Part shown: in pieces, positions 1 to 64,000 of the stretch | How the letters are laid out: each line of letters starts with the position of its first letter | Numbering within the stretch: position 1 is the first letter of the stretch | Assembly: GCF_018069625.1 (NCBI RefSeq) | Contig: NZ_CP072941.1 | Span: 1,860,001 to 1,924,000 of the forward strand | Direction: 5' to 3' | Length of the DNA: 64,000 nt | From: Streptomyces yatensis | GTDB taxonomy: Bacteria; Actinomycetota; Actinomycetes; Streptomycetales; Streptomycetaceae | Position numbers and translations under genes: made by a program | Notes under the pieces: generated by a model | The model's input: the letters and a program-made list of their open reading frames with translations, nothing else | What the model was told of the DNA's origin: nothing | Database searches by the model: none

Positions 1-1
1 C

Positions 2-436
2 GACGAACCCACCTCGGCGCTCGATGCCTCGGTCCGCGCCCAGATCCTCAACCTGCTGATCGAGCTGAAGGGCGAGCTGGACCTCACCCTGCTGATGATC
101 TCCCACGACCTGCGCGTCGTCCGCCACATCTGCGACCGGGTGGCGGTGATGTACCTCGGCGAGATCGTCGAAGTGGCCTCCCGCGAGGACCTGTTCGAGC
201 GCCCGGCCCACCCGTACACCCAGGCACTGCTGACCGCCTCACTGCCCGAGGAGTCCGGCGCGGAGGTCGGTTCCGGCCCTCTGCGCGGTGAGCCGCCCAG
301 CCCAGTCAGCCCACCCTCGGGATGCCGCTTCCATCCACGCTGCCCTCAGGCCCGCGACCGGTGCCGCACCGAGGCTCCCACGCTGGGCGCCGGACCTCTG
401 GAGCGGGTCGTCTCGTGCCACTACCCGAACGCCTGA
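2..436 (+). CDS. Peptide ABC transporter ATP-binding subunit, C-terminal part
   Basis: Cytoplasmic ATPase subunit of an oligopeptide/dipeptide (Opp/Dpp) importer, cut by the window edge, so the Walker A and signature motifs lie outside. The visible part opens with the Walker B/D-loop DEPTSALD, followed by the H-loop histidine in MISHDLRVV. The C-terminal extension contains HPYTQALL and a cysteine-bearing [14 protein letters not shown] stretch, both typical of the OppD/OppF/DppD/DppF group. The stop is 29 bases before the next start on the same strand, so it may be co-transcribed with the aldehyde dehydrogenase. Family assignment is firm; the transported substrate cannot be told. Confidence 0.9.
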
Positions 437-465
437 CGCACCGTACAGACGAAGAGAGCGAGCCG

Positions 466-1935
466 ATGACGACAGTCGAGTCCGCGCCCACCACCCAGCC
501 GATCTGGCGGCCGCCCGCCGGGGCGCTGTGGTCCGGGAAGTGGGCGGACGGTGCGTCCGCCATGCCCGTACGCGACCCGGAGGACGGCAGCCTCCTCGGT
601 CATGTCACCGACACCTGTCCCACCGAGGTCGACCAGGCCGTCACCGATGTGGCCGCTGCCGTCGCCTCCGGGGAGGACTGGCCCGCCTGGCAGCGCCGCG
701 AGGCCCTGGACGCGGCCGCCCGGCTGGTACTGCGCCACCGTGAGCGGCTGACCGAGGTGATCTCCCGGGAGGGTTCCAAGACCATACGCGAGGCGAGCAG
801 CGAGGTGTCCCGCGCCGCGGAGACCCTCAGGCTCTCGGCCCAGCAGACCGCCCACCTCACCGGTGAGACCCTGCCGTTCTCCGACACCCCGCGTGGTGCG
901 GGCCGACTGGGCTGGTACACCCGGGAACCGGTCGGCGTGGTCGCCGCCATCACCCCCTTCAACGACCCGCTCAATCTCGTAGCACACAAGGTGGGCCCCG
1001 CGCTGGCCGGCGGGAACGGCGTCGTCCTCAAACCGGCCGAGGCCACACCGCTCACCGCGCTGGCGTTCGCCGAGATCGTGTTGGACGCCGGGGTGCCCGC
1101 AGACCGCCTCGCCGTCATCCCCGGAACCGGCGCCGGCGCGGGACGCGCCCTCGTCGGCCATCCTCTCGTCGACCTCGTGTCCTTCACCGGGGGCTTCCGC
1201 ACCGGCAATGAAGTGGCCCGCGCCGCCGGAGCCAAGAAGACCCTCATGGAACTGGGCGGCAACAACGCCGTGCTGGTGCTGGACGATGCCGCCCGCGAGG
1301 CGGCGGCGCAGGCTGTGGTGACGGGGGCGTTCGGGGTGGCGGGGCAGAACTGCCTGTCGGTGCAGCGCGTCTTCGTCGCCTCCCGGATCGCCGACCGCTT
1401 CGTCCGGGACGTAGTGACGGCCACCGAGGCACTACGGGTGGGCAGCAAGGCCGACCCCCGTACGGACATCGGCCCGCTCATCAGCGAGCGCGAGGCACGC
1501 CGGGTCCGGGAATGGGTACGGGAGGCCCGCGAGGGCGGCGCCGAGGTGCGTACGGGCGGACGGCAGCAGGGGGCGTTCCACTGGCCGACCGTACTCACCG
1601 GCGTACCGGCGGACGCGAAGGTGATGACGGAGGAGATCTTCGGCCCGGTGCTGGTGATCGAGCCGTTCGGCACGCTGGAAGAGGCCGTCTCACGTGCCAA
1701 TGACACCCGCTACGGCCTCCAGACAGGCGTCTTCACCACCGCGCTGGAGACCGCCCTGGACCTCGCGGAACGGCTCCGGGTGGGCGCGGTGATGATCAAC
1801 GACAGCAGCGACTTCCGCATCGACGCCATGCCCTTCGGCGGGCCCAAGCGGTCGGGCATTGGCCGCGAGGGCGTGCGATACGCCGTGGAAGCCATGACCG
1901 AACCGAAGATCATCGCTGTGCGCCGTGGCGCATGA
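466..1935 (+). CDS. NAD(P)-dependent aldehyde dehydrogenase
   Basis: A 489-residue ALDH-superfamily enzyme, oxidising an aldehyde to a carboxylate with NAD(P). The catalytic glutamate is E262 in MELGGN and the nucleophile is C296 in GQNCLS; the cofactor-binding region includes PFNDPLNLVAHK near residue 170. The end FGGPKRSGIGREG is the usual ALDH C-terminal motif. ATG 466 follows a purine-rich GAAGAGAG ribosome site; the frame is open upstream to 322, but that part overlaps the ABC gene and has no ALDH features. Length is normal. Sitting behind a peptide importer, it may act on an imported amine or amino-acid-derived aldehyde, but this is inference. Confidence 0.93.
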   Translation: MTTVESAPTTQPIWRPPAGALWSGKWADGASAMPVRDPEDGSLLGHVTDTCPTEVDQAVTDVAAAVASGEDWPAWQRREALDAAARLVLRHRERLTEVISREGSKTIREASSEVSRAAETLRLSAQQTAHLTGETLPFSDTPRGAGRLGWYTREPVGVVAAITPFNDPLNLVAHKVGPALAGGNGVVLKPAEATPLTALAFAEIVLDAGVPADRLAVIPGTGAGAGRALVGHPLVDLVSFTGGFRTGNEVARAAGAKKTLMELGGNNAVLVLDDAAREAAAQAVVTGAFGVAGQNCLSVQRVFVASRIADRFVRDVVTATEALRVGSKADPRTDIGPLISEREARRVREWVREAREGGAEVRTGGRQQGAFHWPTVLTGVPADAKVMTEEIFGPVLVIEPFGTLEEAVSRANDTRYGLQTGVFTTALETALDLAERLRVGAVMINDSSDFRIDAMPFGGPKRSGIGREGVRYAVEAMTEPKIIAVRRGA

Positions 1936-1952
1936 CCGGTTCGGGGCCGGTC
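1934..1952. terminator. Small hairpin between convergent genes
   Basis: GACCGG and CCGGTC form a perfect 6-bp stem around a 7-base loop. It starts inside the stop codon of the aldehyde dehydrogenase and reaches the stop of the convergent ArsR gene, the usual place for a bidirectional terminator. The stem is short and has no T-tract. Confidence 0.4.
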
Positions 1953-2312
1953 TCAGTCGTGCGGTGGGGCCCCGGTGACCATGTGATCGGCGTGGTTGAC
2001 CGCCTCGACGACCAGGCGGCGCAGATGGCCATCATGGAGGGAGTACACCGAACGGCGGCCCTCCTTGCGCACCTGGACCAGCCCGGCCAGCCTCAGCTTG
2101 GCCAGATGCTGGCTCACTGCCGGGCGGGCCGCCCCGCTGGCCTCGGTGAGGGTGTTGACATCGGCCTCGCCCCGGGCGAGGGACCACACCAGATGCAGCC
2201 GGGTCGGATCGGAGAGCAGCGAGAAGACATTGGCGGCCGTGGAGAACTGCGCCGCGCCGCTGTGATGCGTATGCGACCGGGTCCCGGTCGCGGGCTCATC
2301 AGTCACCGGCAT
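1953..2312 (-). CDS. ArsR/SmtB-family metal-sensing repressor (alpha-5 site type)
   Basis: A 119-residue winged-helix repressor. The HTH lies at about residues 50-75 (PAVSQHLAKLRLAGLV), followed by the beta-wing EGRRSVYSL. The last helix carries D94, H96, H107 and H110, exactly the D-x-H-x10-H-x2-H spacing of the alpha-5 metal site of SmtB/CzrA, which senses Zn, Co or Ni; the cysteine-based alpha-3 site of ArsR/CadC is absent. The N-terminus has a histidine cluster (HTHH), reminiscent of the extra ligands in nickel sensors such as NmtR. ATG 2312 was chosen because the open frame further upstream (to 2453) runs through the putative operator. No metal transporter lies next to it, so the target may be elsewhere or autoregulatory. 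Confidence 0.9.
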   Translation of the reverse strand: MPVTDEPATGTRSHTHHSGAAQFSTAANVFSLLSDPTRLHLVWSLARGEADVNTLTEASGAARPAVSQHLAKLRLAGLVQVRKEGRRSVYSLHDGHLRRLVVEAVNHADHMVTGAPPHD

Positions 2313-2386
2313 CCGCCGGTCCAAGCGGCTCGGGTGAACGGTTCGGGGTCCGAGCGATCCGGGGGCGAACTTTCCGCATCCGATGG

Positions 2387-2409
2387 ATGCATGCGTGCAT
2401 TCATATGCA
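2387..2409. promoter_or_regulatory. Palindromic candidate operator upstream of the ArsR gene
   Basis: Two overlapping inverted repeats rich in TGCAT: an imperfect palindrome at 2387-2400 and a TGCAT-N4-ATGCA repeat at 2396-2409. They lie 75-97 bases upstream of the ArsR start in an unusually AT-rich patch. SmtB/CzrA-type repressors bind AT-rich inverted repeats of this size near their own promoter, so autoregulation is likely by inference. Confidence 0.5.
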
Positions 2410-2499
2410 CATAATGGTACAGAGGCACGCACCGTGTCCAATGTCGCACCCACCCAGGCGCCGAGTCACGGCAGCCTCACCCGCATCTCGGTCCGAGCC

Positions 2500-3195
2500 T
2501 CACCCCGTCACCCCTCCGCGACATCCTCTCCCCGCTTGCCCACCCGGCTTCACCCCTCGCACATAGTGGAGGAAGGGACGCAGGTCACCGGAGTCGAGCT
2601 CGCGGAATCCCGCCTCCCGGGCGAAGGGTTCGAGCAGATGGACCGGGTTGTGCCGCATGACCGGCCCGGCCAGGGCCCCGACGAGACGTTGGGCCGACCC
2701 TCCGACCGGCGGACGGAAGTCGGCGATGAGCACCCGGCCGCCAGGGCGCAGCACCCGGAACATCTCCTTGATCGCCTGACCACGCTTCTCCTCGGGGAAG
2801 TGATGCACCGCCAGACTGGTCACCACCACATCGAAGGCACTCTCCGGTGCATCCAGGTCCTCGGCGAATCCCTCCGTGAACACGCAGCCAGCCTCCCTTG
2901 TGTGTTCGCGGGCGTAGCGGATCATCGGCACCGAGGGATCCACACCCAGCACGGACCCTTCCGGCCCCACCGTCCGGGCCATCATGCGGGCCAGATAGCC
3001 GGTGCCGCAGCCGACATCGAGCACCCGCTCTCCGGGGCGCGCACCGCTGAGCGCGACGAGCCGCCCGTACAGGCGCCGACGCCGCCCGGCGAGGGCTATC
3101 GCGGCGAAGACCTCATAAGCGCGCGCATGTCCGATGGCTCCTGGCGCCGCCGCATGTGGCCGCCCATGGAGAAGCCGTCCGAGCACTGACTCCAC
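2500..3195 (-). CDS. Class I SAM-dependent methyltransferase
   Basis: A 231-residue UbiE/Methyltransf_11-type enzyme. Motif I VLDVGCGTGYLARM binds S-adenosylmethionine at about residues 59-72, motif II is LGVDPSVPM and the post-II segment is VVTSLAVHHFPEE. A hydrophobic N-terminal stretch precedes the Rossmann core, common in small-molecule methyltransferases. It is divergent from a TetR regulator, and the shared 85-base region holds twin palindromes, so it is most likely repressed by that TetR protein and induced by the compound it modifies. The substrate is unknown. Confidence 0.9.
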   Translation of the reverse strand: MESVLGRLLHGRPHAAAPGAIGHARAYEVFAAIALAGRRRRLYGRLVALSGARPGERVLDVGCGTGYLARMMARTVGPEGSVLGVDPSVPMIRYAREHTREAGCVFTEGFAEDLDAPESAFDVVVTSLAVHHFPEEKRGQAIKEMFRVLRPGGRVLIADFRPPVGGSAQRLVGALAGPVMRHNPVHLLEPFAREAGFRELDSGDLRPFLHYVRGVKPGGQAGRGCRGGVTG

Positions 3196-3201
3196 CTTCT
3201 T

Positions 3202-3250
3202 ACTTAGTTGCCACTAAGAAGACTCCCAGTGAGCTTAGTGGTGACTAAGT
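3202..3250. promoter_or_regulatory. Twin TetR operator in the divergent promoter region
   Basis: Two 17-bp palindromic sites, ACTTAGTTGCCACTAAG at 3202-3218 and CTTAGTGGTGACTAAGT at 3234-3250. Each pairs internally, and the two are inverted copies of each other differing at only two central bases. They lie between the divergent starts of the methyltransferase (3195) and TetR gene (3281). Centre-to-centre spacing is 32 bp, about three helical turns, which would allow two dimers to bind on one face. Function as TetR operator is inferred from position and symmetry. Confidence 0.8.
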
Positions 3251-3280
3251 AGCCGGGCAAGGCCCGACTAGGCTGGGTGT

Positions 3281-3928
3281 GTGAGCCAGCCCCCGACGCC
3301 GTCCACGCCCGCCGCGCCGCGCCGTACGCGCCTGACCGCCGAACAGCGTCGCGAGTCGATCCTGGACGCCGCCACCGAGGTGTTCGCCGACGTGGGCTAC
3401 CAGCGCGGCAAAGTCTCGGACATCGCCCGGCGCATCGGGGTGAGCGAGCCCGTGATCTTCCAGAACTTCGGGACCAAGGCGTCCCTGTTCTCAGCGGTGC
3501 TGGAGCGAGCGGCCCGTCAGATCACCGCGCAGCTTCGAGCCGCCGTCGACGGCGGCCAGTCAGTGCCCGACCTGCTCGCCGCCTGGCTGGCGCCGGATCA
3601 CGTCGACCGGATGCATGCCCGTGGGTCTGTGGGGGTGCTGTTCGCCGACAACCTCGGACCCGCCACCGCACCCGAAGTCCACGGCGCGGTCCGCACGGCC
3701 GTCCAGCAGATCACCGCCGGTCTCGCCGAGCTGCTCCGCCAGGGCCGGCGCACGGGAGACATCCGTGCCGACCTCGACCCCGAGACAGGGGCGTGGTGGC
3801 TGATGTCCCTCCTCAACTCGCACCACTTCCGCGCGGCGGTCATGGACAACCGGAGCGCCCTCGAGCCGGGGCTGACCAGGCTCCTCCTGGAGTCCCTGAC
3901 CCGTCCCGCTCCGGTGCGCGATTCATGA
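3281..3928 (+). CDS. TetR/AcrR-family transcriptional regulator
   Basis: A 215-residue one-component repressor. The N-terminal HTH reaches about residue 70 and includes KVSDIARRIGVSEPVIFQNF; the C-terminal helical ligand-binding domain has no recognised ligand signature. Translation is placed at GTG 3281, giving the usual short N-terminal tail; upstream sequence is occupied by the operators. It is divergent from the methyltransferase, a classic arrangement in which TetR represses both genes until a small molecule binds. Confidence 0.92.
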   Translation: MSQPPTPSTPAAPRRTRLTAEQRRESILDAATEVFADVGYQRGKVSDIARRIGVSEPVIFQNFGTKASLFSAVLERAARQITAQLRAAVDGGQSVPDLLAAWLAPDHVDRMHARGSVGVLFADNLGPATAPEVHGAVRTAVQQITAGLAELLRQGRRTGDIRADLDPETGAWWLMSLLNSHHFRAAVMDNRSALEPGLTRLLLESLTRPAPVRDS

Positions 3929-4021
3929 CCAGCGTCACACGGCATGCGGAAACCCGAGCTCGCGCAGCGACGTTGACGGGGTACGTAACGGTCTGGACAC
4001 GGCGGGTGGAGGAGATCCCGG

Positions 4022-4423
4022 ATGGGGCGCAGGGCAGCGGCGATCATCGCGCTGCTCGTATCCGCCTTCCTGCTGCACATGGGCCTGTCACACTCCGGCC
4101 CGGCTCCGGCCTTGGCATCGGCCTGCGCGGGCGAACGGTCCTCGGAGCGAGCCGAGTCGAAGACCCGGGATTCCGAGTCGTGTCGCCAGACGCTGTCGAC
4201 GAACGTTCCGTCCGGCCATCACGGTGACACCTCGGATCCGGCCGGGCTACCGACACGTCAGCAGATCACCGTTCCGCTCGTCGAAGGGCCGGATCAAGGC
4301 GTCGTGGCCGACGCCGATACCTCAGTCGCCGGGGCCGCACACGCACTGACAGCCAGAGACAGATGGGCTCCGAGCGCGGGAGAAGCCCCCACCTCCATCG
4401 CCCTTCAGGTCTTCCGCTGCTGA
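4022..4423 (+). CDS. Small secreted or membrane-anchored protein of unknown function
   Basis: A 133-residue protein with an N-terminal hydrophobic segment (IIALLVSAFLLHMGLSHSG, about residues 8-26) after two arginines, consistent with an uncleaved anchor or signal peptide. The rest is hydrophilic and low in recognisable structure, with three cysteines (about residues 35, 54 and 133). It precedes the carbonic anhydrase by 164 bases on the same strand. It loosely resembles short streptomycete membrane proteins of the DUF6153 kind, but I cannot confirm that. Codon bias supports a real gene. Confidence 0.6.
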   Translation: MGRRAAAIIALLVSAFLLHMGLSHSGPAPALASACAGERSSERAESKTRDSESCRQTLSTNVPSGHHGDTSDPAGLPTRQQITVPLVEGPDQGVVADADTSVAGAAHALTARDRWAPSAGEAPTSIALQVFRC

Positions 4424-4587
4424 TCGGCAGCGCGTCCCGCGGACCCGATACGCATCCACATCCCTCTGTCACCCGATGTGCCGCAGGGCCATGAAGCCCT
4501 GCCCACACACCGGTTGGCGAGCCCACCGGGTCCCGTCGCGCGCCTGACGACTCTGTTTCCCACCGACTTCCAGAGCCGAGGCCGATC

Positions 4588-5199
4588 ATGCAGTCAATCA
4601 TCGACCATGCCCGCAGCTTCCCCGAGAAGATCGCCGCGCAGCGCGAGGAGTTCGCCAAGCTGGCGCGCGGCCAGCGTCCTCAGGCGCTGTTCATCGCCTG
4701 CTCCGACTCCCGGGTCATGCCCTCCCTGATCACCGGAGCCCGGCCCGGTGAAATCTTCGAACTGCGCACCGCGGGCAACATCGTTCCGCGCTACCGCCCG
4801 GACACCGTCTGCGGTGTCGCGGGCACCCTCGAATTCGCTCTGACGGCGCTGAACGTGCCCGACATCGTGATCTGCGGACACTCCCACTGCGGGGCCGTGC
4901 AGGGTCTGCTCCGCGCAGAGACCGTCCAGTCCATGCCCTTGGTGAGGAGCTGGCTCTCCGGCGCCGGCCGCCGCCCCCACAACCACGACGGACTCCGGCA
5001 GACCCACCCATCGGGACCGGACACGGAAACCGCCGTGCAGCGCCACCTGCTGACCCAACTGGACCACCTGCGGACGTACCCGTGCGTCGCCCAGAAGCTC
5101 GCAGAGCGGCGGCTACGGCTGCATGCGTGGTTCTACTCCGTCGAAACCGGCCAGGTCCTCGCCCACCACTCCGGTACGCGCGCGTTCCGCCCGCTGTAA
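4588..5199 (+). CDS. Beta-class carbonic anhydrase
   Basis: Catalyses the reversible hydration of CO2 to bicarbonate in the cytoplasm. The zinc ligands of the beta class are all present: C38 and the D40/R42 dyad in ACSDSR, then H98 and C101 in CGHSHCG. Length (203 residues) is normal. The start at ATG 4588 gives the typical short N-terminal helix. It lies 67 bases before a SulP transporter on the same strand; this pairing or fusion is widespread and suggests the two supply or remove bicarbonate together. Confidence 0.95.
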   Translation: MQSIIDHARSFPEKIAAQREEFAKLARGQRPQALFIACSDSRVMPSLITGARPGEIFELRTAGNIVPRYRPDTVCGVAGTLEFALTALNVPDIVICGHSHCGAVQGLLRAETVQSMPLVRSWLSGAGRRPHNHDGLRQTHPSGPDTETAVQRHLLTQLDHLRTYPCVAQKLAERRLRLHAWFYSVETGQVLAHHSGTRAFRPL

Positions 5200-5266
5200 C
5201 CGGGCGTTTCCGGCACCCGCACCGCCGCACGCCCGTCCATGTCTTCCCCATCACGGAAAGAAACCC

Positions 5267-6739
5267 ATGCCTTCCCTCACCGCGCCATCCCGGCGCGCCT
5301 GGCGCGCGGATTTCACCGCGTCCATCGTGGTCTTTCTCGTCGCCCTGCCCCTGTGCGTGGGCGTCGCCGTCGCCTCCGGAGTACCGGCTGAGCTCGGCCT
5401 GATCACCGGTATCGCCGGCGGTCTGGTCACCGGTCTGCTCCCGGGCAGCAGCCTCCAGGTGTCCGGCCCCGCCGCCGGCCTCACCGTCCTGGTCTATGAG
5501 GCCGTCGACACCTACGGCATCGGCGCGCTCGGCGTCATCGTCCTGGCCTCGGGGCTCATCCAACTCGCCCTCGGCGCCCTGCGGCTGGGCCGCTGGTTCC
5601 GCGCCATCTCGGTGGCCGTCGTCGAAGGAATGCTCGCCGGTATCGGCCTGGTCATCATCGCCGGGCAGCTCTACGCCATGGCCGACACCAAGGCACCGGC
5701 CAGCGGCCTGGACAAGATCATCGGGTTGCCGGGGCTGGTCGGCGACCTCACCAAAACGACCGCCTCGCTGTCCGCCTTCGCCGTCGGCGCGGGGACCATC
5801 GCGGTAATGGTGCTCTGGACACGTATGCCCGCGAAGGTGCGGACGGTGCCCGGCGCATTGATCGCCGTGGCCCTGGCCACCGCCACCACCGCGCTACTGG
5901 ATCTGTCCGTGGCGAAGATCGAGGTGCGGGGCCTCCTGGACTCCATCCAGCCGCCCGGTCTCGACGACTTCGGCGCGCTGGCTGAGGTCGGCCTGCTGGG
6001 CACCATCGCCGCCTTCACTCTGATCGCCTCCGCGGAGAGCCTGTTCAGCGCAGCCGCGGTGGACCGGCTGCACGACGGGCCGCGCACCGACTACGACAAG
6101 GAGCTCATGGCCCAAGGCGCGGGCAACACTATCTGCGGAGCCCTGGGCGCCCTGCCCATGACCGCCGTCATCGTCCGCAGCGCCGCCAACGTCCAAGCGG
6201 GCGCGAAAACCAAGGCATCCCGGGTGCTACACGGGCTGTGGCTCCTGCTGTTCGCCGCCCTGCTGCCCGCCGCCCTCGGAATCATCCCCATCGCGGCCCT
6301 CGCCGGGGTCCTGGTCCACGCTGGCTTCAAGCTGCTTCCGGTCAGCAAGCTCGGCCCCCTGTGGCGTACACACCGCGGGGAGGCCGTGATCCTCATGGTC
6401 ACCGCGGTGGCGATCGTGGCGGTGAACATGTTCGAGGGCGTGCTGGTCGGGCTGGTCCTGGCAGTTGTCAAAACCGCCTGGGAGACCTCCCACATCCAGG
6501 TCCATGTCACCGACGACGAGAGCGGCCCGGTCCGCGTCCGCATCACCGGCAACGCCACCTTCCTGCGGCTGCCGAAGATGCTCGACACTCTGGAGAACCT
6601 GCCGGTCGACCGCCCCGTCGAGCTCGACCTACGGGACCTGCGCCACCTCGACCACGCTTCCAGCGCCGCCCTGAACACATGGAGGGAACGGCACAACGCC
6701 CAGAGCCCGGAACCGGTCCGCCTCATCAAGGCGGCCTGA
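5267..6739 (+). CDS. SulP-family anion (probably bicarbonate) transporter
   Basis: A 490-residue membrane protein of the SulP/SLC26 family. The conserved N-terminal transport domain begins with FTASIVVFLVALPLCVGVAV and continues with LQVSGPAAGLT; roughly ten to twelve hydrophobic segments run to residue 415. A short C-terminal STAS-like segment follows (VELDLRDLRHLDHASSAAL). ATG 5267 is preceded by GGAAAGAAA; the frame is open further upstream but overlaps the carbonic anhydrase. Sulfate is the name-giving substrate, but the adjacent carbonic anhydrase favours bicarbonate, as in BicA-like members. A strong hairpin follows the stop. Confidence 0.92.
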   Translation: MPSLTAPSRRAWRADFTASIVVFLVALPLCVGVAVASGVPAELGLITGIAGGLVTGLLPGSSLQVSGPAAGLTVLVYEAVDTYGIGALGVIVLASGLIQLALGALRLGRWFRAISVAVVEGMLAGIGLVIIAGQLYAMADTKAPASGLDKIIGLPGLVGDLTKTTASLSAFAVGAGTIAVMVLWTRMPAKVRTVPGALIAVALATATTALLDLSVAKIEVRGLLDSIQPPGLDDFGALAEVGLLGTIAAFTLIASAESLFSAAAVDRLHDGPRTDYDKELMAQGAGNTICGALGALPMTAVIVRSAANVQAGAKTKASRVLHGLWLLLFAALLPAALGIIPIAALAGVLVHAGFKLLPVSKLGPLWRTHRGEAVILMVTAVAIVAVNMFEGVLVGLVLAVVKTAWETSHIQVHVTDDESGPVRVRITGNATFLRLPKMLDTLENLPVDRPVELDLRDLRHLDHASSAALNTWRERHNAQSPEPVRLIKAA

Positions 6740-6750
6740 CACCTCATGAC

Positions 6751-6785
6751 GTGGACCCGCCGGGTTTGCCCTCCGGCGGGCCCAC
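6751..6785 (+). terminator. Hairpin terminator after the SulP gene
   Basis: Arms at 6751-6763 (GTGGACCCGCCGG) and 6773-6785 pair over 13 positions with one mismatch around a 9-base loop, 11 bases after the SulP stop. There is no T-tract, as is common for actinomycete terminators. It marks the end of the carbonic anhydrase transcription unit. Confidence 0.7.
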
Positions 6786-6951
6786 ATCACGGTTGGCTGC
6801 TCTCGGATTTTCTGAGATGCGGCCAAGGTCAGCCTCAGTCCATGCCAGCAGCGTTGCTGCGCGGCGAGGACTTATAGCGCCTCGGATCCTAAGAGGGATT
6901 GCTCGGTGCCTCTGACCTGGGCTAACGTCCCGCTCACCGACACCGCTTTCC

Positions 6952-7095
6952 TCAGAACTTCGCAGGGGCGAGGTTCGCGGAGCCATCCCGGCCCACCGTC
7001 GACACCCAGGCGATCGGCCGGGGGACGATCACCGAGGTCAGCAGCTTGTAGAAGGGGGTTGGGCCCATGGCCTCGGGCTCGAAGTCGATACGCAT
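6952..7095 (-). pseudogene. Flavin reductase-like protein, N-terminal fragment
   Basis: The 47 codons from ATG 7095 read like the start of a flavin reductase (FMN-binding split barrel, DIM6/NTAB type): a short leader, then FYKLLTSVIVPRPIAWVST followed by GRDGSANLAP. The family normally continues for 150 or more residues after the SANLAP motif, but here a stop comes after two more codons. Neither of the other frames downstream restores recognisable sequence, so this is a truncated remnant. It is one of several fragments between 6.9 and 11.2 kb. Confidence 0.6.
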
Positions 7096-7257
7096 ACGAC
7101 CCAGTATCCGGGTCAAGCCACCCGTGACGAAGCTGTGGTCGTCGACCATGGTCAACAAGATGGGCGAGGGGCGAACCCCGTCCTCGTCACTGGCCCACCC
7201 TCCCGTCAACGCACGCGCGCAACAGGTCGGCGTGCCCACCGGCCCGGCCCGCGGCAG

Positions 7258-7701
7258 TCAGACAGCTCGGCGACGTCGGTAGTAGGCGTAGGCAAGGGCA
7301 AGCACGATAGGGCCCCACAGCATCACCGGGCTGATGCACACACGTGCCAGGACCATCCACCAGCCGTTGCTGAAGGCGACCTCGTGGAAGTCCAGCAGAC
7401 CGAACCAGGCAAGGGGCATGGTGTCCCACATCGCGACCAGGCCCAGCCCGCCCAAGGCTGCTGGAATGAGCGCGGCAAGCGGTGCGACCCGCCGACCGCC
7501 GACCAGCGGCACCCAGTCCGGGACCTTCTCGCCCCACCCGCTGACCAGGCCGGTACAGAGCAGTGCCAGTGCCTCGGTGAGCACGCTCAGTCCGAACACG
7601 TAGGCCGGGGCCCACCACGGCATGGGCGGTGCCGACGGATCCACCGTTCCCATCGCGAAGTCGAAGGCGAACGGCAGCAGGGAGGCCCGGCACGCCGTCA
7701 T
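7258..7701 (-). CDS. Integral membrane protein of unknown function
   Basis: A 147-residue protein with about four hydrophobic segments, at roughly residues 30-52, 70-92, 95-112 and 118-140, ending in a basic YYRRRRAV tail. I do not recognise the family. The reading frame stays open upstream for a further 84 bases or so with coding-like codons (a segment reading SDLEQRIRALRAW) but with no ATG, GTG or TTG start, so the gene may have lost its true 5' end to the amidohydrolase fragment junction nearby. ATG 7701 is the first usable start. Confidence 0.6.
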   Translation of the reverse strand: MTACRASLLPFAFDFAMGTVDPSAPPMPWWAPAYVFGLSVLTEALALLCTGLVSGWGEKVPDWVPLVGGRRVAPLAALIPAALGGLGLVAMWDTMPLAWFGLLDFHEVAFSNGWWMVLARVCISPVMLWGPIVLALAYAYYRRRRAV

Positions 7702-7782
7702 CGCCCATGAGCATCGACCAGACCAGGCGCGGAGGGCGCGGATCCGCTGTTCCAGGTCGCTGAGTCGCTGATCCCGTGCGGC

Positions 7783-7974
7783 CTACTCCCGTTCGTGCCT
7801 GTGGCCGGCGCTGACAACGGTCCTGACCCGCTGCGAAGCATCGAGATCCTTGAGCGGATCACCGCCGACAAGGACGAGATCGGCCCGGAAACCCGGGGCG
7901 ACACGTCCTGTCACCTCGCCGAGCCCCAGCGCTTCGGCGGCCCGGCGGGTGGCCCCCACGCGGGAGCACGGCAT
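7783..7974 (-). pseudogene. Amidohydrolase, C-terminal fragment
   Basis: The frame reads ATRRAAEALGLGEVTGRVA, then GFRADLVLVGGDPLKDL and VRTVVSAGHRH. This is the C-terminal closing region of metal-dependent amidohydrolases (imidazolonepropionase/prolidase-like group), where the GxIxPGxxADLvlld-like motif returns to the small beta-sandwich. The TIM-barrel with the metal-binding residues, normally 300 or more residues, is missing upstream, where a different fragment lies on the other strand. I call it a remnant, not a gene. Confidence 0.65.
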
Positions 7975-8056
7975 GGCACCACAGAAGCGATCGGGCTCCA
8001 GGACGGGAACACTGACTCGCGGTCAGGGTTCCCGACTTCGCCCTGCGGGTGGCATC

Positions 8057-8161
8057 GTCCGCGGTCAGCTACTGAAAATCGTCCGCGAGCGCATTCCGCT
8101 GACTCAGAGCCGACTGGCCGAAGGGCTCGGCATCGGCACAACGACCGTGCAGGGCTGGGAA
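8057..8161 (+). pseudogene. XRE-type helix-turn-helix fragment
   Basis: A stretch encoding LLKIVRERIPLTQSRLAEGL followed by GIGTTTVQGWE matches the N-terminal HTH of streptomycete XRE-family regulators, where the recognition helix ends in TVQGWE. No start codon with a ribosome site lies directly before it, and the frame loses resemblance within a few codons after the tryptophan. A further coding-like patch in another frame (about 8240-8330) may belong to the same decayed gene. It overlaps nothing functional and sits next to the amidohydrolase fragment. Confidence 0.5.
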
Positions 8162-8439
8162 ATCAGGCCGTCGTGCCCTGGCGGCCGTCTCTTCGTCCCC
8201 TCGGCGGCGAGGTCCCACGCCTGACTCACCACTATCGAGCGGGGCATGGGAGAAGACGCCGGCGAGGAACTCCAGCGGGACCTACGGCGCGAGCTGACCT
8301 ACAGCGAAATGCAGCCGGTGGTGCGTACGAAACCTTCGGCGAGACCAGCTTGTTCGTGAACGGCCGTGAGACGCCCCTTACTTGGCCGCGCACTGCCTGG
8401 GCGGGAGGGGTCCCGGTGGGGGCGGGTTTCCATGGGACC

Positions 8440-8940
8440 ATGATGCCTGGAACGTCATCCACCGCCGCCCTCGCCGTTGTTGCCGCTGTCGTGTTCGCCG
8501 CTCTCACGTCGTGTTCCCCGGGTACCTCGGACGGGTCCCCCGCCGAGGGCCGGCCCAGCGGGTCCGGCTCTGGGTCGCCGCCGACTCCCACGGAGTCGGC
8601 CACGCCGTCGCCCTCGCCAACCGGGCCGTGCGCTGACGGGACGTGCGAGATCGAGGTCGCCGCGGGAGACGTCGTGACAGTGCCGGCGACGTACGGCCTC
8701 GGGCGGATCAAGGTGACGGCGATCACTGGCGGCGAGGTCGAGATGGTCGCGCAGCTGACAGGTTCGGGCTTCAGCGTTTCGGGCTGTTCCGGTGGCGGCG
8801 GCGTGTCGTCGGAGGGCGGAGGCGGCGTCGGACTGAGCTGCGGTGAGGGACCCGCCGCGACCATCAACGACGCCATGAGCCTGGAGGTCGTCAAGATCCA
8901 CGGCACCGCCGCCGTCCTCCGTATCAAACCCGCCGGATGA
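8440..8940 (+). CDS. Putative secreted lipoprotein, unknown function
   Basis: A 166-residue protein with a lipoprotein signal: a short N-terminus, a hydrophobic run TAALAVVAAVVFAAL and the lipobox LTSC at about residues 23-26. A Ser/Pro/Thr/Gly-rich linker follows (residues 27-65), then a compact domain beginning CADGTCEIEVAAGDVV, with two cysteine pairs and a glycine-rich loop. The final part has alternating beta-strand character and ends AVLRIKPAG. It likely sits on the outer face of the membrane. Tandem ATG codons at 8440 and 8443 give two possible starts. Ligand and family are unrecognised. Confidence 0.7.
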   Translation: MMPGTSSTAALAVVAAVVFAALTSCSPGTSDGSPAEGRPSGSGSGSPPTPTESATPSPSPTGPCADGTCEIEVAAGDVVTVPATYGLGRIKVTAITGGEVEMVAQLTGSGFSVSGCSGGGGVSSEGGGGVGLSCGEGPAATINDAMSLEVVKIHGTAAVLRIKPAG

Positions 8941-9069
8941 CGTACGGCCCGACCCTTGGGACAGGGCTCCTCGCGTCTGGGAGTTCTTGCCGGAGGTGGC
9001 GACGCTCCGATCGCGAGTGGGCACCAGGTTCGTGGGCTGTGTCCGCGTCGTGTGTAGTGACTGGCGCGG

Positions 9070-9246
9070 GCCTGGTGCCGACGTCGGCGGCGCCATGTCG
9101 ACCCGCGAGGCGTGCGGTGGTGGGCAGGTCGGTGACCAGGGTGATGACGGGAATGCCGGCCGCGACCAGCCGACCGACGGCGGCCCCGACGTCGGGCAGG
9201 TCCGGAGCCTTCGGTGGAGGGCTGACGAAGAGCGTTGCGGACAGGT
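9070..9246 (-). pseudogene. LacI-family regulator, sensor-domain fragment
   Basis: Directly after the stop of the TIM-barrel isomerase, this frame reads VGAAVGRLVAAGIPVITLV followed by TDLPTTARLAG. This is the segment of LacI-family effector domains where a strand GIPVVTLVTD leads to the ligand-contacting loop. The DNA-binding half and the rest of the sensor domain are absent, and there is no start codon. It is probably the relic of a regulator that once accompanied the sugar isomerase. Confidence 0.55.
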
Positions 9247-9247
9247 G

Positions 9248-10096
9248 TTACGTCAGCACCGCAGCTGCCGTCCGGTAAGCCACGTCGGCAGCGGTACGCA
9301 CGGGAAGCGCGCGGTGTGCGTCGGAAAGGATCTCCACTCCCCAAGGGCCCGTCCAGCCGGCGGTACGGAGGCCCGCGACGATGGCGGGGAGGTCGAAGGA
9401 GCCCTCGCCGCACAGGCGACGGCGCCGCACGGTGTCCTCGAAGAGGGTGCCCACGACGTCGCTTTCGGCATCGTTGAGCTCCACGCCCACGATGCGGCCC
9501 GGGGGCACCTTCGCGAGGTCGGCCGGTGGCGTCCCCGCGCGCTCGGTGTGCCAGACATCGATGATCAGGCCGCCCGCCGGGTGCCCAGCCGCTTCGACGA
9601 GTTCGAGTCCGTCGTGCAGGGTCTTGAGGTTGGTCCAGGGCAGGAACTCGATGCCGAGCCGAGCTCCCACACCGTCGGCCTGCGCGGCCAGCGTGGCGAA
9701 CTCCTCGGCCCACGTCTCCAGTTGCCACGGCCGGTCCTCGACATCCGGGCCGATCTTGAGGTGGCGCGCGCCGAGCGCCTCGGCTGCCCGCAGCAGATCC
9801 CGGCGTATCGCGTCCGACGCCGCGCGTCGAGGACCCCGGGCCCACCAGTCCGTCAGCAGCTCCAGCTCCACATGGACCAGTCCGTTGTCCTCGAAGAGCG
9901 ACCGGATACCCGCGAGCCCGTACTCGCGCTCGGCCCGCACCAGGTCCGCATGGAGCAGTCCAAAGCCCCGAAACCCCGCGGCACCCGCCGCCTCCGCTCG
10001 CTCGCGCAGCGTCAGCGAGCTACGCCCGTCGCCTCGCCCGGGTGCGGCATCCCCCGCGGTGGTCCAGCACGTAGCCAACAAGTCTTCACTCGTCAC
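9248..10096 (-). CDS. Sugar phosphate isomerase/epimerase-like TIM-barrel protein
   Basis: A 282-residue AP-endonuclease-2-type TIM barrel, the fold of xylose isomerase-like, hydroxypyruvate isomerase and IolE proteins. Candidate metal ligands are visible in the order expected: E in LGIEFLPWTN, D/H in LIIDVWHTER, E/D in GVELNDAESD and E in WGVEILSD. It probably isomerises or epimerises a small carbohydrate. Nearby fragments of a second isomerase, a LacI regulator and an aldehyde dehydrogenase suggest it is the survivor of a decayed sugar or inositol-type catabolic locus. The start at 10096 opens with MTSEDLLATCW. Confidence 0.85.
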   Translation of the reverse strand: MTSEDLLATCWTTAGDAAPGRGDGRSSLTLRERAEAAGAAGFRGFGLLHADLVRAEREYGLAGIRSLFEDNGLVHVELELLTDWWARGPRRAASDAIRRDLLRAAEALGARHLKIGPDVEDRPWQLETWAEEFATLAAQADGVGARLGIEFLPWTNLKTLHDGLELVEAAGHPAGGLIIDVWHTERAGTPPADLAKVPPGRIVGVELNDAESDVVGTLFEDTVRRRRLCGEGSFDLPAIVAGLRTAGWTGPWGVEILSDAHRALPVRTAADVAYRTAAAVLT

Positions 10097-10398
10097 GGTC
10101 GTTCATCTCCGTTGCCTCGCTCTTGTTCGTGGACCCGGTTGTCGGGCTGCCGGCCGGGGGCGCGGTGCGGCGATGTCAGGGCGTTGACGGGCCGAGTCGT
10201 CACCGCGTCCCCGGGTTCATGTGCCGACGGGATGCCCCGCGGCGTCGTCTCACGTTCAGCGCACCCAGCACGTCAGGCCCGGTCAGCGGCCGGGTTCTCT
10301 CAAATCCTGAGCACCCGATACCCCTCGGTCAATCCGCAGGAAGCCATCAAAAACCCATCACCACGTGCCGGGTGAATGAGCGGCCCGGAGCCCAGGGA

Positions 10399-10430
10399 CC
10401 GGGGACGGCTGGTGTGGCCATCGTCCCCGG
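10399..10430 (-). terminator. Hairpin after the second isomerase fragment
   Basis: CCGGGGACG at 10399-10407 and CGTCCCCGG at 10422-10430 form a perfect 9-bp stem around a 14-base loop, 25 bases downstream of the minus-strand stop at 10455. It is presumably the retained terminator of the gene whose C-terminus survives there. Confidence 0.6.
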
Positions 10431-10454
10431 GCCCCGGACGGACAAGAGGCGCGG

Positions 10455-10625
10455 TTACCCGCGGTCGCGCAGCACTGAGCGCAGGTATTCGGCGCTGGCC
10501 CACACATCTTCGGCCGGCCCCTTGCCACCCGGTTCGTCGGTGAGGATGGTGTCCTGTTCCAGGACGTACCAGCCCTCGTAGCCGCGGGCGCTGAGGTGTT
10601 TCACGATGCCCTCGACGTCGACGTC
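10455..10625 (-). pseudogene. Sugar isomerase (IolE-like), C-terminal fragment
   Basis: Fifty-six codons ending in a normal stop encode the C-terminus of a second TIM-barrel sugar isomerase: LSARGYEGWYVLEQD, then EPGGKGPAEDVWASAEYLRS. The YxGWYvlEQD motif, with its metal-ligand glutamate, and the closing helix are typical of inosose dehydratase-like proteins. Upstream it runs straight into aldehyde dehydrogenase sequence in another frame at about 10622, so the first 200 or more residues were lost by deletion. It differs in sequence from the intact isomerase at 9248-10096. Confidence 0.65.
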
Positions 10626-10964
10626 CCGGCATCGATCTCCAGAACGGCCCGTACCGCGCCGGCGACATCGGAGGTGAACACTCCTGCGCCCAGCCCGTAC
10701 GCCGTTCCGTTGGCCTGCGCGATGGCGGACTCCCAGTCGGCGGCGGGGCTGACGGCGACGGCAGGCCCGAACAGCTCCTGCTGGCTGAGCGGAGAGCGAG
10801 GGTCGACATCCGCCACGACCTCTGGACTCACCACGGCGCCGTCGCGCTCATCCACCGGTCAGGACGCGCGCACCGGCTGCCCCGGCCTGAGCGATGGCCC
10901 GCTCCACTCGCTCCGCCTCGGCGGTCGTGATCAGGGAGCCCATCGTCGTCTCGGACGAGGCCGG
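10624..10964 (-). pseudogene. Aldehyde dehydrogenase, internal fragment with frameshift
   Basis: Two adjacent frames together cover an ALDH segment. The first (from 10964) reads MGSLITTAEAERVERAIAQA and GARVLTGG; after a frame change near 10850 the second reads VVADVDPRSPLSQQELFGPA and ANGTAYGLGAGVFTSDV, ending at EIDAG. The E-F-G-P and YGL motifs are diagnostic for the cofactor/oligomerisation side of ALDH proteins. The catalytic part upstream and the C-terminal tail are missing. The end is fused to the isomerase fragment, and the start abuts an SDR fragment on the opposite strand. Confidence 0.7.
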
Positions 10965-10977
10965 GTCCCCGATCCGG

Positions 10978-11116
10978 ATGGCGGAGGAGTTCGGACCGCA
11001 GAGCGTGCGCATCCACACCATCTCGCCGGGCCCGGTGCGTACCGCGATGTGGGAGAGCCCGCATGGCTACGGCGCCGAGCCGGCCCGCTCCATGGGGGTC
11101 GCCCAGCAGAGCAGCT
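10978..11116 (+). pseudogene. Short-chain dehydrogenase, C-terminal-half fragment
   Basis: The frame reads FGPQSVRIHTISPGPVRTAM followed by WESPHGYGAEPARSMGV. This matches the segment after the catalytic YxxxK of SDR enzymes, where N-x-(I/V)-x-PGPV-x-T binds the cofactor. There is no Rossmann motif or active site upstream, and the frame loses resemblance after about 11116. It lies back to back with the 5'-truncated aldehyde dehydrogenase fragment. Confidence 0.55.
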
Positions 11117-11266
11117 GCTGGTTGTGCCCCCCTGGTCGCACGGGGGCCGGCACGCCGCGTAGCGCCCCCTGGCACGGGTACTCGGACGCCCTGGGTGCTC
11201 GGATGCCCCGGGTACTCGGACGCGGGTGCTCGCATGCGCGGGGAGGCCGCGCGGGGAGGAGAACCC

Positions 11267-11335
11267 ATGGTGATGGAATGCGCCGCCGCTCCGCGCGGCC
11301 CTCTCCAGCGGTACGGACCCCGGCAGGCGCTGTGA
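11267..11335 (+). CDS. 22-residue upstream ORF coupled to the GT2 gene
   Basis: ATG 11267 follows a strong ribosome site (GGGGAGGAG) at a good distance and opens 22 codons rich in Ala, Arg and Pro. Its TGA overlaps the GTG start of the glycosyltransferase by four bases (GTGA). The best ribosome site in the area therefore serves this short frame, and the enzyme may be translated by termination-reinitiation. An alternative is that translation of the enzyme begins at ATG 11278 in the enzyme frame, which would make this ORF incidental. Confidence 0.4.
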   Translation: MVMECAAAPRGPLQRYGPRQAL

Positions 11336-12192
11336 CGACGCCAGCCGTCGGTGTCGTCGTCGCCACCCGCAATCGCGCCGGCACCCTCGCCACCGCCCTC
11401 GAACACCTCACGGCCCTGCCGGAACGGCCACCCGTCCTGGTGGTGGACAACGGTTCGACCGACCACACCCGCGCCATGGTCGCCGAGCGTTTCCCCGGAG
11501 TGGATCTCCTGGCCCATCCCGTCAACCGCGGCGCGTTGGCCCGCAACGATGGCGTACGTGCGCTGACCACCCCTTACATCGCCTTCAGCGACGACGACTC
11601 GTGGTGGCGGCACGGCGCGCTGAGTCGGGCGGCCCGTCTCCTCGACGCCCATCCCAGGCTCGGGCTGGTCACGGCACAGGTACGGGTGGGCCCCGAGGAG
11701 CGACCCGACCCGCTCAACGCGGTGCTTGCCGCCTCCCCGGTCGGCCGGGCGCCCGACCTGCCGGGACCGGAGGTCTTCGGTTTCCTCGCCTGCGCCGCCG
11801 TGGTGCGCCGCAGCGCTTTTCTCGACGCGGGGGGCTTCCATCCCCTGATCTTCTTCGGCGGAGAGGAAACCCTTCTCGCCTATGACCTCACCGCGCGCGG
11901 CTGGGGCGTTTCGTACTGCGCGGAGGTGGTGGCCCACCACAACCCGGCCCCGGCGCCCCGTCCTGGCCGCGACGCCGTGATGCGACGCAACGAGCTGATC
12001 GGCCACTGGCTGCGGCGCCCCCTCCCCCTCGCCTTCCGGAGCACCGCGCGGCTCCTTGCCGAGGCCGCGTGCGACCCGGAGGCGCGGCTCGCCCTCCAGG
12101 GGCTGCTCGCCCGGCTCCCGGCGGCGCTGCGGCAACGCCGCCCGCTGCCGCCGTGGGTGGAGGAGGCCGTCCGGCGGGTGTCCTCGCCCTGA
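11332..12192 (+). CDS. Family 2 glycosyltransferase
   Basis: A 286-residue GT-A fold inverting glycosyltransferase. VVVATRNRAGTL opens the nucleotide-binding fold, VVDNGSTD is the GT2 N-terminal motif, and FSDDDSWW contains the metal-binding DxD equivalent; GGEETLLAYDLTARGW holds the likely catalytic-base region. No C-terminal membrane helix is evident. GTG 11332 is chosen; ATG 11278 is the alternative. It is homologous over its whole length to the minus-strand enzyme at 25958-26854, and the two bracket the glycan locus. Acceptor and donor are unknown. Confidence 0.88.
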   Translation: MTTPAVGVVVATRNRAGTLATALEHLTALPERPPVLVVDNGSTDHTRAMVAERFPGVDLLAHPVNRGALARNDGVRALTTPYIAFSDDDSWWRHGALSRAARLLDAHPRLGLVTAQVRVGPEERPDPLNAVLAASPVGRAPDLPGPEVFGFLACAAVVRRSAFLDAGGFHPLIFFGGEETLLAYDLTARGWGVSYCAEVVAHHNPAPAPRPGRDAVMRRNELIGHWLRRPLPLAFRSTARLLAEAACDPEARLALQGLLARLPAALRQRRPLPPWVEEAVRRVSSP

Positions 12193-12194
12193 GG

Positions 12195-12376
12195 CCATGC
12201 CCTGGGGCCGTGCCCTGGGGCCGTGCCCTGGGGCCATGCCCTGGGGCCATGCCCTGGGGCCATGCCCTGGGGCCATGCCCTGGGGCCATGCCCTGACGCC
12301 ATGCCCTGACGCCATGCCCTGGGGCCATGCCCTGACGCCATGCCCTGGGGCCATGCCCTGGGGCCGTGTCCTGAGG
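12195..12376. repeat. Minisatellite: 14 tandem copies of a 13-bp unit
   Basis: Fourteen contiguous 13-bp units with consensus CCATGCCCTGGGG fill almost the whole space between the convergent GT2 and SDR genes. Variants are limited: G for A at position 3 (units 2, 3, 14), GACG endings (units 8, 9, 11) and a divergent last unit. Each unit junction contains GCCCTGGGGC, a small self-complementary hairpin. A degenerate fifteenth copy may underlie the last codons of the GT2 gene (12182-12194). Because 13 is not a multiple of 3, the array reads as a 13-residue repeat in every frame; I do not regard it as coding. Confidence 0.95.
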
Positions 12377-12388
12377 AGCCGGCAGGAT

Positions 12389-13210
12389 TCACCCCCGGCG
12401 CCAGTCCCCGCTCTCCAGGTGGGACCCGGCCATCGGCCCCATGCGGAGCATGCCACCGTCCACCGCCCAGGAGGCGCCGGTGACATAGCCGGCGTCCGGG
12501 CCCGCGAGGAAGGCGATCACGGCGGCGACCTCCCGGGCGTCCCCGGGCCGCCCGAGCGGGATTCCCGGCCGGTCCTGGCCGCGGACGTCCGTGTCCTCCT
12601 GGCCGGTCATCGGGGTGGCGATCTCGCCTGGTGCGACCGCGTTGACCCGGATCCCGTGTTCGGCCAGTTCCAGGGCCATCACCTGGGTGAGCAGGCCGAG
12701 CCCGCCCTTGGCCGCGCAGTAGGGTGCGGCGCCCACTCGCGGCTGGTGTTCGTGGACGCTGGTGACGTTGACGATCCGGCCGCCCCCGCCCTGGCGAATC
12801 ATCCGGCGGGCCGCGCGCTGTCCGCACAGGAACGGGCCGACCAGGTCGACGTCGAGGACCTGTTGCACGGTGGTGTGGTCGAGGTCGAGGAAGGGGGTGG
12901 CGGTTCCCGTGCCCGCGTTGTTGACGAGGACGTCGAGGCGTCCGAGGGCGTCGGCCAGCCGGTCGATGGCCTCGGCGGCCTCCGGGAGGCCGGTGAGGTC
13001 CATCCGCTCGATCACGGCCCGTCGGCCGTGTTCCCGCACCTCGGCCGCCGTCCGTTCGGCCCCTTCGTGGTCGGTGTTCCAGGTGATGCCGATGTCCATG
13101 CCGTCGTCGGCGAGCCGCACGGCTGTGGCACGGCCGATGCCGGAGTCCGCGCCGGTGACGACGGCGGCGCGGGCGAGGCGGCCGGAGCCGGTGGTGTCGC
13201 TGGGAGTCAT
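12389..13210 (-). CDS. SDR-family oxidoreductase
   Basis: A 273-residue classical short-chain dehydrogenase. The NAD(P)-binding TGADSGIG motif is at about residues 19-26, NNAG follows, and the catalytic tyrosine and lysine are in YCAAKGG; the cofactor-closing PGEIATPM and C-terminal VDGGM are also typical. Sequence style resembles the glucose 1-dehydrogenase-like group. Its ATG overlaps the stop of the GT9 gene (ATGA), making it the last gene of the heptose operon. It may adjust the oxidation state of a sugar, but substrate is not shown by the sequence. Confidence 0.9.
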   Translation of the reverse strand: MTPSDTTGSGRLARAAVVTGADSGIGRATAVRLADDGMDIGITWNTDHEGAERTAAEVREHGRRAVIERMDLTGLPEAAEAIDRLADALGRLDVLVNNAGTGTATPFLDLDHTTVQQVLDVDLVGPFLCGQRAARRMIRQGGGGRIVNVTSVHEHQPRVGAAPYCAAKGGLGLLTQVMALELAEHGIRVNAVAPGEIATPMTGQEDTDVRGQDRPGIPLGRPGDAREVAAVIAFLAGPDAGYVTGASWAVDGGMLRMGPMAGSHLESGDWRRG

Positions 13211-14244
13211 CCGGCGGCTCCGGTGGGGGTGGTCGGACGCGGACGGCGGGGCGCGGAGGCGGCCGGACGGGGAAGCCTGCCGACCGCCGCCAGGACATCG
13301 GCCACGCTGATGGCGAGCAGTCGTTCGTCGGGGACCCTGCCGTGCGCGTCACCCGGCCGGGGGGTGGCGTCGCTGCCGTACCAGAGCGCCTGGTGCAGAT
13401 CGCAGCGCGGTGGTCCCCACAGTCGGGGGGCCACCGGTCCGAAGAGGACGACGGAGGGAGTACCCAGGGCGGTCGCCAGATGTGCCAGGCCGGTGTCGCC
13501 CACGACCACGGCCCGGGCCCGGGCGACGAGTACGGCGAGGTCGGCGAACGGCACATCGGCGTCGCCGCCGAGCACGGCCGACCGAGGCAGCCCGGCGGCC
13601 CGGGCGACCTCATGGGCCAAGGGGGCCTCATCGGCGCCCGCGGTGACGACGACCCGGTGACCGGTCGCGGCGAGGGCCCGTCCCACCGCGGCGAAGCGCT
13701 CGGCGGGCCACCGGCGCGCGGCGGCGTCGGCGCCAGGATGCAGGACCACCGCTCCGGGCGCGGGCGAGCCGCTGCCCTCGGGGGCGGTGATCCGCCGGTC
13801 CCCCGGGTCGGCCGGGATGCCGTACCACAGGAGCAGCCGGCACCAGCGGACCCACTCGTGTTCGTCGTCGCGCCACAGCGGTCCGGGGACCTGGGGGGTG
13901 TCGGGGTGGGCGTAGGCCAGGGTGCGGCCCGGACGCAGGGCGCTCAGCAGACGGTGGCTGGGCGGCCCGTTCCCGTGGAGGTCCACGGCCACCTCCGGTG
14001 GCGGTCCGGTCCAGTCGATCCGGTGGGGGACGGCCCGGGCGGGAGCCGAGGTGGGGAGCAACCGGTCGATGGCCCCGGTCGCCGCCGCGGCCTCGGCCAG
14101 GCGGCCCGGTGCGGCCAGCAGCAGCTCGTAGCCGGGGTGGGAGCGCCGGAGTGCGCGGAGGGCCGGGACGGCCGTGAGCAGGTCGCCGAGGCCGAGGGCG
14201 CGCAGCACCAGCAGGCGGGGGCGGGGGCCCGCGGGGCGCGTCAT
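13207..14244 (-). CDS. Family 9 glycosyltransferase (heptosyltransferase-like)
   Basis: A 345-residue GT-B enzyme of the ADP-heptose:LPS heptosyltransferase family. The N-terminal LRALGLGDLLTAVPALRAL is the GT9 glycine loop; the C-terminal donor domain has HPGADAAARRWPAERF and GDTGLAHLATALGTPSV, the latter a GT9 hallmark. The start at ATG 14244 overlaps the HldE stop by four bases, and its own stop overlaps the SDR start. In Gram-negative bacteria these enzymes add heptose to lipid A core. Here, next to HldE and GmhA, the donor is probably the locally made nucleotide-heptose, and the acceptor must be something other than LPS. Confidence 0.9.
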   Translation of the reverse strand: MTRPAGPRPRLLVLRALGLGDLLTAVPALRALRRSHPGYELLLAAPGRLAEAAAATGAIDRLLPTSAPARAVPHRIDWTGPPPEVAVDLHGNGPPSHRLLSALRPGRTLAYAHPDTPQVPGPLWRDDEHEWVRWCRLLLWYGIPADPGDRRITAPEGSGSPAPGAVVLHPGADAAARRWPAERFAAVGRALAATGHRVVVTAGADEAPLAHEVARAAGLPRSAVLGGDADVPFADLAVLVARARAVVVGDTGLAHLATALGTPSVVLFGPVAPRLWGPPRCDLHQALWYGSDATPRPGDAHGRVPDERLLAISVADVLAAVGRLPRPAASAPRRPRPTTPTGAAG

Positions 14245-15674
14245 CGGCGGGTCCGCACCGGGGGCGGGGCCGGGCGGACGGTGGACCCGAGAGCCGCCCG
14301 GCGGGCGAGTTCGGTGGTGGACCGGCCGTCGAGATACGGCAGGACGAGGGCCTGTCCACCCCATTCGCGCAGCACGGCGGCCTCGGGCAAGGTGTCGGCA
14401 CTGTAGTCGCCGCCCTTGACCCAGACGTCCGGGCGCAGTCTGCGCAGCAGCGGCTCCGGGGTGTCCTCGTCGAAGACGGCGACGGCGTCGACGCAGCCCA
14501 GTCCGGACAGCACCCGGACCCGGTCCGCGACCGGATTGATCGGCCGGCCGGGGCCCTTCAGACGGGTCACGGAGGCGTCGGAGTTGACGCACACGATCAG
14601 GCAGTCTCCGGTGCGGCGGGCGTTCTGGAGCAGTCCGACGTGGCCGGCGTGCAGCAGGTCGAAACAGCCTCCGGCGGCGACGACGGTACCGCCCCGGGCA
14701 CGGACCGCCCCGGCCAGGTCGTAGGCGTCGTACGGGCGCCTGGGAGCCTCGTCATCGCTGAGGGCCTCCCCCGGCCGGAGACCACCGGCGCCGCCCGACG
14801 CCACGAAGGCGGCGGCTTCGGCGACGGCCAGCTGGACCGCCTCCTCCGGCAGCCCTCCGCCCGCCAGCACGCTCGCGGCGGTGGCGGCGAAGCAGTCTCC
14901 GGCGCCGCAGGGGTCGCCCTGGGCCCGGCGAACGACCGGAACGTACATGTGGTCGCCGCTGCGCGGGCGGGTGAGGATGGCACCGCGCTCCCCCAGGGTG
15001 ACGGCGACGGCCGCGGCGCCCCAGAGCTCACCGAGGCGGGTGCCGCGCGCTCCGTGGACGCGGAGGGGTCCCTGATCGTTCCTGGGGCCGCCGTCGGAGC
15101 CGAGGAGCAGCCGGGCCTCGGCGGCGTTGGGTGTGGCGAGCCGTACGCCGGGCACGGGCCGCTCACCGCGCGGGTGCGGGTCCCAGACCAGGGGTGCGGT
15201 GTGCGCCGCGTCGGCGAGGTGGCGGCGCAGCGCGCCCGCGGTGCCGTGGCCGTAATCGGCGACCAGGACGGCTCCGGCGTTCCGTAGGGCGGCGACGGTG
15301 GCCCTTCCAGGGCTTCCCGGCGTTCCGCCCCCTCGGTCGACGCGGACCAGGGGGCGGCCTCCGGCGCGGATCCTGGTCTTGACCGGGAGGGCGCCGTCCA
15401 GGGGCAGCTCGACCACGGTGACCAGGGAGCGCAGGGTTTCGCGGACGACCCGGCTCGCGGCGTCGTCGCCCAGCGCGGTGACGAGGACGACCTCGCGCCC
15501 GCCGCGGGCGGCGAGCAGAGCGGCGAGTCCGGCGCCGCCGGGGCGGCTGCGGTCCACGGTGACGTCGACGACGGGGGCCGGGGCGTCGGGGGCCAGGCGG
15601 GTGGCTTCGCCGTCGACGTCCTGGTCCAGCAGGGTGTCACCGACCACGACCAGGGGTCGCTGCGCGGCGCTCAT
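14241..15674 (-). CDS. hldE: Bifunctional heptose 7-phosphate kinase / heptose 1-phosphate adenylyltransferase
   Basis: A 477-residue two-domain enzyme of nucleotide-heptose synthesis. Residues 1-310 are a PfkB/ribokinase-type kinase with the catalytic GAGD at 257-260, phosphorylating heptose 7-phosphate at C1. Residues 330-477 are a cytidylyltransferase-like domain with GGCFDLLHAGH (HxGH at 342-345) and a late ISSTEL-like RSTTEL, transferring AMP to heptose 1-phosphate. Domain order and length match Gram-negative HldE (RfaE). It lies three bases after GmhA and overlaps the GT9 start. The intermediate bisphosphate needs the GmhB phosphatase, which is present upstream in the operon. Confidence 0.93.
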   Translation of the reverse strand: MSAAQRPLVVVGDTLLDQDVDGEATRLAPDAPAPVVDVTVDRSRPGGAGLAALLAARGGREVVLVTALGDDAASRVVRETLRSLVTVVELPLDGALPVKTRIRAGGRPLVRVDRGGGTPGSPGRATVAALRNAGAVLVADYGHGTAGALRRHLADAAHTAPLVWDPHPRGERPVPGVRLATPNAAEARLLLGSDGGPRNDQGPLRVHGARGTRLGELWGAAAVAVTLGERGAILTRPRSGDHMYVPVVRRAQGDPCGAGDCFAATAASVLAGGGLPEEAVQLAVAEAAAFVASGGAGGLRPGEALSDDEAPRRPYDAYDLAGAVRARGGTVVAAGGCFDLLHAGHVGLLQNARRTGDCLIVCVNSDASVTRLKGPGRPINPVADRVRVLSGLGCVDAVAVFDEDTPEPLLRRLRPDVWVKGGDYSADTLPEAAVLREWGGQALVLPYLDGRSTTELARRAALGSTVRPAPPPVRTRR

Positions 15675-15677
15675 GGG

Positions 15678-16415
15678 TCACCTCCGGTCGGTCGCACGGC
15701 TGGGGCGAGGGGCGAGGGATTCGGCGCGCGTGAGGTCGTAGCGCCGTGTGGTCACGGGGTCGGCGATGTCCGTGGCGAGGGACTCGTGGTCGAGGGACTC
15801 GTGGTCGAGGGTCTCGTGGTCGAGGGTCTCGTGCTCGTGGTCGAGGGTCTCGTGGTCGAAGGTCTCGCACAGCAGATGGAGGGCCACCAGGTGGGCCTCC
15901 TGGACGGTCGCCGTGGTGCCGGAGGCGATGGACAGCGTGTCGTGGGCGCGGAGGGTCAACGGGTTGGGGCGGGGACCGGTCATGGCCCAGACCCGCAGCC
16001 CGGCGGCGCGCCCGGTGTCGGCGGCGGCCAGCAGGTTGGGGCTGCGTCCGGAGGTGGACATCAGGACCAGCACATCGCCGGGTCTGCCGTGCGCGGCGAC
16101 CTGCCGGGCGTACAGCTCCTCGAAGCCGTAGTCGTTGCCGATGGCGGTGAGGCTGGAGGTGTCGGTGTGCAGGGCGATGGCCGAGTAGGCGGGGCGTTCG
16201 CGGCGGTAGCGGCCGACGAGTTCGGCGGTCAGGTGCTGGGCCTGGGCGGCACTGCCCCCGTTGCCCGCGGCGATGAGCCGGCCGCCGACAGGGAGGGTGG
16301 CGGCCAGGTGGCGGCCCCACGCGGTGATCTGTTCCAGGCCGTTGTCGCGCAGGTGCGCCACGGCGTCCTGGAGCGACTGACAGTGTGCCTGGGCGGCGCG
16401 CAGCGTGTCGGTCAT
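15678..16415 (-). CDS. gmhA: Phosphoheptose isomerase (SIS domain)
   Basis: A SIS-domain isomerase converting sedoheptulose 7-phosphate to D-glycero-D-manno-heptose 7-phosphate, first step of the pathway. The GmhA-type motifs AAGNGGSAAQAQHL, SLTAIGNDYGFE and LMSTSGRSPN are all present. The normal fold ends near LHLLCETF; beyond it is an unusual tail with a pentapeptide repeat, then a short extension. ATG 16415 gives the standard N-terminus MTDTLRAAQ; GTG 16487 is an alternative that would add 24 residues, and an AAGGAGG lies between the two. Other SIS proteins bind different sugar phosphates, but the HldE and GmhB neighbours settle the role. Confidence 0.9.
   Translation of the reverse strand: MTDTLRAAQAHCQSLQDAVAHLRDNGLEQITAWGRHLAATLPVGGRLIAAGNGGSAAQAQHLTAELVGRYRRERPAYSAIALHTDTSSLTAIGNDYGFEELYARQVAAHGRPGDVLVLMSTSGRSPNLLAAADTGRAAGLRVWAMTGPRPNPLTLRAHDTLSIASGTTATVQEAHLVALHLLCETFDHETLDHEHETLDHETLDHESLDHESLATDIADPVTTRRYDLTRAESLAPRPSRATDRR
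15781..15861 (-). repeat. 15-bp coding repeats in the gmhA 3' end
   Basis: About five tandem 15-bp units (consensus, plus strand, GTCTCGTGGTCGAGG) with one 21-bp variant unit. In the gmhA frame they encode the pentapeptide LDHE(T/S), giving an acidic, His-rich stretch of roughly 25 residues. Unit length keeps the frame, so copy number can change without breaking the gene. Confidence 0.85.
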
Positions 16416-16512
16416 GGCTGTCCGGGCCGGTAGATCGCCGGTGGCGGGTTCGGCCCGCACCTCCTTCCCGTTGAGCGGGGCGGCCACCCGCGGGTCGCCG
16501 CCGTCGGGGCGG

Positions 16513-17754
16513 TCAGGCCGCCCTGGGCGGTCCGGCCGTGGCCAGCAGATCGCGGTAGGCGCTTTCGGTGGCGGCGGCGACCCTGTCCCAGCTGTAGTGG
16601 GCCAGGACGCGCCGTCGGCCGGCTCGGCCGCAGGCGGCGGCCACCCCGGGGGCGGCGAGGAGCCCGGCGACCGCCTCGGCCAGAGCTACGGGGTCCCGCG
16701 GCGGTACCAGCCGGCCCGTGGCGGGATCGACGACCGTGTCGCGCTGACCGCCCACGGCGGTGGCCACCACGGGAGTTCCGCAGCTCATGGCCTCGAGGGG
16801 CACGATGCCAAATGGCTCGTAGTCGGCGGGGCACAGGACGAGATCGGCGGCGCGCAGCAGGGCAGGCACCTGTTCGGGCGGCAGGCCGCCGGTGAATCGG
16901 ACCCTGTCGGGGACCCCCGCCCGGCGGGCCAGGGCCCTCAGACGGCGTATCTCCGGGTCATGGTCCGCCTGGGCGGGCGGCGGCCCGCCCACGATCAGCA
17001 GGACGGCGTCCGGCAGCAGGCGGAGGGCGGCGAGGGAGACGGCCGCCCCTTTCCGGGGCACCAGCCGGCCGATCTGCACCAGCAGGGCCCGGTCCGCGGG
17101 CCGGCGCGCGGTGGGCCCGCCGGGGGTGAAGAGCCGTGGGTCCACGCCGCAGGGTACGACCGTGATCCGGTCCGGGCTCAGGCCCATGACGGCCAGTTCG
17201 GCGACTTCGTCGCGGCAGGTGGCGATGACGCGGTCACAGCCCTCGCCGACCTTCGTCTCCCACGCGACGCGGTCCGGTGGGCTGGTGTCCGCGTCCTTCT
17301 GATGGCGCCTCTTGACGGTCCCGAGCGCGTGGTAGGTGTGCGCGAGCCGCAGTCCGAGGGCACGGGCGGCCTGCAGCGATGCCACGCCGGACATCCAGAA
17401 GTGGGAGTGGACGACGTCGGGCGGGGCGATCCGCCACTCGTGTTCCAGGTGGTTTCCGAAGTCGGGCATGTACGGCAGCAGGTCGTCCTTCGACAGAGCC
17501 CGGGCCGGACCCGCGGGCACATGCCGCACCTCGACGCCCGCGCGCATCGGCACCGTGGCCGGCAGGTCCGGCGCGTCGCGGCGGGTGTAGACCCGGACCC
17601 GGTGGCCGCGGTCGGCGAGGGCCCCGGCGAGGCGGGCGACGTGCACGTTCTGGCCCCCGGCGTCCACTCCGCCGAGCGCGGCGAGTGGGCTCGCGTGCTC
17701 CGAGACGAGCGCGATGTCCAGTGCCGCGCGGGGGCGGTCGTACTGCGGTGTCAT
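16513..17754 (-). CDS. Family 4 glycosyltransferase
   Basis: A 413-residue retaining GT-B enzyme. The N-terminal domain contains LGGVDAGGQNVHVARLAGAL, the GGxN-type loop of the GT4 group that includes MshA and sucrose synthase-like proteins, and DVVHSHFWMSG. The C-terminal donor domain has VPCGVDPRLF and the E-x7-E motif within EPFGIVPLEAMSCGTPVVAT. Its ATG overlaps the upstream glycosyltransferase stop (ATGA). It has no signal or membrane helix, so it works on the cytoplasmic side. The donor sugar is not deducible. Confidence 0.92.
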   Translation of the reverse strand: MTPQYDRPRAALDIALVSEHASPLAALGGVDAGGQNVHVARLAGALADRGHRVRVYTRRDAPDLPATVPMRAGVEVRHVPAGPARALSKDDLLPYMPDFGNHLEHEWRIAPPDVVHSHFWMSGVASLQAARALGLRLAHTYHALGTVKRRHQKDADTSPPDRVAWETKVGEGCDRVIATCRDEVAELAVMGLSPDRITVVPCGVDPRLFTPGGPTARRPADRALLVQIGRLVPRKGAAVSLAALRLLPDAVLLIVGGPPPAQADHDPEIRRLRALARRAGVPDRVRFTGGLPPEQVPALLRAADLVLCPADYEPFGIVPLEAMSCGTPVVATAVGGQRDTVVDPATGRLVPPRDPVALAEAVAGLLAAPGVAAACGRAGRRRVLAHYSWDRVAAATESAYRDLLATAGPPRAA

Positions 17755-18716
17755 CGGGTCACCTCCGCTATCAGCCGCTCCCAGTCGTCGAGGAAACGCT
17801 TGAGTCCGTACCGGTCGAGAGCGGCCCGGCGGGCCCGTGCCCCGTCCTCGGCCGCGGCGTCCGGGTCGTGCAGGTAGGTACGCGCCGCGTGAGCGAGGAC
17901 CTCGGGGCGGGTGGAGAGCACTCCCGCGCCGTCCGGTACGGCCTCGACCACCTCGGTGGTGGCCAGGGCCACGACGGGCATGCCCAGGTGCATGGCCTCC
18001 AGCAGGGACAGCCCGAGCGAGGTCCAGCGCACGGGGTGCAGATACAGACGGCGGCGTGCCATGGCGGCGTGCAACTCGGCCTGGGGCAGCTCCCAGGTGC
18101 GGCAGAGACCGCCGGGCAGGGCGAGGTGGCGGGCGAGTCCTCGGGTGGCCATGCCGAAGACGTCGAGCGGAGCGGCCCGGCTGAGTGCGGGCAGCAGGTC
18201 GGTGCCGGTGTGGCGGCCCCGCCGTATCGGTTCGTTGACCACGACGACGGCGCGTTCGTACTCCCCCGTGTAGCGGTGTCCGGGGTCCATGACGCCGTGC
18301 TCGACGACGGCGGTGGGGGCGCGTCCGTTGTCCCAGAAGAGCCGGTTGAAGTGGGTGACGTGGACCAGGATGAGGTCGTCGCGGTCAGCGCACGGGTGGC
18401 GGGTGCCGGGAACGTCTCCGTCCGGGGCGTTGTGCTCGACGTAGACGGCGGGCACCTCGCGTCCGGGGCGGCGGCCTCCGAGCCAGCGGCGGGCGAGCCC
18501 GGGCTCGTGGGGCCGCTGGAGGACGACCAGGTCCACCGGGGTCTGGGTCAGCTCTTCCGGAGTGACCTCGGTGACCGACTCGGGCCACGGGAAGGTCCGC
18601 GCCCGGCCGCGGCCGTCGGGACCGCGGCCGGGGAGGACGGGCACCAGATAGCGGTGGGGGCCTTGTACGAAGGCCGTGGTCCATGAGCCGTGCACATGCC
18701 ACAGAAGGATGTTCAT
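17751..18716 (-). CDS. Glycosyltransferase (GT4-like)
   Basis: A 321-residue glycosyltransferase with a weaker signature than its neighbour. MNILLWHVHGSWTTAFVQG opens the protein, EHNAPDGDVPGTRHP and HVTHFNRLFWDNG lie in the acceptor half, and a GT4-type LGLSLLEAMHLGMPVVALAT occurs near residue 250. ATG 18716 overlaps the GT9 stop by four bases; the frame is open upstream but within the GT9 gene. Related proteins occur beside HldE in other actinomycete loci as far as I recall, but I cannot name a characterised function. Confidence 0.85.
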   Translation of the reverse strand: MNILLWHVHGSWTTAFVQGPHRYLVPVLPGRGPDGRGRARTFPWPESVTEVTPEELTQTPVDLVVLQRPHEPGLARRWLGGRRPGREVPAVYVEHNAPDGDVPGTRHPCADRDDLILVHVTHFNRLFWDNGRAPTAVVEHGVMDPGHRYTGEYERAVVVVNEPIRRGRHTGTDLLPALSRAAPLDVFGMATRGLARHLALPGGLCRTWELPQAELHAAMARRRLYLHPVRWTSLGLSLLEAMHLGMPVVALATTEVVEAVPDGAGVLSTRPEVLAHAARTYLHDPDAAAEDGARARRAALDRYGLKRFLDDWERLIAEVTR

Positions 18717-19771
18717 GCCGTCGCCTCCAGGGGTCGGTCGTCGGCCCGGCCAGTGGCGATCAGCGCGTCCACGGCGGCGAGGACCTCGGCGTCGGTCACG
18801 GAGTCCAGGCAGGGGTGGCCCGCCACGGGACAGACGCGGGCGCGGCTGCCCGCGCAGAGTGCGTCCTGACGCCCCAGCAGCCGGTGGGCAACGCGGTAGG
18901 GGGCCCAGCGTTCGGCGGGCACCACGGGTGCGAAGAGGCAGACGACCGGGGTGCCCACGGCGCTCGCCAGATGGCACGGGCCGGTGTTACCGGTGACCAC
19001 CGCGTCGGCGCCCGCGAGGACCCCGGCGAGTTCGCCGAATTCCGTCCGCCCGCCGAGGTCCAGGGCGGTTCCGTCGGCGACGTGCGCCGTCAGTTCCTTC
19101 TCCGCCGGCCCGCCGGTGACCACCACCCGGTGGCCGGCCGCCCCCAAGGCGGCCACCGCCCGCGCGGCGCGGGCCGGACTCCAGGCGCGGGCGGGAACGG
19201 CGGCGCCGGGGTGGACGACCACATAGGGATCGGTCCCGGTGAGCGGGGCGGTGTCGGGAAGGGAGGTCACGCCCAGCCGCCCCGTGTCGCCGGGCGGCAG
19301 GGCGAACCCGGCCGCCTCGGCCAGCTCCAGCGCGGCGCGCGCCTCGTGGCGGTGCGCCGCGCGCCGGTGCCGCAGGTCCAGCAGGGTGCCCGGATAGTGC
19401 TCGCTGTCCGCCGCGACCCAGGGGATCTGGGCCAGCTTCAGCAACAGGGCGGCCGGGAGGGGACTTTGATGGTGGGACGTGAGGATCAGGGCGCGGTCGA
19501 AACGTCGGGCGGCCAGCGAAGCGATCAGGGCTTCGGTGGTCTCACGCCGTACCGGCGGGGCGTCGAAGCCCACCCATGGCGCATCGTGGACCAGCACCTC
19601 GTCGACTCCGGGGAGGAGCCGGGCGGCGGGCTCGCCGAGCGGACCACACAGGATCCCGGTGTGGCGGGAGGCGGCGGCGACCGCACGCACGGCCGGCCCG
19701 GCCAGTAGGACGTCACCGGCGCTGTCGAGCCGTACGACCAGGGTGCGCGGCCCGGCGCCCGGCGGGTTCAA
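18713..19771 (-). CDS. Second family 9 glycosyltransferase (heptosyltransferase-like)
   Basis: A 352-residue GT9 enzyme, distinct from the one at 13207-14244. VVRLDSAGDVLLAGPAVRAV is the N-terminal glycine loop, VVVHPGAAVPARAWSPARA is the donor-site strand, and GNTGPCHLASAVGTPVV the GT9 hallmark. A cysteine-containing C-terminal segment (CAGSRARVCPVAGHPC) resembles that of LPS heptosyltransferase II relatives. It overlaps both neighbours by four bases, so it is the second gene of the operon. Two GT9 enzymes suggest at least two heptosyl additions or two acceptors. Confidence 0.9.
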   Translation of the reverse strand: MNPPGAGPRTLVVRLDSAGDVLLAGPAVRAVAAASRHTGILCGPLGEPAARLLPGVDEVLVHDAPWVGFDAPPVRRETTEALIASLAARRFDRALILTSHHQSPLPAALLLKLAQIPWVAADSEHYPGTLLDLRHRRAAHRHEARAALELAEAAGFALPPGDTGRLGVTSLPDTAPLTGTDPYVVVHPGAAVPARAWSPARAARAVAALGAAGHRVVVTGGPAEKELTAHVADGTALDLGGRTEFGELAGVLAGADAVVTGNTGPCHLASAVGTPVVCLFAPVVPAERWAPYRVAHRLLGRQDALCAGSRARVCPVAGHPCLDSVTDAEVLAAVDALIATGRADDRPLEATA

Positions 19772-20373
19772 GGGCCGCCTCCCGGGTCATCGGGGCCGCC
19801 GAGCAGCGCCCGTACCGCCGTGAGGAGGTCCGGTGCGGTGTGTTCCGCGGCGGCGGTCTCCCCCGGCCGGGTCACCGGGGTGGGGACGAGCACCCCCGTC
19901 GCACCGGCCGCTTCCGCCGCGTCGATGTCCGCGCCGATGTCCCCGAGCACCACGGCCGCGCGCGGATCGACGTCCAGGGCGGCGCAGGCGGCGTGGACGA
20001 GCCCCGGGGCGGGTTTGCGGCATCCGCAGCCGTCGTCGGGGCCGTGCGGGCACACCGCCCACACGTCAAGGGGGCCGAGCAGTTCCTCGACGCGCCGCCG
20101 CACGGCCTCGACCGCGCCGGGGGTGAGCAGCCCGCGGGCGATACCGGACTGATTGGTGACCACTCCGACCGGTATCCGGCGGGCCCGTACGGCGTCGACG
20201 GCGGCGCGGGCGGTGGGCATGAGCCGCACCCGAGCCGGATCGCCGTTGTACGGCAGGTCTTCGACCAGGGTGCCGTCGCGGTCGAAGAGGACCGCCGCGG
20301 GGCCCGTGCCACGGGCACGGGTGCGTGAGCCGTGCTGCTCCCCCTGGGTGAGCAGCCACGGCCCTTTGCGCAC
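19768..20373 (-). CDS. gmhB: Heptose 1,7-bisphosphate phosphatase (HAD family)
   Basis: A HAD-IIIA phosphatase that removes the 7-phosphate from D-glycero-manno-heptose 1,7-bisphosphate between the two HldE reactions. The nucleophile motif is LFDRDGTL, motif II is VVTNQSGIARG, and CPHGPDDGCGCRKPAPGL supplies the zinc-binding Cys/His loop and motif III lysine characteristic of GmhB. Motif IV is VLGDIGADIDAAEAAG. It is the first gene of the eight-gene operon. The start is uncertain: GTG 20373 has a GAGGTG ribosome site six bases upstream; an ATG at 20460 would run through the intergenic palindromes. Confidence 0.88.
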   Translation of the reverse strand: MRKGPWLLTQGEQHGSRTRARGTGPAAVLFDRDGTLVEDLPYNGDPARVRLMPTARAAVDAVRARRIPVGVVTNQSGIARGLLTPGAVEAVRRRVEELLGPLDVWAVCPHGPDDGCGCRKPAPGLVHAACAALDVDPRAAVVLGDIGADIDAAEAAGATGVLVPTPVTRPGETAAAEHTAPDLLTAVRALLGGPDDPGGGP

Positions 20374-20428
20374 GGACGACACCTCGGGGGCGTCCACGGT
20401 GGACACGGGTCTCGAGTAACCCGGACAT

Positions 20429-20460
20429 ATCGTTATCAAACGATGCGAAGTGCTACGCAT
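20429..20460. promoter_or_regulatory. Paired inverted repeats in the space between gmhB and GT2
   Basis: An AT-rich perfect repeat ATCGTT-ATCA-AACGAT (20429-20444) is followed by ATGCG-N8-CGCAT (20443-20460). They lie upstream of the heptose operon and at the end of the preceding minus-strand GT2 gene (stop at 20453). The first looks like an operator for a small dimeric repressor near the gmhB promoter; the second could be a weak terminator. Both roles are inferred. Confidence 0.35.
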
Positions 20461-21496
20461 GGCCCACCGCCCCCGAAGGCGCCGCCGTGCGGTCGAGGCG
20501 GGCGGCCGAGCGGTGGCGTATCAGGCCCGCCACCCGGTGTGCGGTGGCCACGGGCGGGATCAGGGCACTGGTCAGGGCCATCGTCACGATCTCGGCCCGG
20601 GTGCGCGGCCCCGGCAGAACGCGAGCCAGGGCGAATTCGGCGGTGCCGGCCAGCCACAGCGCCGCACCGCCCGCGGCCGGCCACCGGCTGCCGGTCGCGG
20701 CGCCGATCACGGCGGCGGCCCCGGCCGCGGTGATGGCGAGATGGCGGCGCAGACGGCCGCGCGGAGCACCTGCCCGGGCCCACCAGTCGCGCCCGTGGAC
20801 CCTGGCCATCAGCGCGTCGTCCGCGTTCCCCGCCTGGGTGCGGACCGACACCCAGCGGTCTGCCGGGCGCACGGGATGGGTCGTCCGGCGCGAGCCCGTG
20901 GACAGCCCCCACCCGGCCGCCACGATACGCAGCGCGAGGTCGGCGTCCTCGCGGAAGGCGCGGGGGAACCGTTCGTCGAAGCCGCCGACGGCCTCCAGCG
21001 CGGCCCGCCGGTACGCCATGTCGGCGGTGATCCAGCGGGCGGTGGCGAGCCCCGCGGTCATGCGCTCCCAGTCCGTGGGCCTGCGGTCGTCCGGCAGCGG
21101 TACGACGATCCGGCCCTGGCTGCCCGCGACGCCGGGCCCGGCCGCCGCCAGATCGGCGGCAAGGTCGTCCGCCCAGGTGGGGCCCGGGACGACATCGTCG
21201 TCGAGGAAGACGGTCCAGGGTTCCGGGGCGGCAAGCCAGCCGATGTTGCGCGCCGCGGCGGGCCCGGCGGCACACCCGGGCGTGATCTCCACCAGGGGCG
21301 CCAGTTCGTCGGGGACCGCGACGGGCAGCGCCGTGCAGTCGTCCAGCGGCCGGTCGTCGACCAGGACGATGCGCCGCGGCGCCGGCCCTTTGGCGTCGGC
21401 GAGGGCGCGCAGGGTCACGGCCAGGCTCGGCCGGCCCAGCGTGGGGATGACCACGGCGTACTCGGGTGCGGCGGTCCGCTCTGCCGCTTCCGTCAT
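20453..21496 (-). CDS. Family 2 glycosyltransferase with C-terminal membrane segments
   Basis: A 347-residue GT2 enzyme. The GT-A core has YAVVIPTLGRPSL, FLDDDVVPGP (the DxD equivalent) and a GGFDERFPRAFREDADLALR acceptor-region motif. After about residue 260, two or three hydrophobic segments (HLAITAAGAAAVIGAAT, GGAALWLAGTAEFALA, VTMALTSALIPPVA) suggest membrane attachment, as in enzymes that glycosylate lipid-linked sugars. ATG 21496 follows a GAGGGAGGAG ribosome site. It is the last of three same-strand genes (epimerase, carbamoyltransferase, this). Confidence 0.88.
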   Translation of the reverse strand: MTEAAERTAAPEYAVVIPTLGRPSLAVTLRALADAKGPAPRRIVLVDDRPLDDCTALPVAVPDELAPLVEITPGCAAGPAAARNIGWLAAPEPWTVFLDDDVVPGPTWADDLAADLAAAGPGVAGSQGRIVVPLPDDRRPTDWERMTAGLATARWITADMAYRRAALEAVGGFDERFPRAFREDADLALRIVAAGWGLSTGSRRTTHPVRPADRWVSVRTQAGNADDALMARVHGRDWWARAGAPRGRLRRHLAITAAGAAAVIGAATGSRWPAAGGAALWLAGTAEFALARVLPGPRTRAEIVTMALTSALIPPVATAHRVAGLIRHRSAARLDRTAAPSGAVGHA

Positions 21497-21543
21497 GGCG
21501 GGCTCCTCCCTCGACAAGTGGTCCGGTGGCGCGGGCAGCCCGC

Positions 21544-23220
21544 TCAGGTCCCCTTCCGCGGTGCCGTATCGGTCCGGCCGCCCGCGAACAGCGCACCGCG
21601 GCGGATCACGAACGGCCCGATGGCCAGCAGGTCGACGGGGGCGGAGCCGAAGCACTCCAGGGCGTCACGCGGATCGTCGACCATGGGGCGGCCGGAGGTG
21701 TTGAGACTGGTGTTGACGACCACGGGCAGCCCGGTGCGCCGTTCGAACGCGGTGAGCATGCGGGCCACCAGCGGTTCGGCCGCGGCGTCGACGGTCTGGA
21801 TGCGGGCCGTACCGTCCACGTGCACCACGGCCGGGATGCGATCACGCCACTGCGGGGCGACACCGTGCACGAAGAGCATGTAGGGGCTGGGCAACGGGCC
21901 GTCGAAGATCTCGGGCGCGCGCTCGGCCAGCACCATCGGAGCGACCGGCCGGAACTGCTCCCGTCCCTTGACGTCGTTGAGCCGCTCCAGGTTTCCGGAC
22001 CTGCCGGGGTGGGCGAAGAGCGAACGGTGGCCGAGCGCCCGCGGCCCGTACTCGGAACGCCCCTGGAACCAGGCGACGATCGCGTCGTCCGCGAGCGCCT
22101 CGGCGACCGTCTCGGCGACATCGGCCGGACGTTCGAAGGGCACGGCCGCCGTTTTCAGCCACGCCTCCACTTCGGCGTCCGACCAATGGCGTCCCAGGTC
22201 CGCGCCGGTCATCGGCCCCGGCCGGTCGCCGGCCTCGGCGGAGAGCAGCAGCGCACCGCCCAGCGCGGTGCCCGCGTCACCGGCGGCGGGCTGGACCCAG
22301 ACCCGGTCGAACTGCCCCTCTTGGGCGATGCGCGAGTTGGCGACGCAGTTGAGCGCCACTCCCCCGGCCAGGGTCAGCACCCGGTCGTGGGTACGTCCGT
22401 GCAGCCAGCGGACCAGGTCCAGCAGCGTCTCCTCCAGACACGCCTGGACGCTCGCGGCAAGGTCGGCGTGCGCCTGTGACCACGCCTGGCCGGAGCGGAG
22501 GGCGGGGCACAGACCGGCCCACGGCACACCCGTGGCGTGGAAGCCGCCGTCACCGGTGGCGAACACGTACCGGCGCAGCTCGGGGAGCATCCGGGGGGTG
22601 CCGTAGGAGGCGAGGGCCATGACCTTGTACTCGTCGGAGGAGCGCAGGAAGCCCAGGTGTTCGGTGAGTTCCTCGTACACCAGCCCCAGGGAGTGCGGCA
22701 GTTCCTGCCCGTACAGCGGCTCCAGCCGGTCGCCGGTGCGGCGGGCCGCCAGGTGGGAGGTGGCTTCGCCCCGTCCGTCGAGGACGAGGACGGAGCTGGT
22801 CTCGGCGCCGGGCGCGGCGAGGGCGCAGGAGGCGGCGTGGGCCATGTGGTGGGGGACGAAGCGCACGGCGTCCGGGTCGAGCCCGGGAAGGGCGGTGTGG
22901 AGGAAGCCGGGGGCCTGGCGGGCGTAGGTGAGCCGGAGGTGGTCCCAGGGGTCGTCCAGGCCCATGGTCGCGGCGGGCCGGGCCAGGGCCGGGTCGAAGG
23001 AGTAGGCGACGGCGTCCAGGTCCTGGGGGCGCAGGCCCGCCTGCTCCAGGCACCACACGGCCGCCTTCTCGGGGAGTTCCCAGGCGGAGAAGGGAACCGG
23101 GCGCTTGCCGTGCTTGCGCCGCGAGAACCGTTCCTCCTCCGCGGCGGCGACGGTGCGTCCGTCGACGACGAGGGCGGCGGCCGGGTCGTGGAAGAGGGCG
23201 TTGATGCCGAGGATGCGCAT
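21544..23220 (-). CDS. NodU/CmcH-family carbamoyltransferase
   Basis: A 558-residue enzyme transferring the carbamoyl group of carbamoyl phosphate to a hydroxyl, usually of a sugar. The N-terminal Kae1-like half has HHMAHAASCA, which supplies metal ligands, and VLVLDGRGEATS; the C-terminal half has SEYGPRALGHRSL and NTSLNTSGRPMVD, standard for the family. Length is normal. In NodU, TobZ and bleomycin BlmD relatives the product is a carbamoylated sugar. Here, beside nucleotide-sugar and heptose genes, a carbamoylated heptose or hexose is the natural guess. Confidence 0.93.
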   Translation of the reverse strand: MRILGINALFHDPAAALVVDGRTVAAAEEERFSRRKHGKRPVPFSAWELPEKAAVWCLEQAGLRPQDLDAVAYSFDPALARPAATMGLDDPWDHLRLTYARQAPGFLHTALPGLDPDAVRFVPHHMAHAASCALAAPGAETSSVLVLDGRGEATSHLAARRTGDRLEPLYGQELPHSLGLVYEELTEHLGFLRSSDEYKVMALASYGTPRMLPELRRYVFATGDGGFHATGVPWAGLCPALRSGQAWSQAHADLAASVQACLEETLLDLVRWLHGRTHDRVLTLAGGVALNCVANSRIAQEGQFDRVWVQPAAGDAGTALGGALLLSAEAGDRPGPMTGADLGRHWSDAEVEAWLKTAAVPFERPADVAETVAEALADDAIVAWFQGRSEYGPRALGHRSLFAHPGRSGNLERLNDVKGREQFRPVAPMVLAERAPEIFDGPLPSPYMLFVHGVAPQWRDRIPAVVHVDGTARIQTVDAAAEPLVARMLTAFERRTGLPVVVNTSLNTSGRPMVDDPRDALECFGSAPVDLLAIGPFVIRRGALFAGGRTDTAPRKGT

Positions 23221-23289
23221 GGGCGGGGCCTTTCCGTGGCTCCGGGGCCGCTGGGGAAACGGGTACGGGGCGGGATACGGGGCGGGGGC

Positions 23290-24264
23290 TCAGGCGGCGG
23301 CCCGCGCGCGGAACCACTCGATGGTGCGGGCCAGCCCCTCGTCGGCGGAGACGGCCGGCGCCCATTGCAGCTTGCCGCGCGCGAGGGTGATGTCCGGGCA
23401 GCGGACGGCGGGGTCGTCGATGGGACGGCCGATGAACTCGACGGTGGAGCGGGACCCGGCCAGCTGGATGATCTTGTGGGCGAGATCCAGCATGGTGATC
23501 TCGTCCGCGTTGCCGATGTTCACCGGTCCGCGCAGGTCCGACGCCGCCAGCGCGAGAATGCCGCGCACGGTGTCGTCGATGTAGGCGAGGGAGCGCGTCT
23601 GCGCGCCGTCGCCGGTGACGGTGAGCGGTTCCCCGGCCAGCGCCTGACGGATGAAGGTGGGCACGGCTCGTCCGTCATGGCCGCGCATCCGCGGGCCGTA
23701 GGTGTTGAACAGCCGGACGACGGCGGCATCGGTACCGTTGCCTGCCGCCTCCGCGACGGTCAGCGCCTCGCCGAAGCGCTTGGCCTCGTCATAGACGCTG
23801 CGCGGCCCCACCGGGTTGACGTTGCCCCAGTAGCGCTCGTTCTGCGGGTGCTGCTGGGGGTCGCCGTACGCTTCGGAGGTCGAGGCCAGCACGAAGCGTG
23901 CCCCGTGGCGGCGGGCCAGGGCCAGCGCGTTGCGCGTGCCGAGGCTGCCGGTCTCCAGGGTGTGCAGGGGCAGTCGCAGATAGTCGGCGGGCGAGGCCGG
24001 TGACGCGAAGTGCAGGACGAGGTCGGCGGGCCGTTCCACGTCGAAGGGCTCGGTGACGTCCCTGCGCAGCAGGGTGAAACCGGTCTGTCCCCTCAGGTGG
24101 GCGACGTTCTCCGGGGTGCCGGTGCAGAAGTCGTCCACACAGGTGACGGTGGCTCCTCGGGCGAGCAGCGCCGAGCACAGGTGCGAGCCGACGAACCCGG
24201 CCCCGCCGGTGACGACGGCGTGCGCCCAGGAGGGGGCGGAAGCTGCGGAGTCACTGGTCACCAT
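23290..24264 (-). CDS. NAD-dependent sugar nucleotide decarboxylase/epimerase (UXS-like)
   Basis: A 324-residue extended SDR. The NAD site is TGGAGFVGSHL; HFASPASPADYL, STSEAYGD, the catalytic YDEAKR and the strand NVNPVGPRSVYD closely follow UDP-glucuronate decarboxylase (UDP-xylose synthase). That enzyme converts UDP-glucuronate to UDP-xylose, but dTDP-glucose- and ADP-heptose-type epimerases share the fold, so the substrate is open. ATG 24264 is preceded by GAAGGGAAGG. No HldD is found nearby, so this is also the only candidate in the window for epimerising the heptose. Confidence 0.88.
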   Translation of the reverse strand: MVTSDSAASAPSWAHAVVTGGAGFVGSHLCSALLARGATVTCVDDFCTGTPENVAHLRGQTGFTLLRRDVTEPFDVERPADLVLHFASPASPADYLRLPLHTLETGSLGTRNALALARRHGARFVLASTSEAYGDPQQHPQNERYWGNVNPVGPRSVYDEAKRFGEALTVAEAAGNGTDAAVVRLFNTYGPRMRGHDGRAVPTFIRQALAGEPLTVTGDGAQTRSLAYIDDTVRGILALAASDLRGPVNIGNADEITMLDLAHKIIQLAGSRSTVEFIGRPIDDPAVRCPDITLARGKLQWAPAVSADEGLARTIEWFRARAAA

Positions 24265-24378
24265 GGCCCTTCCCTTCCCTTCACGCATGGGACCCCCGGA
24301 TACCCGCATGAAGGGGACGCAATCAGGACATGGCGGCTACGCGGACCGCTCGGCCCACCGCTTCCCCGTCCGCACCGG

Positions 24379-25761
24379 TCACGGGACGGGGGCCGGCTCC
24401 TCGGCGTGCGGGGCCTGCCGCGCCGAGGGGGGTGCGGCCCCGGGCACATGGGCGGTTACGGACTTCGCTCCGGAACCGGGCGCCGCGCGGCGGGTGCGGC
24501 ACAGCGCGCCCGCCCCGATCACCGACGCGATGAGCAGCCCGCCGAGGACGAGGGCGAGGCGCGGCCCCGCCCACTCCATGAGCAGTCCGAGCAACGGCGG
24601 GCCCGCCAGGCCCCAGCCCGTCTGCGCGGTGCGCCACACACCCAGTACCCGTCCGCGCATCCCCGGCGGCGGATCGGTTTGCAGCACCGTGGTCCCGGCC
24701 GTGTCGGAGACCGACTCCACGACGGCCATCGGCGCCGTGACCACCAGCAGCACCACCAGGGTGGGGGAGAGCCCGGCGACCACCTGCAAGAGCGCCCCGA
24801 CCGCGGCGAACGCGCCGACCAACCGTACGGACGGCCGCTGCATGCGCCCGGCCAGGACGGCGCCCAGGATGCCGCCGACGGCCAGCACGGTGGCGACGGT
24901 CCCGAACTGCTCGTCGCTCCCCGCCAGCGGTCCCGTGACCAGTACCGCCAGCGTCAGCCCGTAGTTGCGTCCGAACATGGCACTCACCGCGGTGACCACC
25001 GTGAGGGCGACCAGCCGTGGCCTGCTCATGAAGTAGGCCAGCCCCTCACGGGCGGCGGCCACCGGCCGTCGCGCCCGCCGGTCGGGTTCGGCCGGGGCGT
25101 GTCCGGCCACCGGGCGGAGGAAGGGGATGACGGCGGCAACGAAGAGGAAGGACAGCCCGTTGGCCGCGTAGGCCGCGGAGGTGCCGAGCGCCCCCACCGC
25201 GACCCCGGCGCAGGCCACCCCGATGAGCCGTCCCGCGCTGTGCACCACCGAACCCAGGGCGATCGCCGAGGACACGTCCCGGACGGGTACCAGTTCGTTG
25301 CCGAGCAGGGCACACGCCGGCCCCTCCACGGTGGCCACCAGCCCGGTCAGTGCGGAAAGGACCATGAGCGCGGCGACGTCGAGCAGGTCGAACGCGACCA
25401 GGGCCGCCGTGGTGAAGGCGATGACCGCCAGCGCCACCTGGCTGACGGCCGCCGTGAGCTTGCGGGGCCAGGCATCCACCGCCGCTCCCCCGGCCAGCCC
25501 GAGCAGCAGTCCCGGAGCCGCCTGCACCGCCAGCGAGACACCTGTGGTGGCGGCGGATCCGGTGATGTGCAGCACCAGCAGGTTCTGCACGGTCAGCTGC
25601 ATCCACGTACCGACGTTCGACACCAGGTTCGCCGCCGACCACCACCGCATGCCGCCGTGCCGGAGGCAACGCCAAGCGGAGCGCTCGCTCCGCCCGGACG
25701 AGGGTGGTGCGGGGCGTTCGGGAGATCGAGGCGCGGGTATCGAAGGCAAGGAGGAGGTCAC
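24379..25761 (-). CDS. MFS transporter (EntS-like exporter group)
   Basis: A 460-residue membrane protein with about twelve hydrophobic segments between residues 40 and 425. It starts with LVSNVGTWMQLTVQNLLVLH, characteristic of the MFS_3/enterobactin exporter-like branch, and has a basic loop RRARRPVAAAREGL before transmembrane segment 7. The C-terminal 35 residues are hydrophilic and Pro/Ala-rich. Members export siderophores, drugs or small glycosides. Its place inside the glycan locus, same strand, makes export of a small carbamoylated or heptosylated product worth considering; transport direction is inferred. Confidence 0.88.
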   Translation of the reverse strand: MTSSLPSIPAPRSPERPAPPSSGRSERSAWRCLRHGGMRWWSAANLVSNVGTWMQLTVQNLLVLHITGSAATTGVSLAVQAAPGLLLGLAGGAAVDAWPRKLTAAVSQVALAVIAFTTAALVAFDLLDVAALMVLSALTGLVATVEGPACALLGNELVPVRDVSSAIALGSVVHSAGRLIGVACAGVAVGALGTSAAYAANGLSFLFVAAVIPFLRPVAGHAPAEPDRRARRPVAAAREGLAYFMSRPRLVALTVVTAVSAMFGRNYGLTLAVLVTGPLAGSDEQFGTVATVLAVGGILGAVLAGRMQRPSVRLVGAFAAVGALLQVVAGLSPTLVVLLVVTAPMAVVESVSDTAGTTVLQTDPPPGMRGRVLGVWRTAQTGWGLAGPPLLGLLMEWAGPRLALVLGGLLIASVIGAGALCRTRRAAPGSGAKSVTAHVPGAAPPSARQAPHAEEPAPVP

Positions 25762-25957
25762 GCGGGCAGGCCGAGGGGGAGGACGGATAAGGGAGCCCCG
25801 TCAGGGGGCGGCTGGGCACGGCAACACTGCTACGGCCCAGCGACCGTCCATCATCACAGACGAGTCCTCCGGGCGAAGACCCCGCCGCCGGTGGCCTTAC
25901 TCACACCGGAAGGCACAGGCCGGGCCCGGAACCAGGAGGCCCGCCCGAAGGCGCTCC

Positions 25958-26854
25958 TCAGCTCACGTACCGCCGCGCCGTCGAGGTCCGCTGTGTCTCG
26001 TCCAGCAGCCGGAGCCGGTCCTCGATCTCCGCGGGGACGACCCGCCGCAGCGCCAGCGTCCGGGGTGCACCTGCCGCCGCCTGGAGGAAGCCGCGCAGAC
26101 TCGCCGAGTCCCGGGGGACCGTGCGGGCCAGGAACAGGGTGCGGCGCACGGCGGCGGGAAGCGGTCGGCGCAGCCAGGTGAACCACAGGGTGTTGCGCAG
26201 CCCCCGTACGCGCCTGGCCACGGGGTCCCGAACCACCGAGGGCGCGTGGTGAGCCGTCATCTCCGGAATGTAGGCGAGCCACCAGCCGCGCACCGCCAGA
26301 TCGGCGGCGAGCAGCTCCTCTTCGCCGTCCAGCCACAGCCGCGGCGAGAAACCGCCGACACTACGGAACGCATCGGTCCGCACACAGGTCCCGGCGGCGA
26401 CGAAGGAGCCGAGGGCCGGGCCCGGCAGCCACGGCGGCCCCGGGACGGGTGAGGAGCGCAGCTCCGCCACGATGGGGTCCTCGGTGCCGGCGGGCTCCAC
26501 GAGGATGCGGGCCGTCACCGTGGCGAGGAGCGGATGGCGGTCCAACCGGTCCACGGCGATCTCCAAGGAGCCGGGCTCCCACCACGAGTCGTCGTCGCAG
26601 AAGGCGGTGTACGGGCTGCGCACCTCCCTGATGGCCACGTTCCTGCCGAGTGCCCCGAGGTTGCGGCTGAGGCGCAGCAGCCGTACGCCGCCGTGCAGAC
26701 GGGCTACCGCGTCGGCGGTCCCGTCGGTGGAACCGTTGTCGGCCACGATCACGGGCGGCCGTTCGGGCAGCTCCGCCAGCCGGTCGAGCGTATGCAGCAG
26801 CTCCGCGCGCCGGTTGCGGGTGATGATGACCACGGTGATGCGATCGCCGGTCAT
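25958..26854 (-). CDS. Family 2 glycosyltransferase, paralogue of the 11332 enzyme
   Basis: A 298-residue GT-A enzyme with VVIITRNRRAELL, VADNGSTDGT and FCDDDSWWEPG, followed by LDGEEELLAADLAVRGWW. It aligns along its full length with the plus-strand enzyme at 11332-12192, sharing the unusual NGSTD/DDDSWW and WLRRPLPLA-type segments, so the pair arose by duplication. ATG 26854 has a GCGAGGAGCG ribosome site and overlaps the pyruvyltransferase stop by four bases. No transmembrane segment is clear. Donor and acceptor are unknown. Confidence 0.88.
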   Translation of the reverse strand: MTGDRITVVIITRNRRAELLHTLDRLAELPERPPVIVADNGSTDGTADAVARLHGGVRLLRLSRNLGALGRNVAIREVRSPYTAFCDDDSWWEPGSLEIAVDRLDRHPLLATVTARILVEPAGTEDPIVAELRSSPVPGPPWLPGPALGSFVAAGTCVRTDAFRSVGGFSPRLWLDGEEELLAADLAVRGWWLAYIPEMTAHHAPSVVRDPVARRVRGLRNTLWFTWLRRPLPAAVRRTLFLARTVPRDSASLRGFLQAAAGAPRTLALRRVVPAEIEDRLRLLDETQRTSTARRYVS

Positions 26855-27837
26855 GGCCCGCTCCTCGCGCCGCTCGTACGCTCTCGTCGGCCCTCGGGCC
26901 ACGCGACCGTCGAGAGCACCCGCGCCAGCCCCGCCGTCCCGTCGTCCCCGGTGTCATGGAGACGCGCGCCCAGGAACTCCTCCCGGCGGCGCTCGGCGAG
27001 ATTCCGGCCGTCGCCCAGGCACCAGGACCACCACCGGTCGAGTTCGGCGCGGACGCACTGCCCGGCGCCCAGCGTCGCGGGCCAGGAGAGGGCCCGCGCC
27101 TGCGCCGATACCTTCGCCCCACCGGCGACGGGGTCGACGGCCAGCGCCGGAACACCCGCCCGCAGGGCCAGTACGAGCCCGTGCAGACGGTCGGTGACCA
27201 CCAGGTCCAGCCGGCTCACCACCGACTCGAACTGCTCCGCCGTCGTACACAGCCGCCAGTCGTGCGCGTCGAGCCGCGTGGTCAGCTCCAGACATGCACA
27301 GTCCTTGGCCGCCAGCCACCGGGTCAGCGTGGCTGCCACCTCGGGGTGGCGGCGCGCGCCCGCGTACTCCCCCTGCCCGTGGGTGAGGACCACCCCGACG
27401 ACCGGGGCACCGGGGCCGGTGGGAGCGGCGGCGGCCAGGTCCCGTACCGGACGGACACCGCCGGGAGCGTCACGGGGCAGGACGTGGTGGAAGCCGGTGA
27501 CGGCCGGGGCGGAGCCGTCGATCACGGACGTGCCGACGGCGATCCGCACACAGGAGGGAAAGCTCCGGTGCAGTTCCTCGACCTGGGGCCCGTGCGCGGG
27601 GCCGCAGAGGAAGACCAGATGGGTATAGCGGTGTCCGGCCGCCTCGGACAGGTGCAGGGCGCCGGGCCGGTAGCCCGGACTCCAGGCCACGTCGTACGGG
27701 ATGCGGAGGTGGTCCAGGCAGGCTCGGACCCGGCGCAGCGCGAGCGCGTCGCCCGCGGTGACCTCACCGTCCAGGAAGCTGAACCAGCCGGTGAGCAACA
27801 CTCTCCCGGGCTTCGCCGCCTCGTGCTCGATGGCCAT
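26851..27837 (-). CDS. Polysaccharide pyruvyltransferase-family protein
   Basis: A 328-residue protein of the polysaccharide pyruvyltransferase family (CsaB/WcaK-like). The diagnostic C-terminal motif is VVTDRLHGLVLALRAGVPAL, with the family histidine. The N-terminal half (LLTGWFSFLDGEVTAGDALA) has the GT-B-like first domain. It would move pyruvate from phosphoenolpyruvate onto a sugar as a ketal, adding negative charge to a wall or extracellular polymer. ATG 27837 follows GGGAGG; an earlier ATG at 27885 is possible. It is coupled to the GT2 gene downstream. Confidence 0.85.
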   Translation of the reverse strand: MAIEHEAAKPGRVLLTGWFSFLDGEVTAGDALALRRVRACLDHLRIPYDVAWSPGYRPGALHLSEAAGHRYTHLVFLCGPAHGPQVEELHRSFPSCVRIAVGTSVIDGSAPAVTGFHHVLPRDAPGGVRPVRDLAAAAPTGPGAPVVGVVLTHGQGEYAGARRHPEVAATLTRWLAAKDCACLELTTRLDAHDWRLCTTAEQFESVVSRLDLVVTDRLHGLVLALRAGVPALAVDPVAGGAKVSAQARALSWPATLGAGQCVRAELDRWWSWCLGDGRNLAERRREEFLGARLHDTGDDGTAGLARVLSTVAWPEGRRERTSGARSGP

Positions 27838-27937
27838 TCGGCCTCCCGCCACCTCGTGCTCGGCCGGGGTGGTGATGGGCGGCATTCAGCGCGTGCGCGC
27901 TTCCCTCCGCCCATCATTGCCCGTTCTCACGGTCGGG

Positions 27938-28132
27938 TCACTTGCCCTTGAAGACGGCCTTCTGCACCTCGTCCGGGCCCTCGAAACGGCCCTTCTTGAG
28001 ATGCGCCAGCTGATCGACCAGCTGCCGGTCCGCACCGTTGTCCTTGGCCCGTTCGACCAGGGAGTCGCGGTCGGCCGGATAGCTCGCGTCCTTCAGGGCC
28101 TTCTGGAGGTCTGTGGGATTGGGCTTGGCCAC
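27938..28132 (-). CDS. DUF2795-type small protein
   Basis: A 64-residue basic-acidic helical protein starting from GTG 28132 with a GGGAGGG ribosome site. Features are the N-terminal LQKALKDASYPADRDSL, a helix VERAKDNGADRQLVDQL and a conserved-looking YxxxxxV-type ending GPDEVQKAVFKGK. This is the compact fold of DUF2795, common near stress genes in actinomycetes and cyanobacteria. Function is unknown. It stands alone on its strand between the glycan locus and the stress block. Confidence 0.8.
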   Translation of the reverse strand: MAKPNPTDLQKALKDASYPADRDSLVERAKDNGADRQLVDQLAHLKKGRFEGPDEVQKAVFKGK

Positions 28133-28436
28133 GGCGCATCCCTCCCTTCGCACTTCTCGGGTTTCGCTGCCTTCATCGGCACGGCACTCGATCCGCCGTG
28201 CCTTGCGCCGCCGGGTAACCCGCCGCCATCCGACCCAACCAGCCATGGCCGACCAATTGCCGCGCACTGGCGAATGAGCCGCATGGTCGTTTCGCTGGAC
28301 ATCCGGACGGAGGGGACTCCCCGCGACAGCCCGGAGCGAGTCCGCCGCCTTCCGCCTTCCACCCGGATGGCCCCCCGTGTCCGATTCACCCGTATGGTGG
28401 CACCCACCGGAGCCCCGCAGGAGAGGAGCGGCTTCG

Positions 28437-28961
28437 TTGTCAGGGGATCTGTCATCCATCATCGCGGCCACGGCTCAATGGCTGGTCCGGGCCTACCCGG
28501 CGGCCGGAGGAACGATGAATACCGCGCTCGCCGAGGCTCAGGCCCGGCAGGCCGTGACCGTGGCCGCCTGGCTTCGGTATCCGACAGTGACGGAGTCCGC
28601 ACTCGTGGCGATGGCGGGTCCGGGCGGCTCCGCCCGACTGGAGTGGCTCCTGGGCAGCGAGCCGCTCGAGGTGGACGGAGCGGACATCGCCTGGCGCACC
28701 TGGGTGGACGAGGTCGTGGCCAGCTGGGCGGCGGCCCTGCTCGCCTCGCCCGCCCTGGCCCACGCGGCCGTGGCGGCGCTCGCCGCCTGCGAGCACGCGG
28801 CCGCCTCACCGGTCGATTTCCGGCGCCTGACGGCTCCCGACGAGTACGACCGGAAGGCCGCGCCGCTGCTGCGCCACCCGGATCTCCTGGCACCGGTCGC
28901 GGACCTGCACCATGCGCAGTTGCTCGAGCGCCTGCACAACGACCCCGTGGGCGCCGCCTGA
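28437..28961 (+). CDS. Hypothetical alanine-rich helical protein
   Basis: A 174-residue protein I do not recognise. It is almost entirely alpha-helical by composition, very Ala-rich, without signal peptide, membrane segment or cysteine-rich site; two tryptophan-containing stretches (IAWRTWVDEVVASWAAALLA) suggest a packed helical core. TTG 28437 has by far the best ribosome site (AGGAGAGGAG, eight bases away); GTG 28377 is an alternative. It is divergent from the DUF2795 gene across about 300 bases in which I see no other gene. Confidence 0.65.
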   Translation: MSGDLSSIIAATAQWLVRAYPAAGGTMNTALAEAQARQAVTVAAWLRYPTVTESALVAMAGPGGSARLEWLLGSEPLEVDGADIAWRTWVDEVVASWAAALLASPALAHAAVAALAACEHAAASPVDFRRLTAPDEYDRKAAPLLRHPDLLAPVADLHHAQLLERLHNDPVGAA

Positions 28962-29010
28962 CCAGGCACCGGAAGGTCGTGCCCCCCGCGCCCGCCCGCC
29001 TTCGCCTTGG

Positions 29011-29595
29011 TCAGCCGTCCTTACCCATGGCCTTGCGGATGGTGTCACGGGCGCGGTCGACGACAGCCGCCATCGGGCCCGCCGCGATGTTCTTCGCGGC
29101 GGTCTCCACGCCCGGATGCGGATGAGTGGGAGCCGTGGCTTCGGCCGCCTTGACCATCTTGGCCATGGCGGCGAGCTGCCCGGCGTCCGTGCGTCGCCGC
29201 AGCTGCACGAATTCGTAGCGCTCCTCGGCGCGAGCGTGCGCCATGACCTCGGTGCGCAGCTCTCTCAGCAGCGGCAGGAACCCGGCGTCCGCGGTGTCCA
29301 TCCCGTCGAGGCGGCTGAGCTTCTCCTTGGCCTGCTTCTCTTCTCGCAACCTGTCCTCGACGACCCCTTCTCCGCCGTCGAAGGACCGGCGGGCCACGGG
29401 GTGCACCACTTCCTCCTCCGCCGTCTCGTGGACGGCCAGCATCCGGACCAGGCGGCGGAAGGCCTCCCGCCGGCCGTCTCCCGTGGCCCGCTCCACCTCG
29501 TCGAAGAGGTTGCGGATCTCGCCGTGCTGACGCATCAGGAGCGCCACCACATCGTCCAGGCCGTCGGCGGCGTGGCGCTGAGCGTCGTCGGTCAC
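29011..29595 (-). CDS. Hemerythrin-like HHE-domain protein
   Basis: A 194-residue protein whose N-terminal 130 residues form a four-helix HHE cation-binding domain. Visible ligands include H24 in LMRQHGEIR, H56 and E60 in LAVHETAEEEVVHP, and a third helix pair in VMAHARAEERYEF. Such domains bind a non-haem di-iron centre and sense or store O2, NO or iron. The C-terminal part is a helical tail ending RDTIRKAMGKDG. It starts at GTG 29595 after GGAGGACATC. The next gene upstream on the same strand is ferritin-like, so the two may cooperate in iron or redox handling. Confidence 0.88.
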   Translation of the reverse strand: MTDDAQRHAADGLDDVVALLMRQHGEIRNLFDEVERATGDGRREAFRRLVRMLAVHETAEEEVVHPVARRSFDGGEGVVEDRLREEKQAKEKLSRLDGMDTADAGFLPLLRELRTEVMAHARAEERYEFVQLRRRTDAGQLAAMAKMVKAAEATAPTHPHPGVETAAKNIAAGPMAAVVDRARDTIRKAMGKDG

Positions 29596-29620
29596 GATGT
29601 CCTCCAGAGGCCGGTGTGGG

Positions 29621-30823
29621 TCAGTCGCGGGAGCGCTGCGACGGCGCGGGGTGCTCGCCCTCGGTTTGCAGCCGGTACTCCCGGCCGAACATGTCGCGGT
29701 GCTGCGCCATCACCCGCTCGCTCGGCGGCTGGTCACCGTTGTTGAGCAGAGCCTGCATGGCCTCGAAACGCTCGTGTGCCTCGCGTACATAACCGGTGCC
29801 GAGGGTGGTGAGGTCCATCTGGGTGGCCAGCAGCTCACGGACGTATTGCTTGTTGGGCTCGAAGGTGAGCACGTTCGGCAGCTCCCGGCCGACGACCTCC
29901 TCGGGCTCGCGGCCGTCGTTGCGACGCATCAGGTCACCGGCGATGCGCAGATGCTCCAGCTCCATGTTCAGGTGCAGCTCCCAGACGGCCTTCACCTTGG
30001 GATCGGGCTCCTGCTCCATGAAGGAGTGGTAGAGGTAGCACTCGTTGTACTCGTGCACGACCAGCCGCTCCCACCAGGTCTCGCCCGGATCCACCAGGGA
30101 CTCGTAGTGGGTGACGTGCTCTTCCTCGATCATTCCGATCTCCTGGTAGAGCTGTCTGGCGATCGGTTCCATGTATTGCGGGCCGACGTTCATGTAGAAG
30201 TTCATGGTCTGCTGCTCAGTCGCCATGATCGTCAGCGCGTGCAGTTTGGAGAGCGGCTCGACCCGCGTCCGGTCGTAGGAATCGCGGACGTTGTCCACCG
30301 GGTGACGGTGGTGGTAGGGCGTCGGACGGCCCGGCATGACCTCGGTCAGCCCCTGGACGATCTCCTCGGCCTTCCGATGCTCGATCATCTCGTACAGGTT
30401 CGCGTACCGGTACAGATGATCGAAGTCCTCCAGCACACCGAACTGGTACGCCTGCGTGAGATACGGATCAGGCTCCATGCGGGCCACCCAGGCCGTGAGG
30501 TCCACCGCCACCTGCTCATAGGCGATCGTCGTCTCCAGCACCGAGGCGACCCCCGGCAGCAACCAGTTCACCGCCTTCTGCTGCTGCGCCTCGACATAGC
30601 GGGTCCGAGCCAGCTCCCGCTTCACCTCGAGGTCCGGACAGTGGCGCGCCATCTGGTGGCTGAAGAGGATCGCCTCGATCTCGATGCCGTTCATGGCGAT
30701 GATGCGGCACCGGGTGTACGGGTCGCAGCGGTCCGGGTCGATGGGGGCGACGTCCAGCTCACGCCAGGTGCGGACCTGGCGGTCGAGGGGGATGCCCCGC
30801 TGCTCCAACGGGTTGAACGACAT
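29621..30823 (-). CDS. Ferritin-like helical protein of unknown function
   Basis: A 400-residue protein with repeated ExxH helices typical of ferritin-like diiron bundles: LYEMIEHRKAEE, IEEEHVTHYESL and NMELEHLRIAGD, together with ATEQQTMNFYMN and YNECYLYHSF. Two four-helix halves are likely. I know of no characterised homologue; streptomycete genomes carry it as a hypothetical protein. ATG 30823 has a TAGGAG ribosome site; the frame extends 20 codons upstream without support. It lies 25 bases upstream of the hemerythrin gene on the same strand, so the two are probably one unit. Confidence 0.75.
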   Translation of the reverse strand: MSFNPLEQRGIPLDRQVRTWRELDVAPIDPDRCDPYTRCRIIAMNGIEIEAILFSHQMARHCPDLEVKRELARTRYVEAQQQKAVNWLLPGVASVLETTIAYEQVAVDLTAWVARMEPDPYLTQAYQFGVLEDFDHLYRYANLYEMIEHRKAEEIVQGLTEVMPGRPTPYHHRHPVDNVRDSYDRTRVEPLSKLHALTIMATEQQTMNFYMNVGPQYMEPIARQLYQEIGMIEEEHVTHYESLVDPGETWWERLVVHEYNECYLYHSFMEQEPDPKVKAVWELHLNMELEHLRIAGDLMRRNDGREPEEVVGRELPNVLTFEPNKQYVRELLATQMDLTTLGTGYVREAHERFEAMQALLNNGDQPPSERVMAQHRDMFGREYRLQTEGEHPAPSQRSRD

Positions 30824-31013
30824 ATGGGCTCCTATGGTGACAACGGTTCTGCTCTTACCGCACGGTTGGCCCCGCGATGCCACCTTTGGATCGCTTTCAC
30901 CTCATTGCCGGTTCATCGTTTCCTCCGCACCCCCCGGGGGGGCGCCCCCGCACCGCCCTCCTGACCGGCGACGATCCGCACCCCATCCCGCTCCAGCGGC
31001 ATCCCTGCGGCTC

Positions 31014-31115
31014 ATGATCACCGACCAGGTCGACTTCTCCCGCGATTCGGGTAAGGAGGTCGCGGCGGAGATCCTCGAACGGCTCCCCGAGCGCGGCCGG
31101 TTCGGTGCCGGTTGA
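31014..31115 (+). CDS. Possible 33-residue small ORF or gene remnant
   Basis: ATG 31014 opens 33 codons with very strong third-position G/C bias, encoding MITDQVDFSRDSGKEVAAEI and a basic end. No ribosome site precedes it. The coding signal is better than that of the surrounding sequence, so it may be the C-terminal relic of a larger gene. It is the only structure I see in the 343-base space between the ferritin-like and permease genes. Confidence 0.3.
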   Translation: MITDQVDFSRDSGKEVAAEILERLPERGRFGAG

Positions 31116-31166
31116 GGGAGGTGCGGGCGGGTCATGAGGTCACCGCGATCCCGGCCATGGGACCGG

Positions 31167-32981
31167 TCACAGCCTCAGGCGGTACGGCATCATGCAGACG
31201 ACCGCATCGGTGCGCGCCTGTAGGACCGCGGCCAGCAGCAGGCCGCGCTGGTTCTGGAGGAGCGCGTAGCGCCGGTGCCGGGGCTCCACCTCGGGGATGA
31301 GCACGGCGACCTCGCGGCCGGTCTCCGTCTCGCGCCGCACGTAGGCGACCATCGGCTGCACCAAAGAGCGGTGCGGACTGTCGACGATCTCCAGACGCAC
31401 CCCGGGATTCCAGCGCTCCCAGGCGTCCCGCAGCGCCAGCGCCTTCTCGGGCTCGGCCTGGACGCTGACCGCCACGACCTCGTCGCCCAGGGCCAGCGCC
31501 GCCGTCAGCGCACGCTGCGCGACCCTGCTGACCTCGCCGAGTGGGACGATGACCAGGCTCATGGTGTGCACGGGCGGGGGCGGGGTCCGCCCGAGCCCCA
31601 GTTCCTCGCCGACCGCCTCGTAGTAGCGCTGGATGCGGGTGAACAGCAGCATCAGCAGCGGCACCGCGACCATGACCAGCCAGGCCCCCTCGAGGAACTT
31701 GGTGGTCAGCAGGACCAGCCCGGCCACGGTCGTCAGCACGGCCCCCAGGCCGTTGATCATGGCCCGGCGCAGCCACCCTTCGGGCTGCTGGGTCGCCCAG
31801 TGGCGTACCAGGCCGACCTGGCTGATGGTGAAGCCGGTGAACACCCCGACGGCGAACAGCGGGATCAGCCGGTGGGTCTCGGCCCCGACCGCGATGAGCA
31901 GCAGCGCCGAGAGCACCGCCAGCGCCACCACCCCGTACCGGTACACCGGCCGCTCGGCGCGCAGCCCGAACAGGTGGGGCAGCCGGTTGTCCCGCGCCAG
32001 CACGCTCATCAGGACGGGGAGACCGCCGAAGCTGGTGTTCGCGGCGAGCGCGAGGACGAGGGTGACGATGAGGCTGGTGGCGTAGTACTCCCATCCGGTT
32101 CCGTACGCGCCGGCGGCGAGCTGGGCGAGGACCGTCACCCCACCGCGCGGCGCCACCTGGTCGCGGCGGATGAGATACGCCATCCCGAGAAGCATCGCGC
32201 CGAGAAGTAAGCCCAGCATCAGCTCGGTGTGCTGGGCCCGCTTGACGCGCGGCGCACGGAACATCGGCACACCGTTGGCGATGGCCTCCACACCGGTCAG
32301 GGCGGAGCAGCCTGAGGAGAACGCCTTGAGAATGAGCAGGATGCCCAGCGACTCGGTGGCCCGGACGGAGTGGGCGGTGCCGACGACGGCCGCGGGGTGC
32401 GAGCGCAGGATCCCCATGACGACGATGCCGAGCATGCTGACGATGAACAGAACAGTCGGCAGCATCAGCACGCGAGCGCTCTCGGCCACTCCCCACAGAT
32501 TCACCGTGGTGAGCAGGACGAGCAGCACCAGGCAGACGGCGAGCAGATGCGTGGAGAGGACCGGAAAGGCGGAGGCGAGGCTGGCGGCGCCGGCGGCCAG
32601 GCTGACGGCGACGGTGAGGACGTAGTCGACGATCAGGGCCGCCGCGGCGAGCAGGCTCAGCCGTGGCCCCAGGCTCTTCTTCGCCACCGCGTAGGCGCCG
32701 CCTCCGTCCGGATGGACGGCGATCACCTGGCAGTAGGAGATCACCAGCACGGTGAGCAGAACGACGATGACCATGGTGATGGGCAGCGTGGCGGTCAGCG
32801 CCCCGGTTCCGGCGGCGATCAGGACGACCACGATGGCCTCGGGGCCGTACGCGACCGAACTCAGCGCGTCCAGGGACAGCGCGGCCAGCCCCTCGAGGCT
32901 GGTGAGCCGGTGTTTGTCGCCCTCCCCGTGGCGCAGCGGTACCCGGGGCCGTTCCTTGCGGTGTGCCAGTCCGAACGCCAT
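31167..32981 (-). CDS. APC-superfamily permease, KimA-like (potassium uptake group)
   Basis: A 604-residue membrane protein. Residues 25-470 hold about twelve hydrophobic segments, starting with the family signature LTSLEGLAALSLDALSSVAYG. Residues 480-604 form a cytoplasmic alpha/beta domain, TMSLVIVPLGEVSRVAQRAL onward. This architecture is that of B. subtilis KimA (YdaO), a proton-coupled potassium importer controlled by cyclic di-AMP; other members of this branch may carry amino acids. Start ATG 32981 gives MAFGLAHRKERP. Divergent from the DUF1931 gene. Potassium is inferred from family. Confidence 0.85.
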   Translation of the reverse strand: MAFGLAHRKERPRVPLRHGEGDKHRLTSLEGLAALSLDALSSVAYGPEAIVVVLIAAGTGALTATLPITMVIVVLLTVLVISYCQVIAVHPDGGGAYAVAKKSLGPRLSLLAAAALIVDYVLTVAVSLAAGAASLASAFPVLSTHLLAVCLVLLVLLTTVNLWGVAESARVLMLPTVLFIVSMLGIVVMGILRSHPAAVVGTAHSVRATESLGILLILKAFSSGCSALTGVEAIANGVPMFRAPRVKRAQHTELMLGLLLGAMLLGMAYLIRRDQVAPRGGVTVLAQLAAGAYGTGWEYYATSLIVTLVLALAANTSFGGLPVLMSVLARDNRLPHLFGLRAERPVYRYGVVALAVLSALLLIAVGAETHRLIPLFAVGVFTGFTISQVGLVRHWATQQPEGWLRRAMINGLGAVLTTVAGLVLLTTKFLEGAWLVMVAVPLLMLLFTRIQRYYEAVGEELGLGRTPPPPVHTMSLVIVPLGEVSRVAQRALTAALALGDEVVAVSVQAEPEKALALRDAWERWNPGVRLEIVDSPHRSLVQPMVAYVRRETETGREVAVLIPEVEPRHRRYALLQNQRGLLLAAVLQARTDAVVCMMPYRLRL

Positions 32982-33321
32982 GGTGAACCTCGGGGCGGGA
33001 TATCGGGGGCGTCAGGCGACAGTGTGCCCCGCCGTGGCGCCCGGCCGTCCGAGGCGTGCCCGAACCGCCGCGAGTTCTCCGCCGCTCCCCCGGCTCCCCT
33101 GGGCCGACGGAGTGTTCCGGACGGCGCTCCCCGAGTGTCGCCGTCGGGGCGGTGCCCGCGACCATAAGGTGAGCTGGCGCGGGCACCGGCCTGTCGACAG
33201 AGAGCGGGCCACGCGATTGGTTCTCGCGGGCCCGTGCGGTCGCGCGTCCGGCGAGCGAGGGTGGCGCTGACGAGGTGCGCCGGGTTGCCGCCCAGCGCCG
33301 GACGACTGGAGGTTGGTGACC
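32982..33321. other. Intergenic region between divergent permease and DUF1931 genes
   Basis: A 340-base region that must carry the promoters of both flanking genes. I see no conserved gene, no strong palindrome and no convincing core of a ydaO/c-di-AMP riboswitch by eye, although KimA-type genes are often preceded by one. Confidence 0.4.
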
Positions 33322-33771
33322 ATGACGGTGATGTCCGTGCCCAGGTTCGAGCGGTTCTTCCGGGCGGCGGCGGGGCTTGATGTCGACAAGAACGACCTCA
33401 AGCGCTACAGCGATTTCGTGAACGGCAAACTCTACGATCTGCTGCTCATCGCCGAGGCGACCGCGAAGGCCAACACCCGGGACGTGATCCTGCCCTGGGA
33501 CCTGCCGATCACCAAGGGGCTGCAGGAGAGCATCCACCGCTTCCGCGCCCTCGACCAGGAGATCGAGCTGAAGCCCATCCTCGACCAGCTCACCACCCAT
33601 CCGGCCCTGGACCGCACGCCCGACGCCGACACCGAGGCAAGGTATCCCGAGATCATCGGTGGGCTCAGCCTCGCGCTGGCCCAGACTTTCAAGATCGTCT
33701 ACCCGGACGTGAAGAACCCCCAGACCCAGCACTGGGAGAGGGTCGGGCGGCTCTTCGATCTCCTGCTGTGA
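33322..33771 (+). CDS. DUF1931 histone-fold-like protein
   Basis: A 149-residue protein of the DUF1931 family, whose known structures (Aquifex and Thermus proteins) show a tandem histone fold. Typical segments are FERFFRAAAGLDVDKNDLKR, AKANTRDVILPWDLPITKGL and LSLALAQTFKIVYPDVKNP. ATG 33322 follows GGAGG at nine bases; GTG 33316 is possible. Molecular role is unknown; a DNA- or protein-binding role is suggested by the fold only. It sits at the edge of the stress block, next to DUF2267 and Hsp20 on the opposite strand. Confidence 0.85.
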   Translation: MTVMSVPRFERFFRAAAGLDVDKNDLKRYSDFVNGKLYDLLLIAEATAKANTRDVILPWDLPITKGLQESIHRFRALDQEIELKPILDQLTTHPALDRTPDADTEARYPEIIGGLSLALAQTFKIVYPDVKNPQTQHWERVGRLFDLLL

Positions 33772-33798
33772 CACCTGCCGGTGCTGGGCCCTCCGCGG

Positions 33799-34230
33799 CT
33801 ATCCCGGGATGACGGTGGCCAGATCGGCGGGCATCCGGCCCCGGAGGTCGTGCCATTCGCCCTCGCTGATGTGGCGCTGCAGGGTCTCCAGGACGGTGTG
33901 GACCAGCTGCTCGGTGTCGCCCTGGATCGAGTACGGGAAGTCGTGCCGGATCCGCTGGTAGAACTCCTCGCTGTGCATCTTCACGGGCGTCTCCGCGGGT
34001 TTCCAGCCGTCGTAGTAGATGCCGCGCACCAGGAGCGGGAGCTGTGCGCCGAACTGCACGGCCTCGTCCACCGTCAGCCGGTCCCGCAGGTGGTGCAGGA
34101 CCGCGCGCAGGGCGGCGTAGGACTGTTTGCGGCGCTCCTTGGGCCAGCCGTACGCGTCCTCGATCTCCTTGAGGAGCCGGTTGGTCTTGTCGACGGTCGT
34201 GTCGAACGCGGGAAAGCCTGTCGCAACCAT
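33799..34230 (-). CDS. DUF2267 domain protein
   Basis: A 143-residue helical protein of the DUF2267 family: YAALRAVLHHLRDRLTVDEA, QFGAQLPLLVRGIYYDGWKP and a C-terminal second copy-like helix set LVHTVLETLQRHISEGEWHD. The domain is usually described as two similar helical halves and occurs in stress-associated neighbourhoods of actinobacteria and cyanobacteria. No catalytic residues are evident. It follows Hsp20 by 97 bases on the same strand and is probably part of the same regulon. Confidence 0.85.
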   Translation of the reverse strand: MVATGFPAFDTTVDKTNRLLKEIEDAYGWPKERRKQSYAALRAVLHHLRDRLTVDEAVQFGAQLPLLVRGIYYDGWKPAETPVKMHSEEFYQRIRHDFPYSIQGDTEQLVHTVLETLQRHISEGEWHDLRGRMPADLATVIPG

Positions 34231-34327
34231 CGTGTTCGTCCTTCCGGTGCCCGCGGCGGCCGGCCCGGCGGAGCGGGGGCCGCCGCGGGGAGGAGAGAGC
34301 TGGTTCGCGGCCGGCAGGCGCGCAGCC

Positions 34328-34885
34328 TCAGGGGCTGCCCTGCGACTGCTGCGGCTGTTGTTGTTGCTGGGGTTCCTGCTGCCGCCGGCTTTCGCCTTGA
34401 ACGCTCTCGGTGATCTCTATATGGCGGGGCTTGGCGGTCTCCGCCTTCGGAACGGTGATCGTGAGGACGCCCTCGGACATGGCCGCCTTGACGCCCTCGG
34501 TGTTCACCTCGCTCGGGAGCAGCAGCCGGTACTCGAACCGACCGGTGCGGCGGCCGCCGCGGCGCAGGACGCCCTTGCGCTCCCGTTCCTTGATCTCCCC
34601 GGTGACGGTCAGCTCCTGGCCGTTGACCTCGATGTCTATGTCCTGGCGCTTGACGCCGGGGAGTTCGAGTTCGACGTGGTACGCCTCGTCGCCTTCGGTC
34701 ACATCGGCGGCGGGCGTCCACGTCGCCAGACCGGGCGTCGCCGCTCCGCCGACCGTGGATTCGAGCAGACCGCCCATCTGGTTGAGCAGCTCGTCGAATT
34801 CCGCCAGTGGATTGCGCGCCCACACCCGGGGTCGGTCCATCGCGCCTTGGCGCTGCTGTTGCTGTCGTCGGACGGGTGTGCTCAT
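34328..34885 (-). CDS. Hsp20/alpha-crystallin small heat-shock protein
   Basis: A 185-residue ATP-independent holdase. The alpha-crystallin domain spans about residues 58-155: YHVELELPGVKRQDIDIEV, then GRFEYRLLLPSEVN and the closing EGVLTITVPKAE, which carries the I-x-V-like oligomerisation strand nearby. The N-terminus is Arg/Gln-rich and the C-terminal tail has a poly-glutamine-proline stretch of about 12 residues (QEPQQQQQPQQSQ), longer than usual. It lies between the flavoprotein and the DUF2267 gene, all on the minus strand. Confidence 0.93.
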   Translation of the reverse strand: MSTPVRRQQQQRQGAMDRPRVWARNPLAEFDELLNQMGGLLESTVGGAATPGLATWTPAADVTEGDEAYHVELELPGVKRQDIDIEVNGQELTVTGEIKERERKGVLRRGGRRTGRFEYRLLLPSEVNTEGVKAAMSEGVLTITVPKAETAKPRHIEITESVQGESRRQQEPQQQQQPQQSQGSP

Positions 34886-34901
34886 TGTCCTTCACCTCCG
34901 G

Positions 34902-36695
34902 TCAGGTGTAGCGGATGCGTGGGTCACCGCCCGGCGCGGCGGACCGGCCGGACGGAGCTTGGATGTCACCGTTCGGGCGAGTGGGGTCGGCGGTGGTGTG
35001 GCCGAGATGGTCATGGATGTGGTGGACGGCCATCGCCCCCTCGCCGGCCGCCGAGGCGACCCGCTTGACCGAGCCGCTGCGCACATCACCGGCGGCGAAG
35101 ACCCCCGGCAGACTGGTCTCCAGACTCAGACAGCCGTGGCTCTGGCCTTTCCAGACGCCGGCGGCCGACCGGGCCTCGGCCTCGGCGCCGGTGAGCACGA
35201 AGCCCCGGTCGTCCAGGGCCAGGACGTCGGCGAGCCAGTCGGTGCACGGCTTGGCCCCGATGAAGACGAACAGCGCGCGGACGTCCACAGTGCGGCGCTC
35301 CCCGGTGCGGGTCTGCTCCACCACGATCGACCGCAGGACGTCATCGCCGCGCACCTCGCGGACCTCGGTGTCCACAGCCACGCTCACCCGGGGATGGCGC
35401 TCGATCTGGTCGACCAGATAGCGGGACATCTTGGCGCTCAAATCCGGCCCCCTGATCAGCAGATGGACCCGGGGCACCCGTTCGGCGAGGAAGAGCGTCG
35501 CCTGGCCCGCCGAATTGCCCCCGCCGACCACGGCGACGGGGTCCGCCCCGCACTGCTGCGCCTCGTAGAGGGTCGCCGCGTAGTAGACGCTCGCCCCCTC
35601 AAGACGCTCGATCCCGGGGACCTTGAGTCTGCGGTAATGGGCGCCGGTGGCCAGGACGACGGTACGGCACAGCGTTTCGCTGCCGTCGGCGAAGGTGACG
35701 CGGTAGTGGCCGTCGTCCGGTACCAGGGACGTCGCCTCGGCCGGGAGCCGCACCTGTGCTCCGAACTTGCGGGCCTGCAGCACACCCCGCTCGGCCAGCT
35801 CGGAGCCGGAGACCCCCGTCGGAAAGCCGAAGTAGTTCTCGATCAGGGACGAGGTACCGGCCTGACCGCCGGTGGCCACCGCGTCCACGACCGTGGTGGT
35901 CAGCCCGTCGGAGGAGCCGTAGACGGCGGCGGCGATCCCCGCCGGGCCACAGCCGACGACCAGCAGATCGTTTTTGCTGCGGTCGGGGACCGGTGCGGAC
36001 AGGCCGATGAGCCGGGCCAGTTCGGCGTTGTCAGGGTTGCGCAGCACCTGGTGGTCACGCCAGATGACGATGGGAGTGTCCTCCGGGCTGATGGAGAAGC
36101 GGCGCAGCAGCGCCTCGGCCTCCCGGTCCGTCTCCAGGTCGATCCAGCGGTGCGGCAGCCGGTTGCGGGCCGCGAACTCGCGCAGCCGCCGGGTGTCGGG
36201 CGAGTAGCGCGAGCCGAGGATGCGGAACCCGGCGCCGGCCCCGACCAGCAGGGCGCGGCGGCCCAGATAGGCGCGGAGGATGAGGTCGCCGAGGACGGGG
36301 TCGCGGGCGACCAGCACCCGCAGCCGGTCCACCGGCACGGCCAGCACCTCCCCGGCCTGGCGGGAGCGGGCGGTGTAGAAGGCCACCTGCCCCTGGAGCA
36401 GGCCCAGCTCGCCCAGGAAGCGCCCCGGGCCGTGCACCCTCAGGACCCGCTCGTCCGGGGTGTCGTAGTCCTCGATGATCGCGACCGAGCCGCTGAGGAT
36501 GACATAGAAGTCCGTGCACTGGTCGCCCTCGCGGATCAGCACCTGGCCGGGCACCACCGGATGGCGGGTACCGTGCCCGGCCAGGAACGTGATCTGCTCG
36601 TCCGTCAGCCGCGGATACGCGCCGTACACATCCGGGGTCTCGTCCGGAACCGCTCCCTCGGGTGCGGTGCCTGCGGACCAGTCCTCACTCGTCAT
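34902..36695 (-). CDS. cNMP-binding / thioredoxin-fold / TrxR-like flavoprotein
   Basis: A 597-residue three-domain oxidoreductase. Residues 30-150 are a cyclic-nucleotide-binding-like domain (VLIREGDQCTDFYVILSGSV, GPGRFLGELGLLQG). Residues 165-250 are thioredoxin/glutaredoxin-like. Residues 270-570 are FAD/NAD(P)-binding, with VVGCGPAGIAAAVYG, VVGGGNSAGQATLFLA and GVFAAGDVRSGSVKR. The redox CxxC of thioredoxin reductase is replaced by an AAT-type sequence in SVYYAATLYEAQ, so it is not a classical TrxR and may pass electrons from FAD to another partner. ATG 36695 overlaps the UBP-protein stop by one base (TGATG). Confidence 0.88.
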   Translation of the reverse strand: MTSEDWSAGTAPEGAVPDETPDVYGAYPRLTDEQITFLAGHGTRHPVVPGQVLIREGDQCTDFYVILSGSVAIIEDYDTPDERVLRVHGPGRFLGELGLLQGQVAFYTARSRQAGEVLAVPVDRLRVLVARDPVLGDLILRAYLGRRALLVGAGAGFRILGSRYSPDTRRLREFAARNRLPHRWIDLETDREAEALLRRFSISPEDTPIVIWRDHQVLRNPDNAELARLIGLSAPVPDRSKNDLLVVGCGPAGIAAAVYGSSDGLTTTVVDAVATGGQAGTSSLIENYFGFPTGVSGSELAERGVLQARKFGAQVRLPAEATSLVPDDGHYRVTFADGSETLCRTVVLATGAHYRRLKVPGIERLEGASVYYAATLYEAQQCGADPVAVVGGGNSAGQATLFLAERVPRVHLLIRGPDLSAKMSRYLVDQIERHPRVSVAVDTEVREVRGDDVLRSIVVEQTRTGERRTVDVRALFVFIGAKPCTDWLADVLALDDRGFVLTGAEAEARSAAGVWKGQSHGCLSLETSLPGVFAAGDVRSGSVKRVASAAGEGAMAVHHIHDHLGHTTADPTRPNGDIQAPSGRSAAPGGDPRIRYT

Positions 36696-36958
36696 CAGGC
36701 CATGGCCTCGTGGGCGTAGCACCACCGCCACGTCTCGCCCGGTTCCATGGGCTCGACGATCGGGTGTTGGTCGGCGTACGCGTGCGCACGGGCGTGCTTG
36801 AGCGGCGAGGAGTCGCAGCACCCGACGTGTCCGCAGGTCAGACAGAGCCGCAGATGGACCCAGGGGGACCCCAGGCGCAGGCACTCCTCACACCCCTCGG
36901 GGCTGCGCGGGGTGACCGGCCGCACCATCGACAGGTGCGGATCGGGCTCGATGGCCAT
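36695..36958 (-). CDS. UBP-type zinc-finger protein
   Basis: An 87-residue protein made of a single zf-UBP domain: CEECLRLG, RLCLTCGHVGCCDSSP, then KHARAHAYADQHPIVE with the ligand histidines and a closing WRWCYAHE. In eukaryotes this domain binds free ubiquitin C-termini; bacteria lack ubiquitin, so here it is probably a protein- or metal-binding module. ATG 36958 follows AAGGAAGGG. It lies between thioredoxin and the flavoprotein, 5 bases after one and overlapping the other, so all three are translated together. Confidence 0.88.
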   Translation of the reverse strand: MAIEPDPHLSMVRPVTPRSPEGCEECLRLGSPWVHLRLCLTCGHVGCCDSSPLKHARAHAYADQHPIVEPMEPGETWRWCYAHEAMA

Positions 36959-36963
36959 GGCGT

Positions 36964-37434
36964 TCACCCTTCCTTGCTGTCGCGGCCCGTCATCACCTGC
37001 TCGATCCACGAACGCAGGGTGCCCGCGGGCGCCGCGCCCGCGCGGCGGGCGACCAGTTCCCCCTTGTCCAGGATGAGCAGGGTCGGCACGGCCTGCACCT
37101 CGAACCGTTGGGCGAGCCGGGGGTTGCGGTCGATGTCGACCTTGACGAGTTTGATCTCTCCGGCGAGTTCCCGGGCCACCTGCTCCAGCGCGGGGCTGAC
37201 CATGCGGCACGGCCCGCACCAGGTGGCCCACAGGTCGACGACGACCAGGGGGTCGGCCTGCTCGGCGACCTCGGCGAAGTCCCGCTCCTCGGCATCCACG
37301 ATCCACGGCAGCGGGTTCTTGCAGTTGCCGCAGCGCGGACGGCCCTCCGCCGCCGCGGGCACCTTGTTGGTCTTCCCGCAGGTGGGACAGGTGACGGTCG
37401 GGGCCTTGACGGTCTGAGTCGGCATTGTTCTCAC
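36964..37434 (-). CDS. trxC: Thioredoxin with N-terminal zinc finger (TrxC type)
   Basis: A 156-residue thioredoxin-2-like protein. An N-terminal zinc ribbon has C16-P-T-C19 and C35-G-N-C38; the thioredoxin fold carries the active site WCGPC (C73, C76) and the cis-proline in VPTLLIL. It reduces protein disulfides under oxidative stress. GTG 37434 overlaps the ClpB stop (GTGA); ATG 37425 is the alternative. Its neighbour flavoprotein lacks the CxxC expected of a thioredoxin reductase, so the reductase that recharges it is not obvious here. Confidence 0.9.
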
Positions 37435-40073
37435 GCGGCCTTTCCGAGTTCCGCGGTTTCTGGTTGTCGTTCGTGGGTGACGACGAGTTCGCCGTGTTGG
37501 GCGTCGATCTTGATGGTGGTGCCTTCGTCGATGTCACCGCGGAGCAGGGCGCGGCCGATGAGGGTTTCGACTTCGTGGGAGATGAAGCGGCGCAGTGGGC
37601 GGGCGCCGTAGACGGGGTCGTAGCCTTCGTGGGCGATGACCTGGCGGCCGGCGGGGGTGAGTTCGATGGCGATGAGGCGTTCGGCCAGGCGTTTGCGCAG
37701 GTCGTCGAGTTGGAGTTCCACGATGCGTTCGATCTGGGCCTCGCCGAGGGGCTTGAAGAGGACGATGTCATCGACCCGGTTGAGGAATTCGGGGCGGAAG
37801 TGGCCGCGCAGCTCGCTCATCACCAGGCCCCGGGCGTCGGGCTTGAGTTCGCCGTCGGTGGTGACACCGTCCAGCAGGTGCATCGAGCCGATGTTGGAGG
37901 TCATGATGATCACGGTGTTGCGGAAGTCCACCAGCCGTCCCTGGGCGTCGGTGATCCGGCCGTCGTCCAGGACCTGCAGCAGGGTGTTGAACACATCGGT
38001 GTGCGCTTTTTCGATCTCGTCGAAGAGGACGACCGAGTACGGTTTGCGCCGCACCGCCTCGGTGAGCTGGCCGCCCTCCTCGTAGCCGACGTATCCGGGC
38101 GGGGCGCCGACCAGCCGGCTGACGGTATGCCGTTCCTGGTACTCGCTCATGTCCAGGCGGATCATGTTCTCCTCGGTGTCGAAGAGGGCCGCGGCCAGTG
38201 CCTTGGCCAGCTCGGTCTTCCCGACGCCGGTGGGGCCGAGGAAGATGAACGAGCCGATCGGACGGCGCGGGTCCCGGATGCCCGAGCGGGCCCGGATGAT
38301 GGCGTCGGAGACCAGCTTGACCGCCTCGTCCTGGCCGATGACCCGCTCCTGGAGGATCTCGTCCAGACGCAGCAGCTTCTCCCGTTCGCCTTCCTGCAGG
38401 CGGGAGACGGGGATGCCGGTCCAGGCGGAGACGATGTCGGCGATCTCCTCCTCGGTGACCACCTCGCGCAGCAGCCGGTGCGCGCCCTGTTTGGCGGCCA
38501 GTTGTTCTTCCTCGGCGGCCAGTTTGCGCTGGAGTTCCTGGAGTCGGCCGTAGCGCAGTTCGGCGGCCCGGTTCAGGTCATAGGCGCGTTCGGCCTCCTC
38601 GGCCTCGCGGCGTACTTCCTCCAGCTCCCGTCGCAGGTCCTGCACCCGGCGGATGGACTGCCGCTCGGCCTCCCACTGGGCGTGTTTGGCATCCGCCTCG
38701 GCACGCAGATCGGCCAGCTCCCGCCGCAGTTCCTCCAGCCGCTGCGCACTGGCCGGATCACTCTCCTTGGACAGCGCGGCCTCCTCGATCTCCAGCCGGG
38801 TGACCCGCCGGGTGATCTCATCCAGCTCCGCGGGCATGGAGTCGATCTCGGTACGCAGCCGGGCACATGCCTCATCGACCAGGTCGATGGCCTTGTCGGG
38901 CAGGAACCGGTCGCTGATGTAGCGGTGGCTGAGGGTGGCGGCGGAGACCAGCGCGGTGTCCTGGATCTTCACCCCGTGGAAAACCTCCAGGCGCTCACGC
39001 AGGCCCCGCAGGATGGAGATGGTGTCCTCCACACTCGGCTCATCCACCAGCACCATCTGGAAACGGCGCTCCAGCGCGGCGTCCTTCTCGATGTGCCGGC
39101 GGTACTCATCCAACGTGGTCGCGCCGATCATGTGCAGCTCACCGCGGGCCAGCATCGGCTTGAGCATGTTCCCGGCATCCATGGCACCCTCCGCCGCCCC
39201 GGCGCCGACCACGGTGTGCAGCTCGTCCACGAACAGCAGGATCCGCCCCTGAGCGGACTTGACCTCGGTCAGCACCGCCTTGAGCCGCTCCTCGAACTCC
39301 CCGCGGTACTTCGCCCCCGCCACCAGCGAACCCATGTCCAAAGCGAAGATGGTCTTATCGCGCAGCCCCTCGGGCACATCACCGCGCACGATCCGCTGCG
39401 CCAGACCTTCCACGATCGCCGTCTTGCCGACACCGGGGTCGCCGATGAGGACGGGGTTGTTCTTCGACTTGCGGCTGAGGATCTGCGTCACCCGGCGGAT
39501 CTCCGCGTCCCGGCCGATCACCGGGTCCAGCTTGCCGGAACGGGCCTCCAGGACCAGATCCCGGCCGTATTTCTCCAGCGCCTCATACGCCACCTCCGGA
39601 TTGGCGGAGGTGACCCGCTGACTGCCACGCACCTGGGTCAGGGCGTTGAGGAATGCCTCGGGGGTGATGCCGTGCTCCCCCAGCACCCGACCGGCCGCGG
39701 TGGCCGGCCCCTCCCGCGCCAGGGCGAGCACCAGGTGCTCCACCGACACGTATTCGTCCTTCAGCCGCCTGGCCTCCTGCTCGGCGGCATCCAGCAGACG
39801 GGACAGCCGCTGGGTGACAAAGACCTGCCCCGGCGTCGCCCCCGGCCCGGTGACCTTCGGCTTGCGGGCCACCTCCGCCTCCAGCATGGTGCGCACCGCC
39901 TCCGGATCCGCGCCCAGCTGACCGACCAGCCGGGGCACCAGCCCCTCGGGCTGCTCCAGCAGGGCCAGCAGCAGATGCTCGCCGTCGACCTCGCTATGGC
40001 CATACCCCTGGGCCCGGGACTGGGCATCCTGGAGAGCTTCCTGGGACTTCTGGGTGAGGCGGTTCATGTCCAT
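37431..40073 (-). CDS. clpB: ATP-dependent chaperone ClpB
   Basis: An 880-residue AAA+ disaggregase. In order: Clp N-domain with [13 protein letters not shown]; first AAA module with Walker A GDPGVGKT and Walker [12 protein letters not shown]; the long coiled-coil middle domain at about 400-520; second AAA module with [11 protein letters not shown] and [13 protein letters not shown]. The presence of the middle domain separates ClpB from ClpA/ClpC. It resolubilises aggregates together with DnaK, DnaJ and GrpE, all encoded just upstream. It overlaps CbpM by ten bases and TrxC by four. Confidence 0.95.
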
Positions 40074-40444
40074 GACGGTTCTTCACTCCTCACGCCACTC
40101 CTCGCGCCACCGCGGCGCAGTGCGGCTTCCAGCAGATCGATACGATCCAGCAGATCCATCACCAGACCGATAGCGGCATAGTTCAGACACAGCCCCGAAT
40201 GCAGCCGCTCCACACGGCCCAGCGCCGCCGGAGCGCCCGGGGCGAACACCAACCGCCCCCCGGCGTCGCGCTCGGCGTCGACCAGGCCGAGGACCACGAA
40301 GCGCCGGATCAACTCGGGATGCAGCCCAGTACGGCTGGCCACCGTCTCCAGGGACAACCTGGGCGCGGGCACCAACTCGTAATGGACCGACGTCACCGGG
40401 GCATAGCGGGTGGCCGTAACCGTGCCGGAGGTGTGGGTGCTCAT
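40064..40444 (-). CDS. CbpM-like chaperone modulator with MerR-type HTH
   Basis: A 126-residue protein resembling CbpM, the small partner that binds and restrains the J-domain of CbpA. Features are a winged-helix-like N-terminal half ([32 protein letters not shown]) and a helical dimerising end ([17 protein letters not shown]). ATG 40444 follows CGGGAGGGAG. It lies directly after the CbpA-type dnaJ gene and overlaps ClpB, the same order as in many proteobacterial cbpA-cbpM loci. It could also act as a MerR-like DNA binder. Confidence 0.8.
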
Positions 40445-40487
40445 CGCTCCCTCCCGAGTGTGTGAGTGCGCCCAGGTGTGTGCGTGG

Positions 40488-41459
40488 TCATCGTTCGCTC
40501 CTGGGGTCGAAGGAGGAGGTGCGGCCCAGCTCCTCGAACAGCTCCCGCTCCCGGTCGCTGAGGCTGGGCGGCACCATGACACGGATCTCCGCGAACAGAT
40601 CACCGTCAGGGCCGCGCGGGTTGGGCATGCCCTCACCGCGCAGCCGCAGCCGGCGGCCGCTGGAGGACCCGGGCGGAACCGTCACCTTCGCCGTGCCCCC
40701 AGGCGTCGGCACGGGGACGGTCGCACCCAGCGCGGCCTCCCACGGGGAGACCGGGAGCGTCACATGGATGTTCCGGCCCTCCAGCCGGAACCGCGGATGG
40801 GGCTGGATCCGCACCCGTAGATACAGATCCCCCGCCGGTGCGTCACCGGTGCCCCGGCCGCCCTGCCCGGCCAGCCGGATCCGCTGCCCGTCCACCACAC
40901 CCGCCGGAACATCCACCTCGAACGTGCGCTGCCCCGACGGCCCCGCCAACGTGACCGTACGACGGCCGCCGTGAAAGGCATCCTCCACGGTCAGCGGCAA
41001 CTCCGCCTCCTGGTCGGCGCCGGGGATGTCGACGCGTCCGGCGCCCGGCCCCGCGCCGCGGCCGAAGAACGAGCCGAACAGGTCCTCGAAGTCCACGCCC
41101 TCGCCCCCGGCGTCCTCCCCGAAGCCACGGGTGAACCGCACCCGGCCGCCGTCGCCGGCGGTCGTCCACCCACGAAAACCACCACCTCGGGCACCGGCAC
41201 CGGCACCCGCGGCGACGCGTTCCTCCCAGTCCTCGGGGATCTTGCGGAAGTCCTCACCGAACCGGTCATAACGCGCCCGCGCCTTGGGGTCGGACAGCAC
41301 GCTGTAGGCGTCGTTGAGCTCCTTGAACCGCTCCTCCGCGTTCGGATCCTTGTTCACATCAGGATGCAGACGCCGGGCCCGGGTGCGGAACGCCTGCTGG
41401 ATCTCATCCTGACTCGCACCCCGTGAAACACCGAGCACCTCGTAGTAATCCCGTGCCAT
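40488..41459 (-). CDS. CbpA-type DnaJ co-chaperone
   Basis: A 323-residue J-domain protein. The J-domain (residues 1-70) has the catalytic HPD in ARRLHPDVNKD that triggers DnaK ATPase. A Gly-rich linker follows, then two beta-rich substrate domains (ELPLTVEDAFHGGRRTVTL, DLYLRVRIQPHPRFRLEG). There is no CxxCxGxG zinc-finger region, which places it with CbpA, not DnaJ type I. It is the third gene of the dnaK-grpE-dnaJ-cbpM-clpB set. Confidence 0.92.
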   Translation of the reverse strand: MARDYYEVLGVSRGASQDEIQQAFRTRARRLHPDVNKDPNAEERFKELNDAYSVLSDPKARARYDRFGEDFRKIPEDWEERVAAGAGAGARGGGFRGWTTAGDGGRVRFTRGFGEDAGGEGVDFEDLFGSFFGRGAGPGAGRVDIPGADQEAELPLTVEDAFHGGRRTVTLAGPSGQRTFEVDVPAGVVDGQRIRLAGQGGRGTGDAPAGDLYLRVRIQPHPRFRLEGRNIHVTLPVSPWEAALGATVPVPTPGGTAKVTVPPGSSSGRRLRLRGEGMPNPRGPDGDLFAEIRVMVPPSLSDRERELFEELGRTSSFDPRSER

Positions 41460-41466
41460 CGCCGGC

Positions 41467-42084
41467 TCACTCCCGCCTCGCCACGGCCACCGCCACCGGC
41501 CTCAGCTGGTTCCCGGGATCCCCATAACCAGGACGCAGGACCTGGACCACCGTGCCCGGCTCCGCCTCGGGATCCTCCACCACACCGACCACCTCATGCC
41601 TCGCCGGATCGAACGGCACCCCCGTCTCCCCCTGCCGCTCGTAACCCAGCTGAGCCAGCGTGTTCACCGCCTGCTCACGAATGGCCTTGACACCCTCCAC
41701 GATCGAGCCGGGATCCGCCTCGGCATGAGAGAGAGCGAGTTCGAGATTGTCGATCACCGGCAGCAGAGCCGCCGCCGTACGCGCCCGCTCCGCGGCCCGC
41801 TCCCGCTCCACCTCCCTGGCATGACGCTTGCGCAGATTCTCCACATCGGCCACCGCCCGCCGCCAACGGTCCTCCAGCTCCGCCAGCCCGGCAGCCTGCT
41901 CATCCGATGCGGCAACGGCAGGGCCACCGGCCGCGTCCGGACCCGGCCCCTCCCCAACCGCCCCCCGCGCCTCCACGGCGCCCGGCGCGGGCAGCCCCTG
42001 CCCCTGCTCCTGCCCCTGCTCCTGCTCCTGCTCCGTCACGGCGCCCTCCGGCACCGGTTCGGGCTGCTGCGGTTGAGTGGACAT
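41467..42084 (-). CDS. grpE: GrpE nucleotide exchange factor
   Basis: A 205-residue co-chaperone that releases ADP from DnaK. The long N-terminal region is Glu/Gln/Pro-rich and disordered, with EQEQEQGQEQGQG. The dimerising helix RRAVADVENLRKRHAREVER precedes the beta-wing with GETGVPFDPARHEVVGVVED, which contacts DnaK. Seven bases separate its stop from the DnaJ start. Divergence and gene order suggest it serves the local DnaK rather than the housekeeping one. Confidence 0.92.
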   Translation of the reverse strand: MSTQPQQPEPVPEGAVTEQEQEQGQEQGQGLPAPGAVEARGAVGEGPGPDAAGGPAVAASDEQAAGLAELEDRWRRAVADVENLRKRHAREVERERAAERARTAAALLPVIDNLELALSHAEADPGSIVEGVKAIREQAVNTLAQLGYERQGETGVPFDPARHEVVGVVEDPEAEPGTVVQVLRPGYGDPGNQLRPVAVAVARRE

Positions 42085-42130
42085 CGCGGCCTCTCCGTCA
42101 GCCTTCCTCTGGGCCTACCGGTCGTATCGG

Positions 42131-44061
42131 TCAGCCCTTGTCGAACTCGGCGTCGATGACGTCCTCATCGCCCCCGCCTCCGCCGGCCCCGGCCCCGGCA
42201 TCCTGGGCGCCGCCCTCACCCGCACCCGCCCCGGCACCGGCACCGGCACCGGCGGCTCCGGCTCCGGTTGTCTCGTGGGCGGCCAGGCCCGCGTAGACCT
42301 GCTGGAGCTCGGAGGCCAGTGGCCTGGTCCTGTCGACCCCGGCCTCGTTCCTGACCGCCTCACGGGCATCGTTGACCAGCATCTCGGCACGCGACCGCTC
42401 ATGCGAGGGCACCGCATCACCCAGCTCAGCAAGACGCTTCTCCACCTGATAGGCGATGGCATCCAGCTCATTGCGCGCATCCACGGCCTCACGCAGCGCC
42501 TGGTCCTCACCCCGGTTCCGCTCCGCCTCCTGCACCATCCGCTCGACCTCACCACGGTCCAGGTTGCCGGTCTCGGTGATCTGGATGGACTGCTCCTTAC
42601 CCGTGTCCTGGTCGCGCGCGGTGACGTTCAAGATGCCATTCGCATCGATATCGAAGGTCACCTCGACCTGCGGCTCACCCCGCGGCGCCGGACGGATACC
42701 CGTCAGCTGGAAACGCCCGAGCACCCGGTTGTCCGCGGCCCGCTCACGCTCACCCTGCAAGATCACGATGTCCACCGCCTGCTGATTGTCCTCAGCCGTG
42801 GAAAACGTCTCCGTCCGCCGCACCGGAATCGTGGTATTCCGCTCAATGATCTTCGTCATCACCCCACCACGGGTCTCCACACCCAGCGACAACGGCGTCA
42901 CATCCAGCAGCAGCACATCCTTGACCTCACCCTTGAGCACCCCCGCCTGGATCGCGGCACCCAACGCCACGACCTCATCAGGGTTCACGCTCATATTGGG
43001 CTCCTTGCCCCCCGTCAACCGCCGCACCAGAGCCTGCACCGCCGGAATCCGGGTCGACCCACCGACCAGGATCACCTCGTCGATATCGCTCTCACCCGCC
43101 TTCGCATCCCCCATGGCCTGCTGCACCGGCCCCAGACAACGCTCCACCAGATCCGACGTGATCTGCTCGAACGTCGACCGCATCACCGTCTCCGTCAGAT
43201 GCTTCGGCCCGGAAGCATCCGCCGTGATGAACGGCAGACTCACCTGCGTCTGCGTCACCGAACTCAACTCGGTCTTCGCCTTCTCCGCAGCCTCGAACAA
43301 CCGCTGCAACGCCTGCGGATCCTGCCGCAGATCAATGCCGTTCTCCTGCTGGAACTTATCCGCCAGATGATCCACCAGCCGCCGGTCGAAATCATCACCG
43401 CCCAGATGACTGTCACCCGCCGTGGAACGGACCTCCACCACCCCGTCCCCCACATCCAGGATCGACACATCGAACGTGCCGCCCCCAGATCGAAGACCAG
43501 AACCGTCTCATGACCCTTCTTGTCCAGGCCATAAGCCAGCGCCGCCGCGGTCGGCTCATTGATGATCCGCAGCACCTTCAGACCCGCGATCTCACCGGCA
43601 TCCCTGGTCGCACTGCGCTGAGCGTCGTTGAAATACGCGGGCACCGTGATAACCGCCTCCGTCACCCGCTCACCCAGCTGCTTCCCCGCATCATCGGCCA
43701 GCTTGCGCAACACCTGCGCACTGATCTCCTCCGGCGAATACAGCTTCTCGCGCACCTTGAACCGGGCCAGACCCTGCTCATCCGGCACCACGTCATAAGC
43801 CACCGCCCTGGCCTCACCGGACACCTCGTCGTAATGCCGGCCGATGAACCGCTTCGCCGAATAGATAGTGCCCTTGGGATTGAGAATCGCCTGGCGCCGG
43901 GCCAGCTGCCCCACCAACCGTTCACCGGTATCGGTGAACGCCACCACCGACGGCGTGGTGCGGCTCCCCTCGGAATTCGGAACAACCGAGGACTCACCAC
44001 CCTCCCACACCGCGATCACCGAATTAGTGGTGCCCAGATCAATACCGACTGCCTTGGCCAT
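42131..44061 (-). pseudogene. dnaK: DnaK chaperone, interrupted by a one-base deletion
   Basis: Two overlapping frames together make a complete Hsp70. The first (44061 to about 43490) encodes [20 protein letters not shown] through VLVFDLG; the second resumes at [18 protein letters not shown] and runs to the stop at 42131 with an Ala/Gly-rich tail ending [10 protein letters not shown]. The break falls in a run of five C on the plus strand (43482-43486), where six are needed to read DLGGGTFD, the phosphate-2 loop. Restoring one base gives about 643 residues, normal for DnaK. It may be a sequencing artefact at a homopolymer or a true loss-of-function. Residues elsewhere are well conserved. Confidence 0.92.
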
Positions 44062-44126
44062 GGCAACTCCTTCCGGGACGGCCCCGGGCCGCAGTCAACG
44101 CCCGGTCGGCCGCGGGAGCGGGATCC

Positions 44127-44156
44127 GTAACAGGCCTCTACCACAAAGGGTGACAA
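44127..44156 (-). promoter_or_regulatory. Candidate promoter of the dnaK operon
   Basis: On the minus strand, TTGTCA (44156-44151) and TGTTAC (44132-44127) are separated by 18 bases, 66 bases before the dnaK start. They fit a housekeeping-sigma promoter moderately well. I looked for the HspR (HAIR) and CIRCE operators of heat-shock operons in this region and found neither. Confidence 0.3.
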
Positions 44157-44231
44157 ACCCTCCTATGACCGGTCCAGCGATCCGAGGACCAATCTCGACC
44201 CCCGAGTACACCCGTGGGACAGGGCGATCCC

Positions 44232-45392
44232 TCAGCGCGAGCCGTCCGGGTGCAGGACGACCTTGGTCCAGCCCTCGTCACGGCGGTCGAAGTGCTCATA
44301 GCCGCTCGGGGCCTCGTCCAGCCCGAGCTCATGGGAGACGACCCAGCTCGGCTCGGCCTTGCCCCCGGCGATCAGATCGCGCAGCATCCGGTTGTACCGC
44401 TTCACCGGCGCCTGGCCGGTGCCGACCCGCTGGCCCTTGAACCACAGCTTGCCGAAGTCGATCGGCACCTTGCCCTGGGCCTCGAGTTCACCCTGGGCAT
44501 CCTTCCCGCCCGGGTCCTCGGGGACGAACACGCCCACGACGCCGATCTCGCCGGTGAACCGCACACAGTCGATCAGGCCGTTCATGGTCAGGGAGGCGTC
44601 CTCGCGGCCTTGCGGGTCATGGGCCTGGTAACCCACGCACTCACAGCCGTTGTCGGCGCCGAGCCCCAGGGTGGCCGACTTGATGACGTCGGACGGATCC
44701 TGCTCGCGGGTGTCGATCGGGATGGCCCCGATCTCCTCGGCCTTTCGCAACCGGTCGCTGTGGAAGTCCACCGACCACACCCGGCCGGCGCCCCTGAGCA
44801 CCGCCGAATAGGCCGCCATCAGCCCGACCGGGCCCGCGCCGAAGATCACGGTCTGGTCCCCGGGCTTGACGCCGGCCATCTCGGTGGCGTGGTAGCCGGT
44901 GGGAAAGATGTCGGCCAGCATCACATAGTCCAGCTGGCGCTCCGCGGCGTCCTCACCGAGCCGCAGCGCGTTGAAGTCGCCGTATGGCACACGCAGATAC
45001 TCGGCCTGGCCGCCCTGGTACGGGCCCATGTCCGCGAAGCCGTACGCGGCTCCGGCCGCAGAGGGTTCCGGCTGCATGGTCAGGCAGTAGTTGGTCAGCC
45101 CGCGTTCGCACTGTTTGCAGAAGCCGCAGGCGACGTTGAACGGCAGTACCACGTACTGACCGACCTTGACCTTTCTGACCGCCGAACCGACCTCGACGAC
45201 CTTCCCCAGATTCTCGTGCCCAAAGGTGCGGCCCGGTTCGAACGAGGTGCGCCCTTCGTACATGTGGAGATCGGAGCCGCAGATGTTGGTGGTGGTGATC
45301 TGCACGATGATGTCGCAGGGATGCTCGATCTTCGCGTCCGGCACATCCTTGACCGTCACCGTCCGCGGTCCCTCGTATACAGCTGCTTTCAT
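44232..45392 (-). CDS. Zinc alcohol dehydrogenase, glutathione-independent formaldehyde dehydrogenase type
   Basis: A 386-residue medium-chain dehydrogenase. NICGSDLHMYEG carries the catalytic zinc cysteine, GHENLGKV the second ligand, CGFCKQCERGLTNYC the structural zinc loop, and VIFGAGPVGLMAAYSAVL the NAD site. The insertion pattern (GADNGCECVGYQAHD and PEDPGGKDAQGELEAQGKVP) is that of Pseudomonas-type formaldehyde dehydrogenase (FdhA), which dismutates or oxidises aldehydes with bound NAD. ATG 45392 follows GAGGAG. It detoxifies reactive aldehydes, consistent with the stress block. Confidence 0.92.
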   Translation of the reverse strand: MKAAVYEGPRTVTVKDVPDAKIEHPCDIIVQITTTNICGSDLHMYEGRTSFEPGRTFGHENLGKVVEVGSAVRKVKVGQYVVLPFNVACGFCKQCERGLTNYCLTMQPEPSAAGAAYGFADMGPYQGGQAEYLRVPYGDFNALRLGEDAAERQLDYVMLADIFPTGYHATEMAGVKPGDQTVIFGAGPVGLMAAYSAVLRGAGRVWSVDFHSDRLRKAEEIGAIPIDTREQDPSDVIKSATLGLGADNGCECVGYQAHDPQGREDASLTMNGLIDCVRFTGEIGVVGVFVPEDPGGKDAQGELEAQGKVPIDFGKLWFKGQRVGTGQAPVKRYNRMLRDLIAGGKAEPSWVVSHELGLDEAPSGYEHFDRRDEGWTKVVLHPDGSR

Positions 45393-45481
45393 GGTCACTC
45401 CTCAAATCGGAGGCTCCCCTTCCATTCGCAACGGTCTCACTCGTAACACCCGCCCGCGACCGGGGAGTTATTTGGCCCCGT

Positions 45482-47908
45482 TCAGTCCGTGGGGAGGTCC
45501 TGCTCGACCCAGATCGTCTTGCCGTCCGCGCCCTGCCGGGTGCCCCAGCGCGTCGCCAGCTGGGCGACCAGCATCAGGCCGCGGCCGCCCTCGTCGAAGA
45601 GCCGGGCCCGCCGCAGGTGGGGCGCCGTGTTGCTGGCGTCGGAGACCTCGCAGATGAGGCTGCGGTCGCGGATCAGCCGCAGCCGGATGGGCGGACGGCC
45701 GTAGCGGATCGCGTTGGTGACCAGTTCGCTGACGATCAGCTCGGTGGTGAAGACGGCCTCCTCCAGCCCCCAGGCGAGCAGTTGCCCGGTGGTGTTCCGG
45801 CGGGCCTCGGCGACGGCCGCCGCGTCCGCGGGAATGTCCCAGGTGGCGACCCGGTCGGAGGCGAGCGGCCGGGTGCGGGCGAGGAGCAGGACGATGTCGT
45901 CGTCGGGACGGACCGGCAGCAGGGCCCGCAGGACGTTGTCGCAGAGCGCCTCCAGGGACGGAGCGGGCCGGCTCAGGACCTCGCGCAGCGTCTCCAGCCC
46001 CTCGCCGATCTCGCGCTCGCGGCCGTCGATCAGACCGTTGGTGTACAGGGCCAGCAGACTGCCCTCGGGCAGCTCCGTGTCCATGACCTCGAAGGGCAGC
46101 CCGCCCAGCCCCAGGGGTGGGCCGGTGGCGGAACCGAGAAGATCGGCGGTGCCCTCCGGGCTGACCACCAGCGGTGCGGGGTGGCCGGCGGCGGCGATGG
46201 CGCAGTGGCGGGAGACCGGGTCGTAGACCGCGTACAGACAGGTGGCGCCCACGGCCCCGTCGCTCTCGCGGTTCTCGTCCGAAGACAGCCGGTCGACCAG
46301 ATCGTCGAGGTGGGCCAGCAGCTCACCGGGCGGCAGATCGATATCGGCCAGGGTACGCACGGCCATGCGCAGCCGCCCCATGGTGGCGGCCGCCTGGAGG
46401 CCGCGGCCCACCACGTCGCCGACCACCAGGGCCGCGCGGGCGCCGGACAGCGGAATCGCGTCGAACCAGTCGCCGCCCACCCCGGCCCAGGCGCCCGCGG
46501 GCAGATAGCGCGAGGCGATCTCCAGCGCCGTCAGCTCGGGCAGCCGCTGCGGCAGCAGGCTGTGCTGCAGGGTTTCGGCCGTCCTGCGTTCCCGCAGGTA
46601 GCGGCGGGCGTTGTCGACACAGACGGCCGCCCGGGCGGTGAGCTCCTCGGCCAGCATCGTGTCGTCCTCGGTGAAAGGCGCGGGTGTCCGGTGGCGGGCG
46701 AAGAAGGCCGCACCGAGGGTGACCCCTCGGGCGCGCATCGGTGCCACGATCACCGCATGTATTCCGTTCTCACGCATACGGGCGGCCCGGACGGGGTCCT
46801 TGGCCTCCCAACTCGCCAGCAGGGACTCCGTCACCTCGTATCGCGCGGCCCGGCCCTCCATCAGGCACGCCGCCGTGGAGGAGTACCGGGGATACGTGGC
46901 CAGACCCCCGATGTCGACCACCGCCTCCGGGGCGCCCTCGAGGACGGACCGGTGGGCCGCGCGCCGCAGGGTGATGGGCGCACGCAGCGGCCCCGCCGGG
47001 GGCTCGTCGCCCCAGTGGAGGAAGGTGAGCAGATCGACGCTGGCGAAGTCGGCGAACCGGGGGACCGCCACCTCGGCCAGCTCCCGGGCGATCCGGTCCA
47101 GGTCCAGAGTGCTGCCCAGCCGCGCGCCCGCCTCGCTGAGCAGCAGCAGCCGCTGCCGGGCCTCCTTCTCGGCGGTGGTGTCGCGCGCCGCGAAGCACAC
47201 GCCCTGGTGCCTGCCGGTCCGGTCGACCAGCGGGGCCAGGGAGACCGACCAGGCGTGCTCATGGCTCTCGCCCGGCCCCCGCAGGTGCGTCTCCAGCTCG
47301 AGCCGCTCGCCGCTCTCCAGCACCCGCCGCATGGCCCGCTCGACCCGCTCGGTCTCCCCGTGGGGGATCAGCTCCGTCAGCCGCAGCCCGCGCATCTGGT
47401 CCTCGCCGCGACCGGTGGCGGCCTCCGTGTCGGCGTTCGCCGACACCAGGCGCAGCTCCGTGTCGAAGACCGCCAGGACGCATGGGCACTGGGCGAACGC
47501 GCGGTCCACCGGTACGCCCGGCTCCTGGGGCAGCGACTCCCGGGGCGCGGCGCAGACCAGCAGCCAACCCGCGGATCCACCGTCCACCGGGCCGCGGTGC
47601 GCCAGCAGCTCGACCTCCACCCGGTGGCCGTCCCGGTGGCACAGCGCGACCCGTCCGCTCCAACGCGCCCGGTCGGCCAGACACGGCCCGACGCCCTCGC
47701 CGGCGTTCCCGGCGGTCTTCTTCTCGGCGCGCAGCTCGGCCGCCGCCCGTCCAACGACGTCCTCGGCGCGGTAGCCCAGCAGCCGCCGCGCGCCCTCGCT
47801 CCACCCGGTCACCACGCCGTGCTCGTCGACCGTGGCCGTGGCCAGGCCGAGGTCCCTGGGCGGGGGGTTCGGCCCGGCTCGGGGGTCGGTGGGGTCGGGG
47901 GGTGTCAT
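45482..47908 (-). CDS. SpoIIE-family phosphatase with PAS, GAF and kinase-like domains
   Basis: An 808-residue multidomain regulator. Two PAS-type domains lie at about residues 20-115 and 135-245 (GVVTGWSEGARRLLGY; FDTELRLVSANADTEAATGR). A GAF domain spans 260-425, the PP2C-type SpoIIE phosphatase 440-660 (AGVGGDWFDAIPLSGARAAL, VVGDVVGRGL, DDIVLLLAR), and the C-terminus is an anti-sigma-type HATPase (SELVTNAIRYGRPPIRLRLI, FDEGGRGLMLVAQLA). Such proteins switch anti-sigma-factor antagonists in response to signals; streptomycetes carry many. It is 19 bases downstream of a second SpoIIE phosphatase. Confidence 0.93.
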   Translation of the reverse strand: MTPPDPTDPRAGPNPPPRDLGLATATVDEHGVVTGWSEGARRLLGYRAEDVVGRAAAELRAEKKTAGNAGEGVGPCLADRARWSGRVALCHRDGHRVEVELLAHRGPVDGGSAGWLLVCAAPRESLPQEPGVPVDRAFAQCPCVLAVFDTELRLVSANADTEAATGRGEDQMRGLRLTELIPHGETERVERAMRRVLESGERLELETHLRGPGESHEHAWSVSLAPLVDRTGRHQGVCFAARDTTAEKEARQRLLLLSEAGARLGSTLDLDRIARELAEVAVPRFADFASVDLLTFLHWGDEPPAGPLRAPITLRRAAHRSVLEGAPEAVVDIGGLATYPRYSSTAACLMEGRAARYEVTESLLASWEAKDPVRAARMRENGIHAVIVAPMRARGVTLGAAFFARHRTPAPFTEDDTMLAEELTARAAVCVDNARRYLRERRTAETLQHSLLPQRLPELTALEIASRYLPAGAWAGVGGDWFDAIPLSGARAALVVGDVVGRGLQAAATMGRLRMAVRTLADIDLPPGELLAHLDDLVDRLSSDENRESDGAVGATCLYAVYDPVSRHCAIAAAGHPAPLVVSPEGTADLLGSATGPPLGLGGLPFEVMDTELPEGSLLALYTNGLIDGREREIGEGLETLREVLSRPAPSLEALCDNVLRALLPVRPDDDIVLLLARTRPLASDRVATWDIPADAAAVAEARRNTTGQLLAWGLEEAVFTTELIVSELVTNAIRYGRPPIRLRLIRDRSLICEVSDASNTAPHLRRARLFDEGGRGLMLVAQLATRWGTRQGADGKTIWVEQDLPTD

Positions 47909-47927
47909 CGGACATCGTCCCGGCGGC

Positions 47928-49142
47928 TCAGGGATCCGGTGGATGCCACTCGATCATCAAAATCGTGGCGTCGTCGCTGAGCTCACTGTGCCGGTGATCG
48001 AGGATGGCGTGGATGAGCAGCCGGAGCACCTCGGGGGCGTTCTGCCCGGCGGCCGTCGAGCGGATGATGTGGTCGGCGAAGCGCTCCAGGCCGAACTGCT
48101 CACCTCCCTCGTCCCGCGACTCCACGACCCCGTCGGTGTAGAGCAGGATCCGGTCGCCGGGCTCCAGAACCGTCTCATGGACCTGCCGGGGAGCGTCCGA
48201 CAGCCGCCCAGGCAGCCCCAGCGGGGGCTCGAAGGCGCGCTCCAGTTCCTTGTCCAGCAGCCGCTGGCGGCGGATGACCAGCGGGGTGGGATGGCCGCAG
48301 TTGGACCAGCGCAGCGCCCCGCTCGGCATGTGCAGCCGGAGGAAGACGCCCGTGCAGAACTGGTCCGGAAGCCATTTGGCCAGCGCCTCGTCCACGGTGG
48401 CGACGAGAGCTCCCAGGTCGGCGCCGGTGCGCCGGGCGTTGCGGCTGCCCGCCATCGCCACGGAGGTGGTCAGCCCGGACGCCAGATCGTGGCCCATGGC
48501 GTCGAGGATCGTCGCGTGCAGCACGTCCTCGGTGAACGAATGGTCGAAGGCATCGCCACCCAGCTCGTACGCGGGCTCCACGACGGCCGTCGAGACCACC
48601 CGGCCGGTGCCGATCGAACGCGGCGGGAGGAAGGCCCGCACCATCTCGGTGGGCAGCTCCATGGCCCGGGTCCGGATGCGCTGCGCGAAGGTGTCGATAT
48701 ACGTCCGCTTGGACGTGATGACCAGAGCCAGGAGCGAGGCCAGCGTCCGGCAGCGCCAGAGCGTGAGCCCGTCCAGGGAGCCCATCCGCAGCTGCAGCAC
48801 GCCCAGCCGCTCCGCGCCGTTCACCAGCGGCAGCCAGACGGACAACCCGCCCGCGTTCTCGTCCTCGACCCGCACCGAATCGGTGCGGAAGGCGAATCCG
48901 GCCAGGGAGTGGTCGAGCTCCAAGCGCGGCTCGTCCTCGTCGAGCGGCATCAGCAGCCGCTGCTGGAGGTCGATCAGGTAGATCACCGCGCGGCCCATGC
49001 CCATGGTCTCGGCGTAGCGGTCCAGGGCCACCGGGAGCTCCGCGGGTGATGCCTTGTGGGACGCCCGGAGCAGCTCGTCCAGCGACTGCTCAGCAGTCTC
49101 GGCCGAGGTCGACACGCTCGCGTCCACCATGCGGTCCACCAT
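47928..49142 (-). CDS. SpoIIE-family phosphatase with N-terminal GAF-like domain
   Basis: A 404-residue PP2C-like phosphatase. Residues 25-165 look GAF-like (GMGRAVIYLIDLQQRLLMPL, LSVWLPLVNGAERLGVLQLR). The catalytic part has YELGGDAFDHSFTEDVLHAT, ILDAMGHDLASGL, YTDGVVESRDEGGEQFGL and the closing DDATILMIEW, with the acidic metal ligands. It lacks the kinase-like C-terminal domain of its neighbour. ATG 49142 is the first start in the conserved frame; 49130 is equally likely. The two phosphatases are same-strand and 19 bases apart, so probably co-expressed. Confidence 0.9.
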   Translation of the reverse strand: MVDRMVDASVSTSAETAEQSLDELLRASHKASPAELPVALDRYAETMGMGRAVIYLIDLQQRLLMPLDEDEPRLELDHSLAGFAFRTDSVRVEDENAGGLSVWLPLVNGAERLGVLQLRMGSLDGLTLWRCRTLASLLALVITSKRTYIDTFAQRIRTRAMELPTEMVRAFLPPRSIGTGRVVSTAVVEPAYELGGDAFDHSFTEDVLHATILDAMGHDLASGLTTSVAMAGSRNARRTGADLGALVATVDEALAKWLPDQFCTGVFLRLHMPSGALRWSNCGHPTPLVIRRQRLLDKELERAFEPPLGLPGRLSDAPRQVHETVLEPGDRILLYTDGVVESRDEGGEQFGLERFADHIIRSTAAGQNAPEVLRLLIHAILDHRHSELSDDATILMIEWHPPDP

Positions 49143-49220
49143 ACGGCGGCGGACCGCCCGGCGCCCTGGGGACGGCGGCCGGCTCGCGCACGGCCGCCTC
49201 CGGCTTCGGCGACCCCGCCG

Positions 49221-49388
49221 AAGCTGAACACCATCAAGACCACCACCATCAGCGACGGTCGGGGCCGTCCGCTGTGGCCGGGCACGGACCGGCCGGGTCG
49301 CATGCACGACCGGACCGCGATGCGCGCCGAGGGCATCGCCGAGCGGTTCCGGCTCCGCCCGAAGGTGGGGCCGAGGTCGACGAGGGCT
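49221..49388 (+). mobile_element. Transposase remnant (IS5-like DDE family)
   Basis: The frame reads KLNTIKTTTISDGRGRPLWP, then PGRMHDRTAMRAEGIAERFR. This is the central part of DDE transposases of streptomycete IS5/IS1647-like elements, which continue with a conserved AEVDEGYRG acid motif. That motif appears here as AEVDEG only after a frame change near 49370 and then meets a stop. No inverted repeats or flanking duplication were seen, and both ends of the gene are missing. The whole space 49143-49523 otherwise shows nothing. Confidence 0.7.
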
Positions 49389-49523
49389 GAACCTGACCTA
49401 TCGGCAGGTCAGGATCGTGGGTAGGCCGGTCCTGCCGTACACAAGGCGCATGAGTGAGGAGGCGACGTCCACCACCCGGGACAGATCGTGCCGGAGTCCG
49501 GATCTACGCGTGCGACCGCGGCC

Positions 49524-50675
49524 CTAAGAGGGTGCGGTGCCGGACTCGGCCTCTTTGCGTCTGCGTTCCGCCTGCTCGCGGCGCAGCCTCTCCCGTTTGC
49601 CGTAGGCGGCGCGGCGGACCGCTTCGTCGCTTTCGAACTCCGAGCCGAGCGCTCCGCCGACGATGGCCGCCGAGCTCGCCAGCCACGCCAGGCGCGCGTA
49701 GTCGCCGAATCCCACCGGGCGCTTCAGCTGATTGGCCAGCACTCCGCTCTCGATGAGGAACGATGCCACCGCGAAGTCCACGACGAAGAGCCCGAGGAGG
49801 CCGCCCAGGACGCCCAGGGACAGGGTCACCACCGTGGAGGCGTTGTACAGCGCGGCCTTCTCCCGGTCCTGGCGGGATGGGGAGTCGGGGCGCTCCCACA
49901 GATGCCGGTGGACGATGAGCCAGGCCACCATGGTCGCCGTGGAGAAGACCGACACCACCGCGAGCCGCTCGGCCGCGATCGCGGTGGACACGTTCCAGAG
50001 GGTTCCGTTGACGAGTACGACGGCGCTGGTGGCCAGGGCGGCGGCGAGCGCCTTCGCCAGGGCGGGGATCAGCCGCCAGGGGGTGTTGGCCCGCACCATG
50101 CCCAGCAGCAGGCGCAGCCGCCCCCGCGCGGCGGATCCCACGATCCGTAGATCGATGAGGTCCTCGTCCGCCACCGCGCGCTTCAGCGGGGCGGTCCGCT
50201 CCGGGACCACGGGGCCCGTATCCACCCGCATCAGATCCCTCACCAGCCGGACGATCGAGCGGCGCAGCCGCCGTCGCAGGAAGATCCCGCCGAGCGCGGG
50301 CATGGACACCAGGGCCACCCGGTCCGCTGTGTCCGCATCGACCGCCAGTGGCCTGCCGTCGCCGTACAGGGGGAGGTCGGTGAGGCAGATGGCGATGTCC
50401 CAGGAAGCGCGGATCTTCCGCTCCCGCGTCACATCGAGGATGCTCGCGCTGTCGAGCAGGGCGGCGGGCGTGGGATCGCGGACGACCTGCACGGACCACA
50501 TGACGTTCGGGTCGATCTGCTCGGAGAGCAGTCCGGGCAGGTCCTCGGCCAGCTCCTCCGCCAGCTCCACGGGGGCGTCCGGATCGGCGACGAGGCCCAC
50601 CGTCACCTGCGGTGGCGACTCACCCCCGGAGTCGTGAGTTGGCTGGCTCACCCGTCCCGCCTTCCGCGATGTCAT
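49524..50675 (-). CDS. Actinobacterial membrane protein of unknown function
   Basis: A 383-residue protein with a soluble N-terminal half (about residues 20-170), starting VTVGLVADPDAPVELAEELA and containing WDIAICLTDLPLYGDGRPL, and a membrane half with about four hydrophobic segments ([74 protein letters not shown]). A highly charged tail follows (KRERLRREQAERRRKEAE). It is widespread in actinobacteria, sometimes mis-annotated as a folate dehydrogenase, without known function. No signal peptide. Confidence 0.8.
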   Translation of the reverse strand: MTSRKAGRVSQPTHDSGGESPPQVTVGLVADPDAPVELAEELAEDLPGLLSEQIDPNVMWSVQVVRDPTPAALLDSASILDVTRERKIRASWDIAICLTDLPLYGDGRPLAVDADTADRVALVSMPALGGIFLRRRLRRSIVRLVRDLMRVDTGPVVPERTAPLKRAVADEDLIDLRIVGSAARGRLRLLLGMVRANTPWRLIPALAKALAAALATSAVVLVNGTLWNVSTAIAAERLAVVSVFSTATMVAWLIVHRHLWERPDSPSRQDREKAALYNASTVVTLSLGVLGGLLGLFVVDFAVASFLIESGVLANQLKRPVGFGDYARLAWLASSAAIVGGALGSEFESDEAVRRAAYGKRERLRREQAERRRKEAESGTAPS

Positions 50676-51074
50676 GGCCCGGCCCGCGCCGCCTCACGGT
50701 AACGGGACGTCCCCGCGGTGGCGCGGCGACACGGCGCTTCTCCCACGGTTCGGCGTCGAACCATCCGATCCGCCCCCGGAGGAGCAGATCGACGGCATCC
50801 GGTGCGGCCGCCCGCGGCACAGTCCAGGACGGTCCGCACCGGCTCGCTTTCCCGGTCAGGAGCACCAGCAGGTCCGCTCGTCCGTCGCGGTAGGTGAGAC
50901 GCGCTGCTGATCGGGGCCCTGCTGCTCTACCTCGGGGTGATGGTCGCCCAGCCGGTCGGCCGGCCGTACGACGTCGTACGGCCGGCCGACCGGAGCGTCA
51001 GCGCGCGGCGGGGCGGGCAGGCGCTCCGGCCCCGCCGCGCCGTGGTGACCTTCGTGTGCGCGTGCGGGAGCAGC
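50676..51074. other. Intergenic region with possible coding relics
   Basis: About 400 bases. On the minus strand, about 50720-50865, a coding-biased frame reads VDLLLRGRIGWFDAEPWEK; on the plus strand, about 50908-50945, a short hydrophobic stretch reads LLIGALLLYLGVMVAQP. Neither has a start with ribosome site nor a recognised family; they may be gene relics. The region also contains the 42-bp palindrome at 50952-50993. Confidence 0.35.
50952..50993. terminator. 42-bp perfect palindrome
   Basis: The first 21 bases (CCGGTCGGCCGGCCGTACGAC) written in two parts, CCGGTCGGCCG and GCCGTACGAC, are followed exactly by their reverse complement, with no loop. It lies 82 bases beyond the stop of the minus-strand VOC gene and would fold into a very stable hairpin in RNA from either strand. 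Position suggests a bidirectional terminator; a protein-binding site or cruciform is also possible. Confidence 0.7.
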
Positions 51075-51482
51075 TCAGCTCTGGACAGCCGACGGGTCCA
51101 TCCACACCACCTCCCAGGTGTGGCCATCGGGGTCCTGGAAGGACCGGCCGTACATGAAGCCGTGGTCCTGGGGTTCTCCCGCGGGCGCGCCGCCCGCGGC
51201 CAGTGCCTTGTCCACCAGCTCGTCGACCTTCGCGCGGCTCTCCGCGCTCAGGCACAGAAGCACCTCCGAGGTCTTGGTGGAGTCCGCGATCTCCTTGTTG
51301 GTGAAGTCCTGGTAACGCTGTCTGGTGAGCAGCATGGCGACGATCGTCTCGCTGATGACCACCGACGCGCAGTCATCCGTGGTGAATTGCGGGTTGATCG
51401 AGTAGCCGAGCTCGGTGAAGAACTTCTTCGAGGTCTCCAGGTCGTTCGTCGCGAGGTTTACGAAGATCATCTGCTGGTACAC
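51075..51482 (-). CDS. VOC-superfamily protein (glyoxalase/bleomycin-resistance fold)
   Basis: A 135-residue protein of the vicinal oxygen chelate fold, close to the PhnB/YetH-like group: MIFVNLATNDLETSKKFFTE opens the first beta-alpha-beta unit and QDPDGHTWEVVWMDPSA ends the second, with the usual terminal E. Members include dioxygenases, glyoxalases and antibiotic-binding proteins; no assignment within the superfamily is possible. It stands alone with a start at 51482 and may be served by the 42-bp palindrome as terminator. Confidence 0.9.
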   Translation of the reverse strand: MYQQMIFVNLATNDLETSKKFFTELGYSINPQFTTDDCASVVISETIVAMLLTRQRYQDFTNKEIADSTKTSEVLLCLSAESRAKVDELVDKALAAGGAPAGEPQDHGFMYGRSFQDPDGHTWEVVWMDPSAVQS

Positions 51483-51675
51483 GCGCCGTCTCCTTCGTCT
51501 GTCGGCCCTTCACAGAGATGGACCGCGCTGCCCCACGGAACTCATCGCTCGCCGAGAGGAATCTCCGAGAGGTTCTCAGGGACGCGATGGCGGCGGCGCA
51601 CGGGAGACGTGGCCCGGCCGGAGCCGACCCCCACCGGGGTGGTCGCCAACCTCCACGCCGACTGTCCAGCCCCGC

Positions 51676-52581
51676 TCAGGGCAGGACGCCCGCGGGGGTG
51701 CGTACGGCGCCCCGCAGGCGGGCCGCGTCCCGGCTCGGGGGTGCGCCGAACTGGCGGCGGTACTCGCGGCTGAACTGCGAGGGGTTGTCGTAGCCGACGC
51801 GGTGGCCGACCCCGGTGACATCGCCCGGGTGGGTGGCGAGCAGCAGCCGGGCCTCCTGGAGCCGGATCTGCTTCTGGAACTGGATGGGGCTCATCGCGGT
51901 CACCGCCTGGAAGTTGCGGTGGAAGGCGGAGACGCTCACGCCGGACAGGCGTGCCACGTCCTCGACCCGGAAGGACTCCGCGTAGTGCTCGCGGATCCAG
52001 CGCACGGCCCGGGAGACATGGCTGAGGCCGCTGTCGGCGAGGCCGAGCTGACGCACCGTCGCACCCTGCTCGCCGGTGATCACACGCCACAGGATCTCGC
52101 GCTTGACCAGCGGGGCCAGTACGACGCGGTCGCGCGGCTCGTCCAGCAGGCGCAGCAGCCGGACCACCGCGTCGAGCAGCGCGGGCGGGGCATCGCTGAC
52201 GGCGATGCCCGACGGCGCGCCCGCGCCTCCGCGGGGGGTGTCCGCGGGGCCGGCCTGCAGCAGCAGTTCGGCGACGGCGGACGGTTCGAGCGTGAGGCCG
52301 AAGCCGAGGGCCGGCTGCTCCGGTTCGGCCTGGGTGAACTGTCCGGTGACGGGCAGGTCGACGGATGCGACCAGGTACTGCCCGGCGCCGTACTCGTAGA
52401 CCCGCTCACCCAGCGCGAGTCGTTTGGCGCCCTGGGCAATGACCGCCAGCACCGTGCCGGACGTGGAGGGCGCCGGCGGGTCCGCCCGGTCGACCTTCGA
52501 GATCAGGACGCCGTCGATGGCGGTGGTCCAGTCCGGCCGGGCATGCCGGGCCAGCAGGGTGCGGAGCTCTTCGAGGAACAT
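51676..52581 (-). CDS. AraC-family transcriptional regulator
   Basis: A 301-residue regulator with the AraC_N-type cupin-like N-terminal domain (VLAVIAQGAKRLALGERVYE, LVASVDLPVTGQ) and a C-terminal pair of HTHs at about residues 205-295 (VEDVARLSGVSVSAFHRNFQ, VGYDNPSQFSREYRRQFG). ATG 52581 gives MFLEELRTLLARH, the standard start. It is divergent from the monooxygenase-hydrolase pair across about 140 bases, so it most likely controls those two genes. Confidence 0.92.
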   Translation of the reverse strand: MFLEELRTLLARHARPDWTTAIDGVLISKVDRADPPAPSTSGTVLAVIAQGAKRLALGERVYEYGAGQYLVASVDLPVTGQFTQAEPEQPALGFGLTLEPSAVAELLLQAGPADTPRGGAGAPSGIAVSDAPPALLDAVVRLLRLLDEPRDRVVLAPLVKREILWRVITGEQGATVRQLGLADSGLSHVSRAVRWIREHYAESFRVEDVARLSGVSVSAFHRNFQAVTAMSPIQFQKQIRLQEARLLLATHPGDVTGVGHRVGYDNPSQFSREYRRQFGAPPSRDAARLRGAVRTPAGVLP

Positions 52582-52723
52582 GCGTCCATTGCAGCACCGT
52601 TTCGCAGCGCAGCTCCCAAACCCGCGAGGATCGTGCAAGTACGAGCGAGCATCGTTCTACGTTTCCGCAGGCCAGGCACCTTGAATGGAGTCACCGCACT
52701 CCATCTCCGAGAAGAAGGCAGCC

Positions 52724-53044
52724 ATGATCGTCACATACGGCTTCAACGCCACCCTGACCGCCAAGCCCCACATGGGCGACCGGCTGGTCGAGCTGCTGCT
52801 GACCGGCCTGAACGAGGGCAACCCCGGCGCGAGCGAGCACTGCGTCGTCTATCTGGTCTCCCGCTCCGCGTCGGACCCCGACGTCGTCCACATCACCGAG
52901 GGCTGGACCAGCGAGGAGGACCACCACCGGATCTTCGCCGGCAAAGCCGCCCAGGCCATCGTGGCGCAGATCGACGGACTGCTGGCCAGGGAATCCGAGT
53001 ACACCGACTACGTCCCGGTCCGCGGCAAGACCACCGCCTTCTGA
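52724..53044 (+). CDS. Antibiotic biosynthesis monooxygenase-like (ABM) protein
   Basis: A 106-residue ferredoxin-like barrel protein of the ABM/quinol monooxygenase family: IVTYGFNATLTAKPHMGDRL, CVVYLVSRSASDPDVVHITE and GWTSEEDHHRIFAG are the typical beta-alpha-beta elements. It would form dimers and could act on quinol- or aromatic-type substrates without a metal, or in haem degradation. ATG 52724 follows AGAAGAAGG. It is 98 bases before a hydrolase gene on the same strand and divergent from an AraC regulator. Confidence 0.88.
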   Translation: MIVTYGFNATLTAKPHMGDRLVELLLTGLNEGNPGASEHCVVYLVSRSASDPDVVHITEGWTSEEDHHRIFAGKAAQAIVAQIDGLLARESEYTDYVPVRGKTTAF

Positions 53045-53142
53045 ACCCCGGACCGATCCCCCGGCCTGCCGCCTCGATGCCCACCGAAGCGGCCCCACCC
53101 TCTCCGACCGTCCCGCGCCACCCCCACGAAGGGCCAACCACC

Positions 53143-54111
53143 ATGCCCACGGCACGACCTGCCCTGGACCCCGAACTGCGCGAGCTCCTGGCCGACATGC
53201 CGCTGATGTCCCAGCTCAGCCCGGAAGTACTCGCGCAACTGCGCCAACTCCCCTCGACGCCCGTCGAGTCCCTGCTCGCACACCGGCAGGCCGACCTGCG
53301 CGAGATCACCGTGCCCGTCGAGGACGGCGCCCCGATCCCCCTGTCGGTCTTCAGCCCCGCGAGCACCGAGCGCACCACTGCCGCACCCTGCGTCTACTGG
53401 ATGCACGGCGGCGGAATGGTCATGGGCGACCGCTACTCGCAGATCGACATCCCGCTGGAGTGGCTCGACGCGTTCGGCGCGGTCGTGGTCTCCGTGGACT
53501 ACCGACTCGCCCCCGAGGCCACCGGCACCGCCCTCGTCGACGACTGCTACCGGGGACTGCGCTGGATCGCCGAACACTCCGGGGAGCTGGGCATCGACCC
53601 CGACCGGATCGTCGTCGCCGGCGCCAGCGCGGGTGGCGGCCTCGCGGCGGGCGTCGCCCTGCTGGCCCGCGATCTCGGCACCCCGGCGATCGCCGCCCAG
53701 ATGCTGATCTGCCCCATGCTCGACCACCGCAACACCAGCACCTCCAGCCGCCAGTACTCCGGCGGACCCGGCGTCTGGACTCGCGAGATGAACGCGTTCG
53801 GATGGCGCGCCGTCCTCGGTGACCTGACCGACGACCAGGTGTCCGAGTACGTCTCACCCGCGCTGGCCGCCGACCTCTCCGGCCTGCCGACCACCTACAT
53901 CGACACCGGCTCCGCCGAAGTCTTCCGCGACGAGGACACCGACTACGCCACCCGCATCTGGACGGCCGGCGGCCAGGCCGAACTCCACGTCTGGGCGGGC
54001 GGCTTCCACGGGTTCGACGCCCTGTACCCGCAGGCACACATCTCGGCCACCGCCCGCCGGACCCGAACCGACTGGCTCGCCCGGGTCCTGTCCCCGAACC
54101 GCGCCGCATGA
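53143..54111 (+). CDS. Alpha/beta hydrolase, hormone-sensitive lipase family
   Basis: A 322-residue esterase of the HSL group. The oxyanion-hole motif is MHGGGMVMG, the nucleophile elbow is GASAGGG, the acid is in the TTYIDTGSAEVFRDE region and the histidine in GGFHGFD. The N-terminal cap region reaches about residue 75. It hydrolyses short acyl esters or lactones in the cytoplasm. ATG 53143 is preceded by a weak GAAGGG. It ends 27 bases before the convergent heparinase-like gene. Confidence 0.92.
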   Translation: MPTARPALDPELRELLADMPLMSQLSPEVLAQLRQLPSTPVESLLAHRQADLREITVPVEDGAPIPLSVFSPASTERTTAAPCVYWMHGGGMVMGDRYSQIDIPLEWLDAFGAVVVSVDYRLAPEATGTALVDDCYRGLRWIAEHSGELGIDPDRIVVAGASAGGGLAAGVALLARDLGTPAIAAQMLICPMLDHRNTSTSSRQYSGGPGVWTREMNAFGWRAVLGDLTDDQVSEYVSPALAADLSGLPTTYIDTGSAEVFRDEDTDYATRIWTAGGQAELHVWAGGFHGFDALYPQAHISATARRTRTDWLARVLSPNRAA

Positions 54112-54137
54112 CGCCGAACCGGCGCCGCTGGGTACGG

Positions 54138-56078
54138 TTACATCCGCCTCGACACCCGCCTCGGATTCGGCCGCACCGTCAGCGTGTGCTCGCCCTCGGT
54201 CGCGGGCCGGCGGGCGGTGAGGACGAGCCGGTGGATCGCCGGGCCCCACACGCGGGTGAAGGCCGGGTCGGTGAGTGGGACGGTCTCCACCGAGGCGGTG
54301 AACACCACGGCGTTCCAGCCGAGCATCAGCCCACGCCCGGCCGGCGGGCTGACGACGGCCCGGCCGCCCCCGTCCGCGAGGGCCACCTCCCCGCCGGCCA
54401 GCAGGTGCAGCCCCAGTGAGACCGGCTGGGCGGAGCAGCCCCAGGCGTCGCCGATCTCGATGCGCTCGTCGTCCGCGTCGCGTACGAGCCGGAACGTACG
54501 CTGCCAGCGAGTCAGCCCTGCTTCGGGCGGATAGGCCGCGGCGAGGTCACACCTCAGTTCGTCAGTGGTGCCGTCGCAGAAGTGGGCGACCGCGGCCGCC
54601 CGGAAGTCCGGCCCCGGCGGCTGGCCGAGGCCGTTGACGATCGGCACGTTGTGATACGCGCTGGTCATCGACCAGATTCCGTAACGCTCCGGGCTGAACG
54701 TCTCCTTGCGGTACGTGCCGACCCCGGCGTCGATCAGCAGCGGCCGGGCGTCGAGGGCGACGATGAAGGTGCCGACGTCGTTGTGATTGTGGCTCTCGTC
54801 GTTGTGGCCGCCCTTCGCCGCGAGCAGCAGCCCGCGCTCCGTGCCCGCCGCGGCGCGGGTGACCAGGACCTGGGTGTCGGGCAGCCAGCTGCGTACGGGC
54901 AGCGGGAAGGGGGCGGGCCCGGCCGCCTGCCAGTCGGCGTCGAAGAGGGCATCCGAGATGCGGCGCAGATCGAACGGCCCGCCGGCCTCCGGGATCGCGG
55001 CATCGGCGCCGCCGCGCAGCGCCCGGGCGTGTGCGGACACCTCCGGCTGATCGGTGCGGCGGCCGTACCGGTGCAGCACCGCCGCCGCCATCTCGCGCGG
55101 ACGCGCCGGCCCGTCCGCGAAGTTGACCGCCCAGCCGTCGCCGATCCAGGTGGCCAGGGGATAGCGCGCGATGGCGCGTATCAGCGGATGGCCGAAGACG
55201 CCCGCGTCGGTGCCGAGCAGCGAGGTGAGGGTCTCCAGGCACTCGAAGAGGCTGGCCCCGGCGCGCCACCAGTAGTGCGGTCCTTCGTCGCAGCCGCCGT
55301 CCTCGGGGTGCGCCGCCAGGTAGTTCTCCAGGCCCTGGACGATGCGGGAGACCACTGCGCCACGGACCTCGTCGGACTCCTCGGTCAGCGCGGTGGCCAG
55401 CAGCAGCTCGGAGTGGATCCAGGGATTCCAGTTGTTCAGCTTGGCCGTCGAACCGTCGTACCAGCCCCAGTCGTCGCGTCGCAGATACGGCCGCAGCACC
55501 CGGGTGGAGACCTCCCGGCGCAGCCGTCGGCGCACCAGCGGGTCGATCCGGTCCAGCTCCTCGCCGACGATCGCGTCGGTGAGCGCCAGGAGCACGGCCG
55601 TCATCGAGGCGCCGAGGTCCAGGGTGGGGCGCTCCGGGTCCGGCAACAGGCCGCGGTCGCGGCCGTGGGAGCCGAGGACCCGGAAGTCGTGCGCCGGGAG
55701 CACCCAGCTGGTCTCCTCGCACAGCGCCCAGACGCCGTCCATCACCTCGTCCAGGAATGCCGCGGACGAGGGGCTCATGGCGGTGGCCAGCACCGCCCGC
55801 CCGAGCCGTTCTCGCCGCGCGGCGGCCGGTGCCTGGTAGTCCCAGCGGTCGCCGTCGCGCGCGAAGCGGGCGAACAGGGAGGCGGGCAGGGACGGCCACG
55901 GCGCTTGGAGCGTCGAGGCGGCCGCCCGCAGCACGCGGTCGCGGGTGTCGTTGCCGATGCCCTCCCAGGCGCCCCGGTCCGCCGCGGGCGGTACGGGACT
56001 CCACTCGCCGATCCGCGGCATACGGGCGGCGACCAGCGAGGGCGGGAACAGCTCTGTCAGACGGGGATGGCCGGGCAT
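54138..56078 (-). CDS. Heparinase II/III-like protein
   Basis: A 646-residue protein with an (alpha/alpha) toroid N-terminal half and a C-terminal beta-sandwich, the architecture of heparinase II/III and alginate/oligo-uronate lyases. The conserved core is GGHNDESHNHNDVGTF, whose histidines and asparagines are the family signature, followed by LIDAGVGTYRKETFS and TSAYHNVPIVNG. It lacks a signal peptide, so it acts inside the cell on imported oligosaccharides. Start ATG 56078 is preferred; 56126 is possible. It is the last gene of the glycan-catabolic operon. Confidence 0.85.
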   Translation of the reverse strand: MPGHPRLTELFPPSLVAARMPRIGEWSPVPPAADRGAWEGIGNDTRDRVLRAAASTLQAPWPSLPASLFARFARDGDRWDYQAPAAARRERLGRAVLATAMSPSSAAFLDEVMDGVWALCEETSWVLPAHDFRVLGSHGRDRGLLPDPERPTLDLGASMTAVLLALTDAIVGEELDRIDPLVRRRLRREVSTRVLRPYLRRDDWGWYDGSTAKLNNWNPWIHSELLLATALTEESDEVRGAVVSRIVQGLENYLAAHPEDGGCDEGPHYWWRAGASLFECLETLTSLLGTDAGVFGHPLIRAIARYPLATWIGDGWAVNFADGPARPREMAAAVLHRYGRRTDQPEVSAHARALRGGADAAIPEAGGPFDLRRISDALFDADWQAAGPAPFPLPVRSWLPDTQVLVTRAAAGTERGLLLAAKGGHNDESHNHNDVGTFIVALDARPLLIDAGVGTYRKETFSPERYGIWSMTSAYHNVPIVNGLGQPPGPDFRAAAVAHFCDGTTDELRCDLAAAYPPEAGLTRWQRTFRLVRDADDERIEIGDAWGCSAQPVSLGLHLLAGGEVALADGGGRAVVSPPAGRGLMLGWNAVVFTASVETVPLTDPAFTRVWGPAIHRLVLTARRPATEGEHTLTVRPNPRRVSRRM

Positions 56079-56177
56079 GGCGGAGGGCTCCGGGGAGGGA
56101 GTGGGGACGGGGAACGGGGGCACCACGCGCGGGCGGCCTATGGCCGAGGGCGTGGCGCCCGGGCGCTTTCGGGCGCT

Positions 56178-57377
56178 TCAGACCAGCAGCAGCGACCGGG
56201 GCTGAGCGGACAGGGTGCGGTCCAGGACCAGGGCGGCCGCGCCGATCGCCGCCACGTTTTCGCCCAGGGTGGTCGACGTGACCGTCGTCGGGTGGGTCGG
56301 TCTGACGAACGGGCTCCGCGCCACCATCGACTCGATCGTGGGCAGGAGGCGATCGGACAGCAGCTGCCACACCGGACCGCCGAACACGACCGTGTCCACG
56401 TCCAGAAGCGTCGCCGCCGCGCAGACGCCGCGGCCGACGCGGATGGCCAGGCGCTCGATGATGCCGTCCGCCGGTCCGTCCCCGGCCGCCACCGCCAGGC
56501 GTTCCAGGCCGCGCTGGGCGTCGGCCGGGTCGAGGCAGGTGTACTCGGTGCCGAGCACGCCCAGGGCGATGGCCTCGTCGACGAGCGTACGGGCCGAGAA
56601 GGACGCGCCGAGGCCGCCGACCTCGCCCGCGTTGCCCGACACGCCGCGCAGCACCGTGTCCTCCACCGCCAGGCCCATGCCGGAGCCGGTGCCGAGGTAG
56701 AAGAAGAGCAGGTTGCGGCTGTCCGTGGCCGCGCCCGCCCAGCGCTCGGCCACCACCGCCGCCGTCACGTCCTTGTCGAGCAGCGCCGGGAAGCCGGTGG
56801 CTTCGCTCAGCCGATCGCGCAGCGGGTAGCGGCCCCAGCCCGGCAGCTCCGGCGGGTCCACCACCCAGCCCGCTTCCGCGTCGATGGGGCCGGGAGCGGC
56901 GATGCCCAGGCCCAGTACCCGGGCGTCGTCGATGCCGGTCTCGGCCACCAGCGCCGACACCGATGCCGCCATGTCGGCGGTGGTCCGGTCGGTGTCGCCG
57001 CCGCTCGGCGTCTGCCGGCTGCGCTGGGCGACGACGGTGCCGGCCAGGTCCACCAGGACCGTGGTGATCACCGCGGGGTCGAGGTGTACGCCCACGGCGT
57101 AGCGCGAGCTCGGCACGACCTCCAGCAGCGTGCGGGGCTTGCCGCTGCCGGTGTGCTGTTTGCCCGACTCGCGCGCCACCCCCTGGTCGAGCAACCGGCG
57201 CGTGATGTTCGAGACGGTCTGCGCCGACAGGCCGGTCGCCTGGGCGAGTTCCACCCGGCTGAGGCCGTCCGCGTGCCGGCGGATGGCGTCCAGGATCACG
57301 GACTCGTTGAAGTCCGCCATCCGCGGCAGGTTGGTGCCGCGCCTGATGGCCGGTTTTTCGGGCTTCACGGTCGTCAA
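56178..57377 (-). CDS. ROK-family transcriptional repressor without the zinc motif
   Basis: A 399-residue regulator with an N-terminal winged helix (SVILDAIRRHADGLSRVELA, LSAQTVSNITRRLLDQG) and a ROK sugar-binding domain (LGIAAPGPIDAEAGWV, FYLGTGSGMGLAV). In most ROK proteins a GH then CxCGxxGC zinc motif follows; here the equivalent region reads AGEVGGLGASFSARTLVDEA, with no histidine and no cysteines. TTG 57377 overlaps the mannosidase stop and has GGGGGAGGT just upstream; GTG 57368 is the alternative. It probably represses this operon until an oligosaccharide or sugar phosphate binds. Confidence 0.88.
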   Translation of the reverse strand: MTTVKPEKPAIRRGTNLPRMADFNESVILDAIRRHADGLSRVELAQATGLSAQTVSNITRRLLDQGVARESGKQHTGSGKPRTLLEVVPSSRYAVGVHLDPAVITTVLVDLAGTVVAQRSRQTPSGGDTDRTTADMAASVSALVAETGIDDARVLGLGIAAPGPIDAEAGWVVDPPELPGWGRYPLRDRLSEATGFPALLDKDVTAAVVAERWAGAATDSRNLLFFYLGTGSGMGLAVEDTVLRGVSGNAGEVGGLGASFSARTLVDEAIALGVLGTEYTCLDPADAQRGLERLAVAAGDGPADGIIERLAIRVGRGVCAAATLLDVDTVVFGGPVWQLLSDRLLPTIESMVARSPFVRPTHPTTVTSTTLGENVAAIGAAALVLDRTLSAQPRSLLLV

Positions 57378-60300
57378 CGTACCTCCCCCTGGCTCGGGCG
57401 CATCGTAGGCCGCAGCCGCAGCGTACGGATCTGGAACGGGCGGAACGCCAGGACCACGGCCCCGTCCTCGGACGCGGCCAGCCGCGTGCCCGGCTGCTCC
57501 AGCAGATCGCAGTCGTACGCGGCGGCGAGCCCGAAGCCCGCCGTGAGCCGCGCCGCCCGCACCGCCCCGCCGCACGCCTCGTACAGCCGCACCACGACAT
57601 CGCCGCCCCGGTCGTCGGCGAGCTTCACCGACTCCACCACGACGTCGCAGGTGTCGACGGACACCAGGGCGGCGGCCGACGCCGGGGCCGGGCGCAGCGG
57701 CAGGTTCAGCGCGTAACCCCCCGCGATGGCCTCCTCGATGCCGGCTCCGGCCACCAGCGCGTAGCTGAAGCCGTGCCGCCCGCGGTCGGCCCGCGGGTCG
57801 GGACTGTGCGGCGAGCGGAGCAGCGAGAGCCGCACCGTGGTCGTGGTGCCGCCGTCCGCGCGGGTGTCGCGGCGGATGTCGTGCCCGTATGTGGAGTCGG
57901 TGAGCAGCGCCGCGCCCCAGCGCCGCTCCCCCACGTGCACCCAGCGGTGCGCCCACAGCTCGAAGCGGGCCGCGTCCCAGCTGGTGTTCTCGTGCGTGGG
58001 CCGCTGCACATGCCCGAACTGGATCTCGGCGCTCTCGCGCTCCGCGTGCACATCGAGGGGCCAGGCCGCCTTCAGTACGGTGTCGCGCTCCTGCCAGTCG
58101 ATGTCGGTGCGGACCGTCACCTGACGGGATTCGGCGGCGAGGTCGAGGTGCTGGACGATCCGGGAGGCGCCGAAGGCGCGCTCCACCCGCACCGAGGCGA
58201 GCAGCGGGCCCTCGTCGACCAGCGTCACCGACTCGGCCTCGTCGAGGTCGCGGACGGTGTCGCGGTAGTAGGAGTCGATGTTCCAGGCCGACCACAGGGT
58301 GGGGTCGTCGGGGTGCAGCTGGAGGAGGTTGCCGGCGCCCCCGGGGGCGATCGACTCCCGGTCGGCGGCGTGGTCGTGGACCGAGGTGATCAGACCGCGC
58401 CGGTCGACCACGACCCGTATCACGCCGTTGTCGAGGACGAAGCCGCCGCCCTCGGAAGCGGCCGTGACCTCCTGCCGCGGCGTGGCCACCGTGCCGCCGG
58501 AGGCGAGGGCGTCCACCTCGGCGAGGACGGCGCTGCGCCCGTCCGACAGGCGCTGCGCACCGGGGAGTTCGGCACCGGACACGACGGCGACCTCGCGGCG
58601 GGCGTACGGCCCCGCGTTGAGCAGCGCTCCGGCGGCACCGGGCAGCCGGCCCACCGCATCCGCGATCAGCGTCTCCAGCTCGTCGCGGATGTCCCCGTAC
58701 TCCCGCTCGGCCTGCTGGTGCACCCATGCGATGGAGGTGCCCGGCAGGATGTCGTGGAACTGGTTCAGCAGCACCCGCTGCCACAGCGCTTCGAGGCGCT
58801 CGTACGGGTACGGCGCGCCCGCCCGTACCGCCGCCGTCGCCGCCCACAGCTCGGCCTCCCGCAGCAGTGCCTCGCTGCGCCGGTTGCCGCGCTTGGTGCG
58901 GGCCTGGCTGGTGTAGGTGCCGCGGTGGTTCTCCAGGTACAGCTCGCCGCGCCACACCGGAAGCCCGGTGCGCTCGGCCCGCGCCGCCGCGAAGAAGGCG
59001 TCCGGCGCCTCGATGGCGACCTTGGGCGAGCCCTCCAGATCGCGCAGCCGGCGGGCCTTCTCCAGCATGGAGCGGGAGGGGCCGCCACCGCCGTCGCCGT
59101 AGCCGAAGGGGACGAGGGAGCGGGTGGCCACTCCCTTGTCCTCGAAGTTGCGCTCGGCGTAGGCGAGTTCGGCCGCCGTGAGCGACGCGTTGTAGCTGTC
59201 GACGGGCGGCAGGTGGGTGAAGATGCGGGTGCCGTCGATGCCTTCCCAGTGGAAGGTGTGGTGCGGCAGCTTGTTCGTCTCGTTCCAGGAGAGCTTCTGG
59301 GTCAGGAACCACTCCGCGCCGGCGAGCTTGGCCAGCTGCGGGTAGGCGGCGGTGTAGCCGAAGGAGTCCGGCAGCCACACGCCCTTCTGCTCGACACCGA
59401 ACTCCTCCGCGAAGAAGCGCCGCCCGTACACCAGCTGGCGGGCCATGGCCTCGCCGCCGGGGAGGTTGCCGTCGGCCTCGACCCACATACCGCCGACCGG
59501 GACCCAGTTGCCCTCCGCGGCCGCCTTCTTCATCCGGGCGAAGATCTCGGGGCGCCGCTCGCGCATCCACGCGTACTGCTGCGCCGAGGAGCAGGCGAAG
59601 ATCAGCTCGGGGTACTCCTGGGCGAGAGCCGTCATGTTGGTGAACGTGCGCGCGCACTTGCGTACGGTTTCGCGCACCGGCCACAGCCAGGCCGAGTCGA
59701 TATGGGCGTGCCCGACGGCGGCGAGGGTGTGCGCGGAGGCGTGCGCCGGCCGGGCGAGCACATCGGCGAGGCGGTCGCGTGCCGCGGCGGCGGTGCTCGC
59801 CACGTCGGCCGGGTCGACGGCGTCGGCGGCGCGGCGCAGGGCGTAGAGGATCTCGTGCCGCCGGGTGGAGCCGAGCGGGAGTTCGCGCATCAGCTCGTCG
59901 AGGACCTCGATGTCGTGGATGAGGTGCCAGACGTCGTCCTCGCGGACCGCGATCTCGGCCTGCTTGAGGCGGTAGAGAGGGTCGGGGCCGGCCGTCGCCC
60001 GCGAACCGTAATGGGTGTTGATCCCCGCACTGCCGGTGATGGGCGGATTGGCGGCGAGCTCGATGAGGAGGTCGACGCCGTCGCCGCCGGTGGCGGGGTC
60101 GGCGAGGAGCACGCTGCGGTGGTACGGGTGCAGACCCTGGATCGGCGAGCCGTGGGCGTCGTGGACGAGGCCCTCGGCCTGGCCGCCGGGCCCCTTGGTG
60201 AGGTCGAAGTCCAGGTCGAAGACGGCCTCGACGCGGCGTCCCGCCCAGTCGGCGGGGATCTCGGCGCCGGCGCGGAGCCAGGTGGTGCACCAGGGCGCGC

Positions 60301-60487
60301 CCCAGGTCGAGCCGAGCTGGAAGGGCTCGTACGCGGCGGTCAGCGCGTCGGCCACGGGCACGGGCTCTCCGTCCACGAACCAGGCGCTGAGCGAGAGCGG
60401 CCGGGCAGCGCCGTACAAGGCGGGGCGGACGACCCGGTCGAGCAGCTTGCGGATCCGGTCCTCGATGATCCTGCGGTCGTCATGCAC
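57374..60487 (-). CDS. GH38 alpha-mannosidase
   Basis: A 1037-residue glycosidase hydrolysing alpha-mannosides with a zinc-dependent retaining mechanism. The N-terminal Ig-like domain is followed by the GH38 core: VGHAHIDSAWLWPVRETV with the zinc ligands, GVWLPDSFGYTAAYPQL with the nucleophile aspartate, and NQFHDILPGTSIAWVHQQ. The C-terminal beta domains include SYALVAGAGIEEAIAGGYAL. There is no signal peptide, so it works on oligosaccharides taken up by the cell. GTG 60487 overlaps the upstream stop by eight bases (GTGCATGA). Confidence 0.93.
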   Translation of the reverse strand: MHDDRRIIEDRIRKLLDRVVRPALYGAARPLSLSAWFVDGEPVPVADALTAAYEPFQLGSTWGAPWCTTWLRAGAEIPADWAGRRVEAVFDLDFDLTKGPGGQAEGLVHDAHGSPIQGLHPYHRSVLLADPATGGDGVDLLIELAANPPITGSAGINTHYGSRATAGPDPLYRLKQAEIAVREDDVWHLIHDIEVLDELMRELPLGSTRRHEILYALRRAADAVDPADVASTAAAARDRLADVLARPAHASAHTLAAVGHAHIDSAWLWPVRETVRKCARTFTNMTALAQEYPELIFACSSAQQYAWMRERRPEIFARMKKAAAEGNWVPVGGMWVEADGNLPGGEAMARQLVYGRRFFAEEFGVEQKGVWLPDSFGYTAAYPQLAKLAGAEWFLTQKLSWNETNKLPHHTFHWEGIDGTRIFTHLPPVDSYNASLTAAELAYAERNFEDKGVATRSLVPFGYGDGGGGPSRSMLEKARRLRDLEGSPKVAIEAPDAFFAAARAERTGLPVWRGELYLENHRGTYTSQARTKRGNRRSEALLREAELWAATAAVRAGAPYPYERLEALWQRVLLNQFHDILPGTSIAWVHQQAEREYGDIRDELETLIADAVGRLPGAAGALLNAGPYARREVAVVSGAELPGAQRLSDGRSAVLAEVDALASGGTVATPRQEVTAASEGGGFVLDNGVIRVVVDRRGLITSVHDHAADRESIAPGGAGNLLQLHPDDPTLWSAWNIDSYYRDTVRDLDEAESVTLVDEGPLLASVRVERAFGASRIVQHLDLAAESRQVTVRTDIDWQERDTVLKAAWPLDVHAERESAEIQFGHVQRPTHENTSWDAARFELWAHRWVHVGERRWGAALLTDSTYGHDIRRDTRADGGTTTTVRLSLLRSPHSPDPRADRGRHGFSYALVAGAGIEEAIAGGYALNLPLRPAPASAAALVSVDTCDVVVESVKLADDRGGDVVVRLYEACGGAVRAARLTAGFGLAAAYDCDLLEQPGTRLAASEDGAVVLAFRPFQIRTLRLRPTMRPSQGEVR

Positions 60488-62444
60488 GGTGGTGGTCCTT
60501 CCAGGGGTCGTACGCGTCGGGATCGGGCGCCGGGAGCCGGATCGTGTCCCGGGTGCCGTCCGCCCAGGTCACGTCGGCGAGGAGGGTGGTGCCGTCGGCA
60601 CCGGTGGTGACGTGGGGCAGGGCGGCGGGGTCGGTGCCGCCGAGGTGCACCAGGGCGATGTGGAGGGTGCCGTGGGTCACGGGGCCTTCGGTCTCCACGA
60701 CGGGGGTGGCGGAGGCGGGGCCGAGGGCGTTGCTGTCGGAGCCCGGGCGCACCGCGCCGTGGGGCAGCCCTCGCACGCCCACGACGAGGGAGACGAGGCC
60801 GTCGGTGCCTTCGACCCGGGCGGGGCCGCCGGCCGGTGGCGTGTCGTCCACCGCCAGGGCCCAGCCGCCGACCCGCAGCACATGGCCGGGGCCCCGGTCG
60901 CCGTCGACGCGTACGGCACGGACCTCGACGGAGCCGCGCAGCGCGGAGCCGACGGTCACCCAGGGGCCGAGGGCGTAGTCGGTGTCGGGGCCGCCGAACA
61001 CATCCCATGTCGCGTCGTCGGGCCAGTGCGCGCGCGAGCGCGAGACGGCGGTGGCGCCGCCGATGGAGATACGGGTGGCGGGGCGCCGGTGCGAGGCGCG
61101 CCCGGCCGCGTCGAGCAGCACGACCGCGTTGTCGAGCGGGTCGGCGTCCGCGCTGCCGCCGGGGACGGTCGGGTCGCCGGGGGTCTCCGGCGCGGTGTGC
61201 GTGGAGTAGGCGAAGCGCGCGTAGGACGGGTCGTCGGCGTGCGGACGGGCCGGGTCGGCGTGGTCGCCGCCGTGGTTGACGACGCGTACGACGCCATCGG
61301 CGGCGGTGCCCGAGACCAGCCAGCCGGGCGTCGCCAGCGCCTGTGCGAAGTCGCCCTCCTCGACGGCGAGCGGTGTCGCCTCCGCCGTCCACACCGGGTG
61401 CTCCGGCGGCAGGGCGAGACCGATGAAGCCCTTGCTCGCCCAGTACGGGGAGGCAGGGCCGGAGTAGCTCTGCAGCATGCCGCGGAAGGGCCGGTGCCAG
61501 CCGAGCGTGAGCAGCCCCTGTGCGTTCAGCGCCCCGTGCCCGTGGAAGTGGTCGAGCATGCGGGTGGCGAGCGACCGGGTCTCCCCCGGCGCCAGCGGTG
61601 TGGCGTCGAAGACGGCACCGGTCCACACGGAGGCCAGCGCCGCATGCCGGTAGGTGAGCGAGCGGCCCTGGATCAGCGGTGAGCCGTTGGCGCCGACCAG
61701 CAGCCGCTGGTCCGCCAGGAACCGCCGCAGCCGCTCCCGGTAGCGGTCCAGCAGCCCGGCGGGCGCCGCATCGCCGAGGATGCGGCAGAACCACAGCGGG
61801 TAGAGGTGCATCGCCCACCCGTTGTAGTGGTCGAAGTTGCGGTGTCCGGCGCCGGTCAGCCCGTCGGAGTACCAGCCCTCGCCCGCGTACCAGCCATCGG
61901 TCAGCGCGATGGTCCGGTCCAGGTCCTGTTGGCGCCACTCGCCGCCGGCGGTCCGGGCGAAGGCTTCGGTGACGCCCTGGAACCAGATCCAGTTGTTCCC
62001 CGGCATCGGGTTGCCGACCATCGGCGCCAGCCAGTCCAGCACCCGCTGCCGGACCTTCGCGTCCAGCCGGTCCCAGATCCACGGCCGGGTCTCGTGCAGC
62101 GCGAGCGCGATGGAGGCCGCCTCGACCTTCGCCTGGTTGCATTCGGCGAAGGCCGGCCAGCGGTCCGGGTTCTGCGGGTCGGTGCCGGCGGCGACGCCGG
62201 CCGCGTACCACCCGGCGAGGTCGTGCGGGTCCGCGCCCGCCGCCCCCGTCAGCCGGAACGCGGCCAGCAGGAACGTGCGGGCGAAGCCCTCGAGGCCGTC
62301 GCTGTGCGCACCGTTGTGGCTGGGCACGCCGGGGAGGTGGATCAGGTCGTGCCCTTCGGTGGCGTACGGCCGTACGGCGAGCAGCATGGCGTCGGCGGTC
62401 CGCTCCCAGCGGGCGCGGTCCTCGGCGGGGGTGTGGTGGTGCAT
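60480..62444 (-). CDS. DUF2264 domain protein
   Basis: A 654-residue protein of the DUF2264 family. An (alpha/alpha)6-like N-terminal half holds FLLAAFRLTGAAGADPHDLA, GNNWIWFQGVTEAFART and YSDGLTGAGHRNFDHYNGWA; a C-terminal beta domain follows. Such proteins are found in polysaccharide and pectin utilisation loci and may be glycan-active, but none is well characterised to my knowledge. ATG 62444 overlaps the stop of the lipoprotein gene by one base (TGATG). No signal peptide. Confidence 0.85.
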   Translation of the reverse strand: MHHHTPAEDRARWERTADAMLLAVRPYATEGHDLIHLPGVPSHNGAHSDGLEGFARTFLLAAFRLTGAAGADPHDLAGWYAAGVAAGTDPQNPDRWPAFAECNQAKVEAASIALALHETRPWIWDRLDAKVRQRVLDWLAPMVGNPMPGNNWIWFQGVTEAFARTAGGEWRQQDLDRTIALTDGWYAGEGWYSDGLTGAGHRNFDHYNGWAMHLYPLWFCRILGDAAPAGLLDRYRERLRRFLADQRLLVGANGSPLIQGRSLTYRHAALASVWTGAVFDATPLAPGETRSLATRMLDHFHGHGALNAQGLLTLGWHRPFRGMLQSYSGPASPYWASKGFIGLALPPEHPVWTAEATPLAVEEGDFAQALATPGWLVSGTAADGVVRVVNHGGDHADPARPHADDPSYARFAYSTHTAPETPGDPTVPGGSADADPLDNAVVLLDAAGRASHRRPATRISIGGATAVSRSRAHWPDDATWDVFGGPDTDYALGPWVTVGSALRGSVEVRAVRVDGDRGPGHVLRVGGWALAVDDTPPAGGPARVEGTDGLVSLVVGVRGLPHGAVRPGSDSNALGPASATPVVETEGPVTHGTLHIALVHLGGTDPAALPHVTTGADGTTLLADVTWADGTRDTIRLPAPDPDAYDPWKDHHRA

Positions 62445-64000
62445 CAGTGGCGGGTCTCCCATGCCTTTTCGAACTCGACGCGGATCTGATCGCCCGCCTC
62501 CTTGCGCCAGTTCCGCATGACGCCGTCCCACTCCTTGAGGGGGACGCGGCCCTGCATGATGCCCTTGCGGGTGTCGTCCAGGATCTTCTGCAGCAGTGCG
62601 GACTTCTTGGCGTTGGTGGGCGAGTAGAGGGCCTCGGTGGGGTTGCGGACCAACCGCTCGACGGCGTCCTTCTGGAATGCGTACTGCGTCTTCACGACCC
62701 CCGGCTTGACCGGGTAGTAGAGCGTGAAGGGCGCGTCCGTGGCGAAGGTCGTCGGCAGGGTGACCTCGGCCGTGCCCTTCGGCGTGAGGATCGGGTCGGC
62801 CCCCCTCATCGTGTGGTCCGGGCCTCGGACGCCGTACTTGCGCAGCAGATAGCCGTCCGTGCCGAAGGGCGCGGCAAGGGCGTTCATCGCCCGCAGGATC
62901 TGCTTGATACGTGCCTTGGGCGCCTTCTTGATGATGAGGAGGCCGTAATAGGACTGGCCCGACCAGTAGGTGCCCTTACCGCCGTCCCAGCTGGGCGGCA
63001 TCAGGTAGCCGAGGTCGAAGCCCTTCGCCGCGGGAGCGTACGTGGTGTAGTAGTCGTTCCACGCGGCGGCCCCGTCGGGGTTGATGACGAGCTGGCCGGT
63101 GCCGAACCACTCCTTGGCCTTGCCCGTGACGGTGTAGGCGTCCGGGTGCATGACTCCGGCCTTCGTCATCCGGAGGACCGCGTCCATGGCCTGCTTGGCC
63201 TCCTCGGTCTCGAGCCAGAAGGTGAACTTCCCCTCTTCCTCACGCCATTTGTTGGGTCCGCCCAGCATCTGCATGGTCGTGTCGAACGCGGTGATGGGGT
63301 CGCCCATGGCGTACTGGTTGCGCTTGCGGTCGGTGACGTCCTTGCACAGCTGGAAGTACTCCTTCCAGCTGCTCGGGTTCGGGTCGACGTCCAGCTTCTC
63401 GAGCAGGTCGAGGCGGGTGAAGATCGGACCGCCGGAGACGGGGCGGGGCATCGGGATCCCGTAGATGCCGCCGTTGAGCACACAAGGCCCCCAGGAAGCG
63501 GTCGGGATGTTGGCGAGGTACGGGTAGTCCCGGATGTTGTCCCCGGACAGATGCGGGGTGAGGTCCTCGAAGAGGGCGTCCAGCATGCCCGGCGTTGCCA
63601 CGGCATTGTCCTTCGGCGGCAGCATCAGCATCGCGTCCGGCAGATCGCCGCCCGCGAGCGTCACGGCGAACTTGTTCGGGTAGTCGGCGACCGGCGTGAT
63701 CTCGAAGTTGAGGTCGCAGCCGATGCTCTTGTTGAGCGCCTGCCACATGACGTTGCTCCCCACCGGCGGCGGCACCGGATTGAAGATCAGCGTCATGATG
63801 TCGATGGCGGGGCCCTTGGCGGGCGGGCCGTCCGGCAGCGCCGTGACGGGGTTGGCGGGGTAGTGCTCATAGCCGACCGAGACGCCGTCCGCTGTCGCGG
63901 GCATCGACGTCGGCACGCCCTGGTACGGGATGTACGTGGGCAGCGGGGCCTTGGCGTTGGCCGCCCTGGCCGAGACCGGCTTGTAGTCACCGCAGCCGGC
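62444..64000 (-). CDS. Extracellular sugar-binding lipoprotein (LplA-like), 5' end beyond the window
   Basis: The large solute-binding protein of a carbohydrate ABC importer. The frame runs off the window edge; the last codons read AGCGDYKPVS, a lipobox with the modified cysteine at 63992-63994, so only the signal peptide is missing. About 510 mature residues fit the large Bacillus LplA-type family. Segments include ALNKSIGCDLNFEITPVADY, YANIPTASWG-like YLANIPTASWGPCVLNGGIY and GDPITAFDTTMQMLGGPNKW. It presents extracellular oligosaccharides to permeases presumably encoded further right. First visible gene of the operon. Confidence 0.9.
   Translation of the reverse strand, partial: AGCGDYKPVSARAANAKAPLPTYIPYQGVPTSMPATADGVSVGYEHYPANPVTALPDGPPAKGPAIDIMTLIFNPVPPPVGSNVMWQALNKSIGCDLNFEITPVADYPNKFAVTLAGGDLPDAMLMLPPKDNAVATPGMLDALFEDLTPHLSGDNIRDYPYLANIPTASWGPCVLNGGIYGIPMPRPVSGGPIFTRLDLLEKLDVDPNPSSWKEYFQLCKDVTDRKRNQYAMGDPITAFDTTMQMLGGPNKWREEEGKFTFWLETEEAKQAMDAVLRMTKAGVMHPDAYTVTGKAKEWFGTGQLVINPDGAAAWNDYYTTYAPAAKGFDLGYLMPPSWDGGKGTYWSGQSYYGLLIIKKAPKARIKQILRAMNALAAPFGTDGYLLRKYGVRGPDHTMRGADPILTPKGTAEVTLPTTFATDAPFTLYYPVKPGVVKTQYAFQKDAVERLVRNPTEALYSPTNAKKSALLQKILDDTRKGIMQGRVPLKEWDGVMRNWRKEAGDQIRVEFEKAWETRH

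Follow-up and report, generated by a model that had tools for sequence, protein, structure and literature searches.

In Gram-negative bacteria, the ADP-heptose pathway consists of GmhA, HldE, GmhB, and HldD, with WaaC and WaaF as GT9 family transferases. No LPS acceptor is expected in a Gram-positive cell. Carbamoyl-heptose has a precedent in the literature: in the Pseudomonas LPS inner core, which is described with two putative heptosyltransferases and a carbamoyltransferase, WapO is held to carbamoylate heptose (PMC8005017). Heptose natural products are known from Streptomyces, and for septacidin and hygromycin B the heptose is described as coming from sedoheptulose 7-phosphate (S7P), with ADP-heptose as precursor (Tang 2018, as cited in PMC10221265).

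The closest known relative of the locus studied here is the Streptomyces coelicolor cwg operon (SCO6179-6190). Papers citing Hong et al. 2002 describe it as a putative cell wall glycan operon that is regulated by sigma-E and induced by vancomycin. The sigma-E regulon is described as including the LCP genes sco3044 and sco5358 alongside cwg. In print, cwgE is a putative heptosyl transferase and cwgH a putative phosphoheptose isomerase. Among the matches listed from the open-licence literature, none pairs cwg with a word starting "heptose"; "phosphoheptose" and "heptosyl" do occur in cwg papers.

Results

The S. yatensis locus and the cwg gene set

We analyzed a stretch of 64,000 nucleotides of Streptomyces yatensis DNA (the window). 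Its genes of interest are as follows.

10894..12192, plus strand: GT2c, cwgK counterpart, inverted, homologous from about 11302 (PF00535, 77 bits; 64% identity to L122)
12389..13210, minus strand: SDR oxidoreductase, accessory (NF009384, 400 bits, above the cut-off of 264)
13207..14244, minus strand: GT9a, heptosyltransferase family, cwgJ counterpart (PF01075, 76 bits; HMM match in 13207-14592)
14241..15674, minus strand: HldE, predicted heptose-7-P kinase/heptose-1-P nucleotidyltransferase, cwgI counterpart (C-terminal YLDGRSTT)
15678..16487, minus strand: GmhA, predicted sedoheptulose-7-phosphate isomerase, cwgH counterpart (SIS protein by HMM)
16513..17754, minus strand: GT4a, MshA-like, cwgG counterpart (PF00534, 134 bits)
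17751..18977, minus strand: GT4b, cwgF counterpart, likely start 18716 (PF00534, a weaker 42 bits; 69% to L122)
18713..19771, minus strand: GT9b, heptosyltransferase family, cwgE counterpart (PF01075, 86 bits; 68% to L122)
19768..20460, minus strand: GmhB-like HAD-IIIA phosphatase, cwgD counterpart, start uncertain
20453..21655, minus strand: GT2b, cwgC counterpart, likely start 21496 (PF00535, 36 bits; 56% to L122)
21544..23220, minus strand: O-carbamoyltransferase of the TobZ/NodU family, cwgB counterpart (PF16861, PF02543; 76% to L122)
23290..24309, minus strand: UDP-glucuronate decarboxylase-like (UXS) enzyme, cwgA counterpart (NAD-epimerase/dehydratase by HMM; 62% to L122)
24379..25761, minus strand: MFS_3 exporter-like protein, outside the twelve cwg genes (PF05977, 88 bits)
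25958..26902, minus strand: GT2a, cwgL counterpart, likely start 26854 (PF00535, 79 bits; 70% to L122)
26851..27885, minus strand: PyrT, divergent PS_pyruv_trans-family protein, likely start 27837 or 27885 (PF04230)

All 12 cwg genes (cwgA-L) have counterparts in the window, with 56-76% identity to a reference locus, L122, in an identity comparison rather than by reciprocal best hits. In L122 the published cwg promoter sequence lies 147 bp from cwgA, the distance given in print, and the published promoter of sco6178 is present too, a second tie to S. coelicolor. Because both promoters match, we took L122 as the S. coelicolor cwg reference. By these comparisons, the S. yatensis locus is a rearranged ortholog of SCO6179-6190. 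Ten core genes have identical order and direction in both. However, the window has extra MFS, SDR, and upstream PyrT genes, GT2a has been relocated upstream, and GT2c is inverted. PyrT adjoins the operon in L122 too, but on the other strand. The window does not have the cwg layout, in which all twelve genes share a single orientation and sequence: ten are collinear, GT2a has moved, and GT2c is inverted. We classify the locus as a gene-set ortholog, not as the same operon.

A sequence-only reading of this DNA had named GmhA, HldE, GmhB, two GT9 enzymes, a GT4 and a GT4-like enzyme, three GT2 enzymes, a carbamoyltransferase, a UXS-like enzyme, and an MFS protein, and HMM searches agreed on all of them. 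It did not list the SDR protein, and it missed the orthology to cwg.

Enzymes of a predicted D,D-heptose route

HldE scored 187 bits against TIGR02199, above the cut-off of 181.5, and its kinase domain scored 106 bits against TIGR02198, under the cut-off of 345. It is 35% identical to E. coli HldE and gives the one HldE-domain match in the 10.36-Mb genome. Its GAGD and HxGH motifs are conserved, including D264. GmhA scored 166 bits against NF010546 (cut-off, 276) and 140 bits against 2xbl, and its 13 best PDB matches are all named phosphoheptose isomerase. Alignment showed conservation of H61, E65, Q172, and H180, which we take to have functional roles in that isomerase. The GmhB-like protein scored 100 bits against NF006506 (cut-off, 178), 74 bits against 3l8h, and 64 bits against GmhB 4pnh, and its DxD and Cys-His-Cys-Cys residues are conserved. 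Across 80 to 102 orthologs, the catalytic residues of the three enzymes are conserved in at least 97%. The sub-cut-off scores of GmhA, the HldE kinase domain, and the GmhB-like protein were counted against a heptose role.

HldD, the mark of an ADP-L,D-heptose pathway, was found in neither genome nor locus: no match in 10.36 Mb exceeded the cut-off, and the best of 12 below it had 107 bits versus 274.6. This agrees with the original observation that HldD is not seen and supports its choice of D,D-heptose as likely donor. Compared with the Gram-negative pathway, then, the window shares the first three enzymes and the GT9 family, with catalytic residues kept, but it has no HldD over the cut-off, and its HldE is only 35% identical to that of E. 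coli. Together these genes likely complete an S7P-to-NDP-heptose route in a Gram-positive bacterium, with D,D-heptose as the predicted donor.

The suggestion that the UXS-like enzyme might epimerize the heptose was not supported. The protein scored 327 bits against human UXS1, and it and all 78 aligned orthologs have Asp at the position of HldD Lys178, presumably a functional residue of HldD. We rejected it as HldD. Its closest solved relatives are UXS enzymes and YxxxK is conserved, predicting a UDP-xylose synthase. In four relatives a UDP-glucose dehydrogenase gene adjoins UXS.

Glycosyltransferases and accessory genes

GT9a scored 56 bits against WaaF 1psw and conserves the equivalents of WaaC D13, E222, D261, and H266. 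GT9b has Asn at the D261 position, as do its orthologs (83/83). GT4a scored 247 bits against TIGR03449, under the cut-off of 462.5, and the carbamoyltransferase scored 297 bits against the novobiocin carbamoyltransferase. By a crude hydropathy count, four of the seven glycosyltransferases lack a TM segment. The families identified in the cassette include no flippase, polymerase, or LCP gene.

The MFS gene is present in 41 of 61 Streptomyces loci, on the other strand in 37, and the 20 kb of L122 contain no match to it. The SDR gene is in 9/61 loci and PyrT in 20/61. The PF04230 match of PyrT covers 38 C-terminal residues (32.6 bits; cut-off, 25.3), and all 23 aligned homologs match the family too. 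A profile match to Pvg1 was weak (E, 0.17). The predicted model (pLDDT, 78.7; pTM, 0.54) had Pvg1p as its best PDB fold match, with an E value of 1.3e-6 but a TM score of 0.29 and other GT-B enzymes close behind. Searching PyrT and two neighbors against PHROGs gave nothing useful. The product is possibly pyruvylated, a suggestion drawn from the weak match to the family and the low score of the fold comparison.

Distribution of the gene block

The gene set had been proposed for a search across Streptomyces genomes. The block recurs, whole or in part, in the 80 loci returned by an HldE search, with a few short contigs showing two or three genes, and because of this recurrence we regard it as beyond chance. 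In all 61 Streptomyces loci, HldE is joined by UXS, the carbamoyltransferase, GT4a, and GmhA; accessory genes vary in arrangement. Of 199 Streptomyces genomes, 78 carry HldE at 50% identity or more, and in six of these the locus is of another type. A GT9 co-occurs in 74/78 genomes with HldE versus 11/121 without. Four genomes have the core divided between two contigs, with none of its ten genes missing. Outside Streptomyces, 20 hand-picked actinobacterial loci carry most of the cwg set, and the set also occurs outside the class.

Apparent loss of GmhB and GT9 in some loci was ruled out as true loss, since both were present in the 5/5 genomes searched (a check on loci other than L055, L067, and L079). 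In genome G027 the half with GT9 and GmhB is retained; HldE has no match there, and a GmhA-like match reaches just 30%. Six loci (L201 to L206) have GmhA and HldE, and nothing in them matches the cwg glycosyltransferases at more than 31%. The earlier analogy to septacidin fits less well: S7P-derived heptose, here a prediction, is common to both by description, rather than by cluster sequence, but other Streptomyces heptose loci stand apart, lacking close counterparts of the cwg glycosyltransferases.

Recurrent unlabelled neighbors (20 representatives, from crude gene calling that covers recurrent rather than rarer neighbors) matched Pfam families including catalase, GCS2 ligase, topoisomerase IB, DoxX, UDP-glucose dehydrogenase, and SDR. 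None matched a polymerase, flippase, or ABC exporter, and 5 had no family. Four of the latter (in L084, L124, L098, and L061) sit opposite cassette genes, a position that suggests reverse-strand frames.

Upstream sequences

We searched for the sigma-E-type pattern AAC-N16..18-CGTC. There was no strict match on the minus strand between 24309 and 28480, which rules out a strict promoter of this type upstream of the window locus. A relaxed pattern matched once, within a DUF2795 frame. Across 73 loci (L086 was left out), the pattern occurs upstream of UXS in 8, versus 2 with reversed sequence as the control.

Discussion

We propose that this locus probably makes a carbamoylated D,D-heptose cell envelope glycan or glycolipid by a GmhA-HldE-GmhB route, an oligosaccharide being the likeliest product. 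The proposal is built on gene content, orthology, residue conservation, and co-occurrence, from which we infer the reactions, their order, the acceptor, export, and envelope location. HldE would phosphorylate heptose 7-P at C1, the GmhB-like phosphatase would remove the 7-phosphate, and the second HldE domain would make NDP-D,D-heptose. The NDP would be ADP; the Arg in the GRSTT motif of HldE suggests that it could also be CDP or UDP. Heptose would be added to the growing oligosaccharide by one of the GT9 enzymes or by both, the TobZ-type enzyme would O-carbamoylate a sugar, perhaps heptose, and GT4 and GT2 enzymes would add further sugars, with UXS supplying UDP-xylose. The MFS protein or machinery encoded elsewhere may export the product. 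The orthology to cwg, the printed names of cwgE and cwgH, the kept catalytic residues, HldE co-occurrence, the complete core in genomes where it is divided between contigs, UDP-glucose dehydrogenase beside UXS, and the carbamoyl-heptose precedent speak for the proposal, and the carbamoylated glycan envisaged by the sequence-only reading is a plausible product. The sub-cut-off scores, the G027 pattern, the GT9b Asn, the missing strict promoter, and the missing flippase, polymerase, and LCP genes were counted against the proposal.

In one variant, the envelope glycan would be a polymer of repeating units that LCP proteins attach, and its polymerase and flippase genes would lie elsewhere in the genome. 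The described sigma-E regulon, which holds sco3044 and sco5358 together with cwg, fits this, but the recurrent neighbors yielded no polymerase, flippase, or ABC exporter, and we consider the variant possible but doubtful. It is unlikely that the product is instead a secreted, MFS-exported, heptosylated and carbamoylated small molecule. The frequency of the MFS gene, the shuffling of accessory genes as in biosynthetic clusters, the glycosyltransferases without TM segments, and the known Streptomyces heptose natural products speak for it. However, the families identified in the block include no PKS, NRPS, or nucleoside gene, L122 has no MFS match, HldE occurs in many of the Streptomyces genomes (78/199) and the set extends outside the class, and the S. 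coelicolor operon is described as sigma-E regulated and vancomycin induced. Recruitment of these enzymes to another sugar, with bleomycin-type loci as a possible parallel and no heptose made, is consistent with the sub-cut-off scores and the GT9b Asn but is very improbable given three pathway enzymes together, their conserved catalytic residues, and the uniform PDB matches of GmhA.

Returning to the envelope oligosaccharide, we tentatively raise a broader idea, with rather less confidence. A conserved envelope oligosaccharide with carbamoylated D,D-heptose might be made by Actinobacteria of more than one class. In chemical terms it would be the Gram-positive counterpart of the LPS inner core, and the enzymes that make heptose for actinomycete natural products might have branched from this older pathway. 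Since the cwg core set, found beyond Streptomyces too, combines a full predicted heptose route with a carbamoyltransferase, the presence of heptose in wall, lipids, or supernatant becomes a question for direct chemical test. If the GRSTT-type enzyme does make several heptose nucleotides in such bacteria, these innate immune agonists would have a wider range of known sources.

The locus is a rearranged cwg gene set

The S. yatensis genome is a single contig of 10.36 Mb, in which the window spans 1860001-1924000. The minus strand holds a run of fourteen genes between 27885 and 12389, and one gene lies outside it:

10894-12192, plus strand, extra glycosyltransferase (GT2c)

HMM searches of the window confirmed the gene list of the sequence-only reading, which had described GmhA, HldE, GmhB, and two GT9 enzymes among other glycan genes; its observation is sound. 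GmhA, GmhB, and the HldE kinase domain scored under the curated cut-offs, and the pyruvyltransferase call (PyrT) is a single short C-terminal HMM match. S. coelicolor SCO6179-6190 comprises similar genes.

The accessible part of PMC5839063 traces the S. coelicolor cwg operon to a 2002 report, and that of PMC6767563 prints its sigma-E promoter, 147 bp from the start codon. Of 392 Streptomyces genomes screened for this promoter, G246 alone has an exact copy, and five others carry it with one or two mismatches. In the G246 locus (L122), 147 bases separate the promoter from the start of the UXS-like frame, and the printed sco6178 promoter is likewise exact. These three matches identify G246 as S. 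coelicolor or a very near relative.

Twelve window genes have one counterpart each in L122 (56-76% identity), where the order is UXS, carbamoyltransferase, GT2b, GmhB, GT9b, GT4b, GT4a, GmhA, HldE, GT9a, GT2c, and GT2a. We equate the L122 series with cwgA-L. The position of sco6183 (cwgE), a putative heptosyl transferase according to the available text of PMC5882110, is that of GT9b on the L122 map. The ten core genes, UXS through GT9a, have the same order and direction in the window and L122. Compared with the L122 cwg set, the window has GT2a relocated upstream, GT2c inverted, and MFS, PyrT, and SDR genes added. The closest relative (L127; 86-99% identity) has the layout of the window. Another relative, L128, is similar, but its GT2a is downstream and no PyrT or SDR was seen there. 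The window locus adds another, rearranged member to the known cwg kind.

Elsewhere in the window, a minus-strand DnaK-like gene (42131-44061) lies in two frames: 43264-44061 covers HSP70 profile positions 1-195, and 42131-43468 covers 200-591. Genes for GrpE, DnaJ, Clp ATPase, HSP20, and thioredoxin lie close by. The split may be a real frame break or a sequencing error. Genes for heparinase-II/III-like, GH38 alpha-mannosidase, and DUF2264 proteins, side by side on the minus strand at 54138-62531, are perhaps a glycan degradation cluster.

Active-site residues

Functional roles are known for E. coli GmhA H61, E65, Q172, and H180, for HldE D264 and its HxGH motif, and for GmhB D11, D13, C92, H94, C107, and C109. 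Their equivalents were found in at least 97% of 93, 102, and 80 orthologs, respectively. The C-terminal motif of the window HldE is YLDGRSTT; among 103 sequences, the residue after its glycine was Arg in at least 80, His in 7, and not found in 8. The accessible parts of PMC11573728 and PMC11461863 report (F/L)XXGRSTT as the signature of enzymes able to make CDP- and UDP-heptose as well. Since position 1 is Tyr in the window HldE rather than Phe or Leu, its nucleotide promiscuity is only predicted.

The UXS-like protein matches human UXS1 at 327 bits; it keeps HldD Y140 and K144, and K178 is replaced by Asp in 78 of 78 sequences. GT9a keeps WaaC D13, E222, D261, and H266. Both window GT9 proteins have Arg in place of WaaC K192, and GT9b has Asn in place of D261 (83/83). 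A structure model of PyrT (pLDDT 78.7, pTM 0.54) had yeast pyruvyltransferase Pvg1p as its best PDB match (E 1.3e-6). However, the TM score was only 0.29 and many GT-B glycosyltransferases were close behind, so the model does not fix the chemistry.

Conservation in Streptomyces

HldE searches matched 137 of 199 Streptomyces genomes at E up to 1e-3, many of the matches being short, 31-38% identical, and to the nucleotidyltransferase domain alone. Matches of at least 50% identity, counted by eye and including some fragments, occurred in 78 (a 53-residue match in G187 was excluded). GT9 (PF01075) was present in 74 of these 78 versus 11 of 121 HldE-negative genomes (odds ratio 185, Fisher p 3e-37, with kinship ignored and lists entered by hand).

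Loci were taken from the best 80 of 449 HldE relatives, a set biased to close ones, among which the closest were Streptomyces; 61 were at least 21 kb. With the threshold set at 45% identity, UXS, carbamoyltransferase, GT4a, and GmhA were each in 61/61, as was HldE by construction. Next came GT4b (56), GT2b (53), GT9a (50), GT9b (49), GmhB (47), MFS (41), GT2c (32), GT2a (23), PyrT (20), and SDR (9), and 42 loci had the full ten-gene core. Ten of 83 loci, namely L089 and nine others from Streptomyces, carry a glutamate-cysteine-ligase-family (GCS2) gene close to the cassette (L089:2753-3889 in the first).

Eight loci seemed to lack GT9 and GmhB, but both were present in all five genomes that could be searched. 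In one (L050), they are simply adjacent. In the other four (G777-G780), GmhB, GT9b, GT4b, and GT9a are grouped on a contig that differs in length from that of HldE, joined in three by GT2b, GT2c, GT2a, and PyrT. Combining the contigs gives the ten core genes in 4/4 genomes and all twelve in three. The presence of both split halves in the same genomes argues for one pathway, of which PyrT is likely a member.

A motif search found no strict sigma-E-type promoter upstream of the window locus. Such motifs preceded UXS in 8 of 73 loci versus 2 of 73 with reversed sequence and are therefore not general to the family. L125 (genome G136) keeps the cwg promoter with one mismatch, but of the genes only GT2b, GT4a, and 40 residues resembling GmhB were matched, which indicates that operon decay occurs as well. 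Upstream of MFS, a block at 25762-25957 appears by eye to be conserved between the window and its nearest relatives, L127 and L128, and is possibly a promoter of some other type.

Exceptions and other heptose loci

One genome, G027, retains GT2b-GmhB-GT9b-GT4b-GT9a-GT2c-GT2a and PyrT (L208), with no HldE match in the genome and a GmhA-like match of only 30%. Keeping the GT9/GmhB half without HldE counts against the heptose-pathway reading; G027 may have either recently lost HldE and GmhA or use another donor.

The four HldE genomes without GT9 (G038, G166, G173, and G188) and two of the 74 with it (G060 and G110) have GmhA-HldE loci (L201-L206) with no cwg glycosyltransferase counterpart above 31%. 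Among ten neighbors drawn from three of the six loci are an AMP-binding enzyme, a P450, luciferase-like monooxygenases, an ABC-2 transporter, and a carbamoyltransferase of a second type. Such surroundings look like natural-product clusters, and L201-L206 are possibly uncharacterized clusters for heptose natural products.

Loci outside Streptomyces

Among 396 Actinomycetota genomes, 51 (31/236 genera) gave an HldE match at E up to 1e-30, a count that takes in S. yatensis and four others of its genus. We hand-picked 20 non-Streptomyces loci, mostly top-scoring, leaving out G700, G620, G465, and G590 of similar score; 12 are from another class, related at the phylum level. By our count, GmhA, GT4a, GmhB, GT9b, and (by construction) HldE were in 20/20, GT4b in 19, GT9a in 18 (absent or at 29% in the other two), GT2b and carbamoyltransferase in 17 each, and UXS in 6. 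Gene order differs in about six. A UDP-glucose dehydrogenase gene is near the cassette in four of the six UXS-bearing loci, which fits UDP-xylose supply.

Proposed pathway and evolution

Most likely, GmhA, HldE, GmhB, and HldE again would convert sedoheptulose 7-phosphate to NDP-D,D-heptose. The GT9 enzymes would transfer heptose from this donor, the carbamoyltransferase would carbamoylate a sugar, and UXS would supply a xylose donor. The nearest precedent found for pairing a carbamoyltransferase with two heptosyltransferases comes from Pseudomonas, where the accessible part of PMC8005017 attributes the carbamoyl group of an inner-core heptose to WapO, listed as a 7-carbamoyltransferase. An envelope location for the product is suggested by analogy rather than by window data, because the S. 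coelicolor cwg operon is sigma-E regulated and vancomycin induced, according to the available text of PMC6767563.

In a tree of 52 HldE sequences, L201-L206 group together (0.94) next to the Streptomyces cwg clade, and the two are joined at 0.914. The pair is nested in a spread of actinobacterial cwg-type sequences, with deeper nodes partly weak (0.27-0.92). A seventh locus of the L201-L206 type (L207; 35% HldE identity) groups basally with L170, from a genome stretch with two HldE copies. The tree hints that natural-product heptose genes derive from the glycan pathway.
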